Notes under the pieces: model-generated
The model's database searches: none
What the model was told of the DNA's origin: nothing
What the model saw: only the letters and a program-made list of their open reading frames with translations
From: Ulva prolifera
Taxonomy: Eukaryota; Chlorophyta; Ulvophyceae; Ulvales; Ulvaceae
Direction of reading: 5' to 3'
Length of the DNA stretch: 64,000 bases
Assembly (NCBI GenBank): GCA_023078555.1
Contig: CM041199.1
Span: 3,096,513 to 3,160,512, forward strand
Shown here: piece after piece, positions 1-64,000 of the stretch
How the letters are laid out: the number at the start of each line of letters is the position of its first letter
How positions within the stretch are numbered: the stretch's first letter is position 1
Program-made: the position numbers and the translations under genes

Positions 1-437
1 CTCATATGGATTATTGCTTCTAGTTGCAGATGAACAGGAAGATCCGGATGAACAAAGCACACACATGCAACACCAACTAGCTGGTAAAAATCCGCATGTG
101 GACCAACAAAAGAATGGTTGATTTTGACTGTGCAATATTGGCTGTTCAGGTGTGAGCCCTCATGCTTGCACTGACCCAGGCACAAGTGCATTGGCCAACG
201 GCACTACTCCTGACACCGTCACTGCATGCATATGCCTGCAGCTGTGCCGAAGAAAAGATTTGTTCTGCTTCGAGACACGTTCCTGTGCTGTGTTTGTTGA
301 GACCCGCGGCCGCTCTTCACATGACAGCTGTACCGCAACGTGGGTTGTGCACGCACAAATAGTCAGGTTCATGTCTGAATCGCTTAGACGTACGATGCAC
401 GCATCACTGCGCAGTCAGCAACATTGGCGCTTCACGG
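1..437. other. Non-coding flank
   Basis: I see no supported gene. The open frames overlap each other on both strands and have no recognisable composition. The stretch ends in the left copy (422-437) of a 16-bp target-site duplication around a tiny LINE-B insertion. Confidence 0.5.
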
Positions 438-477
438 TTTCAGTGTTTGTTTTCTCCCGTTCACTCTTTTGTAATAT
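438..477 (+). mobile_element. LINE-B 3'-end micro-insertion (40 bp)
   Basis: The stretch TTTTCTCCCGTTCACTCTTT followed by TGTAA is the same 3' end seen near 11.96, 12.06, 47.56 and 48.40 kb. It is flanked by direct repeats, CATTGGCGCTTCACGG at 422-437 and CATTGGCGCTTCATGG at 478-493 (15/16). A truncated 3' end plus a target-site duplication is what target-primed reverse transcription leaves. Only about 40 nt of the element was copied. Confidence 0.8.
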
Positions 478-493
478 CATTGGCGCTTCATGG

Positions 494-2708
494 TTCGGCA
501 GCACACCTTACAATTAGGCAGCAGCGCTTCGGGCTGGATCGGCACGGCTCAAATCAGCAAAATGTAGCAAGGCCACCGTTTAGACTTGCGACACGAGATG
601 TGCGACGTCGCGCTTGCGGATGCGCTGTCCCGGGACGATCTTCGATAATATCGATGATCCTCGACGGATGGTCTCAAGTTGTGGTCATGTGGGCCCTTGG
701 CCAGTCCGAGTTGCATACAGATCAATCAGATCTTCTGTGACAAATAGACAGCGCGCGGTGTTGATCTCCGCCTTAAGCCACGCATGCGGTGAGTCCCAGT
801 CGGGTACAAGCCCGCCATGCACGATGCTCGAACTCGGGACACAACAGCATGTGTTCCCTGTATTCACTTTCACCCGTCAGCTTCGCTTATCAGCGTACAG
901 CCCAGTTCGCTGTCACGCATGCACTGGATACACCTTCGCCGCGGCTCCAAACACATCATCCTGGTACGGAAATCTCACAGCTGTGTGAACGGATCTAAAC
1001 CAAATCAACATCCGCCATTCCTTTGCAAGAGCTTCCACGCAGTCCCATGCTGCAGTATGACCATATGGCCATACAGTACAGCAGCGCCACGTACGTATCG
1101 CTTCAGTGTGCTGTATCACTATCTTGAAGCCAGGCCAGGCTAAAACCGCTGTCCCTTCTGTCCTTACGCGGATGCTGTACCATACACGGGGCTAGCGCTA
1201 TCATGGGAATCGCTACCCACAAAACAGAACACAGAGCCACGAATGGCCTACAGAGTACATGGAATATCTTCAAGCATGCATATCCCTACGCTGGAGGTGT
1301 GCCAGAGCACTGGCAGTGCTGTGAGTGCGAATGCAGAGTTGTCCCCATGGTTCCCAGTGGGTGCATTGTCCACATTGTGTTCTGTGCATGGCTCTCAACT
1401 GCATGTGCCTGTTTTTGCGTTCGCCAGATGCCCTTCGCATAGGCTGGCACTGTCTGATGGCAGTGTCTGTTGTACAGAGGACAACTTGTACGTCACTGGC
1501 AGACAGACAGCACACATACACTGCATACCCTGTTGATCTGCACTGCATACACTGTTGATCCTGTGATCGTATCCTATCCATGGGGCGCGCACCAGGCGAT
1601 GCTGTGCACCAGGCGATGCTGTGGAGCCCGCACATGACCTTCAGGACCTCATGCCATATGCCTGCCGTGCCGTGCCTTGTGCTATTCGCATCCAGTTTAT
1701 GTCAGCATTGACCGGGTGCAACGACAGCAGGAGTAGCTTTTAATGAATGATATCGCTCACTGCATGCAAACACGCCTGTATCATCATATTATGATCAGGC
1801 GACACGACAGCCTTGCACCACAGCCTTGCTCCACCTGGCAGCACTGTGGCCCACTTGTGTGCCTGTGTGGTGCCTGCTGGCTGGGGTGCCACCCGTCTTT
1901 GCCTCTGCTGGCGCACTAGCTGGGGTGCTGCCCACCTGCCCGAGGTCAACGTCGGGCAGGTGACCTCGCGACACAGCAGCCTCCCCCGTTGCCCACGCAT
2001 ACGCGCCATGCACCACGCACCAGTCTCCAACATACACACGCTCGCAAGGCCGCACTGCTGCCCTGTCGCTTTCCATCAAACTTGAGCTGTCACCGCGTGC
2101 TGTGGCGGCTATGCAGTCACCGACCACACAGTGCGCCGGACACATGTGAGTATATGTAGGCGGAGACCTGCGGCGTATGGCTCTGCGCGGGCCACGAGGG
2201 GCCGCTGCTGGTACTGCAAGATGTCCAGCGAGTGGCAAGAGGGCCCAGAATGTGCTGCAGCACGGCGACTGAATTCAGTCGACGTGTGGCAGCACATTCC
2301 GGGCTTCGAAGCGCATGGACGCGTGTGTAGCTCTCGCACACGCACTGCAGTTGCGGGAGAGGCCCTGGCGCCAGCTGCGTGAGATGGCCCAGCCCGAACA
2401 CTCTGACGCAGCACTGTTTGAGAAGCACGGCGACACATGAGCGATGGCTCGGCATGAACTGTGGAACTATCGCGTCCTGAAGCCGGCGACAGCGTCCAGG
2501 TGTGCAGGTACATCTCACACACCTTCATCGAAGCAGAGATCAAACAGATTAATAGATATACCTTTAGACTTCTTCAAATTGTCGACACAACACATACTAT
2601 GTATCACTGTACGCCACCAGCAACCAGGCCTAGGTGAGGTGCAACAGGAGCAAAGCACCTACAGCTGTAGAGCCAGGCTGCTGGGTGGGAGGATGCAGTG
2701 GTGCTCAG
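494..2708. other. Intergenic region, no supported gene
   Basis: CATGCA-rich sequence without a convincing reading frame. It contains a two-copy 17-bp tandem repeat at 1589-1622. The frames on both strands around 1800-2550 overlap each other and look like chance openings. Confidence 0.45.
1589..1622. repeat. 17-bp tandem duplication
   Basis: GCACCAGGCGATGCTGT occurs twice head to tail. Confidence 0.9.
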
Positions 2709-3845
2709 CTAGCCCCAGGATGTGGTTGTTGTCGAGGTGCTAGTGGACGTCGTGGAGGTGAAAGGGCCCCCTGGGCGACCACTGTCGCCCCCGTCCGGGC
2801 CATCTCCCTCTTCATCACCCTCCTCCTCATCATACTCAACACCCTCCTCCTCATACAGCACATTATAATCTTGGCTCAGGTCGATCTCCAGCGTCTCCAC
2901 CTCGAAAATCTCAAGCTTCATGTCCCCCTCGCCTACTCCGGCGTCCCTGCTAACCACATACGTCGGCTCCCGCCCGTCCTCGATATAATCAATAAACCCG
3001 GTCGTCACCACGGCACCGTCGGTCTCAACCACCACCTCCGGCTCCGCGGCGCGGCGGCGGCCGCGCGGCGGCGCGAGCGTGCCGATGCCGCCAGTCAGCT
3101 GCGTGATGTTGCACGGCCCCCGCTCGATGCGCAGCTTCGGCCGCGTCACCACAGTGCGGCACTCGCAGATGCCAAAGGGGAACAGCGGGGTCGGGCCCGG
3201 ACACGGGGGGAGGTACCGCTCTGCTACGCACTCGCTCCCGAGCACCGTCACACGGCCGCCGCCCGGCAGGTCCGCGCGGGTGAAGCGCTTCGGGCACCCT
3301 GTCGCGGTCTTGCCCGTGATCTGCGCGCAGCCGATGTACGGCGCGGGGACAGTTACGATCGCGGAGTCGTAATCGCCGAGCGAGTCGATTTGGAGTTCCG
3401 GCAGGTCCTCCGGTTTGGGGTCGGTGCAGCGGCGGTCGCGGCGCCTCTTCTGGCAGTAGAACACCTTCCTGTTCTTCTTGCAGTGGCCGGAACAGGTGTC
3501 CTGGTTGCAGGTGACGATCGTGCAGCGGTTGCACACCGAGTACTTTGAAGGCTTGCGGTTGCCGTGGAGCAGGCTCCTCTGCGGCAGCGCGTATGCACGC
3601 GTGTCGGCACCGTCCTCTTCAGCGTGGAGTGCCGCCTGCTCCGCGGCGCTGGCGATGCCAGTCACGAACGCGTTGTCGACTTCAAAAGGGTAGCCTGGCT
3701 CGTCCTGGGAACAAGGTGTCGTCTGTGCATGCAGGAGGCCGTCGCTGTCTGGCTGACTGTCGACTGCTAGTGCATGGACGTCATGCACTGTCGGGAGCAC
3801 AAGCCAAGCTCCGAAAAAGAGGCACGCGGTCGCCATTGTTGCCAT
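2709..3845 (-). CDS. Secreted cysteine-rich protein, family member D (divergent)
   Basis: The product is 378 residues. The start is a real ATG with an AACAATGGC context. A hydrophobic signal peptide follows (CLFFGAWLVLPTV, then a likely cut near HALA). The motif RSLLHG lies near residue 110. Next comes a cysteine cluster with spacing C-x2-C-x4-C-x4-C-x3-C-x8-C, identical to members B and C. Then come APYIGCA, a GCP motif, LPGGGRVTVL, and PLFPFGICEC in place of PLLPFGVCEC. The acidic C-terminal region ends in a Ser/Thr-rich tail (TSTSTSTTTTS), which the other members lack. I do not recognise the family and assign no function. It is presumably secreted or cell-wall associated. No intron is needed. 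It lies on the opposite strand from A, B and C and lacks their flanking modules, so it probably split off before the tandem copies formed. Confidence 0.75.
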   Translation of the reverse strand: MATMATACLFFGAWLVLPTVHDVHALAVDSQPDSDGLLHAQTTPCSQDEPGYPFEVDNAFVTGIASAAEQAALHAEEDGADTRAYALPQRSLLHGNRKPSKYSVCNRCTIVTCNQDTCSGHCKKNRKVFYCQKRRRDRRCTDPKPEDLPELQIDSLGDYDSAIVTVPAPYIGCAQITGKTATGCPKRFTRADLPGGGRVTVLGSECVAERYLPPCPGPTPLFPFGICECRTVVTRPKLRIERGPCNITQLTGGIGTLAPPRGRRRAAEPEVVVETDGAVVTTGFIDYIEDGREPTYVVSRDAGVGEGDMKLEIFEVETLEIDLSQDYNVLYEEEGVEYDEEEGDEEGDGPDGGDSGRPGGPFTSTTSTSTSTTTTSWG

Positions 3846-6634
3846 TGTTCAGCGAATGGCGGGGGCGCGTGGAGCGTGGAGCTGAAGACTGAGCGTTAGG
3901 CTCCTGCATGCTCAGACGGGCTCAGAACAGATGTGGCTCGGAACAGATGTGGGCGGGGGTTGCAACTGAGACCTCCACTGAATGCAGTAGCTACCAGAGA
4001 TGAAGTTGGGTAACGACATGCCACAGCGGATTGTGAAAATGTATGTCAGAACTGCTGCTGCGCTATGTGCGCTGTGTGCACAGTCACACGCAGTGAGTGC
4101 GCAGTGGTGCGATGCGTTACATGCAACTGGTACATGCAACGGATGCAACGGCGCACCGCCGAGGCAGCACACATGATGCAAGTGCACATCTGCGCCGTTG
4201 GACACGTGGCACCAGTCCGCTGTTTCACCAGTCTGCTGTCTCGCTGTTGTTTCTGATCATGGTTCTGATCGTGTTCAAAGTTTGCATCGCAATGCATCAA
4301 TGCAATCTGGTATTCAGCTATTGACTTGTGCACATCTGTACCTCATGCATGCTGCGCTCATCAACACAAGAGCTTTAGCACTTGCAGTTAAAAGAGAGTG
4401 AAGAGAGCTGGCGAGGCATCAATGGCATCCATAATTTTGGCATCCCAGAGGCTTGCGTATGGCTCCATGAGTGTGTTGAAACCTAGGCTGGGTGTCTGTG
4501 ATGTGTGATGCGGCCTTCATGTTGTTTGCACCTGTGCTAGCTGACATCATGATGGACAGGAGGCCATAGTGGGCAAGGGCACCAGTGCAGTAAAAGTGTA
4601 GATGAGATAAGGCAAGACACACTGCACCCATGCACACAGAAAACATGAAATGCACCTCAGCCTATTACAGGCAACCACGCAGCTGGGGGACAGGATCATG
4701 GCCACTGCAGGCCAAGCTGCTTGCTGCGAACAGCCGGACTGTGTGGATGGACTGTGTGGATGCCCGGTGTATGCTTTGTGCATCTTGCACACAGTTATAC
4801 GGTCTAATTTCCCTCACATGCTCAAAGTGAGATTGGCACAGCGGTGTCGTGCCCGGGAGGGGCCGGGGACGCCGGTCAACAGCTGGGCCGACCACCGGCT
4901 GCGTCCCAGCAGCAGCAGCGCTCACTCGCCGGGTTTTCATGCTGCAGAGCTCGTCAAAATACGACAATTTCATTATCCGAATTGTCGCCACACGTAGCAT
5001 GGCATGTGTGCCGGGCAGTCCTCGACATGTCAGAGCTCACCTTCCCACCTCTAAACAGTCACTCCGGGCCGGAATGCAGCTGTGGAGTGCAGTCGGGGGC
5101 ACTATTCTGAGATTTGAGATGAGACGTCGACGTTTCTCCGGCGGAAGCGACACGACGAGCTTGCTATCCTCGGTTCGACTTCGCTCAAGGCGGGATGCCT
5201 CGTGTGGTCCAAACCTACAGCTGTTTCAAGATTGCTAGACTCTCTGACGATGGTGGTGTGCGCGCAAACGTGCTGCGGCTGTAAAGTGATCGTGAAGTTC
5301 GGCAGTTCATGGTGCTGCCACACCTGTGGCGTGTCAGGCCGTGCTCTGTGAGCGCAGCGTGCGTTCACTGTCATCACAAATGCGCTGCCCCCCGCCAGAT
5401 GCACCCAGCGACAGCTCTGGCATACCTCTGTCGTCGTGTACACTAGGCACTATGACAGATCGCTGTCTTGTGCACACGATACGCGTCAGGCACGGCTCTG
5501 CGTCACTGTATCTCTGAGATACGGCCGTTCGCGCCGTCGCTGTGTCGTCGTGCGTAGGATGCGCTGCAGCTGATAACACCGCGCGCAGCGTCAACATCGC
5601 CCGTATCTTATTGCGTATGCACTGTCGAATTATCGGCATGTGTATATATATACTAGTCACACTATAGTGTACTAGTACACTACGTAGTGCCATCGCTGAC
5701 AGTGTCGATCGAGCTCCATGCGCCACGGATGACTGAAAGCAGATGCACGCGTACTTAGCCGAAGCCCACGGCGTAGCGACGGCAAAGGCCCCGGGGCTTT
5801 ATGGGGCCCTTATGGAAACGGGGATGCTCGGTAGTGCTCTGTCCCTGCTTGTCGCCGCGTCCGGAAGCGTGGGGCACGTGAGGTAATCGGTCGAGGATTC
5901 CTGCTGACTGTGCAGCAGTCCAAGGCGGGCCATGCACAGCTGCGAAGTCCCCGATGCGTGCTGCGAATCTCGTCTGCAGGCGGTGTGAAGCACACTTGGG
6001 CGGTCTCCTGCGGTGTCCAGTCACGGCTTCGGCGCCGGCCTAGCGCGTATTACCAGGATAACGGCGGCGAGGGCGACAGCACGGGCGCGGGCCTCGCGCG
6101 TGCACAGCTGGCCACATGCATGGCATAGGAAGTGCAAGCATCAAGTCTGATTCGTGCCCCCTTCATAAATTGGTCTGCAGCTACAGCAGCCACACCTTCA
6201 CAATCCAGGACAACACGCAGCCCCTGCCTTGGCTTTGCAACACAGGTGCCACAGGTGGAGATCGTCAAAGCACTTGAGCTCCTGCTCTGCCGGGATTCCC
6301 TTAGCCCATGTCAGCAGGCCCATGCCACAGCACACAATTTGAATTTTTTTTCCTTTCCGACGTTGCGGTGGCTGCTGGTGACGCATCACATCACAGAGTG
6401 GCGTGCGAGTGCAGAAGGGCTTTATAAGCAGGGCTTTATAAGCACTCCGACAGGGGCAGGCCCAATGGCATGAAGTCCGGCCCTGATAGCCCGCTGGTCT
6501 GGTCTTGGTCCGCAAAGGTCTCAACACTGGTTCTGTTCCTGTGAGCCGTCTTCTGTCTACGCACGCCATCAGGCTACTTGGCCCGGGTGGTGCCTGCATT
6601 ACCTGAAGTTGTGGTGCCATGGCCCGCAGGCCCG
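3846..6634. other. Intergenic region, no supported gene
   Basis: No frame here has recognisable domains or consistent composition. A perfect 18-bp palindrome (TAGTGTACTAGTACACTA) lies at 5665-5682 in an AT-rich patch. The part next to member D (3846-3900) would hold its promoter, but I see no defined element. Confidence 0.4.
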
Positions 6635-6648
6635 CACATGACCAGCCC

Positions 6649-6696
6649 TGATGATCTCTGTGATGATCTCTGTGATGATCTCTGTGATGATCTCTC
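6649..6696 (+). repeat. 12-bp tandem repeat at the LINE-A 5' junction
   Basis: TGATGATCTCTG is repeated about four times exactly where the target duplication meets the truncated element. The unit derives from the TGATGATCTCT of the element itself. Confidence 0.85.
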
Positions 6697-7288
6697 GCCG
6701 CTCACTGGCCATCCGGCCTGAGCGGCGAGCCGCCCGCGGCGTCCTCGTCGCTCTCTCGCGGGCCGGGCGCCGTCCGAGGCTCGGACGCGCTGGTAGGCGG
6801 CGTGTGCTGCCGCGGCCGTGTGCCCCGGCCCCCGAACACGGCGCGCCTCGGGCGTGCTCCGTTCCGGGTGGGTCCGCGGATGGGGGCGCCCCCGTGTGTG
6901 TTGTTCTGGCGCCCGGGGCTGGCCTGATCGGGGCGTTGGGGCGGGGGTCCTGGGGGCCCCCGGCGGCTTCCGTGTGGGGCCGGCGCCGGCCAGGCCGCTG
7001 CGTGGGGCTGCTGCTGCCGCGCGGGCGGCGGGGTCGTGTAGCGTGTTGGCGTGTGGGTGTGTGTGTTGGGGGTCGGGTCTGGGCCGCGTGCGGGTGCGTG
7101 GGTGCGTGGGTCGGGTGTCAGTGAGTGGTTCGTGTGGTAGTGTGTGGGAGCGTGGGGGTGTGTGTGTGCTCGTTGTGCCTTGGCGTTGGCTGTGGCTCTC
7201 CTGCTGCGTGCGCATTGCGTTTCTTATGCTCTCCCTTTTGGTCCTGGCGGTGCTACCTGCCCCTCCAGCTTTTTCCTTTGTAACACAC
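6651..7288 (+). mobile_element. LINE-A, 5'-truncated copy 1
   Basis: GC- and GT-rich sequence ending in CCTTTGTAACA. Direct repeats CACATGACCAGCCCT flank it (6635-6649 and 7289-7303). Its 5' part (GATGATCTCTCGCCGCT, about 6683-6700) matches, in reverse, 46725-46745, just after the stop of a LINE open frame. It is therefore the 3' untranslated part of a LINE rather than a SINE. The frames in this GC-rich stretch are not genes. Confidence 0.75.
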
Positions 7289-7303
7289 ACATGACCAGCC
7301 CTT

Positions 7304-7464
7304 GTGGGTGTTCGGCTGTGTGGCTGTGGCCGGCGCGGGTGCTGCTGGTGGTGCGTGGGTGTGTGCTGTGTGCTGCGTGTGGCTTGTGGCTTGTTTTGCG
7401 TGGTGTGTGGTTCCCCTGGTTGCTGCTCGCGGTGCTACCTGCCTTGCTTGCTTTGTCCTTGTAA
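7304..7464 (+). mobile_element. LINE-A, 5'-truncated copy 2
   Basis: A second 3'-end fragment ending GCTTTGTCCTTGTAA directly follows copy 1. It is followed by a third copy of the same target sequence, CACATGACTAGCCCTG (7465-7480). The two insertions therefore share one target site. Confidence 0.8.
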
Positions 7465-7750
7465 CACATGACTAGCCCTGACACGTGGATAGGGAGGGCT
7501 GCACGGCAGTGGACCTGCTCAGCAGGCTGCGTTGCTGATGCATGTGGGGAGAGGGGGCGCTGGGGGCTGTTGTGCTTGCAGACATGAGGCCCGGGCGCCT
7601 GGAGCGGAGCTGTGGTGGTGGGCGTGCTGTGTTGAAGACTTGTGTTGATTGTAGGTGTGCCAGGTTGGGGCAGATCCATGTGTTGGGGGTCCGTCTTTGT
7701 AAGCCAAGGTTCAGAACAAAGTGATAGCATGTTTATGAGCATGTTTATGT

Positions 7751-7803
7751 TGCGTCCCTCTGGCTTATCTTGCGTCCCTCTGGCTTATCTTGCGCCCCTC
7801 TGG
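7751..7803. repeat. 20-bp tandem repeat
   Basis: TGCGTCCCTCTGGCTTATCT occurs twice, followed by a diverged partial third copy. Confidence 0.8.
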
Positions 7804-7989
7804 ATACCCCTCTGGATGCGTGTGTATTGCTGACATCCAGTCAGTAAATGTCACCTCCAGCCACTGGGACTCGTATGCTTGAGTGACTTCTATTGACTCC
7901 TATTGTCGCCAGTGTGAGAGTGTCACACCCCGTACTTGCTGCAAGCCTAGAACCACACGAGTGTCCACTAGTGTAATATCGATGACAAT

Positions 7990-9400
7990 GACATCGATCT
8001 CATCTGTGAAATAGAGGGACGCCTGCTATGCCTGATTGAGGAAGGTAGCCTGGCCAGAGGCATGTGTCACGCAACAAAGCAGCAGTGAAGCGCCCGATAT
8101 TTCACCGCATATGACCATTTCCACTAATGGCCGCTGCGCCGTGTGAAGGTCCTTCATGGCGCACGCGAATCCTGGCCGTGGCTTTGCGGGCTTTCGGGCC
8201 TTGAAGGCTGGCCTTGATCGCTGTACATGTTCGCCGAGACACAAGGCGAACGTCGCGTGCAACAAAAACTCTCCAAGGATATCAGTATAGATACCTTACA
8301 TGTACGGCTATTGTTTGCTGATATTGATTGCTTTATCTCCAGCAATACATTCGCGCGCCTGCATCACGTTTATCATCACACGTAGCGTCATCTAAACAAG
8401 ACCCGATGCAGAATCTGAGAGGCCTACATGCGCAGAAAGCGTGACAGTTGTTCAGTACATGTTTCGGGCGCAGCTGCTGTCCGTGTATTTGCGTAGGCTG
8501 AAGCTTCCAATCACAGCTCGATCCAGGTATGTATGTTAGCCCGCTGCCTCACATGGTCCGTGAAAAAGGAGCTGCTCGACGTAGTAGTGACGATGATGTG
8601 TAAGTCGCAGTAGATGAGCGCTGAGCCAGTGTCCAGTAGGCCTGACGCCGCGAAGCTCTCGGAACGGCGAGCTCGAAGCGCAACCAGCAACAGGTGCTGA
8701 TTCACTTCTGAGGCTTCTTCAGTTCATCATCGATGATCGCTATCTAAAATTTCGGCACAGTACGTCAGAACGCAGTAGTACGTGGTGCTAGGTGCAGACA
8801 CTGCTCGCTGTTCCGACGCCGACTGCTTGCCAACGCCTATGTATGAAATGCAATCGATATCTCGACACAGTCGGCGTTATCAGTGCCGCCTTCAGCTTTC
8901 GGAGAGGTACCAACTCGGTCTGAACTCCACCTTCCAGGCTGGTCAAATCCAGCCAACGAAGCACTTGTGGCCACATATAAGCTTCAGGGAGATTGCAGTG
9001 TGCTTCTGCCCCTGCCTGGCCTCAGTAGAGCCAGCGTCCACCCCAAAAGAACTGCTATAAAATGTATTGCTTTGCAGCACTAAATTCTGTTTGCGAGCGA
9101 TGAAGAATTCTATATCGCTCGCCTACTGCAGCGTTCGAATCATCACTCGACTGTCCGCAGACCAAGGATCCCTCTACACGCGCACATGCCATGCACGTGC
9201 CTGGCCTCCTCTACGCCCTGCCCAACCCCGTGATCGTCTCTGTACCTGCCAGCGATGATGGTGGTTGTGCATGCCATGATTCTACATGTGCCTGCCTGTC
9301 AACCGGGCCCTCGGTTGCGATCGTGTGGGAGTGTGCATGGCGGTCAGTGTGCATGGTCAGTGTGCATGGCGGTCGACACACATTCCTGGAGGTGCTATAC
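7990..9400. repeat. Downstream module DM2, copy 1 (no gene beside it)
   Basis: It shares ordered blocks with about 15990-17400 and 25350-26780. Examples are GGGCGCAGCTGCTGTCC then GGCTGAAGCTTCCAATCACA near 8470, GAGCGCTGAGCCAGTGTCCA near 8618, and the CCTGCCTGGCCTC block near 9010. In copy 2 this module directly follows a cysteine-rich gene. Here no gene copy precedes it. I see no coding potential. Confidence 0.7.
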
Positions 9401-11220
9401 CGGCTGCCCCGGATTGTCTGGCATGCATCTCGTTCACCACGGTACCAGACCGGTGCAGACCACGTCACGGTTTCTGCCATCGGACCTCACAACGCGCCAC
9501 CGCCCGCATGCCTGCTTCTCAACACCTCAGCACTGCATGCATGCGACTGCACATGTCACCACTGGGTCCAGCTTCTCCGTGCATAGACTTTGGCAGCAGC
9601 CTGCTGAACCACTCTGCGCTCCGATGCGGCCCAGGACCTACACTACCCCACCCCGTGCGCCTCTAGCGGCCCGCTCATGCGTGGAGAGCGAAGTTTATGG
9701 AGCATGCATCGCCACTACATCATACTACTACATCTTTCCTGAGCATCCCTCCGCGACCTTCGCACATGCATGGCGGTGTCGCGGCGGCTGCCATATGCGC
9801 AGTTGAAAGAGCCCGCCAATGTACGGCTGCGGCACGGATGTGATGCAATTGGGCGGCACTGATCCCGATAATCTGGCAACGGCGCGCAGTGTTGCTGCAC
9901 CCCGTCCGCTCCACACCGGTACATGCAGCAGCGTGGCGGGCATGCATGCGCAATCCGACCCCGACGTTGCTGATCATTTGTACATATTAAGGGGTTCGCA
10001 TTCGCAGCGGGGCTTGTGGACATACGACAAGGTGTGCAGCTTGTAGCAATTTGCCGCGCGACCTACAAGCAGTCACGGGAATAGCGGTCACATTCAATTG
10101 GATTGCAATCAGTCGCTGCATTGCCACACATTGCTATCGATGCGGCATGCACACATCCGCATGCCGCCCCCAGTGGTTGCATATCGATCGGGATTCACGC
10201 CGTCAAGATGTTGCATGAGATAGCTCAGGGATTTGAAGACCATTGACTTCATGTACCGAAGAGTGAACGGGACCAGACAATCACAACGAAAGAATCTCGT
10301 CCGAATCCACAGCCACACACAAATGGCCACACAGCAGCTCCCACACCTCAGTGCGGCAGCACTGGGTCTCCAGGCACATTGACTAATGCATAAACGGACA
10401 GCCTGACAGGAACCTGAGACCAAAGGTGGTGTCACATCAGGTAGTGCAGGCCCAAGTTCCACCCAAGGCCAGAACTAGTTGGCTTGACAGAAACAAGGCG
10501 AATATAGAGCCGCAGACGCGGCATTCAACATATGATGCACACACGTGGCGGATTCCATCAGTGCACACACAACACACACCAGCCGGTCCATGAAACCGTC
10601 GTTCAGCAGCCACCTGCATGCCCATTCGAATTCATGCACCGTGCGCCAAAGGTCCCTTAACGCATCCCCAATCTTAGAACGCACAATCTCAACACAGCCG
10701 CAGCGGCATCATCCTACTAGGCTCACCCAGACTCATGCCGATCCAGCAACCCGTACCCCTTGCGCACGACCTCCTACACAGCTCCGGAAAATGGGTAGCG
10801 CACAAGAATTGTACGTGTAGTATACAAGCCGCCCAGACTATTCACGATGTCAGTCACCGTGACTGAGCTGCCAGACTCATCAGTGTCCCGGGAATTGGCA
10901 AACAAATCAGCCCGCAAGTGGGGTGGGGTATGCGCTGTGTGCCGTCGACGGCCAAACTGCGCGAGCGGCGGGATCTTTTTGTGTGAAGGCGCAGGGCTGC
11001 GTGCATTGGGGGAGTGGGGGCCGGCACGGGGCGGGTTAGTGGCTGTGGTGTGGGGGTATACCGGTATGTATGTGGGTGCGTTTTCAATGTACATGTGTTT
11101 CCTTCATGCTGTGGATGGGCTCTGTGATTGGGTGCTTGTTGTGACTGGGTGCTTTGTTCGAATTCGGGTGAGTTGGAAGAGGGCCCTAGGGTGACCGTCA
11201 CCCAAGAGTGTGACACTATC
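9400..11220. other. Intergenic region with a degraded LINE-B end
   Basis: No gene is supported. At about 10259-10312 on the minus strand there is a decayed LINE-B 3' end (GAAGAGTGAACGGGA, then GAATCTCGTCCGAATCC). From about 10915 the sequence becomes G/T-rich like LINE-A untranslated DNA. Confidence 0.4.
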
Positions 11221-11305
11221 CTGACGTGCGTGTGTTGGGCCATTGGTGTGCTGCCTCGTTGCCCTGGCCGTGCTACTGGCTACTCCGGCTTTGTCCTTGT
11301 TAAAC
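10915..11305 (+). mobile_element. LINE-A fragment, diverged
   Basis: G/T-rich sequence that ends in TGCCTCGTTGCCCTGGCCG and then CTTTGTCCTTGTTAAACAC, a mutated form of the LINE-A 3' end. I found no clear target duplication, so the left border is approximate. Confidence 0.5.
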
Positions 11306-11691
11306 ACACACAGTGTGGCAATGGCAACGGCCTGTCTGGTCGGCTTCTGCTGGAGTTGTGGGTGCATGCGAGGTGCTTCAAATCGAGTTGATCGTTTCCC
11401 GGGGTAGCAAATGCACTATTGCTACAGCAATTGCAGCAGAGGCAGGGCTCCGCTGGGCTGCATGCTGTAGCAGCGGTGTCATCTCGTGATGTGGTACTGG
11501 TAGCACTAACAGTACCGTGCCACCGGTAGTGGTATGTGCATCTGTGATGATGGTACAAAGCACGCCGGCGCCAGGTCTCAGTCTCAGAAGATTACAGGGG
11601 CGCATAAAACACGACGAAAGTCTACAGCTCCCATTGGTGAGTATAGTCCGCTGACTCGCGTCAGCAGGGGGATGTTACTACAGAAGAGGTG

Positions 11692-11967
11692 GGCGCATCT
11701 CCAAAGGCGCGTTTGTCCAGTGGGCGCTGCGGGTGTTGTCGGTGTCATTGCGGCGCGGCAATGCGGATATGTATCGGAAGTCTGGGCTTGTCATCTCTCG
11801 GGAGCAAGGGTTGCGCTATGATGCGGGCCTGGAGGACGCGATCCTGCCGGACTGAATTGTGAGTGCGGTTGTGGTGTTCGTGTGTGTGTGTGTGAGTGTA
11901 TGTTGCAGTTGGTTCGGATGAGATTCGGTTTCGGTGTTTGTTTTCTCCCGTTCACTCTTTTGTAATA
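11692..11967 (+). mobile_element. LINE-B, 5'-truncated, with end of the ORF
   Basis: The reading frame end at about 11700-11855 encodes ...YRKSGLVISREQGLRYDAG followed by LEDAILPD and a stop, the same peptide as at 47.6-47.8 kb and 27.9-28.1 kb on the minus strand. A GT-rich untranslated stretch and TTCTCCCGTTCACTCTTTTG follow. The flanks share CTACAGAAGAGGTG (11678-11691) and TACAGAAGAGGTG (11968-11980). The peptide resembles C-termini of green-algal non-LTR reverse transcriptase ORFs as I remember them. Confidence 0.7.
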
Positions 11968-11980
11968 TACAGAAGAGGTG

Positions 11981-12068
11981 CGGTTGGTGTATGTGTTGCT
12001 GTTGATTCGGATGGGATTCGGGTTTGGTGTTTGTCTTCTCCCGTTCACTCGAGCTCTTTTGTAAACGC
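11981..12068 (+). mobile_element. LINE-B, second truncated copy at the same site
   Basis: A shorter 3' end (GATTCGGATGGGATTCGG, then CTCCCGTTCACTC and TTTTGTAA) directly follows the first copy. The target sequence appears a third time at 12069-12080 (TACAGAAGAGTG). Confidence 0.7.
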
Positions 12069-14571
12069 TACAGAAGAGTGAACGGCCTCAATCGCATACA
12101 ATTGTCGTAAGAGTCTCTCCCGAGGCCCACCACTGTTCCAGCGACATAAGCGTTCAGCAGTCCTGCGGTGTGAGACGACGGGCGCTTTGCTCGCGATGCA
12201 GCTGATCACGAGGTCCTCTGCGCCACTGTCAGAGAACGCACGCGGCTGGTCACGAAGTCAGAGACTCTTGCTGCGCGGTTGTGCACGCCCCTCGACTCTT
12301 CTGTGATGCTATTGCGAAGTGCACCGTGGCAGCTGTGATGCATGTCATCTGACTCGGCAGGCTGTCGCTGTAGGAAGTGCACATGCATGGCTGGCGGGTG
12401 CCCGTGCTGCTGGTGGCCACTGGTGGCACTGCCGTCATGCACTGGCTGCGCACCACGGACCTGCGCACCGCAGCGCGGCATGCGGGCCACCGTACAGAGT
12501 ATGCTCATCTCCACGTCAGAGCCAATGCTTCGACGAAGTCTCACTCTGTGTTGTGTTGTGCACACAGTATATATCCAATTTGGTTGATGATTTTGAAGCG
12601 AATACAGCACAGAGCACTTCTTCATTTCCGACGCCATAAGCACGTCAATGGCACAGCCTGACTTCACAGCAACGTCGCTGCAGGTCCAGGGCGGACAAGA
12701 CATGTTTCTCTAGGCGCGTCAGATCTGCATGTATCAGGTCAGCTCATCAACCCATCAACCCATGCATCATTCACATGCATGTTGTTGTTGCCGCTACATA
12801 GCAACAATGTGAACGTCATACAGACTGCACATGTGTTGCCAATGCTCCAGCAATTCTGGGCACAGCATATATGTGCTATGCAAGCATAGCCTTCTGAGAT
12901 TGGAAGCATCCGAACTGAATCTGAACTGTGGATCTAGCTCGAGCAACACTAGTACTAGGGCAATAAAAAAACCAGGACTCGGGAAGTCACATAATCAGTC
13001 AGACAGCTTGATATTTCTGATTGTGTTTGTGTCTAGTGATCATGATACATTGTACGGTGTGTGCTCCTTAGCCAAGTGGCTTTGAATTTTACTCAGATCT
13101 GTCACACACACTTGCAAGGGACTACACACTTGCAAAGTACTCATTACTTCAAGAGATGTTCTGGTATTGTGATCGTTGTCGCCCAACCACTTCTGTGACA
13201 CATCGTACATTTTCCATTGTTCATTGGCCACTACTCGTGGATGTGAGTTTGAGAATGCAAGAGAGTGTGTTGCCTGCTGGTCCATCGATATCCGAAGAGT
13301 CATCCTGATTTGTCTGCCGTCTGTCTGCAGCATTGTGATGCAGCATTATGATGCAGCATTGTGATGCGTTGCAGCGTTCATGCACCATACTTCATGCTCA
13401 TAGAGGACAACCATCATACCTCTGGCGTGCCACACATCCAACCAGTACATCATGCTGCTTGCTTTACATTGCAATTGCCTGAATCCAACTTCGGAAGCAT
13501 CATACTTCTGAATTCAGGAGAGCAGCAGAGCTGTGCACGTGCTGTGTCAATGGCAGCTCTCAAGTATACCACGTGTGTATTACCGAGGCAAAGATAGAGA
13601 GGCAGGTAGCACCACAGCCTCAGCACCTGCAAAGCAAAGCAGGGCAGCCTCGTCAAACCTTTAAAAGTAATACCCAATGTGTCGAGGAGCACGTTGATGT
13701 GACTGCCAGTGAAGCATTGTAGCAACATCATGATGCGCAGTCTGCTGGACAGATCTGGGTTTACGATGGCGTTAGCGATGGTGTACCCCACATCAGTGCT
13801 GACTGCCAAGCAGCCAAAGTGTGCTGTGCACAGATGTCACGTATGCTTGCACAGTGCAATGCACACCTATCACAGTGTATCAGGCAGCGGTGTGTTGGGT
13901 TTGGCCCTGTCGTACGGCGGCGGGCGTTGTGGTGTTGGTGATTGTGATGTTGTGTGTTGGCCGTGGGGTCTGTGCGTGCGTGTGTGGGTTAGGGTTTGTG
14001 GGTGTGTGGGTGTGTGCTTGGCGGTCTGCGGATCTGTGTCTTTTGCTGCGCCGGTGATGAGTTTTGTTTCTTTTGGGCGTGGTGGGTGTCGCGTGCGTGG
14101 GTGTCTGTGTGTTTGCTTCGTCTGTTTGCTTCTTTCGCGGTGCTGCCCGCCTTGCTGCCTTTGTCCTTGTGACACCTATCACAGTGTACCAGCAAAGACT
14201 GGTGGTCCACAAAGAGCACCATGGTGCACGGGCATGTATCCAGATGACTGTGACGTGCATGTATCAAACAAAACAGCAGGCATGATTTTCTGGGCACAGG
14301 TGGCCAACATGAGCGGCAGCCCAGCGTCATTCGATCACCTCATGATCTGTGGAAACATTTCTGATATCATGAGCAATTGCGCTGACCAGTCAGCAAGCCA
14401 GCGTTTTTTAGCTGTGCACCAGCATAGGCACGCTGAATCTGACATTGTAGTCCTGTGAGTGTGCTGCAGGAACCTTACAGTCCCACCTCCGGACCAAAAG
14501 CTGTAGCTCTCGCCGCTTCGCTGTCAGCAGGGGATCGTGCAGCTTTGGCACAAGCCGTTCCGCAGCTGCAC
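12069..14571. repeat. Upstream module UM, copy A
   Basis: It shares ordered blocks with about 19890-22246 (copy B) and 41540-43531 (copy C). Examples are CAGAAGAGTGAACGGCCTCA at its left edge, GCACATGCATGG near 12382, an ACTTGCAA block near 13108 and 13129, and CTCATGATCTGTGGAAAC just before the gene. It precedes gene A as the other copies precede B and C. I see no coding frame shared by all three copies. It carries a later LINE-A insertion at 13884-14171. Confidence 0.65.
13884..14171 (+). mobile_element. LINE-A, 5'-truncated, with 21-bp target duplication
   Basis: GT-rich element ending TTTGTCCTTGTG. The flanks at 13863-13883 and 14172-14192 are 21-bp direct repeats that differ at one base (core ACACCTATCACAGTGTA). 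The duplication fixes both borders. Confidence 0.88.
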
Positions 14572-15939
14572 ATGGTGGGATGGTCCACGTTCAGGCACCG
14601 CTCGCGAGCCTGGTGGCAGCCGCTCCGTTCCATGGCCATTCTCATCTACACTACAGCCTTCGCAATGGCGGGAGCAGACCCAGCAGGTGAGGATCCCGTA
14701 CTGCAGATCGACGTTTTTCCTGCTCTGCCTGATGGTCGAACATTAGGATATCTCAAGGCTTCAAGAAGTTCTAGTTGTCTGAGTTTCCAAGGGCAATGGA
14801 GCCGCTCCAGTAGATCACTAGAAACTCTACATGACTATAACCTGCTCAGTGCAGAGTCGGCTGAGCTTTACCTCGGCAACTCTGCAGCAGTGTTGGGTCA
14901 TCAGGCCCGATCACATAGAACAATTCCGAATCCAGGTCTATTATTATTTTTGTAGCAGCCCTGAAAATGCTGTAAAGCGACCCAACACTGCTCTGCAGGT
15001 GTTGGCGACGCAGTCAGCAACGGCCTGCAGACTGAGCTCAAAGGCAATGATAGAACTGACCGTCTTAGTTCTGCTGGTGGAGCGTCTCGGATCCTGCTGC
15101 ACGGTAAACACAGGCTCAGCAAATACCCCAAGTGCGACAACTGCAGAATGGTGAAGTGCTACCAGTCCGGGTACTGCTCAGGACACTGCAAGAGGAAAGG
15201 GCGGCTGCGCTTCTGCGACTCGAATACCAAGGGAGAATCGTTTGTGCCGATGCCCGTGCCGGAGCCAGATCTCTGCGGGGCTGACCAGGATGGCGAACAC
15301 ATCAATGTGGATGATGGGGCACCTCCACCAAACAGCATCGCGGAGTACGACACGGTGGTGGTGACTGCAGAGGCGCCATACATCGGCTGCGCGAACATCG
15401 CCAACCGGCCCTCCGGCTGCCCCGCCCGCGGCACGGGTGCGACACTCCCCGGCGGCAGGCAGGTCACGGTCCTGACCAGTGTCTGCATGTCGGAGCCGTA
15501 CGTGCCAGACTGCGGGTCGCCGCTGCTGCCGTTTGGCGTGTGCGAGTGCTTCTACCGCGATGATCTGCAGCGGCCACCTGGCGGAGGCCCCCCGCCCGGA
15601 CCGTCACCGCGAGGGATCGTCCGGGCAGCCTGCAGCACCACGGAGCTCGCGGCCGGGTCCGGGGTCGGCAGCGCTGATGGCTCTGCATCAGAGGACGGCC
15701 TTGTGGTTCAGCCCGCTGGCGACCGGACGCTGACGTGGTTCTCTGACTTCATTGAGCCTGAGCAGCTGCCCACATTCTCGTACAATGTGACTGCAACAGC
15801 AAGGACTGTAGATGTAGAGGTTTCTCTGGGTATTTACCCAGGTATCGTGATGGTCGCAGACTATGTGGGCGAAGACCCTGTTCCAATAGATCCAGGGGAC
15901 TATGATCCGTATGACTACGGTGGTGCAGAGATTGAGTAG
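14572..15939 (+). pseudogene. Secreted cysteine-rich protein, family member A, interrupted by a MITE
   Basis: The frame opens at ATG 14572, the position matching an ATG in member B. A signal-peptide-like segment follows (MAILIYTTAFAMAGADP). The frame then runs into a hAT-like insertion at 14888-14990 that brings an in-frame TAG (14953-14955) and TGA (14962-14964). After the insertion the same frame continues to 15939, because the insertion plus its 8-bp duplication adds 111 bp, exactly 37 codons. The downstream part is intact: an LLHGKH motif, C-x2-C-x4-C-x4-C-x3-C-x8-C, VVVTAEAPYIGCA, LPGGRQVTVLTS, PLLPFGVCEC, a Pro-rich linker and an acidic tail ending GGAEIE. Unless the insert is removed from the RNA, the product stops after about 127 residues. 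I cannot assign a function. Confidence 0.75.
14888..14990. mobile_element. hAT-like MITE (103 bp)
   Basis: The terminal inverted repeats are CAGTGTTGGGTC (14888-14899) and GACCCAACACTG (14979-14990), a perfect 12/12 match. The flanking direct repeats are CTCTGCAG at 14880-14887 and 14991-14998, a perfect 8-bp target duplication. CAG-starting ends and 8-bp duplications are hallmarks of the hAT superfamily. It is too short to encode anything. It is absent from members B and C. Confidence 0.93.
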
Positions 15940-15989
15940 CGCCGAAGTGACTGTGTGTGGGGGTGCATGGTCACGTCTGCCATGTTCAA

Positions 15990-17400
15990 TCGGCTGACGG
16001 CAATGCAGCAGTGCGCGCTGGCAGTGGAGTACCAGAGCTTGAGGTCCAAGCGTGAAGCACTGCGCTGTCTGCTATGCCTGAGTGGCTGCGTTTGCGAATG
16101 GGTAGCCTGGGCAGAACCTGCAAGCTGAGGTGTCACGCACGCCATGAAGCAGCAATGAAGCAGCAGTGAAGCGGCGGGCATGTATAACTGCAGATGATCG
16201 TGCCATATCCGCAAATGTTCATGTTACAATTGCAAATGATCGTGTTGGCAACTAGGCGCTATTCCGTGTATCGTCTTCCTTGGAGAACGCGAGTTTGTGG
16301 CTTTGCGGGCTTTCAGGCATTGCGAGCTTTGCGCCGAAACACAAGGCACGCGCAGCGGGCTACACGTATTGAACCAGGCTATTATTCTCCCAGTTGGCCT
16401 GCATGTACCACTGCTGTCTACGGATCGTGATTGCTCTGCAGACATGTCTCGAGATACATAGTCGCGCGCCAACTAAACGTTCATCTTCACAACTAGTGTC
16501 CTTCAACCAAGAGCCGATGCAGAACGTGGATGGAATACATTACTCAAAAAGCATGGCAGTGGTAGAGTATTGGTTTCGGGCGCAGCTGCTGTCCATGTAT
16601 GCGCGCAGGCTGAAGCTTCCAGTCACAGCTCGATCCATGAAATGCTTTAGGCCCGTTGCTGTACATATTCCGTTCATGAATAGCCTCTCGATAACGTACT
16701 GACGCTCATGTGTGAGTCGTAGTAGGTGAGCGCTGTCGGTGTCCAGTAGGTCTGACCACAGGAAGCCCTCGGATCGGCGAGCTAGAGGCGCAACCAGCGA
16801 CAGGTGCCGAATTTCACTTCATAGACTGTTAACGATCGATATCAGACTTTGTGGTGCATTACACGAGAACACAGTGGAACGTTGTGGTAGGTGTAGACAC
16901 TGCTCGTTATTCCGACGCCGAATCCTTGCAACACACTTTGCAAATGCAAATAATTTTTTGCATCAGCAGTACTGCCTTTGCATGTCAAGGAGTTAACAAC
17001 CCGGTCGGCCAAGGCTGGTCACATTTAGCCTAACGGCACTTGTGGCCACTTGTCAGCATGCCAGAGAGGTACAGTGTGATTCGGCCCGTGCCTAGCCTCG
17101 GCAGAGCCAGCTTCCAGCCCGAACTCACCGGTTCGAAATGTAGTGCTATCGTGGCGCTCACCCACTGCAGCGTGTGAGCTAACACTCTAGCATCCACATA
17201 ATCACCAACAGTCTGAGGCCACGGTCGTCCCGCCACCTCCTCTCATCAACGCCGAAGGTCCCTGGGCAAGCATGCATGCCACGCACATGTCTGGCCTCCT
17301 CTACCGCGCTGCGGCGAAGCACGTCCGCCCCGCTGTTCCGGCATGCATGCTGTCCAGACATGTGCACATCATGTGCACATCATGATGAACACCTCTCCTG
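15990..17400. repeat. Downstream module DM2, copy 2
   Basis: Begins about 50 bp after gene A. It shares with copies 1 and 3 the GGGCGCAGCTGCTGTCC block (16577), the GTGAGCGCTGTCGGTGTCCA block (about 16727) and the CACATAATCACCAACAGTCT block (17195). I see no coding frame. Confidence 0.7.
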
Positions 17401-17478
17401 CTCTGCTGTAAACAAGTCTAGTTCATGTAGATTTATTTGAGTAAACCTGTGAATGCATTGCCACACACTGTCATTAGG

Positions 17479-18490
17479 TGGTCGTCACTGCGTGCGCTCG
17501 CGGCCTCGTCCGCTTTAAAGTTGTCGTAGTGGCGGCTCTGGCGTAACGCGCTTCCCCGTGCGTCTGCGTGTGGCCCGCCATTGGGGCGCAGCCGGGGAGT
17601 TTGGGCCGGGTGGGCTGGACTGTGGGGGTTGCGCGTGGGGTGGGGGGTGGGGGGGGTGCGGGTGGGCGGGGTGGCATGCAGGGGCTGGTCGGGGTGGGCT
17701 GTGCTGGGGCAGGCGGGGGCCTCCCCAAGGCGGGGTTTGTGGTTGGGGTCTCGCTGTTGCTTTGCACGGCAGCCTTGGCTGCGTGTTCTTTCGGGGCTCT
17801 TGCGCCTGGCTGGTGGGCGGGGTGCGGATGGGGGTGGGCGTGTGAGTTTTCTTATGGGTGTTGGGTGGGAGGCTTGTGTGGGTGGGAGGCTTGTGTGTGT
17901 GTTTGTGCGTGTGTGTTACAAGGACACAGCAAGCAAGGCAGGCAGGACCGCGAGTAAAAACCAGGGGAACCGCACACATCGTAACAAGCCACACACAGCA
18001 CACGTCAACACACCCACGCAATGCTCTGCCCTCCTTCTTCCCTGCGGCTGCTCCTGCATCCACTGCCGCCGCCGATGCCGCGGTCCTCGGCGCAGCCGTC
18101 CTCGGCGCCGCTGCACTCCGCGCGCCCTCGCCCCGCGCCCACTCTGCGGTCGGCCCCTGGCCGGCTCTCCGGAGGGATCCCTGCAACAGCTCAGCCTATC
18201 TCTGACACCTCCCCTGCCTTGGACGCGCCCGCTCCCTCCCATGGCGCCCAGGCTCCCGCTGCTGCCACGTACGCAGCTGCTGTCTCTGCCTCGGGGTGTG
18301 CCCCCTGTGTCGCACCTGCCACCGACGCCGGCCCGACCCCCACCCCGGCTGAGCCCGGAGCCGCGGTGGAGGTGCTGACGTTGTGTGGGTGTGTTGCTGC
18401 GTGCTGCGTGTGGCTTGTTGCGTGGTGTGCGGTTCCCCTGGTTGTTGCTCGCGGTGCTCCCTGCCTTGCTTGCTTTGTCCTTGTAACACG
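17479..18490. mobile_element. Composite LINE-A insertion with inverted parts
   Basis: The outer flanks are CACTGTCATTAGG (17466-17478) and CACTGTCATTCGG (18491-18503), 12/13, which suggests one integration unit. Inside are a plus-strand G/T-rich part (to about 17912), a minus-strand LINE-A 3' end (TTACAAGGACACAGCAAGCA at about 17916) and a plus-strand LINE-A 3' end (to 18486). Either one copy inverted internally or a second copy landed in the first. The proline/alanine-rich frames here are not genes. Confidence 0.6.
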
Positions 18491-18503
18491 CACTGTCATT
18501 CGG

Positions 18504-18740
18504 ATGCATTCCCCGGTTTCTGCAGAACGAACATGCTTCATGCCCTTTGCGACGTACGATGATCGTATCCCGCTGGAGATAGCTGAGGAATATGCATATG
18601 GAGGTGAGCTGGGCCGCGGAGTAAGTGAGCAGGTCAGGAAAACTTCCACCAAACCAGCGTAACACATGCGTTCACCCAAGCCACAACGTTCCATGCACAC
18701 ACTTATGCACCAAACCACCAACATCTCCCCACACACACAC
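18504..18740. repeat. Diverged duplicate of 27590-27825
   Basis: Shared ordered motifs are GAGTAAGT.AGCAG, TCCACCA, CCAGCGT, CACCCAAGCCAC and GCA.CAAACCAC. I see no coding content. Confidence 0.45.
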
Positions 18741-18752
18741 ACACCCGCATTC

Positions 18753-18988
18753 CGGGTCTCGTGCGCCTGGCTGGTGGGCGGGATGCGGATGGGGGTGGGC
18801 GTATGGGTGTGGGCGTGTGTGTGGCTGGACATGTATGGCTGTGTGGCTGTGTGGCTGTGTCCGGCGCGGGTTCTGCCGTTGCGTGGGTGTTTTGGTGTGA
18901 GCTTCGTGTGGCTTGCTGCGTGCTGTGCGGTTCCCCTGGTTCTTGCTTGCGGTGCTACCTGCCTTGCTTGCTTTGTCCTTGTAACACG
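18753..18988 (+). mobile_element. LINE-A, 5'-truncated copy
   Basis: Ends GCTTTGTCCTTGTAACACG. The flanking repeats are CACACCCGCATTC (18740-18752) and CACACCCACATTC (18989-19001). Confidence 0.75.
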
Positions 18989-19001
18989 CACACCCACATT
19001 C

Positions 19002-19890
19002 AATATTCCCACACAGTCACAGAGACGCCGACCCACAAGCTCACCACTGCAGCCGCACACGGGGTGGCCCAACATTGGTGTCAATACGAGACTGCACAGG
19101 TGACAGCCACCTCACACTGCGGAGGGCCCTAGATCCCCAGCCCATGTCCACCCCACATGTCCACGTAGCAGGCGCGTAGCCACCCGAGACTTGTCGCAGG
19201 CTACACCAGGGTCACGATGGCCACGCGCCAACTAGCCCAAGCTATGCTTGCACAGCCCACCACGCGTTCTGGGCTGAGCCGCGGGCAGCCCGAAGGCAAA
19301 AGCTAACGGGCACCAGGTTGATGGGGAGGGGATCTTGAGGGGTGGGAAACTGCTCAGGCCAGATGACTTGTGAGCGCTGAGCAGCGGGACTGTTACTTCC
19401 GCTGAGACTACTTCGCACGCGACGTGCCAGTGCATTGTAGATTACTCTAGAAGATTTGCACATCACATTCTGGTGGCAGCCGTTCTGACTCGGAGGCAGC
19501 ACCACACCCTACAGTAGCTGCAGGGTCTGTTACGGCTGCATGAGCAAGCCTGTCCAGGCACACGGTACGAGCACAGGCTCAGCCGTTATTCTGCATGAGA
19601 TGTGCACAATGTGTCTGAGATCTTGATGTCATTCCGCTGTAGCAGCACAGGATTTGGTGCTGAGCTCATTTCAAAAGTTTTCATCTGATTTTTTGCAGAT
19701 GCATATGCACATGCATCAGTCCTCGCTCTGTTGGCTGGCTATATCATCGAAGAAATGCATATCCCATAGTGCAAGTCGGCCTTGGCCATGGCACTTTCGG
19801 TGAGCGGGCGTTGCACAACAGCTAGGTTGTTTACATAAGAGTGAAGGGATGTATCAGAGATAAACACAGCAAACTATTGTATCACAGCTA
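19002..19890. other. Intergenic region, no supported gene
   Basis: I see no conserved module, repeat or convincing frame here. Confidence 0.4.
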
Positions 19891-20439
19891 TCACCACAGA
19901 AGACTGAACGGGCTCAAATACATACGACAAATGAATCTCTCGCAAGTATTACTACTGCAGTGTAGACGTTTTCCACCGTGCTGCGGTTTCCGGCGAGGCA
20001 AGCTGCGGTCTCGATGCAGCTGGTCCGAGTCACGAGGCCCCCTTCGCCACTACCAGAGGAAGCACGCGGCGGGGCACGATTTGACGCACGAAGTCAGAGA
20101 CTCCGATCTCGCGACTGCTCACACCGCTTCGAACCTCTGTGCTGTTATCGCGAAGTGCACCGCGGGATCTGCGATCCATATCACGTGACTCGCTGTCACT
20201 GTAGGATGTGCACATGCATCGCCGGCGGGTACCCGTGCTCCTGCAGCTGGTGGCCCCTGCTGGGCATGTCGGTAGGGACTTGCTGTGAAGCACGGACCGG
20301 CGCACCGCTGCGCTGCATGCAGACCGCCTTACAGCGTAGGTCCACCTTCAATTGATCACCTCGTCATGATGATGGCTGCTATGAGGATGCCTAGCCTAAG
20401 GACACACGCTGCCACAGTTGATGCACGGCTGTGTCGAGA

Positions 20440-20552
20440 ACGTGGTGGGCTTTGTGTGTGCTGCGTGCGTGGGTATCTGGGTGTGTGCCTAATCTGCTTG
20501 CTTCTGTCACGGGGCTGCCCGCCTTACCACCTTTATCCTTGCAGCACACACA
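20440..20552 (+). mobile_element. LINE-A 3' remnant
   Basis: Contains GGGGCTGCCCGCCTTACCAC then TTTATCCTTGCAGCACACAC, a decayed LINE-A end. Borders are uncertain. Confidence 0.5.
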
Positions 20553-21422
20553 AGAACCACTGAAATGGACTGAAATGGACGATACTGAGCAGTGGAAACA
20601 GCATGACATGAACTGGAAGGCTGCCGTGACAGTAACAATGTGCATCGACTGCACAGCCTGAGTTCCCAGCAACTTTCGGTTCAGATAAGTCGAAAGTACT
20701 CCGGACCCAGTCGCGTCCATCACGTCTATCACGTCACCTCATGCATCATGCTCAGCTCACTGCGGTATGCCAGTACATCTCAACAATGTGCAGGTCATAA
20801 ACGCTGCGTGGGTTTTGACTGTCTTCCAGCAGTCCTGTGCACGGCATATATATGCTAGCATGATGCAGAAGCGTGAGAAAGAAATTAAGCCTGTAGACCT
20901 GCCCAAGGGGACAAGCACAACTTGTGCTTGAAGTCGGAAGCCACAAGTCACTGATACACTGCACGGTGCGTTGGGCCGAGTTGCTGGTTGTGTTCTTGAC
21001 CTGCTTGCTGGGAGCGCGGTGCCCCCCTAAAGGAGCCTGACATTCCACGTTGATCCTTGCAAGGATCAATTGTAACACACACAGTCATGCCGATGACATT
21101 TTCCTGCTCGGGGGTTGCGTGTGTGTGTGCATAGATCATAAATCAATGTACCGTGACGCTGTTTGCTCTCTTGCCAAATGGCTTTAAGCGGGAATTAAGG
21201 TCAGCTACATACACTTGCAAAGGACTCGTTGCGATACAAATTTGCCTTAAGGTATTCCGCTGTTGTGGTTGTCATTTTCATTTACTCTTCTATGCCACAT
21301 TGTTCTTCATCATCGGCCAGTGTGAACGTTCTTGGATGTTGCCCGGGCCCACTCCAGCATTCTGATTTGCCCCTGCCTTCTCCAGCATCGTGCTGGAGGC
21401 TGCGCATCAGTGTTCCAGTGCC

Positions 21423-21518
21423 ATGCATGCAGCAGCCTGAGGGCAATGCAGTGACGTGGCCTGGCACATCATGCATGCAGCAGCCTGAGGGCAATGCAGT
21501 GACGTGGCCTGGCACATT
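21423..21518. repeat. 48-bp tandem duplication
   Basis: Two near-identical copies beginning ATGCATGCAGCAGCCTGAGG at 21423 and 21471. Confidence 0.85.
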
Positions 21519-22246
21519 AGGCTACCTGCCATAGCCTAGCAGCGCATCATGAATTAGGCTTTGTGATTATATTGCCAATATTGCAGTGCCTGTCTTAACA
21601 TCGAAAGCGTCATACCACACAGTGTAAAACTTCCCATGTCAATGAATCATTGACATGCTCGGAGCATGTAGGTCTGACTGAATGTACTGTTATTCATGAG
21701 ACCAGGCAAGAGGCAGTGCAGCAACATGCTCAGCCTGCTGGACAGAGTCTTGGTGGTGTATACCAGTATCAGTGCTGACTGTGAGGCAGTCACGGTGCAC
21801 TATGTACAATGGTCATTTGTCAGGTATGTTGCGTTCGCTTGCTAAAGCGACACTGAAGAGTGGCTAGCCAGCGGTGTTCCTGTTCAACATCAAGGGTGCC
21901 AACGGCACTGTTGCACAAGCCGCATGTGCCCAGCTGGGCATGTTCCGCAAGTGTCAACACAACATGATGTCTTCTGATCACAGGGGACTATCAACGTTGA
22001 CCTGATGCGTGGTAGGCAGCCTTCCCTCGCTCCATCACCTCCATCACCTCCATCACCACGTGATCTGTGGAACCATTCCTGAGCATTGTCAACCGGCCAC
22101 ACGGCAAGCCAGTGCATGCAGCTGTCCACCAGGGTTGCCGCGCTGTGGATCATCCTGAGAGTGTGCTGCAGGATACTTACCGCTCAGCGTCCGGCACCCA
22201 CGCCATAGCTGTCGCCGCTTCTCTGTCTACTCCGATCGGCGCAGCT

Positions 22247-23509
22247 ATGAAGCAAACCTCTTTGCAGCTGCAGACTATGGAAAGGATCATGCTCAAGCGC
22301 GGCAGGCACCACTCCTGGTGCCATCCTCTGCAAGTGGCCTCCACGGCTATGGTCCTTATATACGCGTCAGCCTTCGCAACTGCCGCATGCGCAGCAGCCC
22401 CAGAAGTGCAGGGTGGCGCAGTGCACAAAGACATTCCATCACGCCTAACTGTGGATCCAAAAGCGTCTAGCTATCACACCATCCGCGGCAGCATCATGAT
22501 GTCCAGCAGATCACCAGCCGGTCCAGAGTACAATGACCTACTCACTGAGCCTTTCCTGGCCAGCTCTGAAAGGGACGGCGGCGCAGTCAGCAACAGCATG
22601 CAGACCGAGCTCAAAAGCGAGGGCATGCTTGACCGTGATAACTCTGCTGGTAGAGCGTCTCGGAGCCTGTTACACGGCAAACCCCACACGCTTGACAGAT
22701 ATCCCAGGTGCCCCAAGTGTAAGATGGTGCAGTGCAAGTTCGGATTTTGCACAGGACACTGCAAGAAGAAAGGGAAGCTGCGTGAGTGCAATTCGAACAC
22801 CCAGGCGCCGCGGAGGGGTCCTGTTTCCGCGCCGGAGGCAGACCTCTGCGGGTTTGGCGATGAAGGCGAAGGCAGCAATGTTGATGAATATGGTGAATCT
22901 CATCCAAACAGCATCGCACAGTTTGACACGGTGGTGGTGACTGCGGAGGCGCCATACATGGGCTGCGCCTACATCGCCAACCACCCCACAGGCTGCCCCG
23001 CCCGTGGCACGCACGCGACGCTCCCCGGGCGCAGGCACGTGTCGGTGCTGACCAGTGTCTGCAGGGAAGAGCCGTACGTGCCAGACTGCGGGTATCCGCT
23101 GCTGCCGTTTGGCGTCTGTGAGTGCTTCTACCGCGACGCCCCTCAGCGGCCACGTGGCAGACGCCCCCCGCCCGGACGGACACGCCCGCGCATCATCCGG
23201 GCAGCCTGCAGCACACTGGAGCTGGCGGCTGGGTCCGGAGTTGGTGGCGCTGACGGCTCTCCTTCAGAGGACGGCCTTGTGGTGCAGCCTGCTGGCAACC
23301 GCACGCTGACGTGGTTGTCAGACATCAATGAGCCTGAGCAGCTGCCCATATTCTCGTACAACGTAACTGCAACAGCCATGTCTATTGATGTAGATGTGTC
23401 TTTGGATATCTATCCAGGGTTTGTGATGGTGGCGGACGTTGTGGGTGAAGTTACGATAGATCCAGGGGACTATGAACCACATGACTATGGTGTTGCAGAG
23501 GTTGAGTAG
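22247..23509 (+). CDS. Secreted cysteine-rich protein, family member B
   Basis: Uninterrupted frame of about 420 residues from ATG 22247. ATGs at 22277 and 22289 are alternatives, and 22289 aligns with the start of member C. An earlier GTG extends the frame to 22067, but the upstream similarity is simply duplicated DNA. A hydrophobic segment (STAMVLIYASAFATAACAAA) fits a signal peptide. Features in order: RSLLHG; C-x2-C-x4-C-x4-C-x3-C-x8-C (CPKCKMVQC...CTGHC); VVVTAEAPYMGCA; GCPARGT; VPDCGYPLLPFGVCEC; an Arg/Pro-rich linker; AACSTLELAAGSGVGG; and an acidic tail ending GVAEVE. Two NxT/S sites near the end (NRT, NVTA) could be glycosylated. I do not know the function. This is the cleanest full copy together with C. 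Confidence 0.8.
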   Translation: MKQTSLQLQTMERIMLKRGRHHSWCHPLQVASTAMVLIYASAFATAACAAAPEVQGGAVHKDIPSRLTVDPKASSYHTIRGSIMMSSRSPAGPEYNDLLTEPFLASSERDGGAVSNSMQTELKSEGMLDRDNSAGRASRSLLHGKPHTLDRYPRCPKCKMVQCKFGFCTGHCKKKGKLRECNSNTQAPRRGPVSAPEADLCGFGDEGEGSNVDEYGESHPNSIAQFDTVVVTAEAPYMGCAYIANHPTGCPARGTHATLPGRRHVSVLTSVCREEPYVPDCGYPLLPFGVCECFYRDAPQRPRGRRPPPGRTRPRIIRAACSTLELAAGSGVGGADGSPSEDGLVVQPAGNRTLTWLSDINEPEQLPIFSYNVTATAMSIDVDVSLDIYPGFVMVADVVGEVTIDPGDYEPHDYGVAEVE

Positions 23510-24700
23510 TGCCATAGTGACTGCGGGCGGTGGTGGACACATCTGCCATGTTCACTTGTCCTACATCAAGGCAGATGCACACACTGGCAGTGACGTACCA
23601 TAGCCTGTCGTGTCTGGTCCGCAGTGTTGTGGTGTAGCCAGCAGATCAGTGAGCGTGAGCCCGATGCACAAGAGATATCGCGACAGAACCCTGTCTGATT
23701 GTTAATTCGGGTTCAACCTACAACAAATTGGACTGTCTTGCCTTGAGGCCGACGCTTTTATGCCATGTGTCATGTTGTGTGCCTCTGCTGTGGCACACCT
23801 GATCCGGATCAGACGTGCCACAGCAGAGGCCCTGGTGCCTACTGCAGGCCGCACCCGAGATGCCCTGGCATCTCCACGTACAAGGTTAAACACAGGTAAC
23901 CCAACGATGCCGCATGCGTCTCATGATATCCTGCGCTTGGCTCTGCGCTCATGCGGACTGCGTCCAAGCCATCCCCGCCCCTCGCGGTTGCCAGTCCAAC
24001 TTGGTCTGGTGAGTATGCTCATGGCGCGACAGCATCAGTGCATCTTCACCGACCACACATGCACCCCATGATGTGCTGCTTTGCTTATGACCAGGCATCC
24101 ACTGCCACAGCCACCAGCAGACGCCATGCGAGGTTGCCAGGACGTGCTCAAACGCAGACAGGCAGTGCAGAACATGCCTGATCGTGGCGCTCAATGCACG
24201 GGGTTCATGCCACAGCGGAATTCCCAAGCCTGAGGAGGTGCGACACAGCTGCATCATCGGTCTGAGCGCCAGTGCACGCATGATTACCTGGCTTTTATGG
24301 ATCCAGGGTGATCTACAGGGACACAGATGAGGAGGCTGGGAGCAGCATATATAAAGGTACTGCTTGCACCACAATAGGTCAAAACAGCAACACCACGCCA
24401 CGGCCACCGCCGCGCACAGGGCACGCGGAACAAGCAGACACCCATGACCTGTCTGCTAATCGACTGGGACCAGCACAACGCGCACCACGACCTCCCACAA
24501 GATTCCATATGGTGGACGCACACCAGAAATGTATGATCATTGGACAGGCCACTCGGCCATACAGACTGCTGAGGATTTCAGCAACGAGACCCAGCCAAAC
24601 CCGGGCACAGGCATACCCGAACTCAGTAATTCGGCTCTTGCAGTAGCAAAAACCAGATGAGGCTGGCTTTAGCTCTAGCAGAGCCCCTGATCGAGGCGCC
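23510..24700. repeat. Downstream module DM1, copy B
   Basis: Homologous to 44753-45760. Both begin with CTGCCATGT.CAC, share CAGATCAGTGAGCGT and CTGTCTGATTGTT, and later CCCAAGCCT then GCGACA.AGCTGCA. No coding frame is shared. Confidence 0.65.
23781..23830. repeat. 50-bp near-perfect palindrome
   Basis: The two 25-bp arms match at 23 positions, with GATCCGGATC at the centre. The corresponding place in DM1 copy C (about 45026-45060) has only one arm. Confidence 0.9.
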
Positions 24701-25350
24701 GCCATTGCTCTCTTCCGGGGGCGCCAGACATGCCGGTCGGTGTCGTGTCACTGTTGAGCTCAAAGCGCCAGCCCTCGGGTTGATTGTGAGCTGATGAGTA
24801 TAGGATGCGTAGATAGTGCTACTTGAGTGGCAGCCAACAATCGTAACCGTCACTCACCACCCGGCCGGTTGGTCAAGGTTAGGGCCCCGCGGCAATGTTG
24901 AGTCACCTTCTGTGGGCGGCATTTATAGGGGTGCCATTCGATCGTGAGAATTGGATATGGTGAACGTGATCGGGCCCGACGTCGACGACCCACTTCTGCT
25001 CCGCAGTGGCGCCTCGCGATTGGCCGAGGCTACTAGTACAGCTGCACATGGCCGGCATGATGCACACGTGCGGCCAGATGCAGGTGTGGGGGTGTTGCTG
25101 CACGTACGTGTTCGTCAGCGTCAGTGCAGGGGGCAGTGACAGCATGCTCACCTTGTTCCGCTCTAACTGTGTGCATATCACAGACGTTCGTTCAGTCAAT
25201 TGTCACATCTGGACACTGGAACCAAGGTGTGCTCCCGAAGGACTTCTGCTCAGTGCCACTGTGAGAGTGTTGCCTCCCAGGCTTGCTGTTAGCATGTAGC
25301 CACACGGGGCCCCGCTGGTGTGCCCTGACAGACACAGACATCGCTCTCGT
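24700..25350. other. Intergenic region, no supported gene
   Basis: I see nothing beyond short chance frames. Confidence 0.4.
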
Positions 25351-26780
25351 GATCTGTGAAGCAGTGGCCAGTGGACTGCGGTTGGCTGCTATTACGCAAT
25401 GCATTGGCTGCATGAGGCAGCCTTGCCAGCGGGTGGCAAGGTATGGGTTACACAACAAAACAGCAGTGAAACACCAGAAGTTGCACGGCACATGACCAGT
25501 TTGGCAGTACACGGTGTGGTGAGTTTTAATGGCAATCGCCCTTCCTGGTTGTGGCTTTGAGGGCTTTCGGGTATGGAGTGCAGTGCGCGGGAGCAAGCGG
25601 CGAGCAATGCGTGCAACATAGATTCCCTCGGACTATGCATGAAGCCGATTTGTGTAACTGTACGGCTACTGATTGCTGATCGTGTTTGTGCTACGCAGTT
25701 GCGCGCCTGCTCAACGTTTATTACAACAAGCAGTGAACGTCAATCAAGGCCCGATGCACACTGTGAGCGGTGTACAAACCTTGAAGATCGTGGCAGTTGT
25801 AGAGTACATGTACACGTGTTGGGCGCGCAGCTGCTGCCTGGGTGTGGGCGTAGGCTGAAGCTCCCTCTCATAGCTCGATCCGGAATTCGCTGTGAGCTCG
25901 CTGCCTCACATCATCCGTCTGCGAGTACCTCTTAGGTATTGAAGTGAAGCTGATGTGTGAGTCGCAGTAGGTGAGCGCTGTCGGTGTCCAGTAGGGCTGA
26001 CGACACGCAGCCGTCGGATCGGCGAGCTCGCTGCGTAACCAGCGACAGGTGCCGTGGTTTTTTTTTTCACAATTTGCTAATGATCCGTATCAGAAGTTGT
26101 GGCACATTACACGAGAACACAGTGAAACGTGGTGCTAGGTGTAGACATTGCTCGTTGTTCCGACGCCGAATCCTTGCCAATGCCTGACTTGCAAATGCAA
26201 GCAGTATTTGGTGCAAGCTGTGCTGCCTTTAGATGTCGAGGAGGTACCGGCCGGTCTGAAGCCAGCGGCCAAGGCTGGTCACATTTATTCTCACAGCACT
26301 CGTGGCCACTCGTCAGCATGCCAGAGGTACATTGTAAAGTAAAGTAAATCTGAATTTACTGAGCGGTATCCTATTGGACATTGACATCTCCGAGTGAACG
26401 GAAGCATATATGCCGAAGGGGCAAACCATCTGTGTGATTCGGCCCCTGCCTGGCCTCGGTAGCGCCAGCGTGCAGCCCGACAACAGCGGTGCGAACTGTA
26501 CTGCGATTGTGTCGCTCGCCCACTGCAGCGTGTCAGCTAACACTCTTTCATCCACATAATCACCAACAGTCTGAGGCCACGTGCGTCCCGCAACCTCCTC
26601 TCATCACCCCCGAACATCCCTAGGCTGAGCAAGCATGCCACGCAAATGTCTGGCCTCTTCAACCGCGCTGCGGCGACGGATGTCCGCCCCGCCGGTCCGG
26701 GATGCATGCTGTTCAGACGTATACACATGCATGCTTGTGTGTGCACGCCTCTCCCGCTGTATTGCAAACAAGTCCCCCTA
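25350..26780. repeat. Downstream module DM2, copy 3
   Basis: Blocks shared with copies 1 and 2: GCGCAGCTGCTGCC near 25826, GTGAGCGCTGTCGGTGTCCA at about 25971, GACGCCGAATCCTTGCCAA near 26161, and CACATAATCACCAACAGTCT near 26552. It is separated from gene B by DM1. Non-coding as far as I can see. Confidence 0.7.
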
Positions 26781-26966
26781 CCCATGAGGAGGCGGGCGGC
26801 TGCGCTGCTGCAATCAAGCTATCTCTGTGCAATTGAGGTGGGCCCAAGCCCGCGGTCTGATGTGTAGCTGACTGTGATGATGTAGCCATGCATCCCATGC
26901 TTCTGTAGAGTCCATAGCGTGGACACCTCTGACTGCTTGTGAACAGGCACCTCGGTGGCGGCAGCG

Positions 26967-27050
26967 ATCCGTGTGTTAAAAGGATGAAGCAAGCAAGGCC
27001 GGTAGCACCGCGCGTTACAACCAGGGGAATCGCACAGCCACGCGACCAGC
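26967..27050 (-). mobile_element. LINE-A 3' end, minus strand
   Basis: TGTTAAAAGGATGAAGCAAG then CAAGGCCGGTAGCACCGCG is the reverse complement of the LINE-A 3' end with several changes. No target duplication found. Confidence 0.55.
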
Positions 27051-27120
27051 CATACGCAGCACCAACCGACCATCCGTTTGTATGCATGTCGTATGACCCG
27101 CAACTCTGGAGGGGCTACCA

Positions 27121-27300
27121 GCTGTACAGGTTGTCTGTGAACGCCAGACATGCATAGCATCCACCATGGCGCCAGCTGTACAGGTTGTCTGTGAACGCCA
27201 GACATGCATAGCTTCCACCATGGCGCCAGCTGTACAGGTTGTCTGTGAACGCCAGACATGCATAGCTTCCACCATGGCGCCAGCTGTGCCGGTGCAGACA
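27121..27300. repeat. 54-bp tandem repeat (3.3 copies)
   Basis: Units begin GCTGTACAGGTTGTCTGTGA at 27121, 27175 and 27229, with a partial unit at 27283. The 54-bp period keeps frames open on both strands, so the repeated 18-residue peptides there are not evidence of a gene. Confidence 0.9.
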
Positions 27301-27716
27301 TCGCATTGCCATTGGCTGCCAAATTCGCAGGATGCCCGCGCCGGGCGTTCGCGGGCCACCAGGGCCGACCACATGCTACCCACTGAAGGCCTCAGCACTA
27401 CGTATGACTGTATAAAGCAGCAGAGGGCCACACATTTATTGCATACGGCTGCAGCATGATGAACTCTACTAGGCTCCACGTAGGCCACAAAATCTTCTCA
27501 AAATACAGTTGTCCGCCCTACGCAGCTCCAGTGGCGCAGGGGGCCCTCGAGAGGGCACCTGACCCACTTTGTCGAGGATGCGCTGCCATTTGCTCACATG
27601 CGCCCATCGTCACAGTACCCCGCATAAGATAGGTGAGGTATATGCGTAACGTGGTGGGCCACATCGCAGAGTAAGTCAGCAGCTCGGGAACACGTCCACC
27701 ACCCCAGCGTTGCCTG

Positions 27717-27804
27717 TCGGTGTGAGTATGGGACGCTGGCTGTGACGTGGGTACCCGCACACCCAAGCCACATGTGTACAGCCAGCGTCTCATACTCACA
27801 CCGA
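27717..27804. repeat. 27-bp inverted repeat with 34-bp spacer
   Basis: Arms at 27717-27743 and 27778-27804 match at 26 of 27 positions (GTGTGAGTATGGGACGCTGG against its complement). The structure could form a hairpin. Confidence 0.9.
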
Positions 27805-27831
27805 TGCATCAAACCACAAACAATTCCCACA

Positions 27832-27906
27832 CACACACGCAGACGCAGACGCAGACGCAGACGCACACGCACACGCACGCGCACACGCACACGCACACGC
27901 ACACAT
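27832..27906. repeat. CGCAGA/CGCACA microsatellite
   Basis: A run of CGCAGA followed by CGCACA units on the plus strand. It lies in the 3' untranslated part of a minus-strand LINE-B copy. Confidence 0.85.
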
Positions 27907-28417
27907 GATTACACTGCTTCCGCACCCACACCTCAGTCTGGCAGTATCGCGTCCTCCAGGCCAGCTGCAGCTGCAGCGTCATACCGCAACACTTGCTCAT
28001 GCGACATGTCAAGCCCGGACTTCCGATACGTTTCGGCATTGCCCAGCTGCAACGACACAGACAGCAGTCGCAGTGCGCGCTTGACAAACGCACCTTCATA
28101 AATGCGCCCACTAGCAGCTGCCACATATGCATACCCCTGTTGGCCGATAAACCTCGAGGTGAGCTCACCGCAGCCTCGCCCATGAAGTTACACGACTGGA
28201 CGGCAAACGGAGCATACCGGAACGCTGCATGGTCAGGCCCGTTCCGCCGGAAGCGGTCCCGCTTCCTATTCTCCGCCGGCTCCCCCGCCGCACCCGTCTT
28301 CCGGATCCGCGCCGCAGAGGACACGTAATGGCGTAGCAGTGTCAGTCAGATTCGCGCACCCTCACCCCTCATCTGCCCCACTGCCTATTGGCGCATGCAT
28401 GATCACGACGTCCGCAG
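27907..28417 (-). mobile_element. LINE-B, C-terminal ORF part, minus strand (split by E1)
   Basis: Reading leftwards, the DNA encodes AAFRYAPFAVQSC, then after a frameshift GYAYVAAASGRIYEGAFVKR, then SVSLQLGNAETYRKSGLDMS and finally DAILPD before a stop. The same C-terminus occurs at 11.8 kb and 47.7 kb. At 28417 the copy is cut by transposon E1 and resumes at 41134, where VVVTPRQEVAA joins ADVVIMHAPIGSG. Frameshifts and stops show it is dead. It resembles LINE ORF C-termini, from memory only. Confidence 0.65.
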
Positions 28418-28442
28418 CACTACCAGCACTGAGTTGTCCTTA
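28418..28442 (+). repeat. E1 left terminal inverted repeat
   Basis: 25 bp starting CACTACCAGCACTGA, a perfect inverted match to 41109-41133. Confidence 0.95.
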
Positions 28443-28720
28443 CCCCGGCCTTATTGCGTCATTATACTGTCCTTATATAGGGCGTAGGGACAGTATAAGG
28501 CGAGAATAAGGCCCGAATGAGGATTGGGGGCAGCCGCCTGTCCTTACTTAATGACATCATAAGGACACTATAAGACACGAAGGATTCTTCCTTACAGTAA
28601 GGACATCCTAACCTAATACGTTCCCGAACGATAGGACACCGTTAGGACGAACGGCGGGACACCATAGGGACAGTATACTGCTGAGAAGGAGATACCGTAA
28701 GGCCCACTTTGGGACAAGGT
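28431..28720. promoter_or_regulatory. E1 left subterminal repeat region
   Basis: Several copies of TGTCCTTA or TAAGGACA (about 28435, 28459, 28539, 28561, 28596) and the related GGGACAGTATA (about 28485, 28669). In characterised CACTA elements such motifs bind the element-encoded DNA-binding protein. That role is inferred here. Confidence 0.7.
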
Positions 28721-29063
28721 GGATACAACATATTCCCGGCCCGACGGCTGTGCCACGGTTGAGCCCATATTGAGAGCAGTCATTAGGCCGATCTAGTGCC
28801 CTGATTGTGTGGATATAGTGGTACTACAAATGGAACTGCAATCATTCATCGTTACCCATGGTCCATTGGTCTACATGCACTACTCACAGTTGAGCTAGCT
28901 GCCGTGGTCTACACACCATTACAGTGCAACTAATCGGAGGCTAACTATAAAACCAAACCCCCCTAGATGAGAGGAAGACAAACCGAATGAGCCTTCGATT
29001 AACAACATTATGTAGATCTACAAACTTGACAATCACGCCAGTCAACGTGAAAGCTAGCTCTCA

Positions 29064-32000
29064 CACCGGAATGTCACAGAAGTTGGCAATGGCGGAGAGC
29101 AGCCGCTCCAGAGCGCCTTCCTTCCGTGCAACCGCATCATCATCACGCGGATCTGCGGCCTTGAGCCTTGCCAGGAGTGCTTGATCATCAATGTACTCAA
29201 TGAGTAGATTCTGCACACGTCTACCGCGTTGTCAAGTGGAATCATGGCATACGTATGGAGCGGTACTAGTGATACGCCTACAGGTAGACACAAGCAGAGA
29301 CCTAGGTCATCTGGCAATGCTGTCAGGCAAGCTGTATGCAACGTATGCACTCAATAGCCCGTTGCTATTGGACTGAAATAGCCATGTTGGGCCTAACGCA
29401 CGGGGGTGGGTTACCTTCATCTCGGTCAGTGACTCTTTAGCCTTTCCTACTCGCAAAGGTTGATGCTTTTTGCCGCTCATTGTTCCAGCCTTGATGGTCA
29501 TTTCCTTGACAAAAGCTGCATCGTCTATGCCCGAGACAACCCGATCATCAAGAGTCACACTTACATTGGCAAATCACATCATGTCAACTGCCAGCAGATG
29601 GAGCGGGGAACACAGCCTCCCTTCTATTCAATTTGGAGAGGGCGATATCGCCCACAATAAATGGTAATGCACACCAACTATTCTGAGGGTCAGCCAAGAG
29701 TTATCAAGTACACGTGCTAGGGATACGCACCAGCCATCTTGATTGCGTCTTTGTGGAGAGAACCTTCTAGGATATCTGCAACAGTTCCCGACTTCGGCTG
29801 AGAGGATTCGCCGGCAGCTGACCCCACATCCTGATTTGCTGTTGTCTTGGCCTTCTTGTGTGGCTTTGTTGTGCGGGGCTGTTGGGACTTGTTGCGACGG
29901 CTTTGCCGGACGGGTTTGTGAACGTCTGGCAGATCATCCTCGCCTGTTAGAGGAGCAGGCTTTGAAGGCACCACATCAACCCCTAACCTGGCCAATGCTT
30001 GCTGCCGGGCGTCTAGCGCTTGATCAGGATGCGAATGCTGGTCACTGACACCACGCTCACCTGGGGGGTCCAGATTCTGCATGTTGATAGGTACATTCTC
30101 GTCCCCGGCCGTTTCGTCATCTTGCTGTGATCCTGAGCCTTCAGCTCTACGAGTTGTGTTATGGTCGTGATGTCTCTTAAGCGCTACGACATCCTTCATC
30201 CTCAATCCGACCAGAACATCATCATCCTACACATCAAGTGTCTGTGGCAATCCAAGCACATGATTATGTTTGAGCAGCAGCTTCCTGCCTCGCCAAGCCT
30301 GCGTGAGGGGCTTAAAACCCCGGCTGTTGGACATACACTCGGGCGTCAAATGCAGGCAAGTGACTGTGTGTGCGCTGCGAGGGTGCGAGCCATCGAATGT
30401 GAATCAGTGCACGTAGGCCCAGCATGGCATCGTACCTCGCCGTCACGATCTGTCCCAATGCCGTCGTCATCTTGGCTCACTGCTTGATGGTCATCAGCCT
30501 CGTCCTCACTAAGACTGGGTAGGCTGCCCATCTGTCTGGACTTCCGCTTCCCTGCTTTGCGCTGAGCGGCTGTGGTGCCTTGACTGCTGCAGTTGCTTGA
30601 CTGCAAGGAGCAAATTAGTCTTTCGTGATGCCATTTCTTGTCTAAATGTTCATGGCTCCGTCACTGCAACGAGCTAACTGGGCTTCCCATCCGCTGGTCG
30701 CGATCAGCGTTGCTATGCAAGGGATTAATCATTCAGTGTGACAAGCGGATCCGACATCGGTTGGCAGACTAAGATGATCATGACGGTAGCGATCGCCACT
30801 ATCACGAAACCATGCGATCGTATCGCTGCGGCTGGCGTGACGCATCGTAGCAAGGGGGTGTCGTACGGGTAATCGCTGGGCTGCCATGGATTCATCCGGG
30901 GGAAGCTGAAAAGGTAGCACCGGCACCAGCCCCTGTCGCAGCCACTCTTTCATGGTCAAGTAGCCCTCCTTGCGGAGTGACGCGAGTGTAGCCTCGCGCT
31001 CCTCCACGGGAGAGTCCATGATGCTAGGCGCACGTATCCCATCAGACGTTGTCATGACCTTCTACACACGCGCAGTTGATTCATGCACCCCATACAGAGA
31101 TCGGTCGGTTAAAATTACCTCCGGATAATCAAACTATGCCAATCCGTACCTGGGATACTTCTACAATTCGCGCCTTGATGATGCCTCTGGCGGAGTCACA
31201 GTTTGTCTTTGCATCTTGGATCGTAGAAATCTTGTTATTGCGTGCGAGCGTGCGCACGAGTGAGTTTGTGTTATTCACTTGCTTCACCGTCATTTTGAAG
31301 ACATCCGCGGGGAGGCCGCCCGCCTCATAGGGCTTGGCGTAGAATGCCTCTACGGCCCTCGCAGCCCGCCGCACGCCTCTGAGCTCAGGTTTGTCGGATG
31401 TAGGCACGTGTCGCTGCAGTCATCAATCATGTTTCGCTCAGGTGAGCCTCTACTACCATGCATAATCGTGCTACGAATACTCCTCAGGCCTTCAAGCGCA
31501 CACAAACATTCGGCCCCAACACTGCTCCATGGGTTCGACACGAAACTATCTTATATAAGCAGAGTACATATCGTTTTTTGCATTGACGCCGTGTGTTCGT
31601 TCTCTTGACGTACACGACGCGAAGGTTATCATGATGCATCGTTCAGCATCAGCGCAGGTCGGGCGTACCAGTCGGGTGAGAATGTTGCCACCGAGTTCGC
31701 GAGTTGCCACGCAATATTGCTCTTCTGAGAACATATCGAGAACCGTGTCCAAGGCAGCTTTGCCTTCGGCGGAGAGGGCGGCCTTGTTGACGGACTTCGC
31801 GATGGCCTCGATGTCAGACGCCATGGGAGCTCCCCACATAAAGTACCTCATCAGTTCCTGCAGAGGTCACAGATCATAAGGATCTCACGGGCGTCTCCCT
31901 GTCGATGACCATCTGCCGGCATGCTTGCGGACTGGCTGGTTCAAGGTAACATCGAGCATAACAGTATCGAATCGACACTACAACGGCCACCGTCGATCTC

Positions 32001-32448
32001 GCTGCCGCAGTATCTCACATCATCTGCATATAGGGCGTACTTTCTGCATGGCTGTCCCCGGCTTGCGAGTCTTCCTCGTCGCGATGGGTTGTGCCCCTTC
32101 CTTCTCTCTCACGACAAGGATCTTCCCGTCACGCAAGATGTCCCTTGCCTCCCCTTTCAGAAGCGCTTTGATGTCCTCGAATATCCGCCAGAGTTTCTTT
32201 AGTCGATACTCCTTGCCGACCCGGACGTACGCTGCTTTCTTACCCAAGAGCTCCGTGTCGTCGTCGTCGTCGGGCGAGGCGTGCCCCAGAGAGCATGCAG
32301 CTTCAAACATCAGCGTTTGCTCCTCATGCGAGTAATCGTGGCCTATCTGAAAGCTCATTTCACCTCGGTCACCCCATAGTACGGTTATCAGACCCCCTTC
32401 CTCGATGGCATCTGTGCTTTGGCTAATTTCTTTAGGTAGGCCGCTCAT
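29064..32448 (-). CDS. E1 accessory protein gene (multi-exon, unknown function)
   Basis: About eight coding exons are suggested by GT..AG borders and open frames. They are a (32448-32041, starts MSGLPKEISQ, donor AAA|GTACG); b (from about 31858, ELMRYFMWGAP, donor unclear near 31600); c (about 31412-31150, RHVPTSDKPELRG, donor CAG|GTACGG); d (from about 31063, KVMTTSDGIRAP); e (about 30603-30440, Gln/Ser/Asp-rich, donor GAG|GTACG); f (about 30228-29730, with basic NKSQQPRTTKPHKKAKT); g (about 29570-29421, donor AAG|GTAACC); and h (about 29211-29064, ending IANFCDIPV). The charged, low-complexity product could be a DNA-binding partner of the transposase, as the second gene of En/Spm elements is. 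I recognise no domain and infer that role from position only. It is transcribed in the same direction as the transposase gene. Confidence 0.55.
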
Positions 32449-32668
32449 CGTATGTTGTGATAGGTAAGGTTACAGTATGACAATACTCGGACACAGAGAG
32501 GCGAGCGTGTATGAGTTTGGCTATATTGAGGTCTGTGCATTTGAATTGAGTAGACCTGGAGCACGTTGTTGAGGTGCATTCATGTGGCAGCATGCATGCG
32601 AAGCTGTCCATATGCATGTAACATCCCCCCGATCCTTGCATAAAGGCAGGCCCAACGTATCAGGCGGG

Positions 32669-34455
32669 ACCCATGCACATTTCAACGTGACTCGTTTCTG
32701 CAAAAGACAGATCGAGGATCCATCCATCCACTGCTCAGATATAAACTCCGACAGCTACGTGCATTTTGTGGCAATTCCAGCCCAAGTCGAGACTATCACA
32801 GTATGCAGTGGCGTGCATGGGTGCCAGCTGGTCCTTAGGCCCATCACAGCTTGATACCAACTCACGAATAGTGTGGGAATTGAGGTCAGCTGGGGTGCAC
32901 CTGAAAGTTCACGTCACAGGTGTAGCTGGCCTGTGGCTCTCAGCTTGGATGACCGGTAGGCCGCTTCAAACTGCGGGGCCACCATGGTGCACCGCACACA
33001 GGCAACCCCAATTCCCATGCACATTTCAACGTGACTCTTTTCTGCAAAAGACAGATCGAGGATCCATCCATCCACTGCTCAGATATAAACTCCGACAGCT
33101 ACGTGCATTTTGTGGCAATTCCAGCCCAAGTCGAGACTATCACAGTATGCAGTGGCGTGCATGGGTGCCAGCTGGTCCTTAGGCCCATCACAGCTTGATA
33201 CCAACTCACGAATAGTGTGGGAATTGAGGTCAGCTGGGGTGCACCTGAAAGTTCATGTCACAGGTGTAGCTGGCCTGTGGCTCTCAGCTTGGATGACCGG
33301 TAGGCCGCTTCAAACTGCGGGGCCACCATGGTGCACCGCACACAGGCAACCCCAATTCCCATGCACATTTCAACGTGACTCTTTCCTGCAAAAGACAGAT
33401 CGAGGATCCATCCATCCACTGCTCAGATATAAACTCCGACAGCTACGTGCATTTTGTGGCAATTCCAGCCCAAGTCGAGGCTATCACAGTATGCAGTGGC
33501 GTGCATGGGTGCCAGCTGGTCCTTAGGCCCATCACAGCTTGATACCAACTCACGAATAGTGTGGGAATTGAGGTCAGCTGGGGTGCACCTGAAAGTTCAT
33601 GTCACAGGTGTAGCTGGCCTGTGGCTCTCAGCTTGGATGACCGGTAGGCCGCTTCAAACTGCGGGGCCACCATGGTGCACCGCACACAGGCAACCCCAAT
33701 TCCCATGCACATTTCAACGTGACTCGTTTCTGCAAAAGACAGATCGAGGATCCATCCATCCACTGCTCAGATATACACTCCGACAGCTACGTGCATTTTG
33801 TGGCAATTCCAGCCCAAGTCGAGACTATCACAGTATGCAGTGGCGTGCATGGGTGCCAGCTGGTCCTTAGGCCCATCACAGCTTGATACCAACTCACGAA
33901 TAGTGTGGGAATTGAGGTCAGCTGGGGTGCACCTGAAAGTTCATGTCACAGGTGTAGCTGGCCTGTGGCTCTCAGCTTGGATGACCGGTAGGCCGCTTCA
34001 AACTGCGGGGCCACCATGGTGCACCGCACACAGGCAACCCCAATTCCCATGCACATTTCAACGTGACTCGTTTCTGCAAAAGACAGATCGAGGATCCATC
34101 CATCCACTGCTCAGATATAAACTCCGACAGCTACGTGCATTTTGTGGCAATTCCAGCCCAAGTCGAGACTATCACAGTATGCAGTGGCGTGCATGGGTGC
34201 CAGCTGGTCCTTAGGCCCATCACAGCTTGATACCAACTCACGAATAGTGTGGGAATTGAGGTCAGCTGGGGTGCACCTGAAAGTTCATGTCACAGGTGTA
34301 GCTGGCCTGTGGCTCTCAGCTTGGATGACCGGTAGGCCGCTTCAAACTGCGGGGCCACCATGGTGCACCGCACACAGGCAACCCCAATTCCCATGCACAT
34401 TTCAACGTGACTCTTTTCTGCAAAAGACAGATCGAGGATCCATCCATCCACTGCC
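32669..34455. repeat. 344-bp tandem array in E1 (about 5.2 copies)
   Basis: Near-identical units. The marker TGTGGCAATTCCAGCCCAAG recurs every 344 bp (about 32767, 33111, 33455, 33799, 34143). Units differ by isolated single bases. Each holds CAGATATAAACTCCG, a TATA-like sequence. The array lies between the end of the transposase gene and the start of the accessory gene. The five copies of a 138-codon frame are a by-product of the repeat. Confidence 0.92.
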
Positions 34456-34567
34456 GATGTTTGAATGCGCATGTGCAAAAGCATAGTACACCATGTGGCG
34501 ACGGAAGCAATGGCCCATACAGCCGAGATCAGTACGAATAGAAACTCTAAATTACAAACTGTGGTTA

Positions 34568-37500
34568 TTACTTTCCTGATAACTTTGAACAAGTCATGAA
34601 GACTTGACTTTCTCGAGTTCCACCTCTGGCTAGATCATTTTGAAAAGTTTGAGACGGAACCAGCTGGCTCCACACTTCAGATAAATTAACTAGATTCAAT
34701 CCAAAGTAGCATCTTGTACCACTCCGGCGCCGCGCAGATGGCGCTAGTTGGTTGGCTTCGGTGTCACCCATGTGATGCACCTTCAGTAAGTCTGGGACGC
34801 TACCAGGCTGACGATCGGGGCTGCCAATGGCATCGCAATCTAGGATATCAGCTGCCCATAGCTTGCAAATTGCCATACGAAGAGGCTGGGCGGGGATAGA
34901 CTTCCCCGGAATGTCGGACGGGACAATGTATTGGTCCACCTCTTCTCTGTGGACACACCCTCGGGGATCAAACGCTTTGGAAGCCCCGTTACTGGTCCGC
35001 ACACGGACAAACGCTTGCACCTGAGCTACACAAGGGCATTCGGTATTATCATCATACGTGTACCCCACAAACACCCATCTGTTGTCCGTGACTACATGCC
35101 TGCAATCATCATTGCAAGTGACCACATCCATCGACGGAAGCGAGGCCTGCATATACTTATCAAGCATGAATCTGTTCTTCTTGTGCATCCGATGCATAAC
35201 GAAGTCATGAATCGCAGGCCACCCGCGGTCTCTGTACCATTTGCGAGATTCGCCTTCCACTCTAAGTAACCCTGGAAGCTGTTGAATGACACATAGCTCC
35301 TGCTCTTCGGTCAGGCCTCTTTTGTTCGAGGGGCCTAATAACAAGACGTCTTCAGAAGAGACATCATACTCGGGGAAGGCCACGGCAGATGGCTTCTCAC
35401 GCCTCTCCTCAATTGTCAAACAGTGTTCTGGGTACATGCACCGGCATGACTGAGCAGAGACCATGAGCAAATGGTCGTTCACAAACGTAACTTCACCATT
35501 ATCCTTGACTCGATCTTTCAAGTGCAACTTCAGATACCAGATCATGCGTTCAATCCAATACTCGGTGTACAGAGATCCGGGACCTTGACAACAGAGCTGG
35601 TCGATGACATGCACCACTGAATGATGTAGTTTGGCGGTCGTCAACACCAAGCCATGAAAAGCCTGCAGTGCATCGGCCAGTACATCTCATGTATATGTAT
35701 ACATGAGGAACAAATCTCTCTCTCTTCACGGACAACGGCAACACCACACCTGCTGGGCAGCAAAGGCGTATGTCTCAAAGTCCTCTCGGGCTTGGGCCAG
35801 ACGCTTGAGAGTATGGTGCTCTGTATGCTGCTGGCGTAGGCAAAACATTACCGCCCGGCGAAGGCTGCCCCACTGAAGTTCAAACATTTCTTTCACCGCA
35901 GAATCTTCATCCTTCCAGGGAAGCTCGAACAGGAGGAATGGCGAGCACGTTTCTACGAAGGTCATGTACTCCTCCATTGTCCAAGTAGACCTACTCCTGC
36001 AGCGCAAAATCCAAGTCAAATAGACGCACTAGGGTGACACCGGTGGTGATTCGTCACTATGCACGCCCTAGAGAAACGGTGTTGTCATCATACCCGAGTA
36101 CATCAGCGCTGCGCTTCTTCATTTGTGCTGTCCAGTGCATCTTGGCTGCCCGTCTCTTGATGACCTCCCGGATGTACTTAGGAAGAACGTACTTGTTTCC
36201 GTGGAGTCGATGTTTCTTTCTTCGTTTAAACGAAGAAAGAAATTTGGTTTGGATCCATCAGCCTTTGGTTTTGGGTCTTCTGGGCGAAGCCACACATTCC
36301 AGAAATCCCGGACGATGCCGTACAACAGTAGATGCGCCAACGCAAAGTGGAAAAAATGTTCATACCTACAAGACGTACGCGTGTCCTTGATCATGATGGG
36401 TGTCTTCCGACACTCATGGCTTCCAGTGATTCACGCACGCACCTGAAGTAACTGAGCCTGCTATACCCTGGCATCCCACGTAGGCCAGTCTCCGTTTGAA
36501 CCTTTTCTGCATCACTCTTGAGCTTCTTCCAAGACTTTTTGCGAGCTTCAGGATCTTGTTGGTGCAGAGGCGGCGACAAATTCCTCAGGGACTTGTCCCA
36601 CTGATCTTGCACACTTTGCGCGCGTTCATGCATCTCGTACGCAGTGTACTTTAACTCTTCGGTGTCGTCCCAATCAGCTTCATCATCGGTGAGACGGGCA
36701 CCGTTCCGCAAAGACTCTGCATGGCATGGTGGTAGTTGTGAGCGTGAGACCGGCGGATCCTCCCCTGCGTACCCAGCGGGGACACCCAGCTGACGAGCTA
36801 CGTGGTCCCTCTTGTGAATGTCCGGGATCCGCTTTGCATCTTTAGTGGCGGGCATTTTTCGAGGTACATTCGTCTCGTACGGAAACCTACAAGCACATGT
36901 CACATCACTGTGTGCCTAGGATCCTCCAAAAATGCACTCTTGAGGTGCACTGGTTGGTGTGGCAACTAGTGTATAGCCAGGATCTGCACAGGTGGCATAC
37001 AAGTTTGCACGGCCACGTCACCGCTGAACCTCACCTCATGGCATTCTTGATGGACTTCCCCTGAAGAGCGCAACGTGGGCAAGCCTCAACTGCACTGTGT
37101 GGCAGCGTCAACATGAGCTTATACATCATCATGAGGTCTCCTTCCACGAAAGCAAGCACAGGCCAGTGTTGTATGCGCATCTCCCTTCCTCCTGGGAAAA
37201 TTGTGAATTCAAACGGTTCTGTGCCCTCCCGACCTGCGCATGGCAGGATCCACGAAGTCAATTGACCCCCTTTTCAACACATTGGTCACTCAGCTACTAC
37301 CGACTGAAAACTGTGTGTATAAGATATTGGATATTGGGGCATCCTCGATAAGAGGATGTACCTGGGTCGTGGTTGACAAAGAAGTCCACAGTTGGCTTCA
37401 AAATGTCTTCCAATTGAGACGGCTCCGTAGGACCTTCCAGAATGATGAGAGGCTGCCATGATAGGCAGCTGGCATTTTTTGCGACATGTAGATCGTAGCG

Positions 37501-39380
37501 TCTCACGCCGACAATGGTAGTACTGCCAATTCTTAGCTTGAAGATGTTGCCACCATCAGCTCCTGCACATGCGTAGAATAGGTGAGGCAACGCTAGCATT
37601 ACCGGTACTCAATGGTGTTAAGACGATACGTGGTTCGACCACATGTCGAGTACATAGTAGAGATATGGATTGAGGGCATGCAACTAGCAATCGGTGCCAA
37701 CGCATTGAAGTACTGCATCATTGTGCCCCACGCGGTTTGACACCCACAGTGTGGCATAGGTTCGAACATGATCACACCCATGCCATAAATTCCTGCACCA
37801 AAAGCATCGGTACGCTTCGAGAGAACATTTTTGCAATCCTCGTTGAGCATATTGAGGTACAGGGACCCGGCCACGCCATCGGCATCAGTGAAGTCCAAAG
37901 GATGGGCCGCAAGCACTGCCTCACGAAAAGCTTCGTCCTCATGAAACCACTTAATTACGGCCTCCATTGTGAAATCCCATCCTCTTCGGTTGAACTTTAC
38001 GGTTCTTGCTGACGCAGCCTGGACCAATAGAAAACAAATTATGTATGGGAGCAAAAATGCGCAGCTGTTGCATATGCACATAGGATGAAATTCGAATTCG
38101 CCGCGGGACACCATAATAGGATAATGTACAAGGCACATCAACACAAGGCACATAAAGATGTGACTCTGGTGGATACACTCATAATCATGTCAACAATGTA
38201 AACAAGATGTTCTTATTAATAAGATCAGAGGACATACCTCATACTTGTGATAGCCGCATCGTGGACAAGTCTCTTGCAGCAACTGCTCCCTGGTCTTGGT
38301 GGCCTTGTCGGGATCAACTTCAAAGCGCATGGCGCACTCGCTGCACCACCCGAATTCATACTTGGCCGCGTCCTCTGTGCCTAGCACTTGTTTCACCATG
38401 TGCATGGAGTGGGGCAAGAGAATCTCATGTGGTTTATGTTCTCCCTTGAAACCAGATAGCAGACGGTAATTGTCTTCCGCGATCATCTCTAGAACAGTGT
38501 TGCTGGCTCCATGCTTCTTAATCTCGACCTGATTGTAGGCGGCTTGTAGCACGGACCTCTCGTGGTTGGTGGCAAGAGGTTCTAGCCGTCTTGACCTGAG
38601 CCACGCGCCTGACTGCTTGCGCGGCATTCTTGGCAGAGGCCCGAGGCGGCTGTCACTGTCATCGCTGTAATCGCCTTGGGATTCAGTGTCGGACTCCAGC
38701 CCGTACTGTGGAACTCCGGAACAGAACGCCCCCTCACCATCACTAGCAATGGGTCCATCAATTGAACCTTCGTCTGCCTTGCCAGCATCATCTCTAACTC
38801 GTTCATCCTCGCTAGTAGAGTAAGCATAGCTTGGTTGGGAATCGACGGTAGCTGCGATACTGTCAATCGATTGCGAGACTGGAGATTTTGGAGCAGGCCC
38901 GGCACTGTCTGAAGCTGCGACACTGTTAGATTGGGCATGCGCAGACGAACCTGTTGTCGGGGCGCTTGAGCCATTACCGCCTGATGGCTCTCTGGCATAT
39001 GCATTTTGGTCAACTTGAAGTAGCACGCCCCCGGGTTCGGACCCAATCGCAACGTGGGCTTGGCTATCAACCACAACCGCACAACCTACAGAATTTGGAG
39101 GGGCTGGTCCTCTTCTATGCTGCTGTCCTGAAAGTGCTTGATCGTCGTGGGAACAATTCCGTTCCGGATTGCCACTGGTGCGATGGCAAGAAGCTAGATG
39201 ACGCTTCGCTGCCTTGGTGCTTGCGACAATTCCTCTGTTGACCCGGTTCGATGTACCAGGGGCGCAATTCGCTCTTGTCTCTTCACAAAACTTGCACACA
39301 AGTTTCCAAGTACCCTGAAGTTCCCTTGCATCGAAAGCAGGCAACCCCAGCGCAGCTGTCACTGCAGCCTCTCGCTCCAT
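34568..39380 (-). CDS. E1 transposase, Tnp2-type (CACTA), eight exons
   Basis: Exons, read right to left: 39380-38238, 38018-37778, 37562-37362, 37233-37035, 36886-36443, 36365-36094, 35996-35750 and 35662-34568. All introns are GT..AG and phases agree except inside exon 6. Features: a BED-like zinc finger (CKFC...KRHLASCH) near residues 30-65; a long Ser/Gly/acidic linker; WCSEC...CPRCGYHKYE; LIILEGPTEP; IQHWPVLAFVEGD then ACPRC; AHLLLYGIVRDFWNV; WTMEEYMTFVETCSPFLLF; and HHSVVHVIDQ...GPGSLYTEYWIERM, which matches the DUF4218-like part of plant Tnp2 proteins. E2 encodes a related protein with the same blocks in the same order. Exon 6 contains a 30-bp palindrome (36213-36242), and the frame changes there, so the gene may be broken. 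Without that break the product would be about 1,280 residues. Confidence 0.8.
36213..36242. repeat. Perfect 30-bp palindrome in the E1 transposase exon 6
   Basis: The arms are TTTCTTTCTTCGTTT and AAACGAAGAAAGAAA. The palindrome lies where the coding frame of exon 6 switches. Confidence 0.95.
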
Positions 39381-40914
39381 GGAAGACTATGCAGTGCCCG
39401 GAGTACTCCTCCTCACAATCGTCAGTCATGGCTCAACCTACTTGCTGCGAACGCTCATGTCCTAACAACTGTCATCTTAGCTTGCTTCCAATGTGGAGGT
39501 CTCAAACGTCGTCCCGATGCCATACTCGCGAGGCTTGTCTGCCACATGTACAACGTCGTCGCTCACTGCAAGTGTAAAGAGGGTGTGCGTTGTTGAAGTT
39601 GACTGAGTATGTCCAACCAGTTGTATATATATACTACCTCCCGCAGACAAAGGCCGGCGTGTGCGCACCCCACATGTACACACATCGAGACACACGTCAC
39701 CTTTAGGTTCACGCCAAAAAAGACTCCCTTGGGGCATGAATAAGGGGTACAACTACGACACAGCAGGTAGCCCCGTTATAGTCTCGTACCCAGGCTGTCA
39801 GTGTGCAAGGACTCGTGAACAAGTGTAAACGAGCACGCTGTAGTGTCCTATTACAATAAAGAAGGGCACCTGTATCGTACATGTTATGGATAGCTTCATT
39901 GAAAGACGTTCGTCAGGAAAAAAAATGTCTGCGCTCACGCATGCCGCAACTGAAGCCACGTTGCGGCCATGTTCACGCAGCGATCAGAAAACAGCAGCGA
40001 ATTGTCACACCTACTTGTGTAAGTGAAAGTAGGCAGGTCCATGAACTCGACCTTGCTTGGTGAATTTTATAAGACCACAGCTGAATCATTATGTGATCGA
40101 TGAGCAGTACTCGTGCTGTATATATGTGCTGTATACGTAGGAGGCGTTCGGGTATGGCAAGCACACCTCACGCGGAAACACACCACTAGGTACGCGGGTT
40201 TGACGACTCGATCTGCAGTGATGTAGCCATTGGATTGAGATCCGCGCAGTGTGTACATTGCCGAGCCTGAATTCCGTTTCGCGAAGCTGAGTTCGAGTGG
40301 TCCCTGCGGACTCGGTTTGCCAGGACGTAATAAATGCATCATCCCTCTGTACAACAAAGCGCAGATCGCACTGTAATATACGTATTTCATTATTGCTCAT
40401 GCCGACGTTACTTTCTGTACGAAGTCCAGTAGACCAGGTACATCGAGGGAATGCTGTCATGCCCCTGTTGGACTGTTAGCATTCTACCAACAAAATGAAT
40501 CAGCTTTTTGCAGTCCTCATAGAATAAAGCAATTACACAGTGTCTCTTGTGAGCAAATCAAGGCAGTGGAAGCGCAAAAGTGCCTATTGCAGCTCCGCAC
40601 ATGTGTGCATAGCTTATTGGCATTGCAGCTGGAAATCGGCATAGCATTGTGTCTGACCACAGCCAAATTCTATCACACGGGAGAACTTGAAAACAGAAGG
40701 CATGGATATTATCATCGAGTCAATGCTTCACAGGACGCTGAGCAAACACCACCACATGCTGTACTCACCAATACGATAACACCAATCATTAACGTTTACG
40801 GTCAACTTGTAGTTTCATGCGGTTAACACGGCTGGAATCCTACGGCAATTTGTATCCTTGTGTTAACACAACGTTGGCCTAGCAGTCAGATGCGCAGCCT
40901 GTCCCGGGTTGATC
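39381..40914. other. E1 5' region of the transposase gene
   Basis: No gene supported. This is probably the promoter side of the transposase gene. An AT-rich TATATATATA stretch lies at about 39624-39634, roughly 250 bp before the assumed ATG. Another TATATATG lies near 40118. Confidence 0.4.
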
Positions 40915-41120
40915 ATTACCGTGTCCTTACACACCAGCTCCATACGACCAAAGCCAAGCCCGATTTAGTCCTTACCATAGGGACACAACCGAGAGTCCTT
41001 AAGATCCTTGTGCCGGCCTGGTCCCCACTGTAAGGACTATGTTGGCCTTAAGGTGATTGTAAGGACAGTATATGGCTGCCTCACCGTGATGCTCGGATAG
41101 GGCATGCATAAGGACAACTC
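40915..41120. promoter_or_regulatory. E1 right subterminal repeat region
   Basis: GTCCTTA or TAAGGAC motifs at about 40924, 40970, 40992, 41032, 41051 and 41109, mirroring the left end. Confidence 0.7.
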
Positions 41121-41133
41121 AGTGCTGGTAGTG
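41109..41133 (-). repeat. E1 right terminal inverted repeat
   Basis: Ends CAGTGCTGGTAGTG, a perfect inverted match to 28418-28442, followed by the CAG target duplication. Confidence 0.95.
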
Positions 41134-41273
41134 CAGCAGCCACCTCCTGGCGCGGCGTCACCACGACGATGTCCCCGCAACGATTCAGCTCCACACCCGC
41201 GCCCCCAGCAACGGCACGGTAGAGCGGCTTAGTGCAGACTGCAGTCAAGCGAATGAGGCGCCCAGGCACAAGC
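41134..41273 (-). mobile_element. LINE-B ORF fragment, minus strand, right of E1
   Basis: Reading leftwards, the DNA encodes PGRLIRLTAVCTKPLYRAVA and then RCGDIVVVTPRQEVAA, reaching the E1 junction. The frame continues across the junction into 28417-28350 (ADVVIMHAPIGSG). Its right border is the 5' truncation point. Confidence 0.65.
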
Positions 41274-41539
41274 TTAAGGCACGAGCCAGGTCGTCATGGT
41301 GCGTCTGGGTCTCCTTTCACCATTATGGGCCTTTCATCTTCTTACAGGCTATGGCATGCGCATGCTCCGGTCCGGCGGCAACACCTGCGCTGCATTTGCA
41401 GGGAGGGGGGGACGTCCTCTGGGACGCAGAACCGCAGGCGGTGCCACATGTACACCGCCACGGCCACGGTCAACTCGAGTTGTATTGTTTTTCATTCTCT
41501 TTTGTAACCTGTTTTTCAGAAAAGGGTTGCATTGGCAGT

Positions 41540-43531
41540 ACAGAAGCCTGAACGGGCCCAAACGAACACGAGACAGTTTTGCTAGCGAATTGTGAATCCA
41601 GTAGCGACAGACGCTTACTGCAGTGCTGCAGTGTGAGACGGTGGACAGTGCACTCGCGATGCAGCTGGTACTCTTCGTGACTCGGAGGCCCTCAGCGCCA
41701 CGGCCGGAGAACGCACGACGAAGTAAGAAACTCGTGTACTGCGGTTGCTTAAGCCCCTTTTCTCTCATGTTGTGACATCGTGAGGTACGCCGCGGCATCT
41801 GTGATCGATGTCACTTGACTTGGCCAGCTGTCAATGAAGGATGTGCACATGCATATGCATGGTCGGCGGGAAGCTGTGCTGCTAGCCACTGTCGTCAGGT
41901 GCATCCTGTGGAGCACGGAGCTGCGCACCCCGGCACTACCTGCGGGCCACGTACGGAGTATATGTGTTGATCACTTCATCATAGCGCTCATCATAGCCAG
42001 CACTGCTTCGCGACGATGCCTCACTCTGCATGATAATGTACACACCGTACTCCTTTGATACGAGTGAAATCGTTGATGGTTCTGAAGAAAACTTCCTTTC
42101 AAGATGGCAAATGTGTACAGTTCATGAGTACTTCAAACACGTGTAGTAACATCTCCATCTCGGGATATGTGCATGATGACAGCACCCCGAAACTTCACTT
42201 CACTTCGCTTCACTTCGCAGCCGCTTCAGGGCAGACCAGTGAAGTCAGGCACGTGCATGTATCAGATCGGGTCATTGGTCACAGTGAAACAAGCGAGACC
42301 GAACCAATGGCCAGCTCATCATAAAGGCTGCACAGCTTTTGCTCAGAGCTCCGGCAATACAGTGCACAGCATTTATGGTCAATGCGAACATTTCCCAGAA
42401 GCATCAGAGTTTGGACTGTGGATCTGGCGCGAACTGCGGATGCAGTCCCTGGCCCACAGAGTCAGGCAGCTCAACACATATTTTTCTCATTGACTTCTGT
42501 ATGGTGATTATGGTTCATTGTGCGGTGTGTGCTCTCTGGCTTTCTGGCTTGAAGTTGCATCCAGACCTGCCACAGTGCCACATCGTGCTTGACCTGTAGC
42601 TTCAAGAAACATTCGGGTGTTGTACAATGTGTTCGTTTTTTGTAGGTTCCTTTTTTTTGTAGGTTCCTTTTACAATGGCCGCTGCTACTTGTCAATGTGG
42701 GCACCCTTGCCTGCTGAAGGCTCCAGCATCCTCCTGAGTTGCCCTTGCCTTCTCTGGCATCATGTCGGCAGCAGCTGCGCTGCGCTGCATGCAGCCTGCC
42801 TGTGTCATAATTCCAGTGGGCCGATTCAGCCTCTAGAATTCAACGGATCCTAGCAGTACATCATGCTCCGGGCTGTACATTGTGCAGCATAGTGGCACTG
42901 TGTGGTTCAAATTTCAGAAGCATCATGATTCTGAGTATAGGAGACAAGCATAGCTGTGCTGTGACATTGGCTGCAAGCAAGTACACCGCACGTGCATCAC
43001 ACATCATAGCACGTGCTATGGGGTACCCCATGTGTCAATGAGCACGCTGGTCATGCAGACGCAGCATGATCCAGCATGATCGGACACAACATGCTCAGTC
43101 TGCTTGATAGATTTTCTGGACAGATTTGCCATATAGATCTGAGGGGTGTTCCACTGGCAGTGCAGCACCATATGCATGGACAGCTGCGTGTATCTAGATG
43201 GCTATGATCTTCAAGTATAGCAATAGCTTGTTTTGCTGAATATGGTGTATTTTGAGGCAGCCATCATGCGTGACAGACACTCCTTCCTCACACCGTCATC
43301 ACTTGATCTGTGGTACAATTTTTTGGCATTGTAGCTGGCCATGCGGTGAGAGAGTGCGTGCATGCTGTCCACCAGCGTTGCCGCGCTGTGCCTCATGCTC
43401 AGAGTGTGCTGCAGGGCAAGTCCTCCTCCACACCCGACGTCCGCGATTTAGCTGGGCAGAGTTCTCCGTCGTCGCCGATCGGTGCAGCTTTGGAACAGGC
43501 GTCTTCGCAGCTGCAGACTATATGCTGGTCG
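41540..43531. repeat. Upstream module UM, copy C
   Basis: Homologous to copies A and B: ACAGAAGCCTGAACGGGCCC at 41541, GGATGTGCACATGCATATGC near 41838, GGACTGTGGATCTGGCGCGA near 42414, TGTGCGGTGTGTGCTCTCTG near 42518, and TGATCTGTGGTACAATTT before the gene. No coding frame is common to all copies. Confidence 0.65.
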
Positions 43532-44752
43532 ATGTTAATGCGGGGCCGACCCCACTCCTGCCGCCAGACCCTAGTTCCCATGGCAATGATCATCATCTAC
43601 ACGTCAGCCTTTGCAATTGCCAGAGCAGACCCAGCAGGGCAGGAGGCAGCGGTCCATGGAGGCCCTTTCTCACTCCTCCCTGACTCGAGGTCTCTAAGCT
43701 CCCTGACTTTCCGTGACAGCACCCCCAGCAGACCACTGGACACTCCAGAGGGCCATGACTCATGGGCAGATCTACTCACTGAGCCTATGATCGCCAGCTC
43801 TGCAAGTTCCGGCAGTGCTGTCAGCGACAATCTGCAGACCAAGCTCGAGGGCAAGGTGAGAACTGGCCGAGTTAGTTCTGCAGGTGGAGCGTCTCGGGGC
43901 CTACTGCATGGTAAACACCAGCGCAAGAGATTCCGCAGGTGCCCAAACTGTCGGATGGTCAAGTGCTACCAATCTGGGTACTGCTCGGGCCACTGCAAGA
44001 AGCAAGGGGACCTACGCTTCTGCGACTCAAACTCCCGGGCCCCACCGTTTTCTCCCCAGCCGGCGCCAGAGCCAGAGCTCTGCGAGCCTGATAGTGATGG
44101 CAGAGACACCGGCATCGAAGTGAAGAGTGATGAAGCACCACACAGCAGCATCGCGGAGTTTGATACGGTGGTGGTGACTGCGGAGGCGCCGTACATCGGC
44201 TGTGCCGACATCGCCAACCGTCCCTCTGGCTGCCCAGCCCGTGGCACGCGTGCGACACTCCCCGGCGGCAGGCAGGTGTCGGTGCTGACCAGTGCCTGCA
44301 AGACAGAGACCTACGTGCCGGATTGTGGGTCTCCGCTGCTGCCGTTCGGCGTCTGTGAGTGCTTTTACCGCGACGATCCGCAGCGGCCACCTGGCGGACG
44401 CTCCCCGCCCGGACCGTCTCCGCGAAGGATAATCCGGGCAGCTTGCAGCACCGCGGAGCTGGCGGCCGGGTCCGGGGTCGGCGGCACTGATGGCTCTCCT
44501 TCAGAGGACGGCATTGTCGTGCAGCCCGCCGGTGACCTGACCCTGACGAGGTTCTCAGATTTCATTGAGCGCGAGCAGCTGCCCACATTCTCGTACAACG
44601 TAACTGCAACAACCCGGAGTATCGATGTACACGTGTCGTTAGATATTTATCCAGAAATTGTGATGGTCGCGGACTTTGTGGGAGAAGACCCTGTTCCGAT
44701 AGATCCAGGGGACTATGAGCCAGATGACTACGAAGGTGCAGAGATTGAGTAG
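43532..44752 (+). CDS. Secreted cysteine-rich protein, family member C
   Basis: 406 residues from ATG 43532, the first in-frame ATG. The frame is open further back to 43310 only through a GTG. The signal-peptide-like start includes PMAMIIIYTSAFAIARADPA. Then follow RGLLHG; the cluster C-x2-C-x4-C-x4-C-x3-C-x8-C (CPNCRMVKC...CSGHC); VVVTAEAPYIGCA; GCPARGTRATLPGGRQVSVL; YVPDCGSPLLPFGVCEC; a Pro/Gly/Arg linker; AACSTAELAAGSGVGG; and an acidic tail ending EGAEIE. It is intact, with no insertion. Together with B it shows what member A looked like before the MITE. Function unknown; secretion is inferred from the N-terminus. Confidence 0.8.
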   Translation: MLMRGRPHSCRQTLVPMAMIIIYTSAFAIARADPAGQEAAVHGGPFSLLPDSRSLSSLTFRDSTPSRPLDTPEGHDSWADLLTEPMIASSASSGSAVSDNLQTKLEGKVRTGRVSSAGGASRGLLHGKHQRKRFRRCPNCRMVKCYQSGYCSGHCKKQGDLRFCDSNSRAPPFSPQPAPEPELCEPDSDGRDTGIEVKSDEAPHSSIAEFDTVVVTAEAPYIGCADIANRPSGCPARGTRATLPGGRQVSVLTSACKTETYVPDCGSPLLPFGVCECFYRDDPQRPPGGRSPPGPSPRRIIRAACSTAELAAGSGVGGTDGSPSEDGIVVQPAGDLTLTRFSDFIEREQLPTFSYNVTATTRSIDVHVSLDIYPEIVMVADFVGEDPVPIDPGDYEPDDYEGAEIE

Positions 44753-45760
44753 TGCCGTATCTGGTGATGGTCAGATCTGCCATGTCCACTAACCCTGCAG
44801 CAATGCAGATTCACGCACTAACAGTGGACTACTATAGCCTGTAATGTCTGGTCCGCACCTCTGCGCACGTTGATGCACATGTTGCATACTATGCATATGC
44901 CTAGTAGGCAGCAGATCAGTGAGCGTAAGCCAGATTCGTATGGGGAATCGCGACTCTGTCTGATTGTTGATATCTGTGATACCTGCATTCAAGCAGGCTC
45001 TCTAGCCTCAAGGCCAACGCTGTCTTGCCATGTATGCCTCTGTTTTGGCACACTAGAGCCCTGGTGGCTATTGCGGGACGCATGGGAGATGCCCTAAAGT
45101 ATGTACGCACATGCATAGGCAAGGAAATGTCGTTAGAAGTTGCTGTGTAGTCTAGTTGACTGTGTGCATGGCATGCATATGAATGCATAGGTCTGATTTG
45201 GTCTGTGCAAAGAGTCATGGCAGTTGGGTATTTGATTGCATATAGGTAGACTGTAGAAGGTGAACACTATCGTGTTCACTGAGCTCCCGATGTCATGACA
45301 GGCAACCCACCAATTCTGCATGCGTCGCTTGCTCTGAGCCCATGCGGACGGATCCTAGCCGACCCAACCCCGCGCCACGCGCTTGTCGATCGAAATGGCC
45401 AATATGTTCATGAGGCGCCAGAATTGGTCCAACATGCCCGATCAGAATCTAAATACATGTGATTTCTCGGTCATGACCATGGAGGCATCCACCGCCACAG
45501 CCACCTACACTCACGCCATTCGAGTTTGTCATGACACACTCAGACACAGATAGGCATTGCAGGGAATACATGATAGTGACATCAGTGCACGGGTGTCACT
45601 TGTACGGATGTAGTGTACCCAAGCCTCATGAGATGCGACAGAGCTGCACCATCGGCCTGAGCTCAAGCGCATGCATACTGCAACCGCCTGCCCCGCTAGC
45701 GCTGTTCATGGCACCGCCTGTGACGCACGTAGCATGCGCCACAGGGACACGTTGAGGCTG
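44753..45760. repeat. Downstream module DM1, copy C
   Basis: Homologous to 23510-24700 by ordered blocks. Shared TAGCCTGT and ATGTCTGGTCCGCA lie near 44834. No gene. Confidence 0.6.
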
Positions 45761-46038
45761 GGAGCAGCACAGGCATAGCTTGCAGCACCAAAACACGCCA
45801 TTTATTTTTGCAATTCCACGCCACAATGTGGCAACCACCGCCGCACATGGCGCACACCAAACAAATCAGTGTGGCAGCCACCGGTACCCACCACCGGCAC
45901 GCCGGTTTACCGATTGGGCGCCCAATCGGTAAATCACCCAGCATGCACAGCACACATGGCATGCAAGCACCCACGCAAACACATGTCAACCCGTGCGCCG
46001 CCACCGATACCCACACACTTATGCTGGCGGCCCAGCCG

Positions 46039-46079
<41 letters not shown>

Positions 46080-46159
46080 CATTCTCTGCCATTCACTGCA
46101 GTGAAGGGTCACGGCGGCTACGTGTGACAGGAGCGTGTGGGTTGAGGGGTGCGGGTGTG
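45761..46159. other. Intergenic, with long poly-G tract
   Basis: No gene. It contains a 37-base G run (46041-46077) and a short inverted repeat, GATTGGGCGCCCAATC, at about 45913-45928. Confidence 0.6.
46041..46077. repeat. G37 homopolymer
   Basis: 37 consecutive G on the plus strand, following CCGCC. The exact length may be unreliable from sequencing. Confidence 0.9.
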
Positions 46160-47055
46160 TATCGATATCACAAGGACCAATGCAAGAGGTCAGGTATGTT
46201 TGGCAGCAAGTCGGGCAGCACCGCGAAAGAAGCAAACAGACAAAGCAAACACCCAGCCACCTACGCATGCGACACCCACCACGCCCAGAAAACCCATCAC
46301 CGGCGTAGCAAACGACACAGATCCGCAGACCGCCCAGCACACATCCACACACCTATACACGCACGCACAGACTCCACGGCCCACACACAACAACACAACC
46401 GCCAACACCACAGCCCGCCGCCGCCCACCATGGCCGCCCGATTGCCGGGGGCCGCCCTAGCCGCTAGGGCGGCCCCAAAACCCATCCCCACCCCCCGAGC
46501 CACAGCACACCACGCCAGCCCGAGACACCGCTGCGCAGCCTCGCTGGCCCACGCCACACCGTAACCAGGGCAATGCATCGCCCATGCCGTCTCCGCAATC
46601 CCTGCACATGCAAACGAAGGCATACCGCACGCCCACCGGACCCGGCCTAGCTGGAGTCAGAGGCCATCGGTTGGTGGCGTCAAGCGGACAGGGCTCCCGA
46701 GGGGCACCTCACCGCTCAGGCCGGTTAAGCGGCGAGAGATCATCAGACGGGACCGTGCTTCCCGCCAAAACCGCCTTGCTCGCGTGACGTGCCATCAGCG
46801 GAGCTGCGGCGCGCACCAAGCGCGCCACTGCACGACAGAGCGACGTTGAGAGATCGCGCATTGAGTTCTCCAAGAATCGCCGCTGAGAGGCCGCCCCAGA
46901 CCCTGCAGCCACATCCGCAAGCCTGTTTAGGAATGCAAAGGCGGCCGGGCCAACACGGCCGTACGTCTCGTGCAACAGCTGGACCAGCGTGAACGCGCCC
47001 GCGCCGGCCCGGCCGTAGATTTCGCGTTTGCGCCGGTCGGCGGCCACAGTGTGTG
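46160..47055 (-). mobile_element. LINE-A, longest copy, with C-terminal ORF
   Basis: On the minus strand a frame (47047-46709) encodes DRRKREIYGRAGAGAF, then YGRVGPAAFAFLNRLADVAA, then SMRDLSTSLCRA, and stops at 46709. It is followed by a GC-rich untranslated part that contains the 5' block of LINE-A copy 1 (GATGATCTCTCGCCGC) and ends in a mutated LINE-A 3' end near 46165. This ties the LINE-A fragments to a retrotransposon ORF. The peptide resembles the end of algal LINE reverse transcriptase proteins from memory. 5'-truncated and not active. Confidence 0.65.
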
Positions 47056-47540
47056 TGGACGTTGTTCAATGCTCGGCAGCCGTGACCGGGTTTGACGTGG
47101 CTCGGTCATCGATGGCGTTGGTGCTTGTGCGTTGCAATGCCCGCATGCGGTGCTATAGCTGCCGACCTCTCCGGCGTTGTCCGTGTCACACACGCTCCCC
47201 ACACCTGGGGCGCCGGCTAGAAAATTCACATGCGCAGACAAACACAAGCCCTTGCCCTGCAAGATCGGGAGTCCCGATGCGGAACGTTGGCGTTGTGTGC
47301 ATACGTATGCGAGGGGGGGGAATTTTTTTTTTTTGGCCAGAGAAATGACTCAAGTGAGCGTGACGCCTGGTGGGTGTCAGGGTGCGAAGCGCCGCCGCTG
47401 TAGGTGCTAGCGTTGAAGGCACGTCCACATCCTGTGATGTGTTCACATGTGCCTACTGGATTCATCAAGCCGCGGCGGAGGGAGACGCTGTATTCGAGGT
47501 GTGCGTGTGTGGATGGGGCGAGGCTGATTCGATCGCAGCA
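47056..47540. other. Intergenic, no supported gene
   Basis: No convincing frame. A G-run and T12 tract lies at about 47312-47334. Confidence 0.4.
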
Positions 47541-47810
47541 GTTTGTTTTCTCCCGTTCACTCTTTTGTAAACACTGAAACCGAATATCATCCGAATCACA
47601 ACCACACTCACAACTCAGTCCGGCAGGATCGCGTCCTCCAGGCCCGCATCATACCGCAACCCCTGCTCCCGAGAGATGACAAGCCCAGACTTCCGATACA
47701 TATCTCCAGAGATATCCGCATTGCCACGCTGCAATGACACCGACAACACCCGCACCGCCCACTGGACACACGCGCCTTCCCCAATCGCAGCATGTGCATC
47801 AGCGTTCACT
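47541..47810. mobile_element. LINE-B with internal inversion
   Basis: 47541-47570 is a plus-strand LINE-B 3' end (TTTTCTCCCGTTCACTCTTT then TGTAA). Immediately after it, 47571-47810 is the minus-strand part that normally precedes that end (ACACTGAAACCGAATATCAT, then the ORF end DAILPD, GLRYDAG and SVSLQRGNAD). The two pieces are adjacent but in opposite orientation. Confidence 0.7.
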
Positions 47811-48349
47811 TCATATACTGTAGTAGAGATTGTTTGCTGGATTTGTCTGCAACGGGGTTACTCTTCTGCACCGCTAATTCAGATCATCTATGCCTGATGA
47901 GCAAAACACACGTCCTCACCCTGCGTGACGTGCGCAGAGTTGTGTCGCGGGCGGCAGAGAGTGCGTAGACGCACATGAATTCAAAGCAAAATTGGCGTCG
48001 CGGTCAGAATTGGCACGTGGCCGCCCGTGAATACGAAGTGCGTTCGCCGCTGATGCGACCTCGGGCCGGGGCCGGCCGAGTTCTACCATACGGTTTTGTT
48101 GCACAGGTCTGAGCCAGCCTCAGAACACATGGCCTTCAGACGCCATGTCAGGCACCATGTGCACATGTGGCCGCAGCTGCAGACTCTGCATCGGATCGCC
48201 AATCACATCCCATAGACCTGTTCACAAGCCTGCGCATGCCATGACCAGTGGTCGACCAAGCCCACCATTTTAGCTGTCATGATGCCGTGGTCTGAGTTTG
48301 TACCAGCTTCTCCGCACATGCAGCACTGACATACGCTAGAGCATGCCAT
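47811..48349. other. Intergenic, no supported gene
   Basis: I see no gene or repeat. Confidence 0.4.
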
Positions 48350-48413
48350 TGCTGTTGATTCGGATGAGATTCGGTTTCAGTGTTTGTTTTCTCCCGTTCA
48401 CTCTTTTGTAAAC
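48350..48413 (+). mobile_element. LINE-B 3'-end fragment
   Basis: GATTCGGATGAGATTCGG followed by TTTCAGTG and the TCTCCCGTTCACTCTTTTGT end. No clear target duplication found. Confidence 0.7.
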
Positions 48414-48705
48414 CCATATATGCATCCTGGACCTTTGTCCGGGGCCAATTGGTGGCAAGCCAGGTCATGTGTCATTGTCAATACTAGATCTGTGACGTAG
48501 CACAAAACCCTCAGGGACTTTAAGCTTATTTTAGATACCCGTGCAGCCTGCCAGGTCGCCTGCCAGGTCGTGCGGCTTGTCCGCGGATGATATCCAGCAA
48601 AGGCAACAAAGGCGCGCACACTCTCTGGTATCACTCTGCCAGGACTTCCACACACACCGTGACTCTGAGCATCTCGAGAGCTCGAGCGTTTATCCTCAGG
48701 ACTCT

Positions 48706-49500
48706 CACTACAAGGATCTCGACTGCCCTGTGCGTGCAGTTGGGGCAGTTTTTGACTGGGAGCTTGGTGCTGATCTCGGACGTATGGGACAGATCTGTCT
48801 AGATATATGGGCACTATTGCTAGCGCCCTTGGGCTGCTCCTGGCATGGGGCAGATGCGATCAACTGCGCGATCCAGCCCAATACGGGATAGACTTCAGTA
48901 ACGCGAACGCCATTCAACTAATAAATATACTGTCTTTCTTGTAGCAGGACAAAGTGCGTGAAACGGCGCTGGCTCGGCGCATTGGGCGGTGCGTGACGAA
49001 CAGCACCAAGCATGTTTGGTGAACAGTACTTGTGGCAGGAGGACGATTGCGACCTGGTTTCGACGCACGGTATTGATACAGATGATAGCAAAGTGTATGC
49101 ACACTACCAGGCTTTGTACGCAGCGTTGTCTCGCATCTTCTGATCATGCCGAGAGATGCATCGGTTGCTCGCGGCTGGTACATGCAACGATGCCATAGAT
49201 CTGGACGGCGACAGCGGCCACAATCTTGCCCAATAAGTTGTTGTACTGTTACATCATTACTTTGACAACAGTTGCGTGTTTGCTTGCGTTTGTACTGCGC
49301 TAATGAGCTTTTTACAGGCTTGTAAAGGCTGTGGCAGCCCTGTGTGATTGAGCACCAAGAGGAGCATGATTGTGTGCTTAATGAATTGTGGGATGCAAGA
49401 GTACATGGCATACTGACACTTTTGCTCGAATATGGGGCACATCTCCCGAAAATGGGGCAGAAACATCACATAATACTATTTGGGGCAGAAAACAATGCAC
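48706..49500. promoter_or_regulatory. E2 left end and subterminal motifs
   Basis: CACTACAAG at 48706-48714. TGGGGCAG recurs at about 48739, 48847, 49455 and 49482, with a related TGGGGCACA at 49433. These match the TGGGGCTG/CAGCCCC and TGGGGCACC motifs near the right end. They are likely binding sites for an element-encoded protein, by analogy with En/Spm. Confidence 0.6.
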
Positions 49501-50050
49501 TGCAATGGTGAGGATCAGCAAGCACTACATTATGGCATGGCCTGCTGCAGCATGGCTGTACAGGCATGATAATCAGAGCATCGTGTTGAATTCAAGCTTG
49601 TTCAATTTACACTGTACTCAGCCGGCCTGAGATGGCCTTCTCATAAAGACCGTACGTTCAGTGGTCGGACCTGCACAAGGTAGATAAAGGCTACCATAAA
49701 GAATAGAGAAGAACCACCTACATGAAAAACATTGAAAGAGCGATGGACACATCTTACTTCTTGTGCTGGAGCCGTGAAGATGTTCTCACTCTCTGCACAC
49801 TCGAAGAGCTCAATCTTGGCATGGGTTATGTCTCACGGCTGAACTGACAATGGACTCTAACTGCACTACACTGCACGAATGTGGAGCATACCTTTGCGCA
49901 TGGAAGGTCGAGATCAGTGTCTGTAACCACCTTCGCTGCATGTGGCTGACCTGCATGTCAAGTTATGTCTGTACATTGCTAAAGCTGGTATCAAAGAAGC
50001 AGTCGGCGAATGTGTGGCTGTACGAAGTAGCTGCCATGACACACCATATA
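49500..50050. other. E2 interior, no supported gene
   Basis: Nothing convincing beyond chance frames. It probably belongs to the 3' side of the accessory gene. Confidence 0.35.
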
Positions 50051-50052
50051 TG

Positions 50053-53000
50053 TCATACCACACACCCATGCACGGTCTGTGATAGTAGAGCCATTGCATC
50101 AAAAAGAGCAGCACTGGCCCTCACAGTAAATACAAACTCCGATCCACTACTGGGCGACAGTGTGATGAGAATGTACGTACCTACGAGAGGGTGTGTTGGA
50201 GTTGCTAAATTGCCGTGGATCCGCACGGCAGTTGCTGCACCCCGGGTGAGCTTCGCAGGCAAGGCTGTGGCGGCACGCTTGAGTGCCCCAGTCGCCTTGG
50301 CCTGCACAAATCTGCTCGGAGCTGCAATTGGCTCGATGTTCTCCCTGCCTCTGGAAGTTTGTCTCTGCACGTGCAAAGGTGGGGTGTCACACAGCATGGC
50401 GTGGTTGATGCCAAAGGGGACTGGAAAATTAATGAGGTAACAATCGTGTGTGGGGCACAGCATGCGACAGGTCGTACGAGAAGATCACAACCTACACATT
50501 TACTAGATGCTCGCGCAATGATCCAACTTCCAGAACTTCTATACCAGATCTGGTCGCACCTCAACATGCGCGCTCCCTTGCTTACCATCAGACGGAGCCG
50601 CTGCAGGTCGCTTGTATTTGGCCTGTCCCGCAAGCATGCGACGCTGAGCCGGATTCATCGGTCCTATGTGCTGTAGGATGCGCTGGGGGCACACTGACTC
50701 GAGCGGCGCTACATTGGGTAGCGAGGGCTCCGCGGGAAGGGCGGTGGGGGCGGCATCGGCAATACTGCTAGCTGTGGCCAGATGATATTGGCGCTGAGCC
50801 GCCATCGGCACCACCGGCACAGCGACCCGCACGGCCGCCACAGGGTCGACATGCATGGATCCCGGCACCTGACTGCCAGGGACTGCTCCCGCTTGCATAG
50901 TTGCAAGTGTCGCTGTGAACATGGCTGCCATTGCATTCACATCGAATCCGGGGGGGGCAGTACTAGTGGGAAGCATCTTTGCTATTGCCTCCATTGCTGC
51001 CGTATGTAAAGACGTGTTGTGATTCTGGGATACGGGTACTGACGTCTGATGGCCTTCAGAGTGGTCGTGAGAGACCTCCTGATCCTGTGCATCATACGGT
51101 TGGACTGCAGACATTGGCGTTGGGGCTATGTATGGTGGCACACCGTGTTGATCTGCATTAGTCAAGCCAGAGCCAAAGCTACACCCTGTAGAGGCGTCAA
51201 AACCGGCTGAAGGGGACAGCTCCGCTTCCGCAGCCAAGGTGGGGAAAGCCATCCGCACGTCAAAGCGTGTAACCCGTGCCGCTGCATTAATTGAGTCCTC
51301 TATGGGTGGATACTTCTCCTGGGTGGGGAGGGGCAATTGTTTAGCATCTTCTTCTGTGACGACATCCATGTGAGTCCGCACCGCATCATGAACAAAGTCC
51401 TCGTCGCTACCACCTACACCAGGTAGGTCAAAACTCTCCGGCAAGTCGCCGGCCATGTCACCGACAGTACTTGACGCATGTTGCGCAGCGGCGGGCAAAG
51501 GAGCAGAGAACTGCTCGAAGCTGATAGGCATCGTGTCGTCTGGAAATCCCGCCTGTTGGCACTGTGCACTCAGGTTGGCGCCATTGGTGCCCTGCTCCAT
51601 AAGGTGATCTGCCTGCACGAGGACTATGTTCGCAGACGCGCATGCATGATACCGGGGCATGGATGTGATAGACACGACTGCATTCAAGAGTGATGGCAAG
51701 CATGGCTACCAGCACAAGTTGCACCTGGGGCTCTTCAGCCACTTCCTTGGCCTCCTCAATTCCTAGCCACAAATCAATGCAGTTGTCATAATACAAGGCC
51801 ACAGCGGGACACAGCGGCACCGACTGGACCGCTTTAGTCTTTGTTGTTGTGTTCTCACGTGCCGTCTGGAATGCATCTTGGTCATACTGCCCTTCATCTG
51901 CATTGACATCTGGCTCGGACTCTGCCTCATGCAGTTGGCATTCGGCCACGAGCTTCCTCTTGTCATCGTTGCTGCACTGCAGTCGTGCCAACATGCGCTC
52001 TGAAGCCTTGCACATCTGGAGGGGTGTTGTCACGGTCCACAAATGTTCGGTAAACATGCTCATGGTGTACGCGGCATCTCCATGGAACAGCAAGTCAACT
52101 CGCGGCAGCGACGTCGTCCACGACATGATTGCTGATGGAGTCAGCGTCCATTCAACGTCGTGCCTGCTGGTGGAGTCTGGTACAATTTTCTTGACAGCCG
52201 GTGGTGCGGTGAGCATGCTTTTGGGGGACACCCAGCCGCAGAAATGATCACCTGTGCTGGTCTTCATCTGCTCTGCGAATATGTCTATCCAATCAGCAGT
52301 CAGCTTCAGCATGGCCTGCAGTACTTTCGAGGTTGGTTGATACCATGTCACAGTTGGGAATGTACATGTGCAGTGTGGCTTATGGCTGGCCAGAGTGTCG
52401 GCGCGGCCGTGCCTGCGGGCAGAGCAACATACTTAGCAACAAGGGGTCATGTAATCTTGGATGTTGCATACTACCTTCGGTGCCCGTATGGAAACTGCCT
52501 TGATAAATGCGTACAACTTTCGTGCTAGCTGGTCGCCGCTGTTGATGCTTCTGCCGCTACAGCCTTTGCGGACAATCTGAACCTGCTCTCGGAAGCACCC
52601 TGGCAGTGGCAAGGAGGGCTCATCGTTGTAAATACTGCTTTCTGCCGCAGGCTGTGCACAGCTACCGATTGCATCTTCCTCGTTGACAAGTGCATCCGTG
52701 ACCGGATCCATTCCGGACGCTTCTGTGATACAAACGAAAATCAGGAAATGTGTCATCAAGGCTGCCCTTCCACGTCCCCTGAGCTCAGATGTGAACCTAC
52801 AGACGACCTTGTCGCTGATACGTGTGTACACGCAGAGAAGCACTATACTTATAGCAGCAACACTGAGGCAATCTCGGAAGCATTACCTAGAGAGCTCACT
52901 TTGTCGCGCGGATGCCATTTTCGTGACACCTGCTACCTCTCTGCCACGTGCAAGCCTCTGTGTCTCGCCATAGCATGAAAGCGCGAGTAAAGTGTTTAAG

Positions 53001-54072
53001 CTCCTGATATCACTCTCGTTGAGGTCCTGCTTTGTACAACGTCTCAAACGGACAAAGCCACAAAGCCACTCACATACTACGGAGTCCACACCGGATATTC
53101 ATCCACCGAACAACATCATGGCAACTTGAGACCAAACCAGGTGGGGAATGGAATTTACCTTCATGAACCTGCTTGAAGTTAGTTTCTCACGCAGCTTCCT
53201 CTTTGCGACTAACTGACCAGGCAAAAACGCTCGTTCGTCTGGACTCCAGTAGACTGCTGCCTTAGGTAAAGGTGCCTGCGGTTTCTGGACGTCCTGCGAC
53301 CCTTGCTTGTTCTTCTCCAATGTCTTCTTCGCGTCTTGCGTGTCCTCTATCTCATAAAATTTCTCATCCACTGCTGCGTGCAGGAATATTTTGGAAAGTT
53401 TTGCTGGCACGAAGCACTCCGATGCCAGTCCCGCCATAAACATTGCCGGATCCTGTATACAATTGCATCAGATGACAGTCTCGTCATGGCTTCATAGTGG
53501 ACACATTGCAGTAAGCGAATGCCAGCATATCCCAAGGCATGACAGTGGATGACAGAGAGCATAAAGCTTCGCAAAGCAGTGGCTGCCACAGAGGTGCATG
53601 GCAACAGCTGCAATAACGAGAAGCCCGCCTCTGTTTTCGCTTTTTGCGCCACTGCCTTGGGCTTGCTTTTGCCACGGCCATTCTTCTTCGTAGTCAGTCG
53701 CAGATCATACTCGCCGGCAGAAATGGTGCTTCCAACGACTACCGTCAAATCGGAGTGGACGTCCTCCGCAGCTTCCAGCTTCAGCGCGTAAACCCGCTCC
53801 ATTATTTTGCGAAGACTTACCTGCCGCTTATCCGTACTCCCTTCCACACTGTACTCCTTTGTTGCAGCCTTGCCGACATCTCTGAGGAGGCCCCCTATGA
53901 CTTCCTCAGCATGCTCACGACGGTCCGGCAGAACAGGCAAGGGACGACTAGTGTAACATTCGGCCTTCCCCAGTTTTTTCCCGTCTACATGAACATGTAT
54001 AAACTTGATCGCCCGAGTGCCCCACAGGTCGGTGCGTACAGCGTGGCTAGTCATGTTCACGAAATTGTACAC
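50053..54072 (-). CDS. E2 accessory protein gene (multi-exon, unknown function)
   Basis: Minus-strand exons inferred from GT..AG borders and continuous frames: 54072 to about 53500 (MYNFVNMTSHAVRTDLWGTR...; includes KKNGRGKSKPKAVAQK); about 53453-53158 (DPAMFMAGLASECF..., donor AAG|GTAAAT); about 52721-52474 (ASGMDPVTDALVNEED..., donor AAG|GTAGTA); about 52310-51690 (AMLKLTADWIDIFAEQM...); about 51623-50540 (ADHLMEQGTNGANL..., a long Ala/Pro/Gln-rich region with MEAIAKMLPTS and NPAQRRMLAGQAKYKRPAAA); and possibly a final exon near 50.4-50.1 kb (FVQAKATGALKRAATALPAK). The donor of the first exon is unclear. The product is low-complexity with basic patches, so a DNA-binding accessory role is plausible from position, not from a recognised domain. 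It is transcribed away from the transposase gene, with the 174-bp array between them. Confidence 0.5.
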
Positions 54073-55156
54073 TGCTTCATATGTACCACAAGCCCTCGAC
54101 CATCGTCAAATCTTTCCGCCGGGGTGTGATATCTCGGTTCAATCCGGGACCGTACAGCGAGGGTGAAGCCTGGCGCTGTGGGTTTGACTTGATGCCACGC
54201 GTGTCCACGGCGCGTACGTGGCTTGCAGTGTCGCGAGATGACAGAACAAGCGCCGTCGTTTTGGTGCGACAGGAAAAATCATCAAGGTGTACCCCACCTG
54301 TCGGCGTGCCATCTACCTATGCTGGTGTGCAATTGGCTATCAACGATGCCTCGTTGAGTTCGATACCTGAGGGTAGCGGTGGTTGCGTTCAGCTCGATTG
54401 GGGGCCACGCTACAGCGATGTGTACAGATGTCCTAGACCACCTTTAATCCTGTAATGACCGTTTCGTTTAGTGTCTATGTTGAGAATGTGTACAGTGACC
54501 TGACGCAATGTTCGTGTGTGCATCGACACGGTGATGTGAAACGACACTGCTTGTACAGGTGGGCCGAAGAGACGCCTTGACACGCGCATCAGCCAACCTG
54601 CGCACTTAACACTGCTGGTTAATGATGTTGCCTTGTTTGATAAGGCTCGACTCACCCGGAGATACGTCGACTTCCAGAGCTCTGGCTAGGTTCCATGTTG
54701 ATAGCCCATATCCAAGATCATACCCACCTTTCGCTTGTACGTGCTCGATGGGGAATTCCATATTGCGCTGGGGAGACCTGCGAGTGGGATGCAGCCAGCC
54801 CGTGGTGCCCGCTCACCACGTTTGTACCCAATGAGGTGTTGGTTATCGACTGATGTGTTGGCTATCCACTGTAACAGCGACTCTCCTTTGAAACCTTGCT
54901 AATATGCCTGCAGCTGCAGTAGGAAGAAAAGCTAGACTTGAATAGACAGGGAGGAGTAGTGTCTTATCGTTAGTTGACCTCAAGATGACAACAACGGTCC
55001 AATCGGTCGTATTGCATCCTGACCAAGCAGTAATAAGCTCAGCATGGCACAGAAACCGAGAAAAGCAAAGTCTGTGTTCAGACACTGCTACGGAATGATC
55101 TACTGTCCTCGTCCGCAACTGAGCAGATTTGGCGACGTGGCTAGAAAGTGCTGCTC
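54073..55156. other. E2 spacer upstream of the accessory gene
   Basis: No supported gene. Probably part of the region that drives the two divergent genes. Confidence 0.35.
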
Positions 55157-56592
55157 GATCGGCTACCGACGTATCGCAGCAATTGCTGCCAGGCATGTGT
55201 ACCAATCAGAGCCTCATACCCATTGCCTGACCTGGAAAAACATGTGCTCTGCACAATTTCAGCTTCACTGCTGCGCTGCAGCTCACAGGACTCCGGCGCC
55301 GGGTGTCCGGAGGGCGATTTCTGGCACTGCTGATCGGCTACCGACGTATCGCAGCAATTGCTGCCAGGCATGTGTACCAATCAGAACCTCACACCATTTG
55401 CCTGACCTGTCAAACATGTGCTCTGCACCATTTCAGCTTCACTGCTGCTCTCCTGCTCACAGGACTCCGGCGCCGGGTGTCCGGAGGGCGATTTCTGGCA
55501 CTGCTGATCGGCTACCGATGTATCGCAGCAATTGCTGCCAGGCATGTGTACCAATCAGAACCTCACACCATTTGCCTGACCTGTCAAACATGTGCTCTGC
55601 ACCATTTCAGCTTCACTGCTGCTCTCCTGCTCACAGGACTCCGGCGCCGGGTGTCCGGAGGGCGATTTCTGGCACTGCTGATCGGCTACCGATGTATCGC
55701 AGCAATTGCTGCCAGGCATGTGTACCAATCAGAACCTCACACCATTTGCCTGACCTGTCAAACATGTGCTCTGCACCATTTCAGCTTCACTGCTGCTCTC
55801 CTGCTCACAGGACTCCGGCGCCGGGTGTCCGGAGGGCGATTTCTGGCACTGCTGATCGGCTACCGACGTATCGCAGCAATTGCTGCCAGGCATGTGTACC
55901 AATCAGAACCTCACACCATTTGCCTGACCTGTCAAACATGTGCTCTGCACCATTTCAGCTTCACTGCTGCTCTCCTGCTCACAGGACTCCGGCGCCGGGT
56001 GTCCGGAGGGCGATTTCTGGCACTGCTGATCGGCTACCGATGTATCGCAGCAATTGCTGCCAGGCATGTGTACCAATCAGAACCTCACACCATTTGCCTG
56101 ACCTGTCAAACATGTGCTCTGCACCATTTCAGCTTCACTGCTGCTCTCCTGCTCACAGGACTCCGGCGCCGGGTGTCCGGAGGGCGATTTCTGGCACTGC
56201 TGATCGGCTACCGATGTATCGCAGCAATTGCTGCCAGGCATGTGTACCAATCAGAACCTCACACCATTTGCCTGACCTGTCAAACATGTGCTCTGCACCA
56301 TTTCAGCTTCACTGCTGCTCTCCTGCTCACAGGACTCCGGCGCCGGGTGTCCGGAGGGCGATTTCTGGCACTGCTGATCGGCTACCGATGTATCGCAGCA
56401 ATTGCTGCCAGGCATGTGTACCAATCAGAACCTCACACCATTTGCCTGACCTGTCAAACATGTGCTCTGCACCATTTCAGCTTCACTGCTGCTCTCCTGC
56501 TCACAGGACTCCGGCGCCGGGTGTCCGGAGGGCGATTTCTGGCACTGCTGATCGGCTACCGATGTATCGCAGCAATTGCTGCCAGGCATGTG
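55157..56592. repeat. 174-bp tandem array in E2 (about 8.2 copies)
   Basis: GATCGGCTACCGA recurs at 55157, 55332, 55506, 55680, 55854, 56028, 56202, 56376 and 56550. The period is 174 bp after a first unit of 175. Units are nearly identical; most changes are CGACGTATC/CGATGTATC. Each holds a CCAATCAGA box. Since 174 is divisible by three, long frames stay open in more than one frame (for example 55044-56681 and 55303-56598). These are artefacts of the period. Confidence 0.94.
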
Positions 56593-56948
56593 AGGTGAAC
56601 CCATGCACCAGAAATAGGTGGCAGCGAAAGGTATTGCGGCTTGTAGGACGGTCTGGGCTGCAGGGCACACCTGTGAGGTAGGTGTGAGTGTGGACGCTTA
56701 CAACCACGACCTTGCTGTTGAAGCCTCGCATTTGTTAACACGCCTGAAGTCAACAACACAACCCCGTCCGGTCGAGTGGCGGACCCCTCACTGATGCCAT
56801 ATGAGGGTGCAGCACCTCTGCAATAGCGCACCCCTCCGATGTACCCACAGCTGTTTGTCCATTACACACCAGTATTGCATTTGTTTTGAGTACGGAACGG
56901 TTGCGACGCAATAAATATACAAGTCAGCAAATTACTGTTACCTCGATC

Positions 56949-59900
56949 ATGGGGTCTTGTATCGTAGGAAAGAAACGTTGCTTCTTCTCCAATGGCGTGT
57001 ACCAGTGCCCGGACTGCCTCGGCCGCTGCAGGACGATCAATCGCATGAGGTATCATTTCGATGTCCAGACAGTCAATGACGGAGTCATCAAATGCCGGAA
57101 ACCGCGCGATGAGCAGGACATTGCAGCTGAAGAAGCTTACTGGGGGCGTCGAGCAGAGGAGGCTAAGCGATTGGCCAGCAAGGACAGCGCTTCGACAGAC
57201 CATCAGCACTGCAGGACAGACGTGTCCCATGAACGCTGCGATCATTCAACTGGCCCGGGGCTGATACATGATCAACACAGTGATCGTACGTTCCAATTAT
57301 CTTGAATTCGGTGTGCGCTCAACGTGGAGTCGCGACAGGTGGCCGTGGTGGTGGGCTGTCCTCGAAGGAGACCACACAAGCCTGTGAGAGAAAGCCTACA
57401 TGAGCACACTACACGTGCACCCTCCAAGTGCACAAGTAGTATTCGCAGTGCAGGCTGCCCATGTCATGAGCGAGACTGTGAACATTCAAGGGACACGTCT
57501 AACGTCTCAGCAAGCGAGATAGCTGCATCCATGCTGGAGTATTTTGCTGGCGACGAGGATGACTCCGGGACGGCAGCCACCCGTTTCCCAGAGGAGATGC
57601 TGGACTACTTACAGGTGGGGGCTCCATGGCCTGGTTCAAACTCATGCACGGCGAGTGACCAATCACATTGCAGTACAAGCGACAACACCATGGTGGAAGC
57701 AAGAACTCTAGCAGTCCATGTCGTTGGTATATCCAACCAAGTGCTCCACTGTAGAGGCCAGCCCGTGTACATTGGAGTACTGTTCATGTACCTTTCACCT
57801 GCATACGCCGAGCACCACCACTCCCCGCTTGTGCAGGAGCTTCATGCCACAGACCCAGCTCAAGCTGACACCGAGATGTTTGTCATGCGGGGGGGAGTGG
57901 TGGATGAAAACCCGGAGTTGCAAGACCACCCTGCAGACGTTGAGGCTTTCTTCCAGCAACATGGCCTGCCCAACGTCATGGTGGACGATGTGGACGATGA
58001 TGCTGGAGCAGACCCGGAGACTCCCGACGCATGGTCCAAGGAGCACATGCTCCAGCCATTGTACCCAGGTTGTCAGTACACTGTCCAACAATTCTGCTAT
58101 GCTATGTTCCGCATCAAAACAGGATCAATACATGATGACAGAGCCGATCTTCTGTGCAAGATGTTGGCCCAGGTGATGCCCGAAGGCTACAAGGGTCCCA
58201 AGTGTGTTTCCCTACAACACCGTCGTGTTTACATGTTTGCTTGCACACATGAGGATCCCATCGTACAGATCTGTTGCTCCAGTGGTCGAGGTCATCAGTG
58301 CACAGGCACGTACAGGAGCTACCATGAGTTGAAGAAGGCTAATCGAGTGGAACCAGCCTCGACGTTTGAGCACCACTTATGCCCTCTCCCAAAATGCAGC
58401 CATGTGTTCCCCAAGATCCAAAAGAGCGAGTGGGAAGCCCACCGAAATGAAATATGCCCGCACTGCCATGTGGGGCGACGCTTCAAGCCGAGTGGTGGAC
58501 ACCTGCAGGCATCCAAACGGTTTGCCTCACACTCACACAACAACGAACCTGTACTTGATCATGATGTGTCGTACACTGCAGTGTTGATTTCGTTTGAGTT
58601 TGTGCGGATGTGTGTGTGTGCAGGATGTGGGATCTCGGGATCGAACGTGCCATGAAGAAGTTCCTGGAAGACCCTGAAATCAGGCAGTGCATCAAAGAGA
58701 AACTACATCGAACAGTCAACGATCCCAGCTCATTTTACGGATCTCCGGCTTTCAAAGATCTGAATGATGACTGTGCAGGCGCGCTCATGATGGCCAATGT
58801 GCTGACAATGCTGATCAGCATAGGTGGGGATGGGGTGCAGCTTCTCAATTGGGGCACGCGGACGGCCACCGTCATATCCATGAAGTGTGAAGATTTGCCA
58901 ATGCACCTAGTGCAGACGGGGAGGGCAGTCACCCCAATCATTATCATTGAGGGCCCCACAGAGCCCGCTACTTTGGATCACATACTGCGGGGAACTGCGG
59001 ATTTCCTTGGGGCCCACGCCCCCTCACACACTCCGAACGGTGAGCGTCTGCTATTTTCAAACTGCCCAGGCAGAACTGGAGGCATAAAAGTAACGGTTTG
59101 GTCCATGCAGTCATTGACGGGGTCCCTGTGGTGTGGAGCACACGACACCCCCTACACGCAGCAGCAGATGAAGCCGCTGCAGCTGTTGAGGAAGCGAAAG
59201 TGCGCCATGGTGCGACCCTCCAAGACAAAGAGGATCACCCTCAGAGTGCAGCAAAGGCTGCTGCTGAAGCACTTGCGAAGACACAGCTTTCAGCTGCAGA
59301 AGATGCTATGAAGCTGGCCGCCGAGGCAGCCCAGGGAGTCCCACCTATTCAGTTGGAGCACTGGTTTCCAGTCCTCATTGGGCTGCATGGGGACACCCCC
59401 TTCGCCGCCAAGATGCGCCGCAGTGTGGGAGCGGCGGCGAGGACCGGGTGCCCGCGCTGCATGCTCATGGCGTCCAAAAAGAAGCCCAATGAAGACGGCT
59501 CGCCCGGAGACATCAAGCTGAAAGCCACTGCGTATGGCGCTGCATCCTGCAAAGCGCAGAGGCACCATCCCCGCATGTTGCCAATTGGTTGCACATTGGA
59601 GAAACATGATAACTTTCAGTACAGCGCTGATGACGGGACATTCGACAAAGAGGCTGCTGCCCTGCTCTTCATAGATGATGTGTTGTGGGATATCCATATC
59701 TGGGGATCCAAGAATATAGATGACATAATCAAGGGAGGAGTCATCTAACAAAGGACTCGTTGCTTCAGGTGAGCCCCAGTGGTTAGAGCATGCCGTGTGT
59801 ACTCTAGAGGTCACCGGTTCAATTCTTACTTTCATTTCTGCCGCGCGACTTTACGCGATGGCAAGGTACGCTCCCCTCCACGTCGTCATGCACAGTCAGC

Positions 59901-62230
59901 ATGCTTACCAGCTCAGGCACGCGCATTAACCCCTGTGCACACTCGATGAGACTAACACGCGTCTTGACATGATGAGCTCGACGACATCCTTTCAGATACA
60001 GCTTTATTGGCGACCGAAGCAGAAAGAGAGAAGTACATGCAGGGGCTCAATGAAGGTCTGGCAGAACTCGGACCGAATGCCACAGTGCAAGCCAGAGCAC
60101 AGGGTATGTACTACTGACCTTCCACACAAGATATGTGCCAGTCTCCGAACAACAGATTGTCACCACAGGCAAGCACGCTCGTTGTGCACCGTACGACAGC
60201 ACACCGCAATCTCACAAGGTGGACACTTGCAGTCTACGAAAGCGCCCTGAAGGCATTCATGGAACAATGCAATAAGAAGCACCTGGACATAGGACGCACC
60301 GGGAAATGCGTGTTCAGCTGTCTCCCCTATTACAGGTGAGCTTACAGCCTCATCTGTGTCCGAAATGTTCGCACCTAGCCCAGGCCTGGCTAGAGTCGAA
60401 AGGAGGAGCCATGCGATCAGCAGATATTGCCTGAGACGTGACAATTCAGTGACTGGGTAGACAGTGCATCTATGCAGAAGCCTTCCAAACTCGCTGCACC
60501 CAACATATGGCGATGTCTCCTATGCAGGCCGGCAGCGATGCACCGCATCCCGCTCGCACATGCATTTTGCAACGGACTGATCAAAGGATTTTGGGCGCTC
60601 ATGGCGCGCAGTGGCAAGAGAGTATTGCGGTGGGGCGACGACATCATCTTGTCGAAAGAGGCACGCGCGGTCATAAAACGAAAAGTTCAGGAGCTGCGGG
60701 GAACCACCTGCTTCACAGCAGCGCTCCCTGACATCATACAGTGCGATGCCAGCTCACCTGACCGCGTCGAGGGCAGCAATCGACAATGCGTGTGTCTGTG
60801 GGGGTTCCTGCTTGATCGAGCCGTTGCATGATATGCAATCTGAGATGCAGCCCAGCAATACGCCAGCATAAGCACTGCTGACACACTCTGATTTTTGCAG
60901 CGGATCCAACCTCACAATGGAAGACAAACTCACATGGGCAGACACTGTTGCGTCGTATGCTCTCCACGAAGCAGGCGTTGACGAGAGGATCATGGAGATG
61001 TGGGGTCACCTGCGCACAGCAACAGTATACTTCATGCGCTACCAGGACGGACAGCATCAACCGGAGCACATCGATGCAGCACAGGAGGCATTGTTTCAGT
61101 ACAGTGTCCTGATACAACAGCATTTCGGTACGAACGAGCTGATGACCTTCCAACTGCACACCTGCATGGCACATGTTGCCGAGCAGGCACGTCACTGCGG
61201 ACCAACTGCGTTTGCGGCAGAGTGGTGGCTGGAGAGGTGCATGCAAGTGTTCAAACGCATCACCAAGTACCGATCCACCCGCCACCCAGAGTGCGTTGGG
61301 ACAAACCACTTCCTCTCGGTCCAAGCGTTGGACAAGCTCGCTCATTGCCACCCACAGGCCACTGTCCTCATGGACAAAATTGAGCCTGCGGGGCCCACAA
61401 AGGCCGCAAGAGATGACAGCTCGGGAGATGAGTGGCTGGCGGGGCCCATTGAAGATGTCAGCAATCACCATTTGACAGTATGCTGCCTTATACTATGACA
61501 AACAATGCTGTGGCTGTTTATACGTGCTCCGTGATGCGGACGTCATGCAATAGATATTCTTAAAACCAGCACTTAGTGGCACTAGACCTTCCGGGTGCAG
61601 GTGACTCGTGTCAAGGCTGCGCTTCAGGCTACCAGCGCAAGAGCTGCTGGGGATACTCAAGCTCTGCTGGCAGAACATGGGGGTCCGCTGGACCCCGAGC
61701 TATTGGGGAGCAATGGCGATGGTGGGCAGCCTCGAGTGAAGCTGTTCCGCAGCGAAATTGCATCATGCAAAGGTGGACAGTTTCTTGTGCGGACCACCAA
61801 CTCCAACACATCCAAGGTGGACTACTTGGCATATGTACCATACGTGTTAGATGCAGCTGGACAAGAGGAAGAAGGCAACATGGACGACTGGCCGGGTGCG
61901 ATCAACACCGTCATGAAGATCAAGGACATCTTTACGTGGCATCAGACGCCAGCGGAGGGAGGGGATGTGGAGGTCACGAGGTTCGCATTGGGGGACATGC
62001 ACGAGCTTCAACCGGTAGGTGATCCGCAACATGGCTATCAAATCCAGTACACAGACAGCTCAGGCGGGGGCAGAGCAGCAAAACCCTCATTGTTGCAGCG
62101 GCTGCCCGGAGCACAGGGAGGGGGGGCGTACACATACGGAGTGCGTCTTGATCAGATTGAATGTACTTTAGTATCTACTCGAGACGAGCAGTTTTTCATC
62201 CCGACTCTCAAGATGTCAACGTTCGGGTAG
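56949..62230 (+). CDS. E2 transposase, Tnp2-type (CACTA), multi-exon
   Basis: Starts MGSCIVGKKRCFFSNG with a small zinc-finger-like part (YQCPDCLGRCRTINRMRYHF). Approximate exons: 56949-57290, 57340-57614, 57838-58520, 58624-59040, 59110 to before 59748, 59985-60099, 60172-60337, 60476-60790, 60901-61476 and 61601-62230. The first junction is unresolved. Key blocks: LYPGCQYTVQQFCYAMFRIK, typical of Tnp2 proteins (plant form LYPGC...LYHIK); LCPLPKC...CPHC; WDLGIERAMKKF; IIIIEGPTEPATLDHIL; LEHWFPVLIGLHGDTPFAAK then GCPRC; LAHAFCNGLIKGFWALM; LTMEDKLTWADTVASY; MWGHLRTATVYFM; and WWLERCMQVFKRITKYRS, matching DUF4218. The last exon ends YGVRLDQIEC...MSTFG. No in-frame stop interrupts the recognised blocks, so it could be intact. 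It is the counterpart of the E1 transposase. Confidence 0.78.
59768..59835 (+). repeat. tRNA-like (SINE-type) fragment in an E2 intron
   Basis: GAGCCCCAGTGGTTAGAGCA looks like a D-arm/A box, and GGTCACCGGTTCAATTC like a T-arm/B box, at normal spacing. The acceptor and T stems do not pair well, so a tRNA relic is more likely than a working tRNA. Confidence 0.5.
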
Positions 62231-63540
62231 ACATCATGTGCACATCAGAGGCGATGTAAAAATCAACACCAAAAGGGATTTCTAATGCCACCACACTACG
62301 AGTTTGTCATTTGTTGCATGTAATGAACGATCTCATTCACACGGCGGGCTGCACCGCAGCATTAACTGATATTATAGTGCGAGTCTGCGGACCATGAAGG
62401 CACATATGACGAAGGCATGTTACACGTTACCAAAGGAGCAACCATTTAGCAAGGGCAAATGGTCAGCACAAAGCACGTCAACATCATCATTCGAGCGGGC
62501 CAGCCCGACCAGATCTAGTGTAAGACCAGCAAAATCTACCTCTCCAAGGTAGATTTTGCACCATATACAAAATCAAACGAACTGGGTGTGTTAAGCTGAG
62601 ATGCCATCATTGAGAAGGTCCCCGGGCTGATGCTGGTCAGGTCCACAGGCTGACTTCCAGCATCCCTGCACAGAACTTGCACATATTTGCACTCTGCTTG
62701 ATGGTACCTCCACGGGGAATTCCCGCATCACTACAGTAATCGGGACATCATGCCAACATTGGTAGCAGGGCATGCAAATCTAGTGCCTGCAATGGGCGTT
62801 GAAACAACCTCTTGACGTTGTGAAGCGGTCGCAGGCCAGCAGGACACACCATACACCATGATCCCAAAAATCAGGAATGTCATGATCGATGTGGCGATAC
62901 GGCCTAGCCTAGCTGCCGGCAACAGCGGTGCTGCTGTGGTAAGTCTACACCAGAGCCGAGCAATATCAAAACCTGATGATACGGACGCCGTATCTACAAT
63001 AGAGTCTAATACTGCGAAGCTTACTGTCGACGCCCTGAAGTGATCGGCTAGCGAGCGTTATAGCCACTCACGAGATAGTGTACAGGCCACCGTCGCGGAA
63101 TAGCATCTACTTTAGAAGGCTATTGAAGTTGATACAATGTATCTGAGGGAGCTAGAGGCGTTGTAAACCGCGTGTGTCTGCTGAACCAACTCAGCTGCGG
63201 GACCGAGACCCTTCACCCGACGTCGACATCGTAAGTGATGACGAGTGCGCATGCAGGCATGCCTCCTTCCACCCCACTCTCGAGGACAGCCACTGGAACA
63301 GCGATCAAGTCGCACGACACTCAGAGGCATACTTATAATTCCAGATATAGTTGGGAAATGGAGCGCCCGCCCAGCGTGGGGGCTGGTCTGTCCATACAAG
63401 TGCGTGAAAACGAGCCAGCAGTTCTAAGGACCACGCTTTGCAGCACGCGCATGCCAGTCAACTAATATGGAGACCGTAACAGCAGTGATGTACGCTGTTA
63501 CATTAGATGTGCGCAGCTGAGAGGACGTTGCGAGTTGACC
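62231..63540. other. E2 3' spacer
   Basis: No gene. It contains a strong hairpin (62529-62559). Confidence 0.4.
62529..62559. repeat. 13-bp perfect stem, 5-nt loop hairpin
   Basis: GCAAAATCTACCT, loop CTCCA, AGGTAGATTTTGC. It lies about 300 nt after the stop of the E2 transposase. Confidence 0.9.
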
Positions 63541-63796
63541 AAAGCACCCCTTGCAGCGTTCACGAATGTGCCCCATATGTCCCCCTTGGGTGGTCGCCGT
63601 TTAAAGGCCCCGTAGCTGTGGTGTGCCAAATGTCTACCTTATTGCCTTGGTGCGGCATCTGATCAAAGCGCCCGTGGACGCCAGCCAGCGAAACAGCCCC
63701 AAATGAAGACTGGGGCTGTTCACCTCTCATTCCAACAGCCCCTAATCCATATGGGGCACCTTGTTGAACCTTGGGGCTGCCGTGTTTCTTGTAGTG
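63541..63796. promoter_or_regulatory. E2 right end and subterminal motifs
   Basis: CAGCCCC/GGGGCTG motifs at about 63694, 63712, 63738 and 63773 and TGGGGCACC at 63752 lead to the terminus TTCTTGTAGTG (63786-63796). Confidence 0.65.
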
Positions 63797-64000
63797 TAGA
63801 GACTGAGAGCTTCTACAACGCTGCAGCTGATCTGCTGTGATCCGCTGTGCTAGCCGCTGGCCTCCACGTCCAGCTGCTGTCAGCACTTCAGGTGATTCGT
63901 GCCAAGATGCCAGATGTACATGTGGCCCACCGGGTGCATCCTGATCAGATCCGATCCTCGAGCTTCCTGGTGCGTCCCGATGTGGTCACATCACACTTGG
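63797..64000. other. Right flank of E2
   Basis: Host sequence after the E2 terminus. No feature recognised. Confidence 0.4.

Follow-up and report, generated by a model that had tools for sequence, protein, structure and literature searches.

Pherophorins and other volvocine matrix proteins are secreted, multigene, cysteine-containing proteins of green algae. In land plants, protease-matured cysteine-rich secreted proteins, of which RALF is an example, are prominent. RALF precursors have ~80–120 residues and a mature peptide with four cysteines, and the YISY receptor-binding motif also varies in clade IV RALFs, according to the accessible part of PMC5258720. The accessible part of PMC13082318 describes plant subtilases overall as being without a clear consensus; AtS1P/SBT6.1 and SBT3.5 cleave at RxxL/RxLx, and RALF23 is cleaved by AtS1P at INRRIL/ATRRY, directly N-terminal of the mature cysteine-rich peptide. 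A further described arrangement that is relevant here is the histidine brace, in which an N-terminal His and one further His build a T-shaped copper site (PMC10952591, as far as its accessible part goes).

The proteins described here are encoded in a stretch of 64,000 nucleotides of Ulva prolifera DNA (G000:C4:3096513-3160512), which is called the window in the following, and at many further places of the genome. This genome has 38 matches to the light-harvesting, chlorophyll a/b-binding family, and one such protein hits chlorophyll a/b-binding chains in the PDB, the top one (9vfj) being long and maybe of another lineage. These matches indicate a chlorophyll a/b alga, probably a chlorophyte and less probably a secondary green alga. 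Of two U. prolifera primers given in PMC6293516, DXR is without a match at up to 3 mismatches and HDS has a single one with 2 mismatches, which taken by itself speaks against this species. Judged from their sequences, they appear to form a large, maintained and uncharacterised family of cysteine-rich proteins that are probably secreted and plausibly matured by proteolysis.

The four genes of the window

A sequence-only reading of the window had assigned four genes (D, A, B and C; Table 1) to one family. Their mutual homology was borne out by tblastn within the window, where C matches the D region with 121 bits (E 1e-31) and the best of 500 shuffled-D controls reached 29.6 bits against C. Identity to C over the mature region is 77% for A, 70% for B and 38% for D, which lies on the opposite strand and belongs to a different subfamily. 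The motifs APY-[IM]-GCA and PL-[LF]-PFG-[VI]-CEC and the acidic tail (last 60 residues net negative) are found in A, B, C and D as had been described. Two other elements needed to be redefined: the motif given as R-S/G-LLHG is R-x-LLHG in all four proteins, A reading RILL, and the six-cysteine cluster is present in all four with a spacing that varies, the third gap being 4 in B and D versus 5 in A and C, and wider still in other family members. The same reading had named R-S/G-LLHG but missed its likeness to a protease site, along with the motif of the pro-segment, the two histidines and the genome-wide size of the family.

Table 1. Positions of family genes and their features in the window (position 1 is the first nucleotide of the window)
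Feature	Positions	Strand	Description and basis
Gene D, subfamily D	2709..3845	-	one ORF of 378 aa that opens with ATG; tree; tblastn to A, B, C
D: RSLL/HG, predicted S1P-type site	3561..3578	-	translation
D: six-cysteine basic module with CSGHC	3453..3533	-	translation, alignment
Gene A, interrupted	~14572..15939	+	ORF listing, tblastn, empty-site frame
MITE-like insertion in A pro-region, 103 bp	14888..14990	+	terminal inverted repeats of 12 bp, perfect
A: RILL/HG, predicted S1P-type site	15088..15105	+	translation
A: six-cysteine basic module	15133..15216	+	translation
Gene B	22067..23509	+	480-codon ORF from GTG; ORF listing, tblastn
B: RSLL/HG, predicted S1P-type site	22661..22678	+	translation
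B: six-cysteine basic module	22709..22789	+	translation
Gene C	43310..44752	+	480-codon ORF from GTG; ORF listing, tblastn
C: RGLL/HG, predicted S1P-type site	43895..43912	+	translation
C: six-cysteine basic module	43940..44023	+	translation

The ATG codons at 22277 (B) and 43532 (C) appear likelier starts than the GTG codons from which the listed ORFs run. The N-terminal part of A lies in ORF 14455-14955, with the ATG at 14572 as its likely start, and the rest of the gene lies in an open frame from 14968. The element that interrupts A is flanked on both sides by an 8-bp target duplication (CTCTGCAG). Its relatives occur at eight other places of the DNA fetched for the family loci, one of them just 54 bases long. 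The A frame is continuous across the empty site obtained by removal of the element. Splicing of a 63-base GT-AG stretch (14936-14998) would also preserve the frame, so that the element may be a new intron. Since the Ka/Ks of the A mature region is below 0.5, the insertion is considered to be young, tolerated or spliced.

Size and genomic distribution of the family

The count of four copies given by the sequence-only reading is correct inside the 64-kb window and does not extend to the genome. Genome searches with C and three divergent members gave 44, 41, 33 and 47 matching pieces. When pieces were merged up to a distance between their starts of 1.2 to 2.5 kb, at E cut-offs from 0.001 to 0.01, 45–50 separate places resulted in the 88.9-Mb genome of 44 contigs, a number that includes a block duplicated on contig C9 as well as the weak places C1:593454 (with stops) and C4:7198735 (E 0.009). 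This is thus not a four-copy family. Most places are clustered on contig C4, at 3.09-3.29, 4.30-4.31, 4.48-4.50 and 6.41-6.44 Mb, and the remaining ones are found on C1, C3, C5, C6, C8 and C9; some of the places outside the window are broken or partial.

Family matches in the fetched DNA amounted to 46 stop-to-stop pieces with a minimum length of 60 codons. Three pieces that were cut by the end of a locus or overlapped another one were dropped, and the set retained consists of the 34 whose length reaches 280 codons. One of these is identical to another, which leaves 33 aligned rows; column counts refer to 32 rows because L037 is truncated and was omitted. The tree places D in a group of four (support 100/99), its companions being found at C4:3.293 Mb and to the left of the window. 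Another supported group unites A, B and C with a gene at C4:3.166 Mb. The branch of I1 is very long and its placement is unsure.

The loci L030-L034 (C1:11.53-11.55 Mb and C9:0.09-0.10 Mb) make up a duplicate block in which one gene is identical over 553 codons and its neighbour has stops in the C9 copy. The block may stem from a recent segmental duplication, or it may be a duplicate left uncorrected in the assembly.

Organization of the proteins

Family members, which are likely secreted, have a common order of parts: a hydrophobic start, a pro-segment, the R-x-[LI]-[LM] motif, a basic six-cysteine module, a variable linker, a cysteine-rich core, a C-terminal region and a tail. A 15-residue stretch with a mean hydropathy of at least ~1.8 is found near the start of 27 of the 33 rows, the row starts having been picked by eye and the hydrophobic character assessed by hydropathy. 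The six rows without a strong hydrophobic start are A, whose row begins past the insertion, L012, whose ORF opens without such a stretch, L010, where it is weak, and the three genes of the H clade, which have none. The pro-segment features a recurrent P-F-x-V...V-T-G...Q-A motif, the V-x-G...Q columns of which are occupied by V in 23, G in 23 and Q in 25 of the 32 rows.

The R-x-[LI]-[LM] motif is present in 33/33 aligned members, 29 of them reading R-x-LLHG; in the rows used here, the part N-terminal to it has between 40 and 198 residues. The predicted mature part that follows has 243–517 residues in 32/33, the remaining one being truncated, and carries exactly 14 cysteines in 21/33. The basic module conforms to the pattern C-x2-C-x4-C-x(n)-C-x-G-[HK]-C-x(n)-C and has a positive net charge in all 33 members, up to +19 (in L012 the charge was taken over a fixed 45-residue stretch). 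The core is defined by the motifs AP[YF][IVM]GC, GCP and PFGxCxC. The last 60 residues are net negative in 28/33 and net positive in 5/33. Proline-rich modules of the wall type do not stand out, a PPP run being found in 10/33 members with one or two each.

Of 2966 stop-to-stop frames in the fetched DNA, 36 contain the cysteine pattern. Family matches account for 35 of these frames, and the 36th lies within the damaged counterpart on C9 of a C1 gene. In L049 (C5:8676950-8677900) the third and fourth cysteines of the cluster are both missing, and their joint loss is a hint that the two pair in a disulfide.

Searches for known families

No named family with this layout had been recognised from the sequence, a statement that stands in Pfam, NCBIfam, PHROGs, the PDB and viral and prokaryotic contigs; other algae may have relatives, whether or not these bear a name. 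The 33 members gave no credible match in Pfam at E up to 0.5, only nine families matched by one member each, the best of these weak matches being DUF1431 (E 0.028). When the genes of the window were compared with Pfam at E up to 1, those of the family gave a single match (BPL_N, E 0.19). The best values obtained with 10 members, 0.0092 in NCBIfam and 0.0069 in PHROGs, each concern a single member and were taken as chance. A profile of the 33 rows found no credible chain in the PDB, its one match having an E of 2.2. For the viral and prokaryotic contigs, two short peptide patterns were drawn from 10 closer rows because the 33-row alignment is too diverse; they yielded 20 and 39 matches, none of which was confirmed by tblastn. 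Among the open-access papers listed in literature searches, none describes the family in its title or the beginning of its abstract. In a PDB search with C alone, the androgen receptor was matched (E 0.0081) and was rejected as a coincidence of cysteine pattern.

The family is, like the pherophorins and other volvocine matrix proteins, multigene and cysteine-containing and, by prediction, secreted, but none of its 33 members matches their DUF3707 domain (PF12499) in Pfam. A genome-wide search for DUF3707 also found none, which shows little as the control genomes gave none either.

Selection

In 23 non-identical paralogue pairs the Ka/Ks of the mature region (Nei-Gojobori) is 0.25–0.65, figures that are rough because the pairs share sequences and dS exceeds 1 in several; they come from 24 picked, not exhaustive, pairs, one of which is identical. 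The upper end of the bootstrap interval is below 1 in 23/23 pairs, the highest being 0.91. The values within the window are 0.42 for A-B, 0.32 for A-C and 0.40 for B-C. These ratios indicate maintained proteins. The selection that the sequence-only reading had suspected from tandem expansion with cysteine conservation is thus found to be purifying, and the dN/dS comparison that it proposed, when run across paralogues, gave values below 1 and not near 1.

Constraint differs along the protein. Among A, B and C the core has the lowest dN of all regions (0.06–0.11) and the cysteine module has a Ka/Ks of 0.19–0.44. The linker is the loosest region, with a Ka/Ks of 1.05–1.19 or 0.73–0.90 in A, B and C depending on the boundaries used, and of ~1.6 in the pairs D1-D2 and F1-F2 (28 codons each). 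No significant positive selection emerged, though it may exist: in A, B and C the linker exceeds 1 with one set of boundaries and drops below 1 with the other, and in D1-D2 and F1-F2 it stays near 1.6.

Predicted maturation and possible roles

In all 33 members the R-x-[LI]-[LM] motif fits the RxLx/RxxL form of S1P sites and the position seen in RALF23, as both are given in the accessible part of PMC13082318. The genome has 11 subtilase matches. One of them, an exon at locus L043 (C1:7634300-7635600), matches human MBTPS1 with an E of 3e-110, the next best subtilisin reaching 9e-26, and by this similarity the genome clearly encodes an S1P. The exon just upstream in the same gene reads RRQLL opposite RRLL, the self-processing site of human MBTPS1, in a weak alignment (E 0.76). 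Processing by S1P is proposed because the site is invariant despite the widely variable length that precedes it and because an S1P gene is present in the genome; cleavage of family members at R-x-[LI]-[LM] is plausible on these grounds. The signal peptide would come off the presumably secreted preproprotein in the ER, and a site-1-protease-type subtilase would then cut C-terminal to the motif, freeing a mature protein of ~243–517 residues that begins with the basic, putatively disulfide-bonded module and usually has an acidic end. The mature protein could be a component of the wall or of the extracellular matrix, its basic module attaching to acidic polysaccharide of the wall or to neighbouring molecules by their acidic tails. 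The preferred reading, that the family consists of S1P-processed secreted proproteins of wall or matrix, is given a probability of about 0.4, the role in wall or matrix being a best guess among several. It has against it the six rows that have no strong hydrophobic start, the five net-positive ends and the scarcity of proline-rich wall modules. The sequence-only reading had offered wall, mating or defence proteins as a conjecture. If the site functions, S1P-type maturation would seem to be used in green algae on a protein wholly different from RALF.

Against cleavage speaks that R-x-L-L is a short motif which could be structural and that conservation extends into the H-G behind it. R-x-LL-H-G would then be part of one continuous extracellular domain, an arrangement compatible with any role, and the frequency of H and G past the expected cut (29/32 each), close to that of the leucines (29/32 and 31/32), agrees with it. 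Yet the part preceding the motif, with its 40 to 198 residues, is unlike a domain core, and H-clade members retain R-x-I-L while losing H-G; the structural explanation is less likely than not. A signalling role similar to that of RALF, in which a basic, cysteine-rich ligand set free by S1P would bind to receptors or to polymers of the wall and so alter growth or reproduction, keeps the cut and finds an echo in the order of parts shared with RALF23 (signal, pro-region, RxxL-type site, cysteine-rich mature part; PMC13082318, accessible part) and with the S1P/SBT6.1-processed RALF preproproteins of land plants, as well as in the numerous diverging and clustered paralogues. The likeness ends at the mature portion: its 243–517 residues (32/33) and 14 cysteines (21/33) are at odds with the dimensions of RALF, a six-cysteine module is followed by a further cysteine-rich core, YISY is found in 0/33, the 33 members gave no RALF match in Pfam, and the host is an alga, RALFs having been found in 0/5 chlorophytes surveyed in the accessible part of PMC5258720. 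Such signalling is therefore unlikely.

Basic cysteine-rich modules that act on microbes at the algal surface, that is, extracellular defence, would account for the positive charge of the module in every member, for the cluster expansion and for the fast-evolving linker; given a core and a module that are constrained in A, B and C, no significant positive selection and no credible family match in Pfam, this role is improbable. A multigene, probably secreted family could also serve gamete or mating recognition, and secreted precursors are reported together with subtilisin-like enzymes in Chlamydomonas mating ectosomes (PMC6919629). The accessible part of that study deals, however, with dibasic and furin-like sites and not with RxLL, and the core of the family is constrained, so that recognition of this kind is very improbable. 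The interruption of A and the several other places that are broken or partial might suggest spurious or decayed ORFs without function, an idea that is hardly credible in view of 34 ORFs of at least 280 codons and is contradicted by Ka/Ks values below 1.

Two conserved histidines

His is found in at least 10 of the 32 rows in two columns only, the residue that would follow the S1P-type cut and the His of C-[ST]-G-H-C, at 29/32 each. When L037, L049 and L038 are counted as well, both histidines are present in 31/35 sequences and the C-[ST]-G-H-C His in 32/35. L049 keeps both of them despite its two missing cluster cysteines. L038, a truncated and decayed-looking piece, has Arg and His at the two positions. 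Met and Lys replace the two histidines in three members of one clade; as these are divergent elsewhere too, the three double replacements count as one event and are maybe a coincidence.

By analogy with the histidine brace, cleavage by S1P would expose an N-terminal His that could form a copper site with the C-[ST]-G-H-C His, which would define a new family of extracellular copper proteins, acting perhaps on wall polysaccharide or in the cross-linking of tyrosine-rich tails. If cut as predicted, the family would share with LPMO, CopC and X325 an N-terminal His in addition to a second His; unlike in those proteins, the second His lies 27–35 residues on, within the cysteine cluster. LPMO families are absent from the nine weak Pfam matches of the 33 members. 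A copper brace is quite improbable.

Other features of the window

Three long ORFs, 34568-35650 (-), 38190-39380 (-) and 57324-58655 (+), are transposon-like by impression only; sub-threshold Pfam matches are DUF4218 (E 0.028) for the first and DUF7560 (E 0.00019) for the second, with none for the third. Two tandem arrays are also found. The one at 32670-34454 repeats a 344-bp unit 5.2 times with 99% matches and yields a repeated 138-aa ORF. In the other, at 55151-56592, a 174-bp unit recurs 8.3 times with 98% matches; this array carries a repetitive 545-aa ORF that stays open because 174 is a multiple of three.
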